In this document: positions 1 through 43,294 of the stretch, in pieces | Layout: each line of letters starts with the position of its first letter | How positions within the stretch are numbered: position 1 is the first letter of the stretch | Origin: Lysobacterales bacterium | GTDB taxonomy: Bacteria > Pseudomonadota > Gammaproteobacteria > Xanthomonadales > Rhodanobacteraceae | Direction: 5' to 3' | Length of the DNA stretch: 43,294 nucleotides | NCBI GenBank assembly: GCA_015655335.1 | Contig: JAATFF010000110.1 | Location: forward strand, 1 to 43,294 | The notes under the pieces: generated by a model | Database searches by the model: none | Told to the model about the DNA's origin: nothing | The model's input: only the letters and a program-made list of their open reading frames with translations | Translations under genes and position numbers: made by a program

Positions 1-1038
1 GCGTACGAGTTTATCAATAGCCAGGTCGAAACCTATCGGCACAAGTTGACGGACGCCGAAGACAAACTCAAAACCTATCGCGATGCCAATGCGGATGCGC
101 GGCCCGGCAGCGATCTGGATACCAATTCACGCATCAGCCAATTGCGCACGCAAATCGAGAACACGCAACTGGAGCTGATCGAAAAGCGTTCGCAGGGAGC
201 GGCGCTGGCATCGCAGCTCTCGGGCGAGTCGGAAGTCAATGCGGTGCACACCACGCAGGGCGTCTATGACGCCCAACTCGCCGATTTGCAGAGCCAACTC
301 GCCCAGTTGCTGCTCACCTATACCGATCAATATCCCGATGTGATCCGGGTCCGGCATCAGATCCAGGATCTGCGACAGCAGATCGCCCAGTCCAATCAGC
401 GCAAGCAGGCGGCGCAAGCAGCCGGCACGCCGATACCGCTGGACAACACGGTGCAAATGAATCCGCTCTATCAGCAGCTGAAGATCCAGTTTGCGGCCAC
501 CGAGGGCGATGCCGCCGCGGCTTCGGCACGGATCAGTGCCAGCGAGTCGATGCTTGCCGCAGAACTGGAGCGCAGCAAACGTATCGGCAATTCGGAAAAC
601 GTGACTGCCGAATTGACGCGCGACTACGACGTCAATCGCGATGTGTATCAGGATCTTTTGAAGCGCCGCGAAAACGCGCGCGTGTCGATGAATCTCGACG
701 CGGAACAACGCGGCCTGACGTTTCTTATCCAAAATCCCGCCGTGATGCCGCTGGAGCCGTCAGGTTTGCGCTTCTTGCATTTCGGAGTAGCTGGCCTGGG
801 TTTGTCGCTTGCCATCCCGTTCGGATTGTTGTTCGCCCTGGTGCGTTTCGATCCGCGGGCGCGCTCGGCCGAACAGCTGGAGCGTGTGACCGGTTTCAAT
901 GTACTGGCAACGATTCCGTTCTATCCGACACCGCGCGATCGCCGGCGTGAGCGCTTGAACAACATGATGCTGGTACTGATCGTGGCAAGCGTCGCTGCGT
1001 TTTACCTGATTCTTTTCTGGATCCGGCAGAAAGGTTGA
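1..1038 (+). CDS. Polysaccharide chain-length determinant (Wzz/GNVR type), 5'-partial
   Basis: Inner-membrane co-polymerase that sets EPS chain length and links the periplasm to a cytoplasmic kinase-like partner. The reading frame is open to the first base, so the start lies outside the window; an internal TTG at 46 is not a convincing start. The visible 345 residues hold a long helical, Gln/Arg-rich periplasmic coiled-coil stretch. A GNVR-like segment follows (ELTRDYDVNRDVYQDLLKRR, around 600-665), then a proline-containing stretch (NPAVMPLEPSG) before a first membrane helix at about 775-845. A second helix ends the protein (LVLIVASVAAFYLILFWI). This layout fits the XrtA-system chain-length family (TIGR03007-like). 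The next gene starts two bases after its stop. I am confident of the family; the XrtA subtype is inferred from the neighbours. Confidence 0.88.
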   Translation, partial: AYEFINSQVETYRHKLTDAEDKLKTYRDANADARPGSDLDTNSRISQLRTQIENTQLELIEKRSQGAALASQLSGESEVNAVHTTQGVYDAQLADLQSQLAQLLLTYTDQYPDVIRVRHQIQDLRQQIAQSNQRKQAAQAAGTPIPLDNTVQMNPLYQQLKIQFAATEGDAAAASARISASESMLAAELERSKRIGNSENVTAELTRDYDVNRDVYQDLLKRRENARVSMNLDAEQRGLTFLIQNPAVMPLEPSGLRFLHFGVAGLGLSLAIPFGLLFALVRFDPRARSAEQLERVTGFNVLATIPFYPTPRDRRRERLNNMMLVLIVASVAAFYLILFWIRQKG

Positions 1039-1040
1039 GT

Positions 1041-1820
1041 ATGAGTATCCACGACAACAGCCTCTTTACTGATCGCCGCGACGAGGTGATTGACGCCGCC
1101 GCGCGCCGCCTGGAAGATCGCCCATCGACAAGTCATTCGATTGCGCTGATGACAGAAGGCGGCCATGCATTGGCGCCGCTGCAACTGGAACAGCAGCGCT
1201 TGATTCATCGCGAGGATTCGGTACGTCGCCAATCCGATGCGTTTCGCGAGATTCGCACGCGCCTGCTCGGACTGGCGGGCAGCCAGAACTTCATCACGTT
1301 GGTGGTATCGGTCAGTCCGCATTCGGGCGGCAGCTTCGTTGCACGCAATCTGGCGGCAGCATTTGCTTTTGACGAGACCAAGACCAGCCTGCTGATCGAC
1401 TGCAATTTGCGCTATCCAAATCAGCACAAGGCGCTGGGAGTAGATCCGGAAAAAGGCGGTTTGATCGATTTCCTCGAGCATCCCATTCGTGGCATCAAGT
1501 CGGTCATTTATCAAACCGGTATTCCGCGTCTTCGCCTGGTGCCGGCAGGCACCTCGCGCGAAAACGGCGGCGAATTTTTCTCCTCGTTTCGCATGCGTGC
1601 GATGCTCGATTCGCTGCGCTGCCGGTATACCGATCGTTATCTGTTTCTTGATGGTCCAGCCATTAAAGGCTCTCCGGACGCGCGCATTTTGTCGGACCTG
1701 GCGGACTTTGTGGTCGTGGTGGTGGGCTATGGGCGCGATACGCCAGCCGCCGTCAATCAAGCCGTCGCCAATTTCGAACCGAGCAAGTTGGCAGGGGTAG
1801 TTTTCAATCAGTCGGCGTAG
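1041..1820 (+). CDS. BY-kinase-like ATPase (CpsD/CapB fold) with degenerate Walker A
   Basis: A 259-residue cytoplasmic protein of the bacterial tyrosine-kinase/CpsD family that normally pairs with the preceding chain-length protein. ATG 1041 is chosen over an in-frame TTG at 1035 that overlaps the upstream stop. The fold is recognisable: Walker-A region SVSPHSGGSFVARNLA (residues 90-105), Walker A' LLIDCNLRYP (118-126) and Walker B YLFLDGP (200-206), followed by SPDARILSDLADFVVVV. Two key positions differ from active members. The Walker-A lysine is glycine (GGS instead of GKS), and the second acidic residue of Walker A' is Asn. No tyrosine-rich C-terminal tail is present. It is therefore probably a non-catalytic partner of the export complex rather than an autokinase. 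The family call is firm; loss of activity is inferred from the motifs. Confidence 0.83.
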   Translation: MSIHDNSLFTDRRDEVIDAAARRLEDRPSTSHSIALMTEGGHALAPLQLEQQRLIHREDSVRRQSDAFREIRTRLLGLAGSQNFITLVVSVSPHSGGSFVARNLAAAFAFDETKTSLLIDCNLRYPNQHKALGVDPEKGGLIDFLEHPIRGIKSVIYQTGIPRLRLVPAGTSRENGGEFFSSFRMRAMLDSLRCRYTDRYLFLDGPAIKGSPDARILSDLADFVVVVVGYGRDTPAAVNQAVANFEPSKLAGVVFNQSA

Positions 1821-1879
1821 GACGAAACGCGGCTGCGCTTTAGGACGATTCAACGCAATTCATTCACGGGGGAGGGAAC

Positions 1880-3250
1880 ATGCCCGCATCCATCACGCTC
1901 GCTCGCGCTGTGGCGCTTGCGCTTGCCGTTGTGCCGGGTGCGGTATGGGCTGCGCAGTTCGATTACTCCATTTACGGGAGCATCGAGCACAGCGACAACA
2001 TTACGTTAAGCGACAGCAATCCCATCAGTCAGAATGTATTTAGCCCCGGTATCAACTTCAGTTACGCGCAACTAGGTTCGATTTTCCAGGCCAACATAAC
2101 CGGTACGTTGCAATACAACGATTACCTCGGTCATCAATTCTCAGATCAGACACAGACCGAATTGGCTGCCCAGGCTAATTGGACCGTGCTGCCGAAGCGA
2201 CTGGATTTCACGGTCGAGGATTACGCCGGCGTCGAGCCGATCGATTCGCTGGCCAGCAATGCGCCAGATAATCAGCAGCAGACCAACGTATTGTCGCTGG
2301 GCCCGACGTTGCATCTGCAGTTTGGCGACGTCATGCGCGCGCAGGTCGAGCTTCGTTATCTCAACAGCTACGCATCCAAGGTCCAGGACTTCAATTCAAG
2401 CCGTGGCATGGCCGCATTCCGGCTTTATCGCGACCTCAATCCGACCGATACGCTGTCGCTGAATGTTGAATCGCAACGGGTGAAATTCAACAACAGTGTT
2501 GCCCAAGAATTGGTCGATGGCCTCGACGATACCGTGGTAACACCTAATTACACCCGTAACGAGATTTATGGCGAATACGCCAGCAACCTCGCGCATTTCA
2601 ATGCCGACGTGCTGCTGGGTTGGTCGAAGATCGACTTCGATCGGGCTCCGGGAGATTCCAAGCCTTTGGTGAGGACTACCCTGGGGTGGCAATTCACCCC
2701 GCGCAATTCGCTGTCCGTGACCGGTGCTTACGAGTTTTCCGATGCCGCACAAGATATGCTTTTGCAGCCGGGCCAGAGCATTGTCAACGCGCTGACCGAA
2801 AACCCGACCGACTTCCTCGACAACCCTGGTGGCGGCATCAGCACCGGCAATCTGGTGGTCGACTCGGAAGTCTATCTAGAAAGAAGCCTGCAGGTTACCT
2901 ATACCTATCACACCGAGCGCCTTCAGCTTTCGGTTGCGCCGACGTACGACAAACTGACGTATTTGAATAACTCGACGTTCGATCAGTCCACGCGCGGTGG
3001 CACGGTCAGCCTTGATTATCATCTGCGGCCGCGCACGACGCTTACCGGGTTCATCAATGCAGAAAAGCAGACTTACACGGCGTTGACGCGCACCGATAAA
3101 ACCTATCGTTATGGCGTCGATCTGGGGCATCAATGGACGCCACACTGGAGCTGGCACGTTTCATATATCCGGCAACTACGCAATAGCACCGCGATTGCCC
3201 AGAGCTACCACGAGAACGAAGTTTTTTTTAGCGTGGTGTTCAAGCGATGA
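1880..3250 (+). CDS. Outer-membrane beta-barrel protein of the EPS locus
   Basis: A 456-residue exported protein with a clear signal peptide (residues 1-24, cleavage likely after AVWA). The mature part is built from alternating amphipathic strands typical of a beta-barrel (for example YSIYGSIEHSDNITL near the start and ENEVFFSVVFKR at the end). It resembles the uncharacterised PEP-CTERM/XrtA-associated barrel family (TIGR03016-like), encoded beside the chain-length and kinase genes in such loci. Its likely role is outer-membrane passage or anchoring of the polysaccharide. A very strong ribosome-binding site (GGGGGAGGGA, about 1867-1876) precedes the ATG. The stop overlaps the next start (ATGA), so translation is probably coupled. 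No enzyme motif is seen. Confidence 0.8.
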   Translation: MPASITLARAVALALAVVPGAVWAAQFDYSIYGSIEHSDNITLSDSNPISQNVFSPGINFSYAQLGSIFQANITGTLQYNDYLGHQFSDQTQTELAAQANWTVLPKRLDFTVEDYAGVEPIDSLASNAPDNQQQTNVLSLGPTLHLQFGDVMRAQVELRYLNSYASKVQDFNSSRGMAAFRLYRDLNPTDTLSLNVESQRVKFNNSVAQELVDGLDDTVVTPNYTRNEIYGEYASNLAHFNADVLLGWSKIDFDRAPGDSKPLVRTTLGWQFTPRNSLSVTGAYEFSDAAQDMLLQPGQSIVNALTENPTDFLDNPGGGISTGNLVVDSEVYLERSLQVTYTYHTERLQLSVAPTYDKLTYLNNSTFDQSTRGGTVSLDYHLRPRTTLTGFINAEKQTYTALTRTDKTYRYGVDLGHQWTPHWSWHVSYIRQLRNSTAIAQSYHENEVFFSVVFKR

Positions 3251-4029
3251 ACGCGCGCGCCGAAGCGGAGATGCCGTTCTATTTCGGGCCGGAGCGAGCC
3301 TTGTTCGGCTTGTTCCATGCGTCCGCTACGTCAGCGCGAAAGGCGGTGCTGCTATGTCCGCCGCTGGGCCAGGACCAGATACGTTGTCATCGCCTGTACC
3401 GTCAATTGGCGCAAGCACTGGTGGCGGAAGGTATCGCCGTGTTGCGTTTCGACTATTACGGCACAGGCGACTCGGCTGGCGACAGCGTGGACGTGGACTG
3501 GGATCGTTGCATGGCCGACACCGCGGTAGCGGCCAACGAATTGCGGACACGTGCCGGTGTTGACCGCGTGTTCGCGTTTGGCGCGCGATTGGGCGGCAGC
3601 ATGGCATTGGCGTCGGCCGCGCAAGCGCGCTTTGGCGGAGTCATGGCGTGGGATCCCGTTCTGGACGGACAAGCGTACGTAGCGCAGATCGATGCCATGC
3701 AATCGGCACTGTGTGCTGACGGACAACGCTTCATGGTGCCGCGCAAGCCTACGGACGGCGCTGCGCAATGGCTCGGTTTTGCAATCAGTGCCAACTTGCG
3801 GCAACAGATTGCGGATCTGCACATCCAGCGGCCGCCAGCGCCGACCGTGCTGATCGACTCGCTTTCGCCCGACGCACCACGACACTTGAATGGTTTTGAG
3901 GTGGACGCGGCGATGATCAAGTCGTTGCAGCCGCTCACCCCGTGGGATGACCCGCGCCGCCTCGAAGTGGCGGTACTTTCGCATCCGCTGATCCAGGCCG
4001 TCACTCACTATGTGCGGGAGGCCGCGTGA
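3247..4029 (+). CDS. Exosortase-A-system-type alpha/beta hydrolase 2
   Basis: A 260-residue cytoplasmic protein of the alpha/beta-hydrolase fold, matching the exosortase-A-associated hydrolase 2 family (TIGR03101-like) by its N-terminal pattern: LLCPPLGQDQIRCHRLYRQL and then LRFDYYGTGDSAGD (residues 66-79). The nucleophile elbow reads FGARLGGS (111-118), so the serine of the usual GxSxG is Arg114. As I recall, the family itself tends to have GxRxG here, so it may not be a classical hydrolase. It overlaps the barrel gene by four bases upstream, and the next hydrolase starts on its last base. The pair is a hallmark of XrtA EPS loci; the substrate is unknown. Binding or acyl-transfer to an acyl-carrier-type partner is possible but unproven. 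Confidence 0.78.
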   Translation: MNARAEAEMPFYFGPERALFGLFHASATSARKAVLLCPPLGQDQIRCHRLYRQLAQALVAEGIAVLRFDYYGTGDSAGDSVDVDWDRCMADTAVAANELRTRAGVDRVFAFGARLGGSMALASAAQARFGGVMAWDPVLDGQAYVAQIDAMQSALCADGQRFMVPRKPTDGAAQWLGFAISANLRQQIADLHIQRPPAPTVLIDSLSPDAPRHLNGFEVDAAMIKSLQPLTPWDDPRRLEVAVLSHPLIQAVTHYVREAA

Positions 4030-4856
4030 TGCAGGAGCAGGCTTTCCGTTTTGGACGCGCGCGCCACTTAGTGGGGATCGCGGGATTGCCATCGTCGGTC
4101 GCGCCGGAGGCCGTTGGTGTGATCGTACTTAATGCTGGATTGGTGCATCGAATCGGGCCGTTCCGCTTGCATGTCGAGATGACTCGCCGGTTGAATGTAC
4201 AGGGCTATCCGACCTTGCGCTTCGATCTTTCCACCATTGGCGACAGCGCTTCCAGCGGCGAGTCACAAACCCGCAAGCAACAGATTTGCGCCGATGTGAC
4301 CGACGCCATGCGTCTGCTCGGCGAGCAAGCCGCGTGCAAACGCTTCGTGTTGATCGGTCTGTGTTCGGGTTCGCAGAGCGCGCACATGGTGGCGTGCAGC
4401 GAAGCCAAGGTGGCCGGGGCGGTGTTTCTGGACGGTTATGCGTACCGGACTCTCGGTTATCGCCTTCGCTACTACGTTCCACGCCTGCTGGATGCGCGTC
4501 GTTGGTTGCGTGTCTTTTCGCGTCGCCGCAAAACGCATCAAGGCGGCAGCAATGAACCGGCCTTCACCGTAGCGCCGTTGCCGCAGGAAGTGGTGCGCGC
4601 CGATTTTGCCGGAATGCTCGATCGCGGCATCAAGCTGTGTCTGATTTATAGCGGCGGTATCAGTCAATATTTCAACCATGCGCGCCAGTTCCGCGAATGC
4701 TTTGGTCGGGTGATTACCCATCCCGATGTTTCTACCAGTTTTCTGAAGGAAGCCGATCACACCTACATCCTCACCGGCGACCGCAATCGTCTGCTTGACA
4801 GTATCGAGCGCTGGCTATCCCACAATTTTTCCGTCTCGGCGGGTGCGTCATCATGA
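4029..4856 (+). CDS. Exosortase-A-system-type alpha/beta hydrolase 1
   Basis: A 275-residue alpha/beta-hydrolase matching the exosortase-A-associated hydrolase 1 family (TIGR03100-like): VIVLNAGLVHRIGPFRLHVE (residues 31-50), LRFDLSTIGDS (63-73) and the nucleophile elbow VLIGLCSGSQSA (107-118). The elbow has Cys112 in place of Ser, which makes a Cys nucleophile plausible. A late Asp-His pair (EADHTYI) could supply the triad His. I start at ATG 4029, which shares one base with the upstream stop (TGATG), rather than GTG 4026. The stop overlaps galE by ATGA. It sits in tandem with hydrolase 2, as usual in XrtA loci. Substrate unknown. Confidence 0.78.
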   Translation: MQEQAFRFGRARHLVGIAGLPSSVAPEAVGVIVLNAGLVHRIGPFRLHVEMTRRLNVQGYPTLRFDLSTIGDSASSGESQTRKQQICADVTDAMRLLGEQAACKRFVLIGLCSGSQSAHMVACSEAKVAGAVFLDGYAYRTLGYRLRYYVPRLLDARRWLRVFSRRRKTHQGGSNEPAFTVAPLPQEVVRADFAGMLDRGIKLCLIYSGGISQYFNHARQFRECFGRVITHPDVSTSFLKEADHTYILTGDRNRLLDSIERWLSHNFSVSAGASS

Positions 4857-5857
4857 GTACAGTCCTGGTTACCGGCGGCGCCGGCTACATCGGCAGTCAT
4901 GTCGTCCAGCAGTTATTGGCGCGGGGCGAGCGCGTGGTGGTGATCGACAATCTCAGCACCGGCTTTCGTGAAGCCGTGCGGGGTGCGGAATTAGTTGTCG
5001 GTAATGTGGGCGACCTAGATCTGGTCGCGCATGTGATGACCGCTCATCATGTGGAGGCGGTACTGCATTTCGCAGCACACACCATCGTGCCCGAATCGGT
5101 ATGCGATCCACTTAAGTATTACGGCAACAACACTTGCAATACACGCAACTTGCTTGCCTGTTGCGCCGATCACGGCGTGGATAAATTCATTTTCTCGTCC
5201 ACCGCGGCAGTCTACGGCATGACGGATAGCGGCATGGCCGATGAGGACACGCCGACCAGGCCGATCAATCCGTATGGGACATCCAAGCTGATGTCCGAAA
5301 CCATGTTGCGCGATCACAGCGCCACCGGCGCGATGCGCCATGTGATTCTCCGCTACTTCAACGTAGCCGGTTGCGACCCGCAGGGACGCATCGGCCATTC
5401 CACACCCAATGCAACGCTGCTGATCAAAGTATGTTGCGAGCATGCCGTGGGCATTCGAGAGAGTCTGTCGATTTTCGGCACCGACTACGACACGCCCGAT
5501 GGCACCGGTATTCGCGATTACATCCATGTCGATGATCTGGCGTCGGCGCATCTGCGTGCGCTCGATTATCTGCGCGGTGGCGGCGATTCGCAGACGCTCA
5601 ATTGCGGTTATGGTCATGGTTACAGCGTGCGCGAGGTCATCGATGCGGTCGCGCGGGCAGGTGGCAAGCCGCTGAATGTGATCGAATTGCCGCGCCGCCC
5701 GGGCGACTTGCCCATGCTGATCGCCTGCAGCGACCGGCTCAAGCGTGTGCTGGACTGGCAGCCACATTACGACGATCTGGATTTCATCGTCGGCACCGCG
5801 TTGCGTTGGGAACAACAGCTCATGTGCAAACGTGTTCCGCTCTCATCGGTGGCTTGA
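4853..5857 (+). CDS. galE: UDP-glucose 4-epimerase
   Basis: Interconverts UDP-glucose and UDP-galactose in the cytoplasm, supplying galactose-type donors for the EPS. The 334 residues are the usual length for GalE. The N-terminal NAD-binding motif is VTGGAGYIGSH (residues 6-16). The catalytic Ser/Thr lies in FSSTAAVYG (114-122) and the YxxxK pair is Tyr141/Lys145 in NPYGTSK. RYFNVAGCDPQGRIGHS and GTGIRDYIHVDDLA are characteristic of GalE within the extended SDR family. It is translationally coupled to hydrolase 1 (ATGA overlap), and the following gene starts immediately after its stop. Activity on the N-acetyl sugars as well is possible and cannot be read from sequence. Confidence 0.92.
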   Translation: MSTVLVTGGAGYIGSHVVQQLLARGERVVVIDNLSTGFREAVRGAELVVGNVGDLDLVAHVMTAHHVEAVLHFAAHTIVPESVCDPLKYYGNNTCNTRNLLACCADHGVDKFIFSSTAAVYGMTDSGMADEDTPTRPINPYGTSKLMSETMLRDHSATGAMRHVILRYFNVAGCDPQGRIGHSTPNATLLIKVCCEHAVGIRESLSIFGTDYDTPDGTGIRDYIHVDDLASAHLRALDYLRGGGDSQTLNCGYGHGYSVREVIDAVARAGGKPLNVIELPRRPGDLPMLIACSDRLKRVLDWQPHYDDLDFIVGTALRWEQQLMCKRVPLSSVA

Positions 5858-7621
5858 ATGGATGTTCGGCGGCCCGCGCTGATGACCTTGTGGTTTACCA
5901 GGGCCATCCTGGCCCGAATGACTCAAGGAATGATGGCCGTGCCGGCGTGGTGCTGGCTTGTACTGATTCTTGGCGGAGTGGCAGTCATTCCGACAGGCAG
6001 TGCGTTGGCAACTGTTAGGCACGGGGCGTCAAACAGTAGTACGACGCCCACGGATACCACGCCGGATCAGCGCATCGTCGTGCATCGCAATGCGGGCAAC
6101 GATGCGGATGTGCTGGTTTCCGTTGGCATTCCGTTTTCGCCCGGCACGCTGCGCGATCCGCACTTGTTACGCATTCTCGACGAAAGCGGCGCGGAAGTTC
6201 CGGCCGCGATCCAAACAACGTTACTGTGGTACGCCAAAGACGGCAGCGTGCGCGCAGTTCGTGCTCAATTTCACGCACATCCGGGCGGCGACACTCAGAC
6301 GTTCTATTTTGCGATCGGCAAGCCCCGCCAACGGGATATGCCCGGATGGCCCTACATCAACGGCCTGGTGACCGGCGAGCAAGGCCTGAAAGTGGCCGCC
6401 GCCTTGGCCACGTTGAGTGCGACATGGCTGTGCAATTCGCTGATAGCCGGCCCGCAGTTTCCGGCACCGGCCCATGAAGCCTATGCCAACTATGTCGCAG
6501 CGCAATTCCAATGGGCACGCCCGTTGCCGGTGAACGATCCGACGGCATGGCTGTTCGACCGGCCTTCCACGCTTTTCAAAGCCTACATTCGCACTGGTCG
6601 TTTCGATTATCTGCAAGCGGCCGATCTCAGTTATCACTTTTATATGAAGTACATCCGTCGCGACGGTTGGCCGATGAGCCCGTCTTGCGCCGGCGGATGG
6701 ACGTACAACCAGAAGCCTTGCGATGTGAAATATGTCTATGTGGAACCGATCCTGCTTTCGCTTGCGCTGACTGGCGACGACAGCGAGCACGATCGGGTTA
6801 CCGTCGACAAGATGATGACGCTGTGGCAGACCGGCGGCTGGAGCAATCGGCCCGGACCCTACGCGAGTCCGTCGCAGCATTTCACCGAACGCATGACCGG
6901 TTTGGGCTTGCTCGAAACCGTTAGCGCTTATGAGTTGACCGGTAATCGCCGCTATCTGGAACGCGTCAACGACCGCATCGGCTGGCTATACGATCATCAG
7001 CGTAACAACCCTGACGGCCTCGGTAACGATGGCTCATGGCGCAATAGTTGGAACCTGCACGAAGACGATTCGTGGAACCCTTCAACAGACGTGCGCGGAA
7101 CATCGCCCTGGATGACGGAAAACATCATCGACGGGCTGTGGCATGCGTGGCTGGTTACCGGCGATCCGCGTATTCCAACCATGATCACCGGGTTTGGCCG
7201 TTACCTCGAACAATATGGCTGGATCAAACCCGATCTGCTGCATTACGAACACGATTGGCGTAACCCTTGCTCCGGCCCCGATGGTCAAATTGCGTGGTAT
7301 TGGTCATCGTCGCATGCCGACACGAAGACGCTTTCGCATATCGAGGAGTCGGACGGCTGGTACAGCGACGCGCACACGGTAGAGATCGCGCTGCCGGTAG
7401 CTGCAGCCTATTACTTCGAGCAGGATCCCAAACAAAGCGCGGCGCTGAAGCATCGGCTCGATGCATTGACCTCGTCATACAACATCGAGTGCGCAAAAAC
7501 CGCCGATACATTGCGACGGTTCAACTGGAACAATCGCGGCAGCGGGGTCGTCGCGTGGTTCATTCGCCAGCCGGCCGGTAGCGGCGCTGCCTTATCGCTG
7601 GCCAAGAGTGCAACGCCATGA
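5858..7621 (+). CDS. Exported putative glycan-active enzyme (RIFT barrel plus all-helical domain)
   Basis: A 587-residue protein with a positively charged N-terminus and one hydrophobic helix (around residues 26-50, VPAWCWLVLILGGVAVI), so secreted or inner-membrane anchored with a periplasmic body. The first part (around 70-160: RIVVHRNAGNDADVLVSVGI onward) is beta-rich and resembles the PcRGLX/YetA-like N-terminal domain. The rest is alpha-helical with repeated aromatic/Trp-rich segments (SWRNSWNLHEDDSW, YEHDWRNPCSGPDG). This is the pattern of (alpha/alpha)6-barrel lyases and hydrolases. Its position between galE and the flippase suggests it cuts or trims the EPS in the periplasm. Family assignment is by pattern only, and no catalytic residues are claimed. 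The start directly follows the galE stop. Confidence 0.6.
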   Translation: MDVRRPALMTLWFTRAILARMTQGMMAVPAWCWLVLILGGVAVIPTGSALATVRHGASNSSTTPTDTTPDQRIVVHRNAGNDADVLVSVGIPFSPGTLRDPHLLRILDESGAEVPAAIQTTLLWYAKDGSVRAVRAQFHAHPGGDTQTFYFAIGKPRQRDMPGWPYINGLVTGEQGLKVAAALATLSATWLCNSLIAGPQFPAPAHEAYANYVAAQFQWARPLPVNDPTAWLFDRPSTLFKAYIRTGRFDYLQAADLSYHFYMKYIRRDGWPMSPSCAGGWTYNQKPCDVKYVYVEPILLSLALTGDDSEHDRVTVDKMMTLWQTGGWSNRPGPYASPSQHFTERMTGLGLLETVSAYELTGNRRYLERVNDRIGWLYDHQRNNPDGLGNDGSWRNSWNLHEDDSWNPSTDVRGTSPWMTENIIDGLWHAWLVTGDPRIPTMITGFGRYLEQYGWIKPDLLHYEHDWRNPCSGPDGQIAWYWSSSHADTKTLSHIEESDGWYSDAHTVEIALPVAAAYYFEQDPKQSAALKHRLDALTSSYNIECAKTADTLRRFNWNNRGSGVVAWFIRQPAGSGAALSLAKSATP

Positions 7622-9165
7622 AGCAACGCATGGCCGTATTGCGAAGTGTCACCCTGGTCTCGGCCGCCACGTACGTCGAGTACGCGCTGGGCCTGGTCGT
7701 CAGCATCTGGATCGCGCGCACCTTGGGTCCGGCGGACTTCGGTCGCTACGCTTTTACTGTGTGGCTGTGCAGCTGGTTGATGACTTGCAGCAATCATGCG
7801 CTGACGACGTCGTCGACGAAGTTTATCGCTGAGGCGGATGGAGCGGGCCGGCCTGATATCGCGTCGCATATCGCCCATCGCTTGAGCCGTTACCAGAACT
7901 TAAGTTCGTTTATCGTCGTCGTGCTGTTTGTTACTGCGACCCTGATTATCCGGCCGGTCGAGTGGCAGCATTCGTTATTGCCGATAACCGTGCTGGTGAT
8001 TATCGCTGTGGTCGCCAAGGCCAACTACGCGATGCTCGTGGCAATCGAAAAAGGGCAGGAGAGTTTCGAGCCGGTATCCATTGCGACGGTACTTGCTGGC
8101 GCGATTGGCGTGGGGCTCATTAGCGCGGCCACCGTGATGCACGCAGGCATGGTGGCGTTTTTCGCATTGTTCGCCGTCGCCTGCTTGATGTTGAATCTGT
8201 TCAACCGGCTTGCGTTCCATCGGTATTGCCGACCGTTTTCGGCTGGACCGATTCCCGACGACATCGGCAAGCGACTTTCCCGCCACCTGCATCTGACTGC
8301 TGCTCTGGTGCTGTTGATTTCGCTCAAGTCGAGCACGATCGAAGTGTTTCTGCTCAACACGTATGCGACGTCGACAGCCGTCGGTTTCTTCGCAATTGCC
8401 GCCACATTGACGCGCGGCGCGGTCGAACTGCTCTCGGTCGGACTCACCACCACGTTGCTGCCGTACATGGCCAAGTCGTTCGGCAAAAACGGAACCGGAC
8501 AGGCGGCGCGTCTGCTGACCGAAGCGACCCGTTTCTATTGGGCCACGGGCTTGATCATTGCTGGTGTCGGGCTGATAACGACACCGGAGATCGTCACGCT
8601 GATGTATGGCAACCGCTATGTCGACGCGATACCGGCGATCGAGGCCACGCTGGTTCTCGCCGGATTGCTGCTGATCGGAAACAGTATCGCGGCGTTCCAG
8701 ATCGTGGTCGATCGCCAGGATGATCGCGTACGTATCGCGGTATTCGCGCTGATCGTCAATGCCGCACTCGGCATTGCATTGGTACCTTTTTTTGGATTGG
8801 CGGGTGCGGTCATTACTTACGCTGGAACGCGGTTCACGGAGTTGGGTCTTGCTATTGTCTATTTGCGACGAGCAACAAGCGGGGGCTTGCCCATCGCACC
8901 CATGGCGCGCCTGTTCGGCGCTGCGGCGGTGGCGACAGCGGTGGCATGGTTGTCCGTCGCTGTCATTCCCAGTCGTTTCGGCTTCATCGTCGGGGGCGTG
9001 GTTTTCATGGGAATTTTCGTGCCCGCCAGTTTCTTGGTGCGCTACTGGAGCGACGACGACTATCGGTTGATGACGATGATTACCGATCGTCTAGGTCCCC
9101 CGGGTCGCGCCTTGACGCGCGGCTTAAACGTCCTGCATGGTCCGGCAGCCAAGGCGCCGTTGTGA
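7618..9165 (+). CDS. Wzx-type polysaccharide flippase
   Basis: A 515-residue, highly hydrophobic membrane protein with about 12-14 predicted helices. It would flip undecaprenyl-linked repeat units to the periplasmic face. The N-terminus is typical of the Wzx/polysaccharide-transporter group of the MOP superfamily: SAATYVEYALGLVVSIWIAR followed by LGPADFGRYAFTVWL. Weak internal duplication and C-terminal paired helices agree. The start overlaps the preceding stop (ATGA). It is the only exporter of lipid-linked sugars visible in the window, so it probably serves the EPS made here. No ABC-type O-antigen exporter is present. Confidence 0.88.
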   Translation: MKQRMAVLRSVTLVSAATYVEYALGLVVSIWIARTLGPADFGRYAFTVWLCSWLMTCSNHALTTSSTKFIAEADGAGRPDIASHIAHRLSRYQNLSSFIVVVLFVTATLIIRPVEWQHSLLPITVLVIIAVVAKANYAMLVAIEKGQESFEPVSIATVLAGAIGVGLISAATVMHAGMVAFFALFAVACLMLNLFNRLAFHRYCRPFSAGPIPDDIGKRLSRHLHLTAALVLLISLKSSTIEVFLLNTYATSTAVGFFAIAATLTRGAVELLSVGLTTTLLPYMAKSFGKNGTGQAARLLTEATRFYWATGLIIAGVGLITTPEIVTLMYGNRYVDAIPAIEATLVLAGLLLIGNSIAAFQIVVDRQDDRVRIAVFALIVNAALGIALVPFFGLAGAVITYAGTRFTELGLAIVYLRRATSGGLPIAPMARLFGAAAVATAVAWLSVAVIPSRFGFIVGGVVFMGIFVPASFLVRYWSDDDYRLMTMITDRLGPPGRALTRGLNVLHGPAAKAPL

Positions 9166-9199
9166 TGCCATCGACGATCATCGATACGGAAGCGGTGTG

Positions 9200-10138
9200 A
9201 TGCACTGGAAAACCAAAGCGACGCTTCAGAATGCGGTCTCCCGATTGCCATCGGAGTCCTCATATGCGACCTACTATTGGCTGCAACGCCATTTCGGTGG
9301 TCTGCGTCGCATCAACCCGGTGGAGCGGCTGCAGGCAGGAATCGAAACCTGGAAACAGATCGAGCAGTTGGATCACAGCCCAATCGATAAAATCTTTTTT
9401 GAGGTAGGGACAGGGCGTGTTCCCATGACGCCGTTGGCCTACTGGTTGATGGGTGCCAAAAGCATCGTCACCATCGACCTGAATCCTTACGTGAAAACGG
9501 AATTGACCAAGGAGTGTCTGCAGTACATAGCGGATCACGTGGAAGAAATCGAGGCATTGTTCGGATCTCGATTAAACCAAAAGCGATTCGATGCCTTGCG
9601 CTATCTGCAACGTCAGGACGATTTCAACCTGCAAAACCTGTTTGATCTGTGTCAAATCGCCTACATTGCGCCCGGTGACGCGGCGCGAACCGGTTTGAGC
9701 CACTCCAGCATTGATTTCCATACATCTTTCAACGTCTTCGAACATATTCCGCGCGACGTATTAGCGGCCATTCTTGCCGAAGGGAATCGCATCATCAGCG
9801 ACACGGGATTGTTCGTTCATCGGGTGGACTACTCCGATCACTTTTCGCACTCGGATACGCATATATCGCCCATCAATTTCCTGCAGTATTCCGACGCGAA
9901 GTGGGATCGCTATGCAGACAATCGCTATATGTATATGAATCGCTTGCGCCACGATGATTTTCTGGCGCTGTTCGATGCAAGTGGGCACACGATACTGGCG
10001 ACGGATCCTGCCATTGACAAAGCTTCGCTCAAGATGCTGAACGAAGGTCGCTTGAATGTCGACGCACGGTTTGGCGATAAAGCGGTGGAGGTTTTGGCGA
10101 CGACGGCCTCTTGGATTATTTCTACTAGGGATGCTTGA
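9200..10138 (+). CDS. Class I SAM-dependent methyltransferase
   Basis: A 312-residue cytoplasmic protein with a Rossmann-type methyltransferase core: motif I FFEVGTGR (residues 66-73), post-I acidic residue in IVTIDLNPY (Asp93), and a late HTSFNVFEHIPRDVL segment like motif IV. I start at ATG 9200, preceded by GGAAGCGG. An upstream in-frame ATG at 9137 would overlap the flippase by 29 bases. By eye the gene is less GC-rich than its neighbours, which may mean separate acquisition. It closes the plus-strand operon and faces the minus-strand cluster across 59 bases. The likely role is methylation of a sugar or of the assembly-line product; the target is unknown. Confidence 0.75.
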   Translation: MHWKTKATLQNAVSRLPSESSYATYYWLQRHFGGLRRINPVERLQAGIETWKQIEQLDHSPIDKIFFEVGTGRVPMTPLAYWLMGAKSIVTIDLNPYVKTELTKECLQYIADHVEEIEALFGSRLNQKRFDALRYLQRQDDFNLQNLFDLCQIAYIAPGDAARTGLSHSSIDFHTSFNVFEHIPRDVLAAILAEGNRIISDTGLFVHRVDYSDHFSHSDTHISPINFLQYSDAKWDRYADNRYMYMNRLRHDDFLALFDASGHTILATDPAIDKASLKMLNEGRLNVDARFGDKAVEVLATTASWIISTRDA

Positions 10139-10197
10139 CTTGGAAGCGTCGCTGCGCGGTCATCAGCTCCGCCAAGGCGGGAGGCGCAAGGCCATAA

Positions 10198-10959
10198 TCA
10201 AACACGAACCCGGCGCCGTTTAATCAACGCATGCCGCGCATACCGCGCCATGCATGCCATCGACTGCATCAATCCCAACTTTTCGACGTTGCGATAAATG
10301 CCCCATTGCCAGGATGCTGCCCGCAACTTATTGGCCGATAGCGATCGTTCGCGCACCATATACCAGCCAAGCGGCTCGTCCGACTCCACGCGCACCGCTT
10401 TGCCAGCGCGTCGCACCTGTTCCAACCAGAACACATAGTCTTCGTGACCGATGCGCCGAAACGGCACATCGCCCAGACGTCGCGCGTACATGCCAGTCAG
10501 GGTACCGATGAAATTGCTCGAGAGCATATCGCGCCAGTCGACTTGCGGCGGCGGGGTCACTTTTCCCAGCACGCGGCCGTCTTCGGCCACACGCCAGTAC
10601 GAGGCATAGCTGATCAAGGCGCCACTCGCGCACATGCTGATCAATTGGCGTTCGAGCTTGGCCGGATGCCACCAGTCGTCGGCGTCGAGAAATGCGATGT
10701 AGTCGCCACGCGCAGTCGCAATGCCTGCGTTGCGGGCGGCGGCGACACCGCCATTGGCTGGTTGCCTCACGACACGCATCCGTGCGTCGGCTGCTGCGTA
10801 GGCATCGATCATGGTGGGTGAGCGATCGCGCGAGCCATCGTCCACGGCGATCAATTCCAGATGGGTGTGGCTTTGTGCAAGCACCGAATCGATGGCTCGC
10901 TGCAACCATGCCTCGGCGTTGTAGACCGGCATGATGACGCTGACCAAATCGCCGCTCAT
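10198..10959 (-). CDS. Glycosyltransferase family 2
   Basis: A 253-residue cytoplasmic GT-A-fold enzyme that transfers a sugar from a nucleotide donor, probably onto the lipid-linked EPS repeat. It has the GT2 opening VSVIMPVYNAEAWLQRAIDS (residues 6-25), LIAVDDGSRD (36-45) and the metal-binding DxD-type motif FLDADDWW (90-97). GT2 family members often fall in the 250-330 residue range. A good ribosome-binding site (GAGGTGGGGG) lies before the ATG. It is the last gene of the minus-strand run, nine bases after the deacetylase-like gene. Donor and acceptor cannot be predicted. Confidence 0.88.
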   Translation of the reverse strand: MSGDLVSVIMPVYNAEAWLQRAIDSVLAQSHTHLELIAVDDGSRDRSPTMIDAYAAADARMRVVRQPANGGVAAARNAGIATARGDYIAFLDADDWWHPAKLERQLISMCASGALISYASYWRVAEDGRVLGKVTPPPQVDWRDMLSSNFIGTLTGMYARRLGDVPFRRIGHEDYVFWLEQVRRAGKAVRVESDEPLGWYMVRERSLSANKLRAASWQWGIYRNVEKLGLMQSMACMARYARHALIKRRRVRV

Positions 10960-10968
10960 GCCCCCACC

Positions 10969-12153
10969 TCACGCAGTCTGCGCTTCGTTGGCGACCTGCA
11001 CGCCGGGCGGTGGCAGCTCGTAGTCGCGGTAATCGTGCGGATTACCGGTCAATCCCGCTTCGGCGGCTTTGATAATGTTGTAGACCTCGCGCGCCGTGAC
11101 GTAGTGCAGCACGTAACGCTTGCCATCGTTGTAGTTGTGCTCCAGATGGCGGTGCATGTTGTGGGTGGCATCGCCGAGCAGCGTATCCATGTCGCGTTCC
11201 TGCGTGCCATGCGTGTGTATCTTCACGAATACCCATTCGGGCCGTCCTTCGACGTGCACGCCGGTCTTGATCCATGCATCGACACGGTCCGATGTAGGAG
11301 GGCAGGCGCGACGCACGTCGGCACTCTCGATGCGCGGCACGATACCGAAGCGCCGATTACGCCAGTTCAGCCCAAGCGGCCCTTGCACGATCAGGAGATC
11401 GCCGCTGGGTTTACCGCCGACGCGCACCAGCTCACCCGTGTCGTGCGACTTGGGTTTGGTGGGATCGTCTGTCGCGTAATAAATCGCATTGACCATACGC
11501 GTTTGCGTTTCGCTCGGTGCGGATGGCAGCGTGAAGTCGGCGTAGCAGCCAAGCTCACGCAACAGGATCAATTCGTTGTTGATGCCACACCAACGCCCAT
11601 CCGCGCGCGAATTGTCCAGGCACCAATTGCCGTGAATAAAGCCGAAGCGTAATTGGCCCGTCTGCGGATCGCGTGGCAACGCGTTGTGCCGTTCATGCAG
11701 CAGCTTGTTGAAGCGGTCGATGGTGGCTTTGAAATTCTCGGGCGTGTCGTTGTCGTGATGCAGATGAATTTCGATTTCGCCGTAACCATCCGCGCACAAC
11801 GACGCTAGCTTTTGCAGATGTTCTTCGAGGTATTCCTCTTCGGGGTAGAAAAAGGTGTGCTGGGGTGGTCGCCCGTCGGCATCCCGATGCGCATCGGCCA
11901 ATTTGCGGTAATCGCGGCACCAGCGGTCGACCCGCGCACGTTGCGTCGCCAGATCGACCTTGCCCCAGACCGGCTCAAAGTGATCGACAAAGCAGAACAT
12001 CACGTGGACCGGTTTATCGGTGACGCGCGGCAGCTTGCGCCTCAAGTAGCTGCCCAGCCAGATTTGCATGTGGCGTGCGCGGATCGCCAACGCAACGGCT
12101 ACTGCCAATATCAGCAATGCAACCAATGCAGCCAGAAGCACAATCGTCCACAT
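10969..12153 (-). CDS. Membrane-anchored putative polysaccharide-deacetylase-like protein
   Basis: A 394-residue protein with one N-terminal membrane helix (residues 3-24) and a soluble domain. It carries VMFCFVDHFEP (51-61), HTFFYPEEEY (99-108), a histidine-rich IHLHHDND (129-136), FIHGNWCLDNS and FVKIHTHGT. The spacing of an early Asp-His, a His-rich second motif and a late His resembles the metal site of NodB-type deacetylases, although the canonical TFDDG is absent. I offer that as the best guess, not a firm family. It overlaps the upstream GT4 gene by one base (TGATG), so it belongs to the EPS operon and probably modifies the glycan at the membrane. Confidence 0.5.
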   Translation of the reverse strand: MWTIVLLAALVALLILAVAVALAIRARHMQIWLGSYLRRKLPRVTDKPVHVMFCFVDHFEPVWGKVDLATQRARVDRWCRDYRKLADAHRDADGRPPQHTFFYPEEEYLEEHLQKLASLCADGYGEIEIHLHHDNDTPENFKATIDRFNKLLHERHNALPRDPQTGQLRFGFIHGNWCLDNSRADGRWCGINNELILLRELGCYADFTLPSAPSETQTRMVNAIYYATDDPTKPKSHDTGELVRVGGKPSGDLLIVQGPLGLNWRNRRFGIVPRIESADVRRACPPTSDRVDAWIKTGVHVEGRPEWVFVKIHTHGTQERDMDTLLGDATHNMHRHLEHNYNDGKRYVLHYVTAREVYNIIKAAEAGLTGNPHDYRDYELPPPGVQVANEAQTA

Positions 12154-13325
12154 CAGAGTGATTCTCCCGCGGGCAGGAGGGTGAGCAATTGCTCCGCGTT
12201 ATTGCGCCATTGGCGTTCGCGTTCGATATAGCGACGCGCAGCGGCGCCGACGCGGCGGCGCTCGTCTTCCTGCATCGCCAGATCCAGCACTCGCTGTACG
12301 CATGCGGCAGTCTCGCCGCGCGGGAACAGCCAGCCGGTATCGCCATCGCCTATCACCTCGGCAACCGGCGCGTAATCGGGCGCGACCACGGCAACGCCCA
12401 TACCCATCAGTTCGAACAGCTTCATCGGCGAGCCGTAGTGATTGGAGTTGGGCAGCACGGCGTAATCCATGCAGGCAATCCAGCTGGCAATGTCTTCGTG
12501 CGCGACGCGGCCAGGCAGCAACACGCGGTCGGACAAACCGCGTTCGGCGACAAGGGCGCGCACTGCAGGCAAAGTCAAACCATCACCGACAAAGACCAAC
12601 GCCAGTTGTGGCACCTCGGCCAAACGGGCAGCAATGGCCTCGACAAATCCGTCGACTCCGTGCCAATGCGCGAAGACGCCGATATGGCCGCAAACAATGC
12701 GATCGACCAGCCCTCGTTCCGCACGTAGTTTGGCGATGTCGAAGCGCGACGGATCGAAACGCGCCAGATCGACCGCATTGGGCGAGATCACCGATGGCGC
12801 GATTTGGCCATACACGGCTTGCGCCTCGTCGCGGAAATAGCTCGAGATGAACACCAGGCCGGTGCAGTTGCGTAGACACCATCCTTCGATGCGTCGCGCC
12901 AAGCCCGTTAAGCGCAAGGGGCGCACCCGTTCGACCAGTGCTGAATCGTTGATCTCCAGTACCAATGGGATGCCGTGTCGTCGCGCCAGCCAGACCGTCG
13001 CAAAGAGAAAGAGCGAATAGCGTTCGTAAATCAACTGCGGTCTTTGCCGGCGAATCGCGGCACTGGCACGAAAAAGAGTGACTGCGTTGTAGCCGAGTTC
13101 GAGGCATTCGAACAACACGCCGGGTAAACGAGTGATGGCTCTGGCAAGCCGGCTGCGCTTCGAATTCGCGGGCAAGGTCGACTCATGCTCGGGATCGGCG
13201 CCAGGGAAGGACATGATCGATACGTCATGTCCCAAGGCGCGCAAGGCATGCACGATGCCGCGAATATGCACGCCTTCGACATGGCGACCGCGGGTGCGAT
13301 GGTGATACAGGATTCTCATCATCAT
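12153..13325 (-). CDS. Glycosyltransferase family 4 (GT-B fold)
   Basis: A 390-residue retaining-type glycosyltransferase. The N-terminal domain holds the HVEGVHIRGIVHALRALGHD pattern (residues 15-34). The C-terminal donor domain has VCGHIGVFAHWHGVDG, FVGDGLTLPAVRALV and an EX7E-like region (GSPMKLFELMGMGVAVVAPD). The first of three consecutive ATG codons (13325) overlaps the stop of the upstream deacetylase (ATGA), favouring that start. The downstream gene overlaps by one base. It is one of three GT4 enzymes here; its sugar is unknown. Confidence 0.87.
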   Translation of the reverse strand: MMMRILYHHRTRGRHVEGVHIRGIVHALRALGHDVSIMSFPGADPEHESTLPANSKRSRLARAITRLPGVLFECLELGYNAVTLFRASAAIRRQRPQLIYERYSLFLFATVWLARRHGIPLVLEINDSALVERVRPLRLTGLARRIEGWCLRNCTGLVFISSYFRDEAQAVYGQIAPSVISPNAVDLARFDPSRFDIAKLRAERGLVDRIVCGHIGVFAHWHGVDGFVEAIAARLAEVPQLALVFVGDGLTLPAVRALVAERGLSDRVLLPGRVAHEDIASWIACMDYAVLPNSNHYGSPMKLFELMGMGVAVVAPDYAPVAEVIGDGDTGWLFPRGETAACVQRVLDLAMQEDERRRVGAAARRYIERERQWRNNAEQLLTLLPAGESL

Positions 13326-13957
13326 CCCTGCGGCAATGCCCGAAAGATATGCCCTTTAAGCAACCACTCCGGCAACATCACGCTGAGTGCATCGTGGGCG
13401 CGAGAGCTGTCATCGTGCATCAGCACGATGTCGCCGGGTTGCGGAGGATCGTCGCGCAACCGGCCGATCATTTCCTGGGTGGGCCGATCCTGGTAATCCA
13501 AGCTGTCGTAGGACCAGTAGACAAAGCTGCGTCGATGCATGGCGAAGTAACACAACAGATCCGCACCGACATATCCGTGTGGCGGCCGCATGCGATGTTG
13601 CAGGCGTCCGTCGAAAGCGCTGAGCAGTGCGTCGGTGCTGTGGATTTCGCGGAGCTTTTTACGGGTCGTCATGTTTTTGAACGACCAATGGCTATACGAA
13701 TGGTTGCCTAGCATATGGCCCTCGGCCACGATGCGTTCCACCAATTGCGGGTGGCGTTCGATCTTTTGTCCCACCAGAAAAAAACTGGCTTTCACGCCGT
13801 GCTTGGCCAGCAGGTCCAACAGCGGTGGCGTGTATGTCGGATCGGGGCCGTCGTCGAAAGTGAGATAGCGCGTATCGCCATGACGCGAGCCGCTGATCTG
13901 TACCAAGGCGTCCGGCAGCAAGCCCAACAATTGATGTTTTCTCGGTCTCATATTCAT
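13322..13957 (-). CDS. Polysaccharide deacetylase, NodB type
   Basis: A 211-residue carbohydrate-esterase-4 deacetylase that would remove N- or O-acetyl groups from sugars. Motif 1 is YLTFDDGPDP (residues 31-40) with the catalytic and metal Asp pair; motif 2 is GNHSYSHWSF (84-93) with the HxxxH metal ligands. A MRPPHGY segment (motif 3) and a late IVLMHDDS follow. No signal peptide is seen, so it may act in the cytoplasm on the lipid-linked unit. The frame runs open far upstream, but the start at 13957 overlaps the preceding stop by ATGA and leaves a normal domain boundary. Confidence 0.86.
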   Translation of the reverse strand: MNMRPRKHQLLGLLPDALVQISGSRHGDTRYLTFDDGPDPTYTPPLLDLLAKHGVKASFFLVGQKIERHPQLVERIVAEGHMLGNHSYSHWSFKNMTTRKKLREIHSTDALLSAFDGRLQHRMRPPHGYVGADLLCYFAMHRRSFVYWSYDSLDYQDRPTQEMIGRLRDDPPQPGDIVLMHDDSSRAHDALSVMLPEWLLKGHIFRALPQG

Positions 13958-15126
13958 GCTGATGCGCCCACCGATACGGCGTGGCTCGCGGCCGCGGCGC
14001 ACAAAATGGCGTCCAGCTGGCGAATGTTGTCCTCCCAGCGAAAACCGCGTGCATGCGAGGCAATCCGCTTGTGGTTCCAGCTTCGCGCGCTTGCGTTGAT
14101 GAGCGCGGTCGACAGCGCTTTCTGTTGATGTGGGGGCACCAGGATGCCGGCGTATGCAGGCACGACTTCCGGAATGCCGCCCACATGGCTGGCCACCACC
14201 GGTGTGCCGCAGGCCATCGCCTCGAGCACCACATTCGGCACGCCTTCGTTGTGGCTGGGCAGGCACAACAAATCGGCAGCGCGAAACCAATCGCCCAATT
14301 CGGCGTGCGCGACGGCACCAGCTATTTCGACACGGTCCAGGCAGCCCAGTGCTTCGGCGCGCGCGAGCAGGGCGGCGCGGGCAGCGCCAGTGCCGACGTA
14401 GACCAGCCGCGCCAGTGGTTGCGCAGCGAGTAATGCCGGAAAGGCTTCAAGCAAATCGAGACATCCCTTGGATGCCTTCAGGTTGCCGACGAACAGCAGT
14501 AGTGGCGAATACGTGGAGAAACCCAATCGCGCTCGCGATTCGCTGCGCGAATCGGGTGAAAATACCGACGTGTCGACGCCGTTATAAAGCACATGCACGT
14601 TCGATGGATGCGTGCCCAGCGCGATGGCTTTCGCCGCCAATGCACGGCTAACCGCAATCACGCCGGAGGCACCGGTCAGCGCCGAACGGATCTGAGGACG
14701 ACGCAACATACGATTGGCCTGCACGTTGAGATCGCTGCCGTGCACCTTGACCACATAGGGAATGCCAAGCCGGCGGGCCAGCCAACCCGCGGCGGCGGCA
14801 TCCGGATAGGCCCAGGCGACGAGCATGCAATCGTAGCGGGCTTTGCGTATCTGGCGCCCGCGTTGCCACCACAGCGACAGCAGCCAGAAGACCGCATGAA
14901 GCGAGCGCCCAATGCCCGGTGGAAATACGAACACGAAGTGATCGGTATGCAAATGACCGGCATTCACCTCACCGCGCTGCTCACGGAACCGCTCACGAAA
15001 ATCGACGGCGGTGATGACGTCCACGTCGTGCAATTGTCCCAGGCGTTCGAACTGTTGACGATTGAACGCGCCACGCAAAGGATCCCATGGCGTTGGAAAC
15101 AAGTTGGTCAAAATCAGCACTTTCAT
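13954..15126 (-). CDS. Glycosyltransferase family 4 (GT-B fold)
   Basis: A 390-residue GT4 enzyme. The N-terminus MKVLILTNLFPTPWDPLRGA (residues 1-20) and PYVVKVHGSDLNV are typical of glycosyltransferases of the TuaC/RfaB kind. The donor domain shows LLFVGNLKASKGCLDLLEAF and the EX7E region EGVPNVVLEAMACGTPVVAS. The start chosen at 15126 (ATGA overlap with the upstream stop) is preferred over an ATG four codons earlier. Both flanking genes overlap it by four bases, so it is translated as part of the same operon. The acceptor is probably the growing EPS repeat. Confidence 0.88.
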   Translation of the reverse strand: MKVLILTNLFPTPWDPLRGAFNRQQFERLGQLHDVDVITAVDFRERFREQRGEVNAGHLHTDHFVFVFPPGIGRSLHAVFWLLSLWWQRGRQIRKARYDCMLVAWAYPDAAAAGWLARRLGIPYVVKVHGSDLNVQANRMLRRPQIRSALTGASGVIAVSRALAAKAIALGTHPSNVHVLYNGVDTSVFSPDSRSESRARLGFSTYSPLLLFVGNLKASKGCLDLLEAFPALLAAQPLARLVYVGTGAARAALLARAEALGCLDRVEIAGAVAHAELGDWFRAADLLCLPSHNEGVPNVVLEAMACGTPVVASHVGGIPEVVPAYAGILVPPHQQKALSTALINASARSWNHKRIASHARGFRWEDNIRQLDAILCAAAASHAVSVGASA

Positions 15127-16244
15127 GGCTTTTGCCATTCCTTTGAGCCGTCATAAAGTTGGGCGTAACGCATCGCCATGGCTTCTAGCGAACCGTGTTG
15201 TTCGACCCATGCGCGTGCCGATTGACCCAGCGCCATGGCGTGCTGTGGATTGCGTAACAGCGCAAGTATGGCGTCGGCTAGCAGTCCTGGATTTCCCGCC
15301 GGGGCCAGGTATCCGGTGATATCGTCTCGCACAATCTCGCCGTTGCCGCCAACGTTGGTGGCAACGATGGGCAGTGCGACAGCGCTCGCCTCCAGCAACG
15401 CCATCGAATAGCCCTCGCTCAACGACGAAAGCACGAACATATCCAGGCCTTGCAACAGTTCGCGCACGTCGTTGCGATCGCCAAGGAAATGCACGCTTTC
15501 GGCGACCCCTTCGTCCATGGCGCTTTGTTGCAGCGATGCACGAAGTTCGCCGTCGCCAATCAACACCAGCGCGGTATCCGCATAACGTTCGTGTACCAGT
15601 TTGAAAGCACGTAAGAGACCGAGCTGATCCTTGGTCCAGTTCAGGCGCCCCACGGTACCGATGATTCGGGTTTGCTCCGGCAAATTGAGCAGGTGCGCGA
15701 GTCGACCATGCATCGCCTGTGAGACGGGCTGAAACGCATCGACATGAATGCCGTTCGGTACGACGCGCGTTTTCGCAGAAGGGACGATGCCGCGCTTGAT
15801 CGCATCGTTGCGTGCGGCTTCGCAGACGGCAACGACGGTGTCGGTGCGCGCCAATGCGCGGCGATAAAGCCACTCCCGCCGGCGCGCGCGGCGATTGACG
15901 CCCATGCCGTGCCGCGTATTGATCACCTGTCGTATAGGGATGCCGCAGGTAGCCAGCACCGCCTGGTAATGTGCAACGGCATTGTGGGTATGCAACACAT
16001 CGGTAGCATGCGTACGTACCATCCGGCGTGCGAACGCCAACGCCGACAGGTCGAAGCCCTGGCGCTTTCCGCATACCTTCACCGCAATGCCCAGGTCGTC
16101 CAGCTCGTGCGCCAACGCGCCGGACGTATATAGACACACCACCTGACAACGATGGCCTTGTCGATGCTGGTATTTCACCAGCTCCAGCACCATGCGCTCG
16201 AGGCCGCCGCGATCCAGGCTTTCGACGAAATGGGTGATGTTCAC
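15123..16244 (-). CDS. Glycosyltransferase family 4, XrtA/EPS-associated type
   Basis: A 373-residue GT4 enzyme opening VNITHFVESLDRGGLERMVL, close to the PEP-CTERM/EpsH1-associated sugar transferase type (TIGR03088-like). Other landmarks are DVLHTHNAVAHYQAVL, VINTRHGMG, IGTVGRLNWTKDQLGLLRAF and the EX7E region EGYSMALLEASAVALPIVAT. The start is GTG at 16244, which overlaps the upstream stop as GTGA. Longer in-frame starts would run deep into the CapK gene and add residues without family likeness. The precise subfamily is less certain than the fold. Confidence 0.87.
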   Translation of the reverse strand: MNITHFVESLDRGGLERMVLELVKYQHRQGHRCQVVCLYTSGALAHELDDLGIAVKVCGKRQGFDLSALAFARRMVRTHATDVLHTHNAVAHYQAVLATCGIPIRQVINTRHGMGVNRRARRREWLYRRALARTDTVVAVCEAARNDAIKRGIVPSAKTRVVPNGIHVDAFQPVSQAMHGRLAHLLNLPEQTRIIGTVGRLNWTKDQLGLLRAFKLVHERYADTALVLIGDGELRASLQQSAMDEGVAESVHFLGDRNDVRELLQGLDMFVLSSLSEGYSMALLEASAVALPIVATNVGGNGEIVRDDITGYLAPAGNPGLLADAILALLRNPQHAMALGQSARAWVEQHGSLEAMAMRYAQLYDGSKEWQKP

Positions 16245-17599
16245 GGCGTGATCTCCGAGACCGTGACACGCAACTTTCCGTTCCGCGTGAGCGGTATATC
16301 GTCGACAAAGTGACAATCCAGCTGTACGCTATCGCCGAGTACTTTGTTGACTTCACGGCGGATGTAATCCATCGACGCATCGTCAAAACCGGCGCCGCGC
16401 ACGATGGAGAGATCTAGTCGATCAAGGCGGCACTGTACCAATTGAAAGCGTTGCAGACCGGCGACATCCTTGAGCATGTGCGGAAAGAACTCTCCGGGCA
16501 GCACATGTCCGGCCGGCGTGCGAATGGCATCGAGCACCCGGCCATCGACACGCCTCAGCAACGGCAGTCCGCGCCCACAGGCACAGCGTCCGGCAGATGG
16601 CGACGCCACGTCGCCGTTGGCGTAACGCACGAAGGGCATGCCGTGATTGAAAAGATCGGTGATGACGACATCGCCGGATTCACCTTCGCGAGCGGCGCCA
16701 TGCGGCGTGCGCACCTCCACGACGAGATGATCGGCGTTTACATGCAAGCCATGGTGGTGCTCGCACTCGGCGGCGATCAACATGAACTCGCGGCATCCAT
16801 AGGTATTGAACGCGGGCGCCCTGAAAGCGTTTTGAATCAGGTCACGCTGGAATTCATGCATCGCCTCTGCGCCACCAATGATGCTTTGTGGCTGCCAGAT
16901 GTTGCGGCCATTGGCGATAAGCCACTGTGCCAGCTTCACCAGCGGTCCCACATAGGCGACGATGATGTCCGGACGATAGCGATCGATCGCATCGGCGTAT
17001 TCGGACATGTTTGCTTCGGTCATCTTGAAGCTATTGAGTACGCGGCGTGCGAAGACGGCGTTGTACATGCGATCCTTGAATTGGTGCGCGCGCGTGGGAT
17101 CGCCAACCGCGCCGCCCCAAAGGAATAGCGTGCGACGCCCCATGCGCGAGCCGGCCCATTCGTAGCCGCGCCACATCACTGCAGCTCGGCGATCATTGCT
17201 TTCGCGGGTGTAGCCAAAGCGCATCGGTTCGCCCGTCGAGCCGCCAGTGGCTTTGTATAACAAGCGGTCGCGCAGGGACTCGGCCTTGAGCTCGTCGAAA
17301 TGCGCACGGATGTCCGCTTTGGTCAGTACTGGCAGCTTTGCGTAGTCGTCGAGATTGCGGATATCTTGCGGCGTGATATCCAGCTCGCGCCACCGCTTGC
17401 GGTAGTAGGGCACCTCGCGATAACAGTGTTCGAGCAAGCGTTGCAGCCGTTTCCACTGCAGCGCCGCAATCTGTTCCGGATTCAGCCATTGGTCGCGCCG
17501 GTAATCGTCGAGATAGGCCAGCGTGTGGCGACGCCTCAAACCCGTTTCATAAGCAGGAAACAGCACACGCCGGAACGCTGCTTCATATAAGGCGTTCAT
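16241..17599 (-). CDS. CapK / phenylacetate-CoA-ligase-like AMP-forming enzyme
   Basis: A 452-residue member of the adenylate-forming CapK/PaaK-like group. It has an ATP-binding loop KATGGSTGEPMRF (residues 116-128), NTYGCREFMLIAAECEHH in the centre, and a C-terminal NGKLR lysine as in active adenylating enzymes. CapK proteins occur widely in capsule and EPS clusters and are thought to activate a carboxylate for transfer, though their exact reaction is rarely known. The start is set at ATG 17599; an ORF extension reaches into the polymerase gene. There is a 70-base gap upstream and a GTGA overlap downstream. Next to an NRPS/PKS it could activate or ligate an acyl or amino-acyl group; that is speculation. 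Confidence 0.82.
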   Translation of the reverse strand: MNALYEAAFRRVLFPAYETGLRRRHTLAYLDDYRRDQWLNPEQIAALQWKRLQRLLEHCYREVPYYRKRWRELDITPQDIRNLDDYAKLPVLTKADIRAHFDELKAESLRDRLLYKATGGSTGEPMRFGYTRESNDRRAAVMWRGYEWAGSRMGRRTLFLWGGAVGDPTRAHQFKDRMYNAVFARRVLNSFKMTEANMSEYADAIDRYRPDIIVAYVGPLVKLAQWLIANGRNIWQPQSIIGGAEAMHEFQRDLIQNAFRAPAFNTYGCREFMLIAAECEHHHGLHVNADHLVVEVRTPHGAAREGESGDVVITDLFNHGMPFVRYANGDVASPSAGRCACGRGLPLLRRVDGRVLDAIRTPAGHVLPGEFFPHMLKDVAGLQRFQLVQCRLDRLDLSIVRGAGFDDASMDYIRREVNKVLGDSVQLDCHFVDDIPLTRNGKLRVTVSEITP

Positions 17600-17669
17600 G
17601 CCGTACGCTCCATGCGCCGCAGTCGATGCACGGCGGCGGCATAGTGGCGGAAGGCGGATGAGTGCGTAT

Positions 17670-18935
17670 TCATGCAGAAGTGCGCAGCAGTACGGCAACT
17701 AGCACGAAAAAACCGGCAATGCTTCCTACGGCTGCCGGGAACCAGCGCCAGCCGCTATCTGCCAGCGTGAACAGGCGCAGCCCGGGAAAACGTTGCCGCG
17801 CACTGACATAGAAGCCGACCACCATGGCGGTCACCAGGTACATCACCACCATGTAGCTGCGACTAAGAAAAAAGGCCGCCGCAAACAGGCCGCATAGCGA
17901 TAACAGCAGGGCCAGCGCCATGCGCCGTTCGCTTTGCCATGCTTTGGCGCGCTCAGGGTCGTCGCTGACATCAGGCTTGTAGCGCAGCACGGTCAGCATC
18001 ATCCAGAAGCTGTAGCCGACAAACGCTAACCACAGCATGTAGCCAATAAAGCCTGTCTCGGCCAAGACCAGCACGAACGAATTATGCGCAGTGAGATCGT
18101 TGTATTCGGTGAAGTTACCCGCGCCGACACCAAATACCGGATGAGACAGAAACATGTGCAAGCCTTCGTACCACGCGTCCACACGACCAAACGCCGACTC
18201 TTCATCCGGGTCCAATTGCTGCATGCGGGACGACAACAACTTCATGCATGCCAGTCCGACCACGCCCAACGTACCGGCAGTAAAGAATCCACGCCGATAC
18301 CAGACGTACGCGCCGGCCACTACCAGCACAGCAAGCAATGCGCCGCGAGAGTTGGTGAGATAGGTTCCGTAGAACAGCGCCACCGCGCAACCTAGCCAGA
18401 ACGCACGTAACAACAATCCGCGCAACGTGCTGAGAAATACCGCCATCGGAATCGTGGAGGCAAACAACAGCCCAAGGTCGTTGGGGTCGTTAAAAATACC
18501 CACGTATTGAATGCGCCCATCTTCGGAAAGCGGCACGCCCGTCCAGCCGACGCCGTCTCTAACCTGGCCGATACCGTGAAAGACCAATACCACCGAACAG
18601 AGCACGAACACGGCCATCGCGATCATCACGCGTCGCTGCGTGTTGCAGGCGGTCGCGAAGATAAAAAAGGCAATCACTATCGGGCCGAATTTCTTAAGTT
18701 GATCCAGCGCGCCCCCGGTCCAGCAGTTGACCACCACCGAGATCATCAAGATCAGCAGAAAGACGGGCAGAATCACAAATTGCGGCGCCTTGAATGTTTT
18801 GCCATGCGAGATCATCCAGCACAGAAAAGCCAGGATCAGAACTGCGGGCAAAACCGGGATGGCGACAAAAGCCGGAATGTATTCCTGTGGCCGGATGATG
18901 GTCAGGATTAAATAAATAATGATCAACGGAAACAT
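17670..18935 (-). CDS. O-antigen ligase/polymerase-like membrane protein (Wzy_C type)
   Basis: A 421-residue integral membrane protein with roughly 10-12 helices and the signature of the O-antigen ligase/Wzy group. This is TYLTNSRGALLAVLVVAGAY in a helix, then a periplasmic loop with HPVFGVGAGNFTEY and AHNSFVLVLAETGFIGYMLW. It resembles the exosortase-A-associated ligase type (TIGR03097-like). It probably polymerises lipid-linked repeats (Wzy) or ligates glycan; sequence alone does not separate these. The ATG overlaps the upstream deacetylase stop (TGATG). Confidence 0.83.
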   Translation of the reverse strand: MFPLIIIYLILTIIRPQEYIPAFVAIPVLPAVLILAFLCWMISHGKTFKAPQFVILPVFLLILMISVVVNCWTGGALDQLKKFGPIVIAFFIFATACNTQRRVMIAMAVFVLCSVVLVFHGIGQVRDGVGWTGVPLSEDGRIQYVGIFNDPNDLGLLFASTIPMAVFLSTLRGLLLRAFWLGCAVALFYGTYLTNSRGALLAVLVVAGAYVWYRRGFFTAGTLGVVGLACMKLLSSRMQQLDPDEESAFGRVDAWYEGLHMFLSHPVFGVGAGNFTEYNDLTAHNSFVLVLAETGFIGYMLWLAFVGYSFWMMLTVLRYKPDVSDDPERAKAWQSERRMALALLLSLCGLFAAAFFLSRSYMVVMYLVTAMVVGFYVSARQRFPGLRLFTLADSGWRWFPAAVGSIAGFFVLVAVLLRTSA

Positions 18936-20035
18936 CAGGCATGCACCGGTTCGCGAGCGGGATCGCGGTTGACGGTGGGATAGCTGACCAGACTCGGCAA
19001 CGCCAGCATGGCGGCAAACCAGCCCGGGCCCATCATGCGTTCAACCGGCAGGCGATTGAGCGCGTAACGATTCGATGCCGGCTGGGGATTGGTGCCGCAG
19101 ATATAGCAGACCGCCAATTGGAAGCCGGCCTCGCGGGTGGCGTTCATCACGTCCGCGTCGAAAGCGCGATCGCCGCCGACCGGATAGGACATCAAAGAAG
19201 CAGGCGCATCGAGTTCGCGATCCAGCGTCGCTTTGGATTGCCTCACTTCGTCTCTCATCCGGTCGCGTGTCAGCTTGGCCAGCATGCGATGGTGTACGCC
19301 ATGCGAGCCGATTTCGAAGCCTGCGGCATGCATTTCGCGCAGTTGCGACCAAGTCATCGGGAGGCAATCTTCTGCCCGTGCGTCGCTAGGCATCTGCCAC
19401 TCGCGTTCCAACCGAGTGATCATCGTTTCCTGCGCGATCGCATCGATACTCTTCATGTTCTGCAACACAGTACCGGCGAGTGCGCGCCGAAGATCGCGAT
19501 CGCCTGGCATCGGTACATCCATGCCCAGTTCCGGCAGGACCAACCGCGGAGCAGCGGTAAGCAGAATCATGTGCACAAGCCAGTCGTAACCGAACGGCTT
19601 GCCGGTATCGATATGGCCGGTCGAGACAAAGAAAGTGGCGGGAATACCCAGTTCGCGCAGGATGGGGTAAGCGATGCGGTAGTTGTCGTCGTAACCGTCG
19701 TCGAAAGTAACGACCACGGCATCGGGCGGTAATGAGTCGCCCGCGTTCAACGCAGCGACGACATCGCTCAAGCGCAATGGCAGAAAGTGTTGTTTCAGGT
19801 GCAGCATTTGCGCGCGGAATCGTTCCGGCGTGGTGCTGATCAATTCAAGGTCAAAGTCGTAGGTGGCCGGATCGGGCAGCGGCATCACCCGGTGATAAGC
19901 CAGGATGCGCAAATCCTTTTGCCACCAAGAGCGCACCCGTTGCAACGGATGCAAGGCGCCAGTGCTGTAGCACAGTTCCGCGACCCGTCCGCGGATGCCG
20001 GATGCCCGGCCGTGACTTTCTTCCTGAGTCAACAT
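18935..20035 (-). CDS. Polysaccharide deacetylase family protein
   Basis: A 366-residue NodB-fold enzyme. Motif 1 is VVVTFDDGYDDNYR (residues 107-120), motif 2 is EIGSHGVHHRML (241-252) with ligands His245 and His249, and the C-terminus carries SYPVGGDRAFDADV. No convincing signal peptide is present. I chose ATG 20035, preceded by GAGGA, over an ATG 29 codons upstream with an atypical Arg/Ser-rich leader. It is the first sugar-modifying gene after the NRPS, across a 173-base gap in which I see no terminator, so read-through from the assembly-line genes is possible. Confidence 0.85.
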   Translation of the reverse strand: MLTQEESHGRASGIRGRVAELCYSTGALHPLQRVRSWWQKDLRILAYHRVMPLPDPATYDFDLELISTTPERFRAQMLHLKQHFLPLRLSDVVAALNAGDSLPPDAVVVTFDDGYDDNYRIAYPILRELGIPATFFVSTGHIDTGKPFGYDWLVHMILLTAAPRLVLPELGMDVPMPGDRDLRRALAGTVLQNMKSIDAIAQETMITRLEREWQMPSDARAEDCLPMTWSQLREMHAAGFEIGSHGVHHRMLAKLTRDRMRDEVRQSKATLDRELDAPASLMSYPVGGDRAFDADVMNATREAGFQLAVCYICGTNPQPASNRYALNRLPVERMMGPGWFAAMLALPSLVSYPTVNRDPAREPVHA

Positions 20036-20208
20036 GTCGACAGTCCTCGCTGGTGGAAACAGCAGGCAAGTGCGGATGCGGTGAAGCGATGACGTAAGAC
20101 GATGTACCGATCGCCGCGGCAATGCTGCGCGCGTTTGGCAGACCGCGATTCGTAAGATGGCTTATTGATATTGGCCACTATCGGGTCCCCCAGACCGATG
20201 TATTCATG

Positions 20209-23200
20209 TCAGCGGCGCCCAAGCCAGTTGCGTAAACGCGAGCCAAGCTTCGCAGGTTGCGATACCTGCGGAGCGCCTTCCGACAACCCCGCCGCCAACG
20301 TGCCCAACGTGCCGTTGGCGATGTCCAGCAAGTTCAGCGACATCCCGGTCTGGCGTTGGACGCGTGCCGCCATATCGACAGCCATCAGCGAATGGCCGCC
20401 GATATCGAAGAAGTTGTCGCTGGTGCGAATGCGTGCAAGGCCCAACAGTTCCTTCCATAACGCGGCAAGCAACTGCTCGTTGGCAGTCTTGGGTTGGGTG
20501 GCGCTATCGATTTCTTCCTCGCCGGATGACGCGTCGGCCAATGGCAACGCGGCAAAATCTACTGTGCCGTTTGCCATCAATGGCAATGCATCGAGCAATA
20601 TCAGCCGTTGCGGTACTTCGTGTGCAGGTAGTGCCTCGGTAAGCGCGGCCACTAGTCGATCGGACTCCAGCCTATGATCGGGCGCTGCAACGACATAGGC
20701 GTCGATGTGCGTACCGGCAGCATGATTCAAGCGCGCCACCGCAACGGCACGCATGACTCCCGGTTGGCTGAGCAATTCCGCTTCGATGGTCGCCAGATCG
20801 ACCTCCCGGCCGCCAATCCGCTCGCGGCGATCGATGCGGCCCATTTCCTGGATATTGCCGCTCAGTAGCCAGCGCCCGTGACTGTGCGTACGTTGCAAAG
20901 GCATATCCTGCGAGCCGGCCATCAGCACGTGCTCGTGCTGCGCTGCTTCGGCACGCACGCCGAACGCGCGGCTGATTGATGCGCCGCCGACATAGATTTC
21001 GCCAATGGCTCCAATCGGGCAGGGTTGTTGCCGATCATCGAGAATCCACACCGATGTATTGCCGAGCGGCTGCCCGCTGTGCAGGCTTTCTGCCGGTCGT
21101 TCGATACGGCCGCAGGTTGCGGCCAACGCGCCGTCAGCGCAGCCCGATACGTTCCATACGCCGGCACAACGTTCGGCCAATTTCTCGGCTAATTCAGGTG
21201 AGGGAAGGGCGCCGATACAGATGGCCTGCATGTCCGCGCGCCCCATCCAACCCGCTGAAAACATCGACTGCCATGCATCGGGCGCCGCCCACATCACGCT
21301 GGCTCGATGATTCTGCGTTAACTTGACCAACGCTTCGCCATCGCGCGTCTCGCGTTGACTGGCGAGAATCAATTCGGCACCGATCGCCATGGGCAACAGG
21401 GTTTCGATGATTGCATCACTTGTCGCTGGTGAGGCTGTTGCCAGGACACGGTCATCCGCCGACAGGCCAAGTGAGCCACGCAACCCCTGTAGCACATTGG
21501 CGATGGCGCGATGCGTAAACGCCGCGCCGCTGGGCCTACCGCTGGAATCGGGCACGTAAACGACGATCGCTGTATTGTCGTCGACCGCTTCGGTCACAAA
21601 CGTACTGCGATCGCTCGGTGCATCGATGATTTCGGCGGTATCGGCATCCAGCCACAAGGCTTGTGCGCGCGACCACTGGAGCGGACTTTCCAGCGCGCCG
21701 TCACCGGTCAACAAGGTGATGCGCGCATCCGCGATGATCTCTTTGAGACGCGCGGCTGGATCGGTGGGATCGAGCAATACGCATACGCTGCCGGCTTTGA
21801 GAATGCCGAGCATGCCTGCCAACCGGTTTATGCCGGGCTCCACGGCAAGCCCTATTACGGTGCCTACGCCAGCGCTACGTTTACGCAGGCAATGGGCGAT
21901 ACGGTTGGCACGTTGTTCGATCTCGATGTAGCGCGTCCCCCAGCTACCGAATGTCAGTGCGGTCTTGTCCGGCGCATGGTCGACCTGCAGTTCGAACATC
22001 GCGGGCACGTTGTTTGGCAACTGGATCGTCATCGCCGTCGCGTTCCAGTCGCGTTCCTGCGTCAACTCGGCTGCACTGATCGCAGTAAGCGAAGTGATGA
22101 GTTGCGTTGGATCGTCGCAGACGCGAGCCATCATCGCGAGGTAGCGATCGCGCAGCAGGCACGCCGTTCCGGCTTGCAGAATGTCGGCGTTATACGTGAC
22201 GCCGCCGACCATGCCGTGATTACTCTCAAGGAACCACAGGCCCAGGTCTTCGGTGGCGCCGCTCTGGAACAACAGGATTTGCTCGTGTGCCAGGCCGCCC
22301 CAGTCGACGATGCGCTGGCGCGCGTCCTGGAACGAGAACAACGCTTGATAGAGCACCGCAGCACTACCGGCGCCCACCCGCAGCTCGCGTTGCAGATATT
22401 CGAGCGGCACGTCGGGATGGCCGAAGCTTTCGATCGCTGCACATTTAACGTAACGCACGAAATCGATGAATGACAGTTTGCTGTCGACGGTTATATGCAA
22501 GGGAAGCAGATTGTTGAAATAACCCATCACCGATTCGACTTCGGTTTGATTGCGCGCACGCACCGGCGTACCGACGACCAGATCGCTCTCGCCGGCCATA
22601 CCGCTGAGCAATACGTAATACAGCGCCAGCAGGGTCATGTTGAGCGTGGCATCGGCGATCCGCGCCACGTCATGCATGGCATCGGTCGCTTGCTTGGATA
22701 CACGAATCCATTCAGTACGGCCTACGCCCGACATGCCCGGCCGCCGCGGTTGATCGGTTGGCAGCGCGCGAATATCCGCCATCTTCGCCAGGCGCTCGCG
22801 CCAGAAGGCGAGCTGTGTCTGAAACTGTGGCCCCTCCAACCATTGCGTGTGCCAGGCGGCGAAATCGCCATAGCTCACCGGCAGCGGCGATAGCGGCGAC
22901 GGCTGCCCTTCGCTAAATGCCCGGTACAGCGATGAGAGTTCGGCGTACAGAATGTCGAACGACCAGCCATCCCAGATGATGTGATGAGGCATGAAGAAAA
23001 AGACATGATCGTTCTCGCTCAGCCGGAACATGCGGGCGCTGAACAAGGGGGCTTGAGTGAGATCGAAGGGCGTGTCGGTAAGCGCCTGCAGGCGCTCCAT
23101 CAAGATGGCCTGCTGCTGGTTTTCCGAAAGCCCGGAAAGATCCTCGGCGGGGAATAGGTTGACCTCGACATGCGGCGCGACAATCTGCTCGACGTTGTTG

Positions 23201-26200
23201 CCATCGCGGCGAAATGCTGTGCGCAGAATCGGTTGGCGTTGCATCAAGGCTTGCAGTGCAAGCTGGAACGCGGACTCATCGAGATGGCCACGTAATCGAT
23301 GCGCTGAAGGGGCGTTGTAGGTGACGCGGCCGGGCTGCAGTTCTTCGAGCGACCACAAGCGGCTCTGCATCAACGACAGTGGGGCACGACTTTGATCCGC
23401 GCGTGGCACGATGGGCTGCGCAGCAGGCGCAGTACCGCTAGCTACTTGGGCGCCAATCGCCGCGGCGAGATCGGCAATGGTCGGCGCATCGAACAAGGTA
23501 CGAAACGACAAGGTGATGCCGAACTCGCGATTCAGGCGAGCGGTGAGTTGCGCGGCCAGTAACGAGTGACCGCCCAGGGCGAAGAAGTCGTCGCGCACAT
23601 CGAGGTCAGGCAGCGACAAAACGCTCTCCATCGCCGCCGCCACCCGGCGCTCATCGTCGTTACGCGGCGCGATGCGCGCGGTTTGCGATGCAATGGAATG
23701 CACCTGCGGTGCGGGGAGTGCCTTGCGATCGGTCTTGCCGTTCGGCAAAAGCGGAATCGCATCGAGCCGGATGACATGCTGCGGCAGCATGTAATCCGGA
23801 AGATGCTGCTTGAGTTGATCACGCAGGGCCGTTTCATCAAATATTGCGTGTTCGCGCACGACAACGTAAGCAGCTAGCCGGACATCGCCCGGGCGATCTT
23901 CACGTGCCATCACTACGGCTTGCTCGACCTCGGGCGCGTCGGCAAGTACGCATTCGATCTCGCCCAGTTCGATGCGAAAACCACGCACCTTCACCTGGAA
24001 ATCCAGCCGCCCCAAATGTTCGAGCATGCCGTTGGCGAGCCAGCGACCTCGATCGCCGGTGCGATACATCCGAGCGTTCTGCTGACCACTGATGGGATCG
24101 GGTAGAAAGCGTTCGGCGTTGAGCTCTGGGCGATTCCAATAACCCAAGGTGACGCCGGCGCCGCCGATGTAGATTTCGCCCGGCACGCCCAATGGGCATG
24201 GAGCGAAACGGTCGTCCAGAATATGCACCACGGTGTTGGCGATCGGATATCCGATAAAAATGCCCGCGCGCGGATCGGCGACGCGCCAGTATGCGGAATA
24301 CACGGTGGTTTCGGTGGGGCCGTATGCATTCCAGACTTCGGCGCAGCGTTGTAGCAGTGCCTCGGCAAGGTCGACCGCCAACGGTTCGCCCCCGGAAATA
24401 GCGCGGAACCCTTCGTGTCCATTCCAGCCCGCTTCGATCAGGATGCGCCAGCCGGCCGGAGTGGCCTGCATCACGGTTGCGTTGCTTTCTTCCACTAGCC
24501 GGCGCAAGGCCGCGCCGTCGCGAACATCGTCGTGATCGGCAATAACAACTTCGGCCCCGACGCTCAGCGGCAGCATCAATTCCAGGAAAGCGATATCGAA
24601 TGACAGCGTCGTCACGGCGACCCATCGATCGTGCTCCGTGATACCTGGAATGCGTTGCGAGCTGCTCAGATAATTCGACGTTGCGCGGTGAGGTACGCAC
24701 ACGCCTTTGGGCCGACCCGTCGAACCAGAGGTGTAGATCAGGTAGGCCAGGGATTCGGGTGACGCCGCCCCCTCGTCGCGCGGCAAACGCGCTGGCAACT
24801 CCGATTCAATAGTATCGGCGTCGCGCTTCAATGACAGCACGCGTGATGACGGAAATTCGAACGCCGACGGTGTGTCGTCGTCGACGATCAGTGTCGCCAG
24901 CCCCGCATCCTGGGCCATGAATGCCAAGCGTTCGGCGGGGAATTGGGGATCAAGCGGTACATAAGTCGCACCGGTTTTGAGTACGGCGAGCAAAGCCGCC
25001 AACATATCGATGCTGCGTGCCAGGGCGATGCCTACGAAGCTGCCTTGACGGATGCCGCGCTTGCGCAACGTATGCGCCAGTCGATTGGCACGCGCTTCCA
25101 GCTCGGCGTAGCTCAGGTGCCTTCCGCCGTGCTGCACGGCGACGCGGTCCGGCACCCGATCAGCTTGTTCTTCGAAATATTCGTGCGCGAGTTTTTGCTC
25201 CGGATAAGGAGTGCTTTTCGGCTGCAGCGAGGCCATTTCACGTTCTGTCTTCTCAGACAGAAGACTGAGTCTCTGCACTGCGATGTCCGGGCTGGCGACG
25301 GCACTGCGAAGCAGCGTCTCGTATGCGTCGAGCCAGCAGCGAATCGTTTCGCCACGGAACAGATCGCTGTTGTACTGACATTCCAGGCGCAAGCAGCCGT
25401 CGACTTGCACCGCGTTGATGAACAGCTCGAAGTTCTCGAAGGCACGTGCATTGCCGGAAAATTCAAAACGCAGCCCGGGGAAAGCGGCTGTCTGTTCGTC
25501 CAGCGCCTGGTCCAAATTGAATAGCAAGCTGACCAGAGGCAATCGGCTAGGGTCGCGCGGCATGGCAAGTCGTGCGAGCAGGCTGCCCAGCGTGTACTGT
25601 CGATGATCGAACGCGTCGAGCAGATCGCCGCGTAGATGTTTGAGCAAGGTCGTGAACGGTGCTTGCGGATCGATAGTGTTGCGCAACGGCAATACGTTGA
25701 CGCAATGTCCGACCAGGCTGTCGCGGCCATCCACGGCTTGTCCGGCACTCGGAATGCCGATCACCACATCGTCCTGACCCGTCAGCCGGTATAGCAGGGC
25801 ACCGAATGCAGCCAGCAAAGTCGCATATAAGCTCGCTCCTTGCCGTGCTCCCGTTCGCTTGATGTCCGCCACCAGCGTTGCGTCGAGCAAACGATCCTCC
25901 CGCTGGGAAGCGAAGGTGCGGCGACGCTTTCGCGCGCTGTCGGTAGGAAGATCCAGCGACGGCAGCGCGCCACTGAATCGGCTCAACCAATACTGCTCGT
26001 CGGCGTGGCCGATATCGGTTTGAGCGCGTATTGCTTCCGCGATGGCATAGTCTGTAAAGGCGTCCGCAGGTACAGGCCCCTCTCCCTGATTGATCCGTTG
26101 CGCGTACAGCGCGGCAAGATCGCGCACGATCACGCCGAACGACCAGCCGTCGCAAACGATGTGATGCGCGGTGAAGATAAGCAAGTGTTCGTGTGCATCA

Positions 26201-26637
26201 AGTCGCAGCAATTGCCCTCGTACGAGTGGCCCGCGCTCCAGATCGAACGGCGTGCCAACAGCCAGCGCGAGCACCGACGAAATGGCTTCTTTGCATGCAC
26301 TTTCGTCCAATCCGGACAGATCGTGCACAAAGCAGTCCAGCTTCACATCGGCAGCAATGCACAGCTCGCTACCGTCTGCACTCAGCGTTGCGCGAAGCGC
26401 TTCATGGCGATCGACCACGCCTTGGAGTGCTGCCTGCAAGGCGTCCACGTGAAGCTCGCCCAATAGCCTTATCGATACCGATTCGTTATAGGCGAGCGAT
26501 GCTTCCGGCTCGAGTTTCGCGGCCAGCCATATTTCACGCTGCGATTCCGTCGCGGGCACGACGCGCGCAAGTGCGACGTCGGCAAACGGATCGTAGTCGA
26601 CCGCCGTAGAGACGATGCTCACATCAGTGGCATTCAT
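20209..26637 (-). CDS. Nonribosomal peptide synthetase, C-A-T-C-A*-T
   Basis: A 2142-residue bimodular NRPS. C1 (about 25-460) has HHIVCDG (158-164). A1 (480-975) has YTSGSTGRPKG (635-645), AYGPTE and the A10 lysine in NGKTDR. T1 carries LGGHSLL (1021-1027). C2 (1085-1525) has HHIIWDG (1218-1224). A2 (1545-2035) is degenerate: YVPDSSGRPS replaces the P-loop, NVSGCADG replaces AYGPTE, and the A10 lysine is Thr2025. T2 keeps its serine (IGGHSLM, 2079-2085). There is no epimerase, thioesterase or reductase domain. The protein ends 60 residues after T2. My hand-read A1 specificity code is D-I-L-Q-I-G-A-V-Y-K, weakly glycine-like and unreliable. It begins ten bases after the PKS gene with an AGGA ribosome site, so the two are co-expressed. 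Both C domains look LCL-type. Confidence 0.93.
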   Translation of the reverse strand: MNATDVSIVSTAVDYDPFADVALARVVPATESQREIWLAAKLEPEASLAYNESVSIRLLGELHVDALQAALQGVVDRHEALRATLSADGSELCIAADVKLDCFVHDLSGLDESACKEAISSVLALAVGTPFDLERGPLVRGQLLRLDAHEHLLIFTAHHIVCDGWSFGVIVRDLAALYAQRINQGEGPVPADAFTDYAIAEAIRAQTDIGHADEQYWLSRFSGALPSLDLPTDSARKRRRTFASQREDRLLDATLVADIKRTGARQGASLYATLLAAFGALLYRLTGQDDVVIGIPSAGQAVDGRDSLVGHCVNVLPLRNTIDPQAPFTTLLKHLRGDLLDAFDHRQYTLGSLLARLAMPRDPSRLPLVSLLFNLDQALDEQTAAFPGLRFEFSGNARAFENFELFINAVQVDGCLRLECQYNSDLFRGETIRCWLDAYETLLRSAVASPDIAVQRLSLLSEKTEREMASLQPKSTPYPEQKLAHEYFEEQADRVPDRVAVQHGGRHLSYAELEARANRLAHTLRKRGIRQGSFVGIALARSIDMLAALLAVLKTGATYVPLDPQFPAERLAFMAQDAGLATLIVDDDTPSAFEFPSSRVLSLKRDADTIESELPARLPRDEGAASPESLAYLIYTSGSTGRPKGVCVPHRATSNYLSSSQRIPGITEHDRWVAVTTLSFDIAFLELMLPLSVGAEVVIADHDDVRDGAALRRLVEESNATVMQATPAGWRILIEAGWNGHEGFRAISGGEPLAVDLAEALLQRCAEVWNAYGPTETTVYSAYWRVADPRAGIFIGYPIANTVVHILDDRFAPCPLGVPGEIYIGGAGVTLGYWNRPELNAERFLPDPISGQQNARMYRTGDRGRWLANGMLEHLGRLDFQVKVRGFRIELGEIECVLADAPEVEQAVVMAREDRPGDVRLAAYVVVREHAIFDETALRDQLKQHLPDYMLPQHVIRLDAIPLLPNGKTDRKALPAPQVHSIASQTARIAPRNDDERRVAAAMESVLSLPDLDVRDDFFALGGHSLLAAQLTARLNREFGITLSFRTLFDAPTIADLAAAIGAQVASGTAPAAQPIVPRADQSRAPLSLMQSRLWSLEELQPGRVTYNAPSAHRLRGHLDESAFQLALQALMQRQPILRTAFRRDGNNVEQIVAPHVEVNLFPAEDLSGLSENQQQAILMERLQALTDTPFDLTQAPLFSARMFRLSENDHVFFFMPHHIIWDGWSFDILYAELSSLYRAFSEGQPSPLSPLPVSYGDFAAWHTQWLEGPQFQTQLAFWRERLAKMADIRALPTDQPRRPGMSGVGRTEWIRVSKQATDAMHDVARIADATLNMTLLALYYVLLSGMAGESDLVVGTPVRARNQTEVESVMGYFNNLLPLHITVDSKLSFIDFVRYVKCAAIESFGHPDVPLEYLQRELRVGAGSAAVLYQALFSFQDARQRIVDWGGLAHEQILLFQSGATEDLGLWFLESNHGMVGGVTYNADILQAGTACLLRDRYLAMMARVCDDPTQLITSLTAISAAELTQERDWNATAMTIQLPNNVPAMFELQVDHAPDKTALTFGSWGTRYIEIEQRANRIAHCLRKRSAGVGTVIGLAVEPGINRLAGMLGILKAGSVCVLLDPTDPAARLKEIIADARITLLTGDGALESPLQWSRAQALWLDADTAEIIDAPSDRSTFVTEAVDDNTAIVVYVPDSSGRPSGAAFTHRAIANVLQGLRGSLGLSADDRVLATASPATSDAIIETLLPMAIGAELILASQRETRDGEALVKLTQNHRASVMWAAPDAWQSMFSAGWMGRADMQAICIGALPSPELAEKLAERCAGVWNVSGCADGALAATCGRIERPAESLHSGQPLGNTSVWILDDRQQPCPIGAIGEIYVGGASISRAFGVRAEAAQHEHVLMAGSQDMPLQRTHSHGRWLLSGNIQEMGRIDRRERIGGREVDLATIEAELLSQPGVMRAVAVARLNHAAGTHIDAYVVAAPDHRLESDRLVAALTEALPAHEVPQRLILLDALPLMANGTVDFAALPLADASSGEEEIDSATQPKTANEQLLAALWKELLGLARIRTSDNFFDIGGHSLMAVDMAARVQRQTGMSLNLLDIANGTLGTLAAGLSEGAPQVSQPAKLGSRLRNWLGRR

Positions 26638-26647
26638 GGGCTGATCC

Positions 26648-29600
26648 TCATGCGCTTACCATCATGAATTTGCCTGGTGCATCGGGATTCGGTACGAACC
26701 AGGTCGGCTTGCCTTCCGCGTCCTTGCCCAGGCGTGCGCCGGCGACGGGTGGTGTGCTCGCATCGAGCAAACGGGTTTCGGTGTTCTTGCGACGGGGAAG
26801 GAACTCCGCTTCCTGCAGCTCGAGCACGGATTCCTTGAACGCCTTGGCGATCGCAACGAAGTCTTCTTCCCGATGGGCCGTCGTAAAGAAGCAAGGGAAA
26901 TTGTCGAGAATGTGGATGCCGCGGCTGCGCATCATCGCGAACAGTAAATCTTGCAGTGGATGATCTTCCAGGAAATTGGTTTTCCATACCGATGCAAAAT
27001 GCGTCACCTTGATCGGCGCGCCCACGCCGATGCAGAACGTGTTGAGCTCCTCGGCGAGCGAGGTTGTGCGCGCATTGAGCCGGTCCTGCAGCGCTGCGCC
27101 TGATTCCTTCAAGTGATCGAGCACCGCATGCGCGGCCGCCAACGCTAGCGGATGACGTACGAAGGTGCCGGCAAAGTAAGTGACGCCGACGGTGGGAATC
27201 GAGTCATCGCCGAATTGCCAGCCACCGCCGTCGAGCGCGTCCATGAACTTGCGTTTGCCCGCAATGACGCCAATCGGGAAGCCGCCGCCAACTACTTTGC
27301 CGTAAGAAGCCAGATCGGCATCAATGCCGAGCACCGCCTGGGCACCGCGCGGATGTGAACGGAAGCCGGTGACTACTTCGTCGAAGATGAGCAATGCGCC
27401 GGCGTCGGCAGTGATCGCGCGCAGTTCTTGCAGAAATTCGCGCGGTTGGAAGTCGGGGCGACGGCTCTGTACCGGTTCGACCAGCACGGCAGCAATCGTC
27501 GCCGCGCGCTCGCGGATGATGGCGAGCGATTCGGGCGTGCCGTAGTCGAGCACGAGCACATTTTCGGACGTGTTGCGCAGAATGCCTGGTGCGGCTGGTA
27601 CCGAGCGCAATTTCTTCGTGCCACGCACGATCACTTCATCGAAGATGCCGTGATACGAGCCGGTAAAGATCACCAGCGTATCGCGGCCGGTGATCGTGCG
27701 TGCGACGCGCACGGTTCCCATCACCGCTTCGGAACCGGTATTGCACAACGCAGCGCGATCGAACCCGGTGAGCTCGCAGATCTGTTTGGCGACGACGCCT
27801 GCCAGCGGATGCTGCGGGCCGATCTCATAACCAGCATCGAGTTGTTTGCGTATTGCCTCCAACACGAAGTCGGGCTGCCAGCCGAACAAATTCATGCCGA
27901 AGCCATTCAGTGCGTCGACGTATTCGTTGCCATCCAGATCCCACACTTTCGAGCCCTTGGAACGATCGACCACGATCTGGTAGATCATTTCTTTCAGTAG
28001 CGGACGGAATCCATTGACGACGCGTGGATCGGCCAAGTGCGATCGATGTTCCTGGGTGTATTCCTTAGACCTCCGTGTGCGCTCGATGTAGCGGCGCATA
28101 AAGGCATCCAGCCGCACGCGCTGACGGCCGGTCAATTCGGTTGCACTGGAATGAATGCGCGCGATCGCACCGAATGCCTTTTTGACGTCGTAAGTCGTAT
28201 GCGCTAGCGCGGCTTCCTCGTCGGGCGGCGTATCGGCTGCAGATACGGCGGTTTGCGCCGCAACCGGTGGTGCCGTTGCTGCAACGGGTGGTGTCGCTGG
28301 CTGTGTCGCGGCGGGCATCGCTGCTGGAGCGCCCGACTGCGCAAGCAACGCCAATTGCTGCTGCATGATCAGCATTTGTTGCTGGATCACGTCCTGTATC
28401 AATCCACCGTTCGCGGGCTGGGACATAAGCGGTACCTGACTTATTGCAGCGACAGGAGCAGCCGGCGCCGTCGCGATGGCTGCACTGCTGGAGGTAGCGA
28501 CCGCCGCCGTTTCCGGCGGCAGCAATCGATCGATGTGCTGCGCGAGACTTTCGAAGGAGGAACACGATTCCATCAGCTCGCGGAAGGTGATCTTCAAGGC
28601 GAAGGTTTTTTGCAGTTGCAGGGCGACCTGAGTCAACGACAGCGAATCGAGGCCCAGTTCGACGAAATGCGTAGCCGGATCCACACCCTCGAACTCGGTG
28701 CCGGCCACGTCTTCGAATAACGCACTGAGTTGAGTGATCAGACGCGTAGCGCGCCCAGACGTAGCGGGTGAGGCAGCGGCCATGGCGGCCTCCGGAATGA
28801 GAGTGGATGGTGTAACCGCCGTAGCGGAAAGATCGATGCGCACCGGGAGCGTGACAACGTTCGATACCGCCGCCATCGGTACTGCGGCGACTGCGGGTGG
28901 CGCTTCGATCCAATGACGCTTGCGCTCAAAGGGGTAAGTCGGCAGGCGCATGCGATGTTTGCGTTGCCGGTGATCCAACTGATCGACGGCCAGATCGACA
29001 CCGCACGACCACAGCTGACCGACCGTATCGAGCCACGCCGCGCGTTCGTTCGACGGCATATCCGCCAGTGAGGCCAACGCAAGCCTGCCGCGGCTTTGCG
29101 GATGCTGCCGCGCCAACAGGCTGAGCGTTGTACGAGGACCTACTTCGAGGAATGCTCGTTGCGGTTCGGCAAGCAAGCGTTGCAGCGCCGTGGAAAAGCG
29201 CGCGGTGCCGCGCAGATGACTCGTCCAATAGTCGACCGAGATCGCTTCCTTGTCGCTCAGCATGTCGCCGGTCAACGTCGAAGCAATCGTTATCCGCGGC
29301 GCCGATAAAGCGATATGGCTGACTTCCTGGCGGAACGCCTCCAATGCAGGATCCATCATGGAAGAATGGAAGGCGTGCGACGTGTGCAGCAACCGACAGG
29401 CGATACCGGCTTGCTCAAGCTCCGCCTGAAACGCCTGGATAAGCGGCGTCTCGCCCGACACGACACACGCATTGGGCGCATTTTCGGCAGCGAGCGATAA
29501 TGTGGTGGGAAGACGCGCTGCCAATTGCGTGGCATCCAGTCGCACCGACAACATCGAGCCGCCAGGAAGCGCCTGCATCAAACGGCCACGTCGGGCAACC

Positions 29601-32600
29601 AGACGTGCACCATCGGCGACGCTCATCACGCCAGCGATCACCGCGGCGACGAATTCACCCACGCTATGACCAATCATGGCGACAGGTGTGACGCCGTAAC
29701 TCATCCATAGACGGGCCAGTGCATATTCCATCGCGAAGATGGCTGGCTGAGTCAGTCCGGTTGCGCGGAGTGCATCTGCATCGTCGGCAAAGAGTCGCTC
29801 GCGCAAATCGAAGCCGAGTTCATCGCGCAGGATCTGTGCGCATTCGTCGAGCGCTGCACCGAATACGGGTTCCGTTTGGTAGAGCTCACGGCCCATGCCT
29901 GCGTATTGCGAGCCTTGGCCGGGAAACATGAAAACGATGCTCGGTGCCGGATTGAGCGCCGTCTTCGAGGTTGGCGACTGGGCCAAGTCCCGCAGTCGTT
30001 TCGCCGCATCTTCCGCGCCATCGGCAACCAGATGAGTGCGTTGCGCGAAAACTTTGCGACCCTTGCACAGCGTCCAGGCAACATCGGCTAGCTGGACGTC
30101 TGGTTTTGCTGCGAGATGCTCGCCCAGTCGTGCCATGGACTGGCCGAGCGCCGCATCGCTGCGCGCAGAAAGCAATAACAACTGAGGACCGCTGGCGGCA
30201 TCGGACGGTTCGCGCAGCGGTGGTTCTTCGAGAATCACGTGCGCATTGGTGCCGCCGACGCCGAACGAACTCACACCAGCGCGAAGCGGGCCGCCTTCGA
30301 ACGTCCACGCGCGCAAGGTATCGTTGACGAAGAACGGGGAGTTGGCGAGATCGAGCTTCGGGTTGTTGGCGCGAAAGTGCAGCGATGGCGGGATACGCCG
30401 TTCGGTCAGGGCGAGTGCTGTCTTGATCACACCAGTCGCACCGGCTGCCATGACTAAGTGCCCTACGTTGCTCTTGACCGAGCCGATCGCGCAGACGCCG
30501 TGTTCGTTCGCGTTCTGTTGAAACGCCTGAGTCAAACCTTCAATTTCGATGGGATCGCCCAGCGGCGTGGCCGTGCCGTGGGTTTCCACATAAGAAATCG
30601 TGCTCGCTTCCACGCCGGCGTTTTCCAATGCCATCGTGATCACAGCAGCCTGTCCGGCACTGCTTGGCGCGGTGAAGCTCGCTTTGACTCCGCCATCATT
30701 ATTGATCGCGCCGCCACGCATGACCGCGTAGATCGGATCGCCGTCGCGCAAGGCATCGGAGAGTCGCTTCAATAAAATAACGGCGGCGCCATCGCTGAAT
30801 ACGGTCCCTTGCGCGTCGATGTCGAAACTGCGCGTGTGCCCATCCGGCGACAGCATCGAGCCTTCTTGCGAGACATAACCGCTGCGCGGCGGACAGGTAA
30901 TCGACGAGCCGCCGGCAAGCGCCATGTCGCAATGACCCGCGCGCAAGGCATCGAAGGCTTGGCAGATCGCGACCAGCGATGTCGAGCATGCGGTGTTCAT
31001 GCTGATCGCCGGGCCGGTGAGGTTGAGTTTGTGCGCGACGCGCGTAGCGAGATAATCCTTTTCGTTGCTCAGCATCACCTGGAATGCGCCTAGCTTTTCG
31101 ACAAGGTCCGGCCGCGTGCTGATATGGCGCTGAAAATACGTCGCGTTGTGCATGCCGCCGAAGACGCCGATCGGCACGTCATGCTCGTCCGGAACATAAC
31201 CGCCACGCTCCAGGCATTCCCAACACAGTTCTAGGAAGATTCGCTGCTGCGGATCCATCAGCTCCGCTTCGCGCGGCGACATACCGAAAAACGCGGCATC
31301 GAAGTCTTCTACGCCATCGACAACGCCGCGTGCTGCGACGTAGGCTGGATCGTTGCGCTGTTCGGACGGGATACTCGGGTCGAGCTGATCAGCGCCGAAA
31401 AAGGTGATCGACTCGCGACCTGCGCAGAGATTGTCCCAGAACGCTTCGACATCCTTTGCACCAGGGAAGCGACCGGCCATCGCAATGATGGCAACCGGTT
31501 CGTCCGCACTTTGAGCGCGATGACGCGAAAGGCGTGGGGCAAGCGCAGCGCGTGCACCGCCGTGTTCGATCATGGCGGCAAGCGCGTCAGGCGTTGGCGT
31601 ACCGAAGAAGGCTGCTATGGTGGGGACAGTCGACGCCAGCTCGCTGTGAATGCGTGCGACCATGCGCACGGCCAGTAGCGAATTGCCGCCGAGGTCGAAG
31701 AAATGATCGTTGCGGCCGACTTGGTCTAGCCCGAGTACATCGGCGAATAGTTCGCAAAGCTGCTGTTCGGTTTTTCCGATCGCTGGTACGTAGACATCGG
31801 CAAGTTCAGGCCGACGATTGTCTGGAGCGGGCAGGGCGCGGCGATCGAGCTTGCCGTTCGTCGTGACCGGCAGCGCATCCATCGCGATGTAGATCGCCGG
31901 CACCATGAAATCCGGCAATGTACGCGCCAGTTGGTCGCGCAATGCGCGCGTGGTGACCGACGCATCCTCCGCGACGTAATACGCCACCAGTCGTTTGTGC
32001 CCGGGTCGATCTTCGCGCGCCAGCACGGCGCATGCGCGTATGCCGGGCTGACGCTGTAGAGCTGCTTCGATTTCGCCGACTTCGATCCGGTAGCCACGAA
32101 TCTTGATCTGCCCATCGGCCCGGCCGACGAACTCGATCACGCCCTGCGGCAACCAACGCACGAGATCGCCGGTGCGATACAAACGCTCATCGCCGTCACC
32201 GAACGAACGGGTAACGAACTTCTCGGCGGTCAATTCGGCGCGCGCCAGATAACCACGCGCAAGCCCCGCGCCGCCGACATACAGTTCGCCGATGACGCCC
32301 ATCGGCACCGGTTCGCCGCAACTGTTCAAGACATAGAGCGTGGTATTGGCAATCGGGCCTCCGATCGGGATCGAGCGGCTATCGGCGTCGATGTCGCAAG
32401 GTATGCGATACGTCGCGGCAAACGTGGTGCATTCCGTCGGGCCGTAGCCGTTGATGATGGTGACATCGGGCAATGCGGCGTAAGCCTTGCGCACATGCGC
32501 GACCGACAACGCTTCGCCGCCGATCAGCAGTTGCCGGAGACCGCGCAACTTGCACGCATTCTCGTCGACGATGGCGTTGAACAGTGCCGCCGTCAGCCAT

Positions 32601-33967
32601 GCGATGCGCGCACCGTGGCGTTCGATGGTGTCTTCCATGCCGCAACCGGTGGGAATGCGCTCGTCGTGCACGATGCAGGTGCCGCCATTGAGCAAGGCTC
32701 CCAATATCTCCAGCGTCGACGCATCGAAGCCGAGTGGTGCGGCATGCAATACGCGCGGATGGTCGCCGAGATCGACATAGGTCACGTCGCACACCAATCG
32801 AATGATCGATTGATGCGTAATCTCGGCACCTTTGGGTGTACCGGTCGAGCCGGACGTGTACATCACATAAGCGAGCGCGCTGCTATCGACAGAACGCGGT
32901 TGATACGCCGACGTCTCGCCCTGCAGCTGTTCGAGTTGCACGACGGGTATCTGGACATCGGGTAACGCCGGTACGTTGGCACCTGCAATGATCAAAGCCG
33001 CATGCGCGTCGTTGATGACGAAGGCGAGACGTTCCGCCGGATAGCTACGGTCAAGCGGGAGATAGGCCGCGCCTGCTTTGAGTATGCCAAGCACGGCGAT
33101 CAGTGCGTCGACGGAACGATCGAGCAATAACGCGACCGGTGCGCCAACTTCAACGCCGGCTGCGATCAAACCAGCCGCAACGCGATTGGCGCGGGCGTCG
33201 AGTTCAGCATACGAAAGCGTGAGATGAAGCGACTCGATCGCGGGCAAGTTGGCATATCGCTTGGCTTGCTCTGCGAAAAGATCATGGACGGTATCGGCAC
33301 TACGACGCGGTACCGCCGTGGCATTCCACTCGAACAACATGCGGCGGCGTTCGTCGGGATCGGCGACATCGACCAACGATAAGTCGTCATCGGAGGGAGC
33401 ACACAACCCAGCGAGCGAGCGCATGACCCCGGCGGAAAGCAAGTCAATCGCGGCGGCATGGAGAGGCGCCCGGAACGCCACTTCGAGCCGGGCAGGGGAT
33501 GCATGCACGTTCCAACGACTGTTGATGGTGCCGACCACGTCATCGCATGAGGGCTCGGCATCGATCACAGAGAGGTCGTCGCTGACCATCCATGCGGTGT
33601 GGCCGTGAATCGGCGATGCGGAATCCAGTGACGAACAGAACGCCTGAAGCCACGTGTTTCGCGCACCGGCGCGCGGTACTTCGATCGGAAGTTGTCTTGA
33701 TCCATGAGCATCAGCGCGACTGACGAAAACAGTCTGCGCACCCGTAAACCGCGATTCCACTAGCGCCAAGGCCGCGCACAGGATTGTCGCTTCACTCACA
33801 GCGTATTGTTGCGCTGTTTCCTTGAGCGCTGCGGCAAGGGGTTCGTCAAGCGCGTATTCACGGCGCGTCCAACCGGTCGGGCAAATGACAGTCTGGGACG
33901 GCAATACGTCGAATAACGAGTTGCCTTCAGCCACACCATCCTGGGTTTTGGCTACGCATGTGTTCAT
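26648..33967 (-). CDS. Hybrid NRPS-PKS with C-terminal aminotransferase: partial C-A-T-KS-AT-ACP-AMT
   Basis: A 2439-residue megasynthase. The N-terminal 220 residues look like the second half of a condensation domain, without HHxxxDG. A (225-715) has YTSGSTGTPKG (370-380), GYGPTE and NGKLDR. T carries LGGNSLL (759-765). KS (823-1250) has Cys994 in NTACSTSL, His1130 in ETHGTA and His1170 in KSNVGH. AT (1343-1640) has GHSVG (Ser1435) and HAFH (1531-1534), the malonyl-type signature. ACP carries LGLDSLS (Ser1775). An Ala/Pro/Gln-rich linker (1820-1915) leads to a class III PLP aminotransferase (about 1985-2385, IFDEVVTGFR, Lys2224 in SYGKVVGGG). My hand-read A code D-A-L-W-L-G-G-T-F-K is close to the known valine code. 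No KR, DH or ER is present. Prediction: a valine-like starter, one malonyl extension, then conversion of the beta-keto to a beta-amino group, as in the iturin/mycosubtilin aminotransferase. Confidence 0.94.
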   Translation of the reverse strand: MNTCVAKTQDGVAEGNSLFDVLPSQTVICPTGWTRREYALDEPLAAALKETAQQYAVSEATILCAALALVESRFTGAQTVFVSRADAHGSRQLPIEVPRAGARNTWLQAFCSSLDSASPIHGHTAWMVSDDLSVIDAEPSCDDVVGTINSRWNVHASPARLEVAFRAPLHAAAIDLLSAGVMRSLAGLCAPSDDDLSLVDVADPDERRRMLFEWNATAVPRRSADTVHDLFAEQAKRYANLPAIESLHLTLSYAELDARANRVAAGLIAAGVEVGAPVALLLDRSVDALIAVLGILKAGAAYLPLDRSYPAERLAFVINDAHAALIIAGANVPALPDVQIPVVQLEQLQGETSAYQPRSVDSSALAYVMYTSGSTGTPKGAEITHQSIIRLVCDVTYVDLGDHPRVLHAAPLGFDASTLEILGALLNGGTCIVHDERIPTGCGMEDTIERHGARIAWLTAALFNAIVDENACKLRGLRQLLIGGEALSVAHVRKAYAALPDVTIINGYGPTECTTFAATYRIPCDIDADSRSIPIGGPIANTTLYVLNSCGEPVPMGVIGELYVGGAGLARGYLARAELTAEKFVTRSFGDGDERLYRTGDLVRWLPQGVIEFVGRADGQIKIRGYRIEVGEIEAALQRQPGIRACAVLAREDRPGHKRLVAYYVAEDASVTTRALRDQLARTLPDFMVPAIYIAMDALPVTTNGKLDRRALPAPDNRRPELADVYVPAIGKTEQQLCELFADVLGLDQVGRNDHFFDLGGNSLLAVRMVARIHSELASTVPTIAAFFGTPTPDALAAMIEHGGARAALAPRLSRHRAQSADEPVAIIAMAGRFPGAKDVEAFWDNLCAGRESITFFGADQLDPSIPSEQRNDPAYVAARGVVDGVEDFDAAFFGMSPREAELMDPQQRIFLELCWECLERGGYVPDEHDVPIGVFGGMHNATYFQRHISTRPDLVEKLGAFQVMLSNEKDYLATRVAHKLNLTGPAISMNTACSTSLVAICQAFDALRAGHCDMALAGGSSITCPPRSGYVSQEGSMLSPDGHTRSFDIDAQGTVFSDGAAVILLKRLSDALRDGDPIYAVMRGGAINNDGGVKASFTAPSSAGQAAVITMALENAGVEASTISYVETHGTATPLGDPIEIEGLTQAFQQNANEHGVCAIGSVKSNVGHLVMAAGATGVIKTALALTERRIPPSLHFRANNPKLDLANSPFFVNDTLRAWTFEGGPLRAGVSSFGVGGTNAHVILEEPPLREPSDAASGPQLLLLSARSDAALGQSMARLGEHLAAKPDVQLADVAWTLCKGRKVFAQRTHLVADGAEDAAKRLRDLAQSPTSKTALNPAPSIVFMFPGQGSQYAGMGRELYQTEPVFGAALDECAQILRDELGFDLRERLFADDADALRATGLTQPAIFAMEYALARLWMSYGVTPVAMIGHSVGEFVAAVIAGVMSVADGARLVARRGRLMQALPGGSMLSVRLDATQLAARLPTTLSLAAENAPNACVVSGETPLIQAFQAELEQAGIACRLLHTSHAFHSSMMDPALEAFRQEVSHIALSAPRITIASTLTGDMLSDKEAISVDYWTSHLRGTARFSTALQRLLAEPQRAFLEVGPRTTLSLLARQHPQSRGRLALASLADMPSNERAAWLDTVGQLWSCGVDLAVDQLDHRQRKHRMRLPTYPFERKRHWIEAPPAVAAVPMAAVSNVVTLPVRIDLSATAVTPSTLIPEAAMAAASPATSGRATRLITQLSALFEDVAGTEFEGVDPATHFVELGLDSLSLTQVALQLQKTFALKITFRELMESCSSFESLAQHIDRLLPPETAAVATSSSAAIATAPAAPVAAISQVPLMSQPANGGLIQDVIQQQMLIMQQQLALLAQSGAPAAMPAATQPATPPVAATAPPVAAQTAVSAADTPPDEEAALAHTTYDVKKAFGAIARIHSSATELTGRQRVRLDAFMRRYIERTRRSKEYTQEHRSHLADPRVVNGFRPLLKEMIYQIVVDRSKGSKVWDLDGNEYVDALNGFGMNLFGWQPDFVLEAIRKQLDAGYEIGPQHPLAGVVAKQICELTGFDRAALCNTGSEAVMGTVRVARTITGRDTLVIFTGSYHGIFDEVIVRGTKKLRSVPAAPGILRNTSENVLVLDYGTPESLAIIRERAATIAAVLVEPVQSRRPDFQPREFLQELRAITADAGALLIFDEVVTGFRSHPRGAQAVLGIDADLASYGKVVGGGFPIGVIAGKRKFMDALDGGGWQFGDDSIPTVGVTYFAGTFVRHPLALAAAHAVLDHLKESGAALQDRLNARTTSLAEELNTFCIGVGAPIKVTHFASVWKTNFLEDHPLQDLLFAMMRSRGIHILDNFPCFFTTAHREEDFVAIAKAFKESVLELQEAEFLPRRKNTETRLLDASTPPVAGARLGKDAEGKPTWFVPNPDAPGKFMMVSA

Positions 33968-34023
33968 GAGGCTTTCGCGATCTCCATGTCGGTGATAGCC
34001 GTTAGTGCGTTACGTGATGTCGA

Positions 34024-34941
34024 TCAATCAGCCACTGCATAGGCGCTGGGATGCGCCAGCGATGGACAGGCAGGCGGTCGGCTGCCAACCCCGTGCGCGG
34101 CGACCAGGGCGGACGCCGTGGCATAGGTCAGCGTGTCGACCAGAGGGCGTTTGCCCACCGGGATCGGTTTGATGCCTTTGCGGTAGAGAAAATCGTTCAT
34201 CACATGTCGCATGGCGTTCCGGCGCGTCGCTGCGGTGCTGTACGTCAAGCTAATGGTGATCGACGGCTCGTCGGTGGTTTCGACCATGTGCGGGCAGGTG
34301 ATCGGCATGTACACACCCATGCCGGGGCCGAGCGTGAAGACGTGCGCGCGTTCGCGAAATGCCTCGCTCCACTTCACCAATTCGAGATCGTGCCGTGCAT
34401 GGAACACGTCGCGTGCACGCTCGCTGCATACTTCGGTATCGCTGGCATCCCAGACATAAACTTTCTTGGTGCCGCGAACCTGCAGCAAAATGCCGTGATT
34501 GCGGTCGATATGAAACGGCGTGATGGTGTGCGGCGAAGCCACGAAAATCCATCCAGCGCGGTAATGCATGCCCGGGTCTTTGCGCTCGATCAACGGCTGG
34601 ATCGGGTCCATCGCCAAGTTGACCAGGTCGCGGTAGGTCGGATCATCCTGGACGTGACGCAGCAACATCCACGCCTTGGCGTCGTTGATGCCTTGTAGCG
34701 TGTCAGCGGCGGATTTGCGATTGGGATACAGACGACCGACATCGTCGAAGTTAGCGTCGGCACCGGCTTCGTTGTTGAACGTAAACAGCCGCGTGCTGCC
34801 CTGGAAGCGCTTGCCTAATGCCACCAATTGATCGGGCTGCAATAGAGGATGATCGGACAACCGGTGCCGCACAGCCTGGATGCGCCATGGATCGAAGGTG
34901 TCCCAATCGAAATCGATAAGTGCTGCTGCACTGGTGTTCAT
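34024..34941 (-). CDS. Cupin/JmjC-type Fe(II)/2-oxoglutarate oxygenase
   Basis: A 305-residue protein with the cupin_8/JmjC fold. The HxD metal pair is in PFHIDRNHG (His144, Asp146) and the distal ligand in ITCPHMVET (His218), with GTKKVYVWD between them and LGPGMGVYMP before the last ligand. These residues support a working Fe(II)/2-oxoglutarate enzyme. As first gene of the presumed assembly-line operon, 56 bases before the PKS, it is a good candidate for hydroxylating an amino-acid building block or a carrier-bound intermediate. A protein-hydroxylase role remains possible. ATG 34941 is preferred over an ATG seven codons upstream because GGGGAGG lies just before it. The C-terminal 40 residues look disordered. 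Confidence 0.82.
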   Translation of the reverse strand: MNTSAAALIDFDWDTFDPWRIQAVRHRLSDHPLLQPDQLVALGKRFQGSTRLFTFNNEAGADANFDDVGRLYPNRKSAADTLQGINDAKAWMLLRHVQDDPTYRDLVNLAMDPIQPLIERKDPGMHYRAGWIFVASPHTITPFHIDRNHGILLQVRGTKKVYVWDASDTEVCSERARDVFHARHDLELVKWSEAFRERAHVFTLGPGMGVYMPITCPHMVETTDEPSITISLTYSTAATRRNAMRHVMNDFLYRKGIKPIPVGKRPLVDTLTYATASALVAAHGVGSRPPACPSLAHPSAYAVAD

Positions 34942-35174
34942 GATTTCAAACCTCCCCGTCATACGAAAGGTTGGCGCAATAGGTAACTACTCTTTGCGCC
35001 GACACATCGCGTATGTCGTCCGCCACGACGCTGTTTTGATGGTCGCAGCGATCTTTACGATGCTAATGCTGACGTCGCTACGTCAGTCCCCCACGGATTC
35101 CCCGTTTGTGTTTTCCATGTCAAGCAACTTGCCGGCGCACCAAAAATTGAAAGATGCAGAGCCAGCACACCAAT
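34942..35174 (-). promoter_or_regulatory. Putative promoter region of the oxygenase-PKS-NRPS operon
   Basis: This gap lies between the secreted-protein gene and the oxygenase, both on the minus strand. Reading the minus strand there is a consensus TTGACA at 35123-35118, but no good -10 hexamer at the proper spacing, so an activator may be needed or the match may be chance. An exact inverted repeat lies 3' of it (separate entry). GGGGAGG directly upstream of ATG 34941 is the ribosome-binding site. I see no clear terminator for the secreted-protein gene, so that gene may read into the operon. Confidence 0.4.
35069..35086. promoter_or_regulatory. Perfect inverted repeat, possible operator
   Basis: CTGACGT-CGCT-ACGTCAG: two perfect 7-base arms around a 4-base spacer, 128-145 bases upstream of the oxygenase start. 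On the minus strand it lies about 32-49 bases past the end of the TTGACA hexamer. A dimeric regulator could bind here. No family-specific consensus is recognised. Confidence 0.4.
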
Positions 35175-35954
35175 TCATTTGGACTGAAACGCTAACAACC
35201 ACAAAATGGCGCCTTGCGCAGGCGCACCTGCCCAGCTGACGTTATAGGTACCTGCGGCGGCGACTTGCTTGAACGCCACCGCACATTGCACGCCGCTGTT
35301 ATCGGGAAGCATCAGATAGCTATCGATGACAGCGAACCCGTTGTTGGGTACGGCGGTCATGCGCTTGACTCCACCATCGCCCCACCACACAGCGATTAGC
35401 GTGGCCGGACCGGTCGTGGTCACGTTGCCGCTGGTCATCCGAAGACCGGTGGGTGCGTAGTTCTGGCTTACATCCTGCAGGGTGCCCGCGTGCCTGATTT
35501 CGACAAACGGCACGGAGATTTCGCCCGCCGCGTTACCGTTCTTGGCGAGCCGGACGGTATGTTCCGGGCCGCCCTTGGCATCGAGCACCACGTAGGCTTT
35601 GACGTTGAAGCGGTCGCCGTAGCCGTTGCCGAACGGCACGTCGTTGCCCAGCTGCTTCCAGTGATTTCCGTAACTGTCCTCAGGGGCGGACGCGTTACTC
35701 AGGTATCCGCCATTGAAAACGATCAACGAGCTGTCACGGGGCTGTGTTGTGATCGGATCGGTGATGACGGGGCTGACCCCGAGTCCTTCAGACTGGACTT
35801 GCAAGGTATGGGCGCCTAGCGAAGACGATGGGGAAGGGATGTTGGAGACGCCAGGTGCCAGCTGGGCCAAGGCAGCTCCCGGGCCCGCGATCAAAAGCGC
35901 GGCAACAGTAGTCCCGCGGCAATAAGCGGCAACGTATTCGCGACGGCCATGCAT
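35175..35954 (-). CDS. Secreted protein of unknown function
   Basis: A 259-residue protein with an N-terminal signal-like segment (residues 14-30, TTVAALLIAGPGAALAQ, cleavage likely after ALA). The mature part is Gly/Asn/Thr-rich and predicted beta-rich. It has no lipobox, no PEP-CTERM tail and no enzyme motif that I recognise. The C-terminus (YNVSWAGAPAQGAILWLLAF) is hydrophobic but too short for a clear anchor. AGGGGG lies before the ATG. It sits alone between the assembly-line operon and a divergently transcribed J-domain gene, so its link to the EPS is positional only. It may be an extracellular or matrix protein; no function is claimed. Confidence 0.65.
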   Translation of the reverse strand: MHGRREYVAAYCRGTTVAALLIAGPGAALAQLAPGVSNIPSPSSSLGAHTLQVQSEGLGVSPVITDPITTQPRDSSLIVFNGGYLSNASAPEDSYGNHWKQLGNDVPFGNGYGDRFNVKAYVVLDAKGGPEHTVRLAKNGNAAGEISVPFVEIRHAGTLQDVSQNYAPTGLRMTSGNVTTTGPATLIAVWWGDGGVKRMTAVPNNGFAVIDSYLMLPDNSGVQCAVAFKQVAAAGTYNVSWAGAPAQGAILWLLAFQSK

Positions 35955-36124
35955 GGCACACCCCCTACCACAGTAGTGTAATTCTGAGAACTACATCACA
36001 CTAAGTCAAGCTCAAAATGTGCTTGCGGCGCCGCCAGTCCTGCGCGAGGCTAGCAGGGTCCCGCCGCAGTCGCCCCAGTCGTCAGGCGCGCGTAGGACCA
36101 CCACCGTTCAACAGGGGAACTGGC

Positions 36125-36781
36125 GTGGTTAACGAGATTGACTTTCTCGACCTGTACCGGCAGCTCAGGGTGAGCCCCGACTGCGGCCTGCAGGAATTCA
36201 AGCAGGCTTACCGCCGCCGGGTATCCACGCTGCATCCCGACCGTGAGCCCCAGAGCTATGCCCGCACGCGCGTTCAACGCCTGCAACAGCTCAACGCCCA
36301 ATATGAAGCAGCGATGGAGTTTCAGCGACTTCACGGCCGCCTGCCCGGCGCATCGCCGCCTGCGCGAACCGTCATGCCGAACAGGGCTAGTCCGTCTCTA
36401 AACCCATCACCCCGGCCACCTTCCAGCGCACGACCACGCCCGAATATGAAGTGGCTGGTCCCGATTGCACTGGTCGCGATCGGGATTTTGTTTTGGGGCG
36501 TATCCGCCGTGGTGCCGCAGCCGGACGGGACCGCCGATAGCGCCGCCAACGACAACGATGCCAGCCCTGCCGATGCACCGGCGGCGCCAATGCTGGCAGT
36601 GGGCATGTCGCCAGAAAACGTGCGTGCCATCGAAGGCGATCCCGTCGCGATTCGTGATGATCTGTGGGAATACGGACCATCCTGGGTGCGTTTCGACCAC
36701 GGTTCGCTGGTTGACTGGTATAGCTCGCCATTGCATACGCTGAAAACGACTCGCACACGACCCTCTGCCGCGCGCAATTGA
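36125..36781 (+). CDS. Membrane-anchored J-domain protein
   Basis: A 218-residue protein. A J-domain fills residues 4-68, with the essential HPD at 37-39 (STLHPDRE). A Pro/Ser/Arg-rich linker follows, then one membrane helix (108-130, MKWLVPIALVAIGILFWGVS). After an acidic, Asp/Ala-rich stretch the C-terminal domain (VGMSPENVRAIEGDP onward) resembles the short SmpA/OmlA-like fold. It would recruit DnaK to the membrane face, with the tail in the periplasm. I start at GTG 36125, preceded by AGGGGA at good spacing; earlier in-frame ATGs give an unlikely Arg-rich leader. Its stop abuts the stop of the convergent sugar transferase with no bases between. Confidence 0.78.
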   Translation: MVNEIDFLDLYRQLRVSPDCGLQEFKQAYRRRVSTLHPDREPQSYARTRVQRLQQLNAQYEAAMEFQRLHGRLPGASPPARTVMPNRASPSLNPSPRPPSSARPRPNMKWLVPIALVAIGILFWGVSAVVPQPDGTADSAANDNDASPADAPAAPMLAVGMSPENVRAIEGDPVAIRDDLWEYGPSWVRFDHGSLVDWYSSPLHTLKTTRTRPSAARN

Positions 36782-38182
36782 TCAGCGCGCGCCGCGATTG
36801 AACAAGACCACTTCCACGGTCTCGATCAGGATCAGCATGTCCAACAGCAAATTGTGATTCTTTACGTAAAAAAGGTCGTATTTGAGCTTTTCAGCGGCGT
36901 CTTCTTCTGACGCGCCGTACGGATAGCTCAATTGCGCCCAGCCGGCGAGGCCCGGTTTGAGGCAGTGGCGCAGGCTGTAGAAGGGGATCTTTGTGATCAG
37001 ATCGGCAACAAACTGCGGCCGCTCGGGGCGAGGACCGACGATGCTCATTTCGCTCTTGAGCACGTTCCATAACTGCGGCAGTTCGTCGAACCGCAACTTG
37101 CGGCAAATACGACCGACGCGGGTTACCCGATCATCGTGCTTGCTGGCCCAACGCGCCACGCCATCGCGTTCGGCATCGGTGCGCATACTGCGGAATTTCA
37201 ACAGCCAAAACGGTTTGCCGTCTTCGCCGACACGTTCCTGCCGATACAAGATAGGCTGACCGGGACCCGACTACAGCCGAATCGCCAGCGCCACCGCCAG
37301 CATCAGCGGCCAGCACAGCAACAGCAGCATTGTTGCGGCCACCACATCGAAACAGCGTTTACTCAGTCGGTGTAGCGGCGTGGCATTGAAGCCGCTGGAG
37401 AAAACCAGCCACGACGGCTCCAGCCACGACAATTGCACGCGCCCGGATTCACGCTCAAAGAATGTAGTGAGGTCGGTAATCATCACGCCCGCCTGTCGGC
37501 ATTGCAGCAAGCCGTCCATCGGCAGTCTGCCGCGGCGATCGTCTACACCTACCACAATCTCGTTGATTTGTTCGCGCTTGACCAAGGTGACCAGCGGAAC
37601 ATTCAAGGCAAGCACATGCTCTGAGGGAACGGCGATTTCCTCGCCGGGGCTGGGCACGTAGCCGACGATGGTAAAACCGCGGCGATCGGAGCGCCGCCGC
37701 ATACGATTGTGAATCTGCGCGGCGCGCTGGCCAGTACCGAGAATCAATACGCGCGGCTTGAGCGACTCGATGTCCACTAGGCGCATAAAAAGTAGGCGAA
37801 ATGCCATGACCGCCAGAAAGCCGATCACCAGCGCGATACCCAGCACACCGCGGCCGACATACGCTTGCGGCACGACGTAATAGCCGATGATCAGTAACAA
37901 GCCGCCGATGACGAAGGCAACGGCTTGTCGTGCCACGGCACCCAGCAAGGTCGTTCGCAGATGCGTGCGGTATTCGCCGAGCGCGGCCATCCCAAGCAGA
38001 ATGACCGACGCAAAAATAAAAGATCGCAGCGGTAAGTGATGCGAAAACCCGATCAGTTCATCGGCATCACGGAAATAGCGAAGATACATAGCCAAGTGAA
38101 GTGAGGCCGCAAGCAAAAGCAATTCGGTTACACCGAACAGCAGCAACCACCGCACCGTTTGACGTCGCAGAAAGCGAAACAT
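36782..38182 (-). pseudogene. Polyprenyl-phosphate sugar transferase (EPS initiating enzyme) interrupted by in-frame TAG
   Basis: This would be the membrane enzyme that places the first sugar phosphate on undecaprenyl phosphate (WcaJ/EpsB type, TIGR03013-like). The first 303 codons (38182-37274) encode an N-terminal membrane domain, a CoA-binding-like Rossmann domain (RVLILGTGQRAAQIHNRM) and the KRCFDVVAATMLLLLCWPLM helix. A TAG follows at 37273-37271. The same frame continues without shift as SGPGQPILYRQERVGEDG, KFRSMRTDAERDG, RFDELPQLWNV and VGPRPERPQFV to a stop at 36782. Relatives usually have Glu or a similar residue here, so a single G-to-T change (GAG to TAG) would explain it. The downstream part could restart at TTG 37249, but the catalytic domain is split. 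It is a pseudogene, a suppressed stop or a sequence error. GGGGGA precedes the first ATG. Confidence 0.85.
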
Positions 38183-38287
38183 GTGGATTCCCCCAACGCT
38201 ATGTCCCTATAGGCGGAATCCGAAACTACGCCTTTTTTATGACGGTGTCGATGTCGATTTAGGTCGGCCTTCTGTGGCCGCAGAGAC

Positions 38288-38318
38288 GTGTATACAAGGT
38301 GTTACACACTTGATACAC
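38288..38318. promoter_or_regulatory. 31-base near-palindrome upstream of the initiating transferase gene
   Basis: The arms GTGTATACAAG and CTTGATACAC pair with one bulged base around a core that is itself nearly palindromic (GTGTTACAC). It lies 106-136 bases upstream of the transferase start at 38182, in a 223-base gap after the GMC gene. It is not followed by a T-run on either strand, so an operator is likelier than a terminator. The regulator is unknown. Confidence 0.4.
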
Positions 38319-38405
38319 ATCGGCGATATCGCATCGAATGATGTCCGTGTGGAACGGTCATCACCTTGCTTGTAGTCCAGATCGATCCCTTCCGACCCGC
38401 ACTTT

Positions 38406-40085
38406 TTACGTCGCTTCGGACAGGGCAGCCATGCGTAATCGAGCGCGCAGATGATCGGCGAGCCGCAAGCTCAAGGCGATGATCGTTAAGGTCGGGAACG
38501 CCCAGCCACCGGTTGGAAACACCGAGCTTCCGGCAACGTGCAGATTGTCCATGCCATGCACGCGGCACTGCTGATCAACGACACCTTGCTGCGGATCGTC
38601 GGACATGCGCGTCGTGCCCAGATGATGGGCAGTGGTATGAACTTGGGCTGTTGCGCTGTCATCCTCGCTCAACCAAGCAGCGGGTCGGTAGATCCCGTCG
38701 CAGGCGCCGGCAAGCTCAGCACCGAACAACGCCGCTGCAGTGCGGTAGGTATAGCGATCCAGCGAGGTGAGTCGCCAGTCGACACAAACCTTCGGCAAAC
38801 CCAGCATGTCGCGTTCTTCAGCGAGCACGATACGGCTATCGGGATTGGGAGCCTGCTCGAAATATCCGATCAGCTCGACCCGGTTACTGCGCACAGTGGG
38901 CCTGTTGCCGAGCTTCTGCAGCATGGCTTTGGCGATATCCATGGAGCCCAGTCCGACGCGTAACGCCAGCATCGCCATGTTGTCGCTGCGTGCGCGCGTA
39001 TCGTCATCATTGGACGGCGCATTTTTCAGCGCTGCGCACAAGCGCGCTTCCAACAATGCATTTTCATCTTGCGTAGCCGGTCGCCATGCAGCACGGAAAT
39101 CGCGCAAAGATCGAATGCCTTGCGGCACGGATCCTTCCACCGCAAACGGATGCACCCGTCCATTCAAAATGCGATGTGCCTGTTGAAATGCCGGCGACAA
39201 GCCGATTTCAGGAAATGCGGGGGCAGGGCCTTTACCCAGATTTCGATCGTAAGGACGCGTAAGCCGTTCTGGCGTATCGGTGATGATAGCGCCCATGCTG
39301 CCGCAGGGATGATCCATGAAATAACGGCCAACGAGGTCGTATTCATTACCTATACCGCGCGGCAAAACAGAATTGGATAGCAGCAGCATGCGTGCGTTTT
39401 CAATGCCGCCGCATGCAAGCACATAGTGCCGTGCCCGGACGACACCTTTGCGTCCGTCGACAGTGCCGATGCGTGCGTGGCGAATCGAAGCGCCATTAGC
39501 CGACGCGTGGAGCTCAAGCAAGTTGGCATGCAATAAAACGGTGATATTCCGTGCTTTTTCAAGCTCGGATCGATAAGCGTTGCCGAACAGAATCGGGCTA
39601 CGCGCAAACACCGGATTGATCAGCTTGCCGGTGTCGAAGGAGATCGGGGCGCGCGCGACCGAAGTTAGAAAAGAGCCGTCGGTAAATTCGTGCGCCTCAA
39701 TCTGGCAATATTCTCGCGCACGTTCGTAATAAGACCTCAGTTCGTCATAGGCGATGGGCCAGCCGCTATGCGGCACCCACTGGCGTTCCGCCAAATCGTG
39801 TTTGCCCAGCGGAATGCAACCACCGCCCCACAGATTGCAGCTGCCGCCAAATACGCGCATGCGCGAAGTGCCGGCATCCAAGGGCAGGGTGCCGATCGAT
39901 GTGCCTTCGTATAAGGCTTGGCTTTGTTCTTCGCCGGTGGCTCCTCCGCCTTCGACCAGGCATACGGTTATCGATGTGCCGATGAAGTGTCGTGCGATGG
40001 CAATGCCGGCGGCACCGGCGCCGATGACGCACAAGTCTGCGTCGATGTCGGCCTTGGCCGCGCTACCCAGATAATCGATGATCAC
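38406..40085 (-). CDS. GMC-type FAD-dependent oxidoreductase
   Basis: A 559-residue flavoprotein of the glucose-methanol-choline family, oxidising an alcohol, probably on a sugar or polyol. The N-terminal FAD-binding motif is LCVIGAGAAGIAIARH (residues 18-33). GGSCNLWGGGC and ACGGIENARMLLLSN follow. The C-terminus has HHLGTTRMS, containing the candidate catalytic His, and NLHVAGSSVFPTGGWAFPT, where GMC enzymes bind flavin. No signal peptide. The start is GTG 40085 with GGGGGCG upstream. It follows the two uronic-acid genes by 53 bases in the same direction, so it probably belongs to EPS precursor synthesis or modification; the substrate is unknown. Confidence 0.85.
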   Translation of the reverse strand: MIIDYLGSAAKADIDADLCVIGAGAAGIAIARHFIGTSITVCLVEGGGATGEEQSQALYEGTSIGTLPLDAGTSRMRVFGGSCNLWGGGCIPLGKHDLAERQWVPHSGWPIAYDELRSYYERAREYCQIEAHEFTDGSFLTSVARAPISFDTGKLINPVFARSPILFGNAYRSELEKARNITVLLHANLLELHASANGASIRHARIGTVDGRKGVVRARHYVLACGGIENARMLLLSNSVLPRGIGNEYDLVGRYFMDHPCGSMGAIITDTPERLTRPYDRNLGKGPAPAFPEIGLSPAFQQAHRILNGRVHPFAVEGSVPQGIRSLRDFRAAWRPATQDENALLEARLCAALKNAPSNDDDTRARSDNMAMLALRVGLGSMDIAKAMLQKLGNRPTVRSNRVELIGYFEQAPNPDSRIVLAEERDMLGLPKVCVDWRLTSLDRYTYRTAAALFGAELAGACDGIYRPAAWLSEDDSATAQVHTTAHHLGTTRMSDDPQQGVVDQQCRVHGMDNLHVAGSSVFPTGGWAFPTLTIIALSLRLADHLRARLRMAALSEAT

Positions 40086-40138
40086 TTCGCCCCCAGACGC
40101 TCACGTTAGCGTGCGCATGCTACTGCGAGCTGCCTAAA

Positions 40139-41149
40139 CTACTCGCGGTAGTAGTCCCTATACCAGCTTACGAAGTTGGCGATACCGGTGGCTACGGAAA
40201 TTTTCGGCGCGTAACCGACCGACTGTATCAGTTCTGTTACATCCGCTTCGGTATCGGGCACGTCGCCGGCTTGCAGCGGAAGCATCTCCATCCGTGCTTT
40301 ACAGCCCAGACATTGTTCCAGCACCTCAATGTAATGAAGCAATTCCACCGGTTGTTCGTTGCCGATGTTGTACAGCCGATAGGGCGCTACGCCACTGCTG
40401 GCCGGATCGGGGGCTGCACCATTCCAGTCAGCGTTTTTGCCCGGCACGTTATCCAACGTGCGTACGACGCCTTCGACAATATCGTCCACGTACGTAAAGC
40501 TGCGCTTGTGTTTGCCGTGGTTGAAAACCTTGATCTGTTCGCCGGCAAGCATGGCTTTGGTGAACAGGAATAGCGCCATGTCGGGGCGGCCCCACGGTCC
40601 GTAAACCGTAAAGAAGCGCAGGCCCGTACTGGGAATGCCATACAAGTGCGCATAGCTGTGCGCCATCTGTTCGTTGGCTTTTTTGGTAGCGGCATAGAGC
40701 GTGAGCGGATGCTCGGCCGATTGGTGCTCGGAGAAGGGCATGGCGGTGTTGGCGCCGTAGACCGAACTGGTGGAGGCGAACACCAGGTGCTCGACGGCGT
40801 GCTGCCGGCAGCCTTCGAGAATATGCAAAAAACCCGTGACATTGCTGGCAACGTAAATATATGGATTTTCCGCGGCGTAACGCACGCCCGCCTGCGCGGC
40901 GAGATTGATCACGCGTTGCGGCTTATGCGTAGCGAAAGCGCTTTCCACGGCCGCGCGATCGGCGAGATCGGCATGGATGTGGGTATAACGCGGATGTTCG
41001 ATGAATCGCGCTAGGCGCGCTTTTTTCAAACGGACATCATAATAATCGTTGAGGCTATCGAAGCCGACGACGTGATCGCCGCGTTCAAGCAGCTTGAGCG
41101 CGACATGCGAACCGATAAAACCGGCGGTGCCGGTAACGAGCACTTTCAT
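40139..41149 (-). CDS. UDP-uronate 4-epimerase (CapI/GAE type)
   Basis: A 336-residue extended-SDR epimerase, likely converting UDP-glucuronate (or its N-acetylamino form) to the galacto epimer. NAD motif [11 protein letters not shown] (residues 5-15); catalytic FASTSSVYG (124-132) and YxxxK Tyr152/Lys156 in [10 protein letters not shown]. The segment [19 protein letters not shown] is typical of the CapI/UDP-glucuronate 4-epimerase group and distinguishes it from GalE. It lies 16 bases downstream of the dehydrogenase gene that would make its substrate, so the two act in sequence. The exact nucleotide sugar is inferred from this pairing. Confidence 0.88.
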
Positions 41150-41165
41150 GGCATGACATCCTTAT

Positions 41166-42443
41166 TCATAGGCGTCCGTCGACCGCTTCGCGCGGGAGCA
41201 CGTATTTCACGTCATAGATCACTGACGACGGCTTGCCAAAGGCGCGTATGCCTTCCGCGCCCATCGCGACAAATTCCCGATGCCCGACCGCGATAATGAC
41301 CGCGTCATAATCGCCAGCCCGTGGCTGGGCCACCGGTGTGATCGCATATTCGTGTTCGGCTTCGGCGGCGTTGATCCATGGATCATGGATATCGACCTGG
41401 GCGTTGTAACCACAAAGCGCTTTCAAAATGTCGACCACGCGAGTGTTGCGCAGGTCAGGGCAGTTTTCCTTGAACGCCAGACCCAGCATCAGAATACGGG
41501 CATTCACCGGGTTGATGCCTTTACACACCATCAAACGGATCACTTCGCCGGCGATATAAGGGCCCATGCTGTCATTGGTGCGTCGCCCGGCGAGAATGAC
41601 ATCCGGGTGATGTCCGACTTCTTGCGCCTTATGCGTGAGGTAATAAGGATCGACGCTGATGCAATGGCCTCCGACGAGGCCGGGTCGAAAGGGCAGGAAG
41701 TTCCACTTCGTGCCGGCCGCCTGTAGCACTTCAAGTGTGTCGATGCCAAGCTTGTTGAACAGGATCGCCAGATCGTTGACCAGCGCAATATTGAGATCGC
41801 GCTGGGTGTTCTCGATCACTTTGGCTGCTTCTGCCACTTTCAACGAACTCGCCTTGTGCGTGCCAGCGGTGATCACCGAGCCATACAGGCGATCGACGAA
41901 ATCCGCTGTTTCCGGGGTCGATCCGGAGGTAACTTTGAGAATGCTGGTGACGCGATGGTGTTTGTCGCCAGGATTGATGCGTTCGGGGCTATAGCCGGCA
42001 AAAAAGTCGCGGTTATAAACAAGTCCGGACACCTTTTCGAGTATCGGAATACAGACTTCCTCGGTGCAACCGGGGTACACGGTCGATTCGTAGACCACCA
42101 CATCGCCGATCGCCAGCACCTTGCCAAGTGTTTCGCTCGCCTTGATCAGGGGTGTGAGGTCAGGGCGCTTGGCATTGTCGATCGGTGTCGGCACGGTAAC
42201 GATATAAGTGTTGCGATCGGCCAGATCGGCCAGATCGGCACTGAAGCGCAATCGCGTGGCGGCAGCCAACTCGTTGGCGTCCATCTCCAGCGTGTTGTCG
42301 CGACCGGCGCGCAGTTCCTCGATACGCGTTTTATTGATGTCGAAACCGACGGTGTCGTAGTGTTTGCCAAACTCCGCGGCCAGTGGCAGGCCTACATAGC
42401 CGAGTCCGATGATGGCGAGCTTGGTGTTTTCCAGATTCCGCAT
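41166..42443 (-). CDS. tviB: UDP-sugar C6-dehydrogenase, TviB/WbpO type
   Basis: A 425-residue NAD-dependent nucleotide-sugar dehydrogenase that oxidises C6 of UDP-GlcNAc (or a related UDP-hexose) to a uronic acid in two steps. N-terminal NAD motif GLGYVGLPLA (residues 13-22); YSPERINPGD (151-160) and the catalytic cysteine Cys261 in VGGHCISVDPYYL, both diagnostic of the UDP-Glc/GlcNAc dehydrogenase superfamily. The overall pattern is closest to the Vi-antigen enzyme TviB. GGAAG lies six bases before ATG 42443. It is the first gene of the minus-strand run with the uronate epimerase and GMC oxidoreductase. The GlcNAc versus Glc preference cannot be fixed by reading alone. Confidence 0.88.
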   Translation of the reverse strand: MRNLENTKLAIIGLGYVGLPLAAEFGKHYDTVGFDINKTRIEELRAGRDNTLEMDANELAAATRLRFSADLADLADRNTYIVTVPTPIDNAKRPDLTPLIKASETLGKVLAIGDVVVYESTVYPGCTEEVCIPILEKVSGLVYNRDFFAGYSPERINPGDKHHRVTSILKVTSGSTPETADFVDRLYGSVITAGTHKASSLKVAEAAKVIENTQRDLNIALVNDLAILFNKLGIDTLEVLQAAGTKWNFLPFRPGLVGGHCISVDPYYLTHKAQEVGHHPDVILAGRRTNDSMGPYIAGEVIRLMVCKGINPVNARILMLGLAFKENCPDLRNTRVVDILKALCGYNAQVDIHDPWINAAEAEHEYAITPVAQPRAGDYDAVIIAVGHREFVAMGAEGIRAFGKPSSVIYDVKYVLPREAVDGRL

Positions 42444-42746
42444 ACGAACTTCCCGGTCGTTGATATTTTCTGAAACGAAATGAAAGGCCGCCTGACCCGT
42501 GCAGTTGATACTAATTAAGGTGACACGTAAGTGGCTGACGGCAATGTCGTCTACCGCCTAACTATGCCATCCTTCAGGCCATATGGATAAGACATTTAAA
42601 TACAATAACTTATGTTACTTTCTTTTGACACTTGAACCGAGCGTGGGAAGGCGACATAGGTACGCCAACGTACCGACATGAGAAGTCAGCGGCCTTCAAG
42701 ATAATGTCGTTTGCTTCCTGAGGGATCTGTGAGAAGGAGCGCCTGC
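42444..42746. promoter_or_regulatory. Intergenic region between divergent genes, probable promoters
   Basis: These 303 bases separate the minus-strand dehydrogenase from a plus-strand small ORF. The middle (about 42580-42625) is distinctly AT-rich, as expected for promoter DNA. A TTGACA lies at 42625-42630 on the plus strand, without a convincing -10 partner. A perfect inverted repeat GGTACG-CCAA-CGTACC occupies 42659-42674, a possible operator. No other gene is seen. Confidence 0.4.
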
Positions 42747-42830
42747 ATGAATCCCATAGCCCTCGCCTTCACGGTCGCCGGTGGCCTATTCATGGTCCAG
42801 GGCAGTCTGTTTGTTGCCATTGGCGTTTAG
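42747..42830 (+). CDS. Small single-helix membrane peptide, 27 residues
   Basis: An ATG preceded by GAAGGAG at ideal distance (about 42733-42739) opens a 27-codon frame ending in TAG. It encodes one hydrophobic stretch (IALAFTVAGGLFMVQGSLFV), long enough to span a membrane. The strong ribosome site and the neighbouring small membrane gene support translation. I recognise no family. It could instead be a leader ORF for the next gene. Confidence 0.5.
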   Translation: MNPIALAFTVAGGLFMVQGSLFVAIGV

Positions 42831-42950
42831 GTATTTGCGGCTTTCGTCGTGCGACCGCCGAAAATGTCACGTATCGACAAGCCATAACAAAGTCGGTGAT
42901 GTATACGGTTTTTGCTCGCCACATTAATTTCTTCAGTGAGAGGCGTTTTT

Positions 42951-43103
42951 ATGCATTTCAATCTCAGTATCACTCCCCTGGTTTCATTGATCGCCGGCAT
43001 TCTTATTTTGATGGTGCCCCGCCTCTTGAGCTATATCGTTGCCTTCTATCTGATCATCGTGGGGCTTGTAGGATTGTTCGGAACAGGAAACCTTCACTTT
43101 TGA
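42951..43103 (+). CDS. DUF3096-like small membrane protein, 50 residues
   Basis: The 50 residues contain two hydrophobic helices (TPLVSLIAGILILMVPRLL and SYIVAFYLIIVGLVGLFGTG) joined at a Pro-Arg turn. The pattern PLVSLIAGILILMVPRLL followed by YIVAFYLIIVGL matches the small DUF3096 family of bacterial inner-membrane proteins, whose function is unknown. GAGAGG lies eight bases before the ATG. A strong terminator follows about 100 bases downstream. Together with the upstream 27-residue ORF it forms a likely small transcript unrelated to EPS. Confidence 0.75.
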   Translation: MHFNLSITPLVSLIAGILILMVPRLLSYIVAFYLIIVGLVGLFGTGNLHF

Positions 43104-43205
43104 AAGTGCTGTTGTGAATCGATAGTCAGTCATCCAAGAAAAAAGCCCGGCTTTCGCCGTAATGCTGTTCACTTAAGCATTGCATCGTAGCCAAGGCATC
43201 CCAAG

Positions 43206-43241
43206 AATCCGGTCTTCACGTGTTGAAGGCCGGATTTTTTT
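43206..43241 (+). terminator. Rho-independent terminator
   Basis: A 13-base-pair stem (AATCCGGTCTTCA with TGAAGGCCGGATT, one G-U pair) encloses a five-base loop CGTGT and runs into a seven-T tract. It probably ends transcription of the DUF3096-like gene on the plus strand. Confidence 0.85.
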
Positions 43242-43294
43242 GTGTCCCTGCAAAGTGTTCTGTTTGATATCGATGAGCTGCACTCGTTTTCTGA

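Follow-up and report, generated by a model that had tools for sequence, protein, structure and literature searches.

A PKS-NRPS assembly line travels with a hydrolase pair in exopolysaccharide loci of Rhodanobacteraceae

A PKS-NRPS assembly line and hyd1, one of two hydrolase-like genes, co-occur in family genomes, and the new finding is that the line travels with the hydrolase pair hyd1/hyd2. Functional linkage of the line and the exopolysaccharide (EPS) locus in which it lies is well supported. We consider it fairly probable that PKS, NRPS, hyd2, and hyd1 form a portable cassette that makes a group for EPS decoration, with PKS-NRPS as the synthetic half and hyd2/hyd1 as the release half. We infer that the product of the line is covalently attached to EPS.

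Gene layout and domain organization of the locus

The window was the whole stretch of 43,294 nucleotides analyzed (contig JAATFF010000110.1 of GCA_015655335.1). Gene labels were defined by open reading frame (ORF) calls and by Pfam and NCBIfam scans of the window proteins, as follows.

1..3250, plus: chain-length protein, truncated at the window edge; kinase-like ORF 1035-1820 (labeled by eye); outer-membrane protein; order conserved in relatives
3247..4029, plus: hyd2, alpha/beta-hydrolase fold; XrtA hydrolase-2-like, below cut-off
4026..4856, plus: hyd1, alpha/beta-hydrolase fold; XrtA hydrolase-1-like, below cut-off
7618..9165, plus: Wzx-type flippase (PF01943)
10198..10959, minus: GT2 glycosyltransferase (profile scan)
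10969..12153, minus: 394-aa protein with an N-terminal hydrophobic segment; no Pfam/NCBIfam match
12153..13325, minus: GT4 glycosyltransferase (profile scan)
13322..13960, minus: CE4 deacetylase 2, TFDDG/HSYSH/RPPHG, without a strongly hydrophobic segment (profile scan, motifs)
13954..15138, minus: GT4 glycosyltransferase (profile scan)
15123..16244, minus: GT4 glycosyltransferase (profile scan)
16241..17602, minus: CapK/PaaK-like AMP ligase; NCBIfam PaaK-type matches below cut-offs, no Pfam match
17670..18935, minus: Wzy_C / O-antigen-ligase-like membrane protein (Pfam/NCBIfam)
18935..20035, minus: CE4-type deacetylase 1, without a strongly hydrophobic segment (domain scan, motif check)
20209..26637, minus: NRPS, C-A-PCP-C-A-PCP, second A degenerate (domain scan, motifs)
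26648..33967, minus: PKS, A-PCP-KS-AT-ACP-aminotransferase (domain scan, motifs)
34024..34962, minus: Fe(II)/2-oxoglutarate-type oxygenase (Cupin_8/JmjC_2; PF13621, PF08007), with HID as the HxD motif
36782..38182, minus: EpsB-type priming sugar-phosphate transferase (profile scan); frame split by an in-frame TAG
40139..42443, minus: sugar epimerase and TviB-type UDP-GlcNAc dehydrogenase (NCBIfam)

The ORFs and Pfam/NCBIfam matches confirmed the initial annotation that the oxygenase, PKS-aminotransferase, and NRPS run in the same direction as the deacetylase, Wzy, CapK, GT4, and GT2 genes, all on the minus strand. The annotation had also placed two XrtA-type hydrolases in the locus; a related pair was present, but on the opposite strand (3247-4856) and with scores below the NCBIfam cut-offs. 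This pair belonged to a separate gene series, convergent with that of the assembly line, which counts against the cassette reading. The PKS and NRPS genes were 10 bases apart, and 173 bases lay between the NRPS and deacetylase 1. No promoter- or terminator-like sites were found at 19900-20400; however, shuffled sequences predict almost none (0.1 and 0.5 expected), and the scan is therefore little informative on a single transcript. A Wzx/Wzy-dependent EPS set was present in the window, i.e., flippase, Wzy-type polymerase, chain-length protein, and priming transferase. The in-frame TAG of the last, a further point against that reading, lay at 37271-37273; the frame was uninterrupted in 14/14 relatives checked. 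The TviB-type dehydrogenase scored 626 bits, over the NCBIfam cut-off of 592. The oxygenase was called from 34962, the start at 34941 in the initial annotation being an alternative Met, and its profile matched in 29/80 aminotransferase (AMT) loci.

In the PKS, an N-terminal region of ~220 aa, which by eye resembles a condensation-domain remnant, preceded the A-PCP-KS-AT-ACP-aminotransferase series. The KS, AT, ACP, and AMT motifs were intact, and the domain scan gave no match to KR, DH, or ER domains. PKS homologues covering roughly 90% or more of the protein at 61-84% identity were present in 11 of 60 relatives. In the NRPS, the two HHxxxDG motifs and the two carrier motifs were present; the motifs of the second A domain were lost, and this domain is degenerate as judged from its sequence. 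That is, the features of a hybrid PKS-NRPS (KS, AT, ACP, A, C, and PCP with active-site motifs) were present except in that domain. No terminal thioesterase or reductase was matched in the NRPS by Pfam. Across most of the main clade, the pocket residues of the PKS A domain read DA[LF]AxGGTF, which we take to be valine-like, and those of the first NRPS A domain read DI[LM]xxGxV[YW], presumably glycine-like. As both were aligned by eye without a reference structure and the fourth pocket position is uncertain, these substrates are guesses. Iturin/mycosubtilin-type PKSs carry a beta-aminotransferase and have the order KS-AT-ACP-aminotransferase followed by NRPS modules. The present line shares this order; unlike those systems, which start with a fatty acyl ligase, it has an amino-acid A domain, lacks a thioesterase, and lies in an EPS locus.

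Co-occurrence and exchange in family genomes

We compared 233 genomes of the same family, using the 394-aa protein (10969-12153) as the EPS marker in genome counts. The PKS aminotransferase was present in 104 genomes, the EPS marker in 94, and both in 82. Because 74 of these 82 genomes carried both markers on one contig and 71 at a spacing of 12-20 kb (70 of the 71 co-directional), the line in the EPS locus is no chance insertion. The initial annotation had proposed examining gene order in related genomes; the order was kept, 71 of the 74 one-contig genomes falling within that spacing, and the line sat between EpsB and the Wzy/GT genes in 13/13 genomes examined in detail. It had also named independent retention of EPS genes and line as evidence against a link. 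Such retention was not the case in most genomes, as 82 of the 94 EPS-marker genomes carried the line, but was found in 12 EPS-marker genomes with no detected line (regions examined in 5), in 22 aminotransferase genomes without the EPS marker (regions examined in 9), and in a Variovorax plasmid line.

hyd1 was present in 96 of 104 line-bearing genomes vs 3 of 129 others (Fisher p 1.7e-51, a statistic that ignores shared ancestry); thus, 8 of the 104 aminotransferase-bearing genomes lacked it. The 94 EPS-marker genomes comprised 82 with line and hyd1, none with the line only, three with hyd1 only, and nine with neither, indicating that an EPS locus can do without both. The three genomes with hyd1 only were fragmented or incomplete assemblies. 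Altogether, 106 genomes had a hyd1 match, of which seven (G061, G076, G102, G192, G205, G237, and G239) were left out of the positives because their matches were weak (E 1e-23 to 5e-35), most of them partial and lying within longer ORFs; three of these were line-less EPS-marker genomes. Four counted hyd1 frames contained TGA.

Two genomes of one genus, G188 and G201, shared eight EPS proteins at 59-90% identity vs 50% for the PKS and 40% for the NRPS, and a third genome of that genus, G192, had the EPS backbone without a line. The shared backbone of this genus thus occurs in three states, with line I, with line II, or with no line, a natural comparison that makes the question of decoration directly testable by glycan analysis. 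The deacetylases were retained in EPS loci without a line and had no match in 40-55-kb stretches of three line-bearing EPS loci (G088, G095, and G096); therefore, a deacetylase-made acceptor amine is weakly supported, and the deacetylases as dedicated partners of the line were weakened as candidates.

The hydrolase pair and its relation to XrtA loci

The nucleophile elbow of hyd1 contained Cys in 39/39 loci, which aligned with the GLSMG Ser of 9pjb, a hydrolase of solved structure, and that of hyd2 contained Arg. NCBIfam carries hydrolases 1 and 2 as hypothetical XrtA-associated families (TIGR03100/TIGR03101, used here with the ligase TIGR03098). The window hydrolases scored 82.1 vs a curated cut-off of 168.45 bits and 89.5 vs 202.75 bits, and hyd1/hyd2 are related to families 1/2 without being members. 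Among the 50 matches listed for each of hyd1 and hyd2 in structure searches (query TM 0.42-0.69), most were esterases and lipases, along with DcsB, a thioesterase; these confirm the alpha/beta-hydrolase fold and nothing beyond it. In five ORFs of other genomes (L190, L192, L198, L270, and L274), NRPS and hyd2 formed single frames, with hyd2 immediately following the final carrier motif, i.e., at the thioesterase position. hyd2-hyd1 lay directly 3' of the NRPS in 7/9 regions examined without the EPS marker, and hyd1 lay on the same strand within 8 kb downstream of the line in 14/78 family genomes with both on one contig. The pair was also downstream of the line in Lysobacter and Variovorax loci; the order in Variovorax paradoxus was PKS, NRPS, PPTase, hydrolase, hypothetical protein (hyd1 by profile), polysaccharide export, and autokinase. 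The placement of the line inside the EPS gene cluster of this soil-type bacterium, kept in many relatives along with the two hydrolase-like genes, hints at a product destined for the polysaccharide.

XrtA/PEP-CTERM EPS loci share EpsB-, chain-length-, GT4-, deacetylase-, and hydrolase-type genes with the present locus. At class level, TIGR03100 matched 32/229 genomes, 20 over the cut-off, and we examined eight canonical and eight weaker loci. In the canonical loci, an A-domain-like ligase lay within a 20-kb stretch of hyd2-hyd1 in 7/8 (the three scanned were TIGR03098), and Cys in hydrolase 1 and Arg in hydrolase 2 were visible at the nucleophile position in 7/8 and 6/8, respectively. Unlike these loci, ours contains a multidomain PKS-NRPS in place of the single AMP ligase. 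The exosortase (TIGR02602) was found in 20/233 family genomes, in 0/104 line-bearing genomes, and not in the source MAG (G000, 86% complete). Therefore, the locus has an XrtA-like backbone rather than being an XrtA system, and that identity was rejected. No family genome (0/233) had the canonical XrtA acyl-CoA ligase TIGR03098 over the cut-off of 592.35 bits; one near miss, in G250, scored 580.3 bits, with the line about 300 kb away. PEP-CTERM proteins (TIGR02595) gave 0 matches, likewise 0 in control genomes.

Proposed function and alternative explanations

The initial idea of a peptide/amino-polyketide decoration on EPS was strengthened because the slot is conserved, divergent lines are exchanged in it, and the hydrolase pair co-occurs tightly; its XrtA frame did not hold. 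In our model, the PKS A domain would load an amino acid and KS-AT-ACP would add one malonyl unit, whose beta-keto group the aminotransferase would convert to an amine. The resulting 3,4-diamino-acid-like unit would perhaps be hydroxylated by the oxygenase. The NRPS would then add a second, probably small residue. As the NRPS lacks a thioesterase, we propose hyd2/hyd1 for chain release: hyd2, probably non-catalytic, would take the thioesterase position of the NRPS, hyd1 would form a Cys acyl-enzyme, and together they would unload the carrier and deliver the chain to a glycan acceptor in the cytosol, ahead of Wzx/Wzy export. We infer the substrates, the sequence of reactions, the transfer of the acyl group by hyd1, and the identity of the acceptor.

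The line was present in many genera of Xanthomonadales and Burkholderiales. A tentative extension, which may or may not hold, is that PKS-NRPS-hyd2-hyd1 is a portable system across both orders that hands peptide-polyketide groups to EPS, with hyd1/hyd2 as a carrier-to-glycan transfer pair (a Cys acyltransferase and a catalytically silent partner). If so, a modular assembly line of the antibiotic type would act to modify polysaccharides, the order of its domains would reveal part of the EPS chemistry, and two families of environmental bacteria now labeled hypothetical proteins would gain a testable job. DltA/DltC, which serve the aminoacylation of teichoic acid, likewise use a carrier protein to activate an amino acid destined for a polymer of the cell envelope; unlike the present line, they serve a single amino acid and a dedicated membrane transferase in Gram-positive bacteria. 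Among the matches listed in the open-licence full-text literature (titles and abstract starts), no report of an NRPS serving such an EPS locus was found. A precedent for the decoration model is the Wbp/Vim pathway of Porphyromonas and Tannerella (PMC7468200), in which an amino sugar is aminoacylated after deacetylation and one amino acid is moved by VimA (FemAB/N-acetyltransferase-like). As in that pathway, the window has CE4 deacetylase and UDP-sugar dehydrogenase genes; it differs in that an assembly line of two proteins, together with a pair of alpha/beta-hydrolases, stands where VimA moves a single amino acid. No FemAB-like aminoacyl transferase (VimA/TIGR03019) was matched among the window proteins scanned.

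A free secreted metabolite (e.g., a metal ligand or antibiotic) is a rather unlikely alternative, in which the genes would merely be held in the EPS locus, perhaps through biofilm co-regulation, and hyd1/hyd2 would be ordinary trans thioesterases. Related lines outside EPS loci keep it alive: a plasmid of Variovorax RA8 carries one near an RND efflux system and copper genes, without any EPS gene annotated along the 41.5 kb shown, and a Spirosoma plasmid carries a related PKS near copper ATPases without EPS genes. G130 had no EPS gene in the 20 kb examined, and the eight aminotransferase genomes without hyd1 point the same way. EPS genes and hydrolases were both missing from the flank in 14/80 AMT loci (7 of these contigs <8 kb); among 13 whole genomes or records whose flank lacked hyd1, none was found in five (L221, L223, L225, L235, and plasmid W01) and one gave a weak match. 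Against a free metabolite, the window proteins scanned included no dedicated small-molecule exporter, the hyd1 elbow contains Cys rather than Ser, divergent lines are kept in one EPS slot, and canonical XrtA EPS loci, in which a single ligase and no NRPS was seen, use a related pair of hydrolases.

Transfer to a lipid, an LPS-type glycan, or a protein-linking sugar instead of bulk EPS (cf. Porphyromonas Wbp/Vim), with the O-ligase-like Wzy_C protein as the transferase, is improbable. That protein resembles the TIGR03097 ligase below cut-off, and the TviB-type dehydrogenase and CE4 deacetylases are comparable to the Wbp/Vim scheme (PMC7468200); however, the presence of flippase and chain-length genes speaks for a polymer, and exosortase was missing from all 104 line-bearing genomes. 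Least probable is independent co-location, with the EPS locus acting as a hot spot for insertions and no functional link. The nine EPS-marker genomes with neither line nor hyd1 would fit it, whereas the hyd1 association (with its Fisher statistic blind to shared ancestry), the spread of the line over many genera of the two orders, the NRPS-hyd2 fusions, and the two divergent lines in the same slot argue against it.

Position of the assembly line among the exopolysaccharide genes

The initial annotation had described oxygenase, PKS-aminotransferase and NRPS genes running in the same direction as a series of exopolysaccharide (EPS) genes. ORF analysis and Pfam/NCBIfam scans bore this out, with all minus-strand genes present as claimed. 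The window is a single contig of an assembly that amounts to 3.5 Mb and is 86% complete. We used the following features, in which PKS and NRPS together form the line, and the EPS genes around it the backbone:

26648..33967, minus strand, PKS; its aminotransferase region served as search marker for the line
20209..26637, minus strand, NRPS
10969..12153, minus strand, 394-aa protein, no Pfam match; EPS marker
3247..4029, plus strand, XrtA hydrolase-2-like protein (hyd2)
4026..4856, plus strand, XrtA hydrolase-1-like protein (hyd1)

The PKS has the order A-PCP-KS-AT-ACP-class III aminotransferase and carries the motifs TACSTS, ETHGTAT, KSNVGH, GHSVGE and YGKVVGGG. The NRPS reads C-A-PCP-C-A-PCP, with HHxxxDG in both C domains and the core motifs of the second A domain lost; no thioesterase or reductase domain was matched in the Pfam scan of this PKS-NRPS. 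We surveyed 95 NRPS ORFs having the terminal C domain, several genomes being counted twice. The A domain between that domain and the carrier was absent in 42, lacked one or both tested motifs in 30 (A3 core still seen in 8 of these), was intact in 18 and was not judgeable in 5.

A search of 60 relatives gave PKS homologues with 61-84% identity, covering ~90% of the length or more, in 11, and fragments or weaker matches in some others. In a survey of 233 Rhodanobacteraceae genomes, including that of the window, the aminotransferase region occurred in 104 (82 at ≥72% identity, 22 at 44-57%) and the EPS marker in 94. Both were present in 82 genomes, on the same contig in 74 and on different contigs in 8. 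Conservation of gene order, which the initial annotation had named as a check, was confirmed: the PKS-NRPS lay between the EpsB gene and the Wzy and glycosyltransferase (GT) series in 13/13 genomes read in detail, and the same-contig spacing was 12,160-19,573 bases in 71 genomes (co-directional in 70, inverted in 1) and 33-39 kb in 3. Independent keeping of EPS genes and line, named in the initial annotation as a refuting outcome, is not the pattern in most genomes, as 82 of the 94 with the EPS marker also have the line; 12 carry the marker without the aminotransferase and 22 the reverse.

Genus g18 shows different lines in one slot: line I in G188, line II in G201, G178 and G179, and none in G192. 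Between G188 and G201, backbone identity was 90% (marker), 84% (GT4a), 82% (CapK), 81% (GT4b), 70% (deacetylase 1 and GT4c), 65% (Wzy) and 59% (deacetylase 2), compared with partial-length identities of 50% for the PKS and 40% for the NRPS; there was no correspondence between the GT2 genes. The PKS of G187 (line I) was 67% identical to that of G188, and most G187 backbone proteins were more distant from G188 than those of G201 are. Line-less G192 matched G188 at 82-90% in CapK, GT4b, GT4a and the marker.

Among neighbouring genes, the protein at 35175-35954 has an N terminus resembling a signal sequence and matched neither Pfam nor NCBIfam, and its homologues adjoin the line in 12/13 genomes read (not G018). 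A small DnaJ-domain protein on the opposite strand near EpsB (36017-36781) is kept in 10/13 (not G033, G020 or G018). The priming sugar transferase (TIGR03013 family) is split in this assembly by an in-frame TAG at 37271-37273, which may be a real lesion or an assembly error; 14/14 relatives checked have an uninterrupted frame.

Distribution of the hydrolases

The hyd1 profile (A2) matched 106/233 genomes at E 1e-15, and we counted the 99 strong ones (E below 1e-75), 96 of which have the line. Line and hyd1 were both present in 96 genomes, the line only in 8, hyd1 only in 3 and neither in 126 (Fisher p 1.7e-51, uncorrected for ancestry). Among the 94 EPS-marker genomes, 82 had line and hyd1, 0 the line only, 9 neither and 3 hyd1 only, namely G105, G118 and G166, whose assemblies are fragmented or incomplete; this indicates that hyd1 tracks the line, not the backbone. 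A single internal TGA occurs in four counted hyd1 frames (G122, G123, G124, G096). The hydrolase series can be remote from the line, at 40-470 kb in some genomes; in the four read, chain-length, galE and flippase genes still accompany it. The CE4 deacetylases did not track the line in the genomes and regions read.

The 12 genomes with the marker and no aminotransferase match include fragmented assemblies. Five were read (G019, G080, G084, G192, G092); backbone genes were present and the line absent, and no hyd1 or hyd2 match occurred in the stretches read. For the 22 genomes with the aminotransferase and no marker, nine regions were read. In seven (G093, G250, G088, G095, G096, G256, G241) hyd2-hyd1 lies immediately downstream of the line, with EpsB, TviB, chain-length or GT genes close by in six and galE only in G256. 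The G075 region showed only GT2-type matches and no hydrolase, and the G130 region neither.

Hydrolase features and relation to XrtA and Wbp/Vim systems

Structure models gave an alpha/beta hydrolase for both hyd1 and hyd2 (mean pLDDT 84.7 and 80.5). The nucleophile elbow holds Cys in 39/39 hyd1 loci and Arg in 36 of the 40 hyd2 rows printed; of the remaining four, one has Gly, two do not show the position and one is a hyd1 cross-hit. In alignment, the hyd1 Cys falls on the GLSMG Ser of the solved hydrolase 9pjb. In five ORFs (L190, L192, L198, L270, L274), the last carrier motif and the hyd2 that follows it share one reading frame. Pfam found Condensation, AMP-binding and PP-binding in 4/4 fused ORFs scanned, with C-terminal Hydrolase_4 over the cut-off in L274, slightly under it in L270 and unmatched in L198 and L190, where our hyd2 profile alone detected the domain. 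In the fused ORFs, hyd2 thus occupies the place of a thioesterase.

The XrtA frame in which the locus had been placed did not hold. None of the 20/233 genomes with exosortase has the line, the EPS marker or a strong hyd1 (exosortase versus line, Fisher p 4.6e-6), and TIGR03098 exceeded its cut-off (592.35 bits) in 0/233; a near miss of 580.3 bits lies elsewhere in the genome of the line carrier G250. Canonical XrtA-type loci (TIGR03100 over cut-off, n=8) resemble the present pair, with the Cys visible in 7 and the Arg in 6 printed rows. Because an A-domain-like ligase lies within the 20-kb stretch in 7/8 of these (the three scanned being TIGR03098) and NRPS-type ORFs occur in 7 of 8 class-level hyd1 loci with weaker matches, drawn from 7 genomes, the pair operates beside a single ligase or a PKS-NRPS alike. 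In PMC7468200, the Porphyromonas/Tannerella Wbp/Vim amino sugar receives an amino-acid group after a proposed deacetylation, and the authors speculate that PEP-CTERM-type loci likewise produce an amino acid-modified sugar. Since both CE4 deacetylases of the window lack a strongly hydrophobic segment, a free amine in the cytosol is possible, but these enzymes do not track the line.

Loci beyond the family

The 80 best aminotransferase loci from scanning genome contigs include titles from Dyella, Frateuria, Luteibacter, Rhodanobacter, Dokdonella, Lysobacter, Pseudoxanthomonas, Luteimonas, Variovorax, Xenophilus, Thiomonas, Ideonella and MAGs. Their flanks (up to 10 kb, E 1e-12) held an EPS-type gene in 43, hyd1 in 39 and either in 65; 14 lacked EPS genes as well as hydrolases, and 7 of these are on contigs <8 kb. 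Whole-genome or record searches found hyd1 in 14 of 19; for the 13 without hyd1 in the flank, the match was strong in 7, weak in 1 (L178) and absent in 5. In Variovorax paradoxus, PKS, NRPS, phosphopantetheinyl transferase, hyd2, hyd1, polysaccharide export, autokinase and sugar transferase genes stand in a row, with hyd1 annotated as hypothetical and without an NCBIfam match at 1e-20. Part of the locus also appears at ~90-96% identity in CAJCJD010000065.1 (L191), titled Candidatus Eremiobacteraeota, a title that looks wrong.

Counter to this association with EPS genes and hydrolases, the plasmid copy of the line in Variovorax RA8 is accompanied by genes for a 2OG oxygenase, methyltransferases, efflux and copper functions, and its whole record yielded no hydrolase. 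A Spirosoma plasmid carries a related PKS near copper genes. These related PKS or PKS-NRPS loci on Variovorax and Spirosoma plasmids (L284, L286) lie close to copper-resistance genes, and a copper-binding product of the plasmid-borne lines is conceivable.
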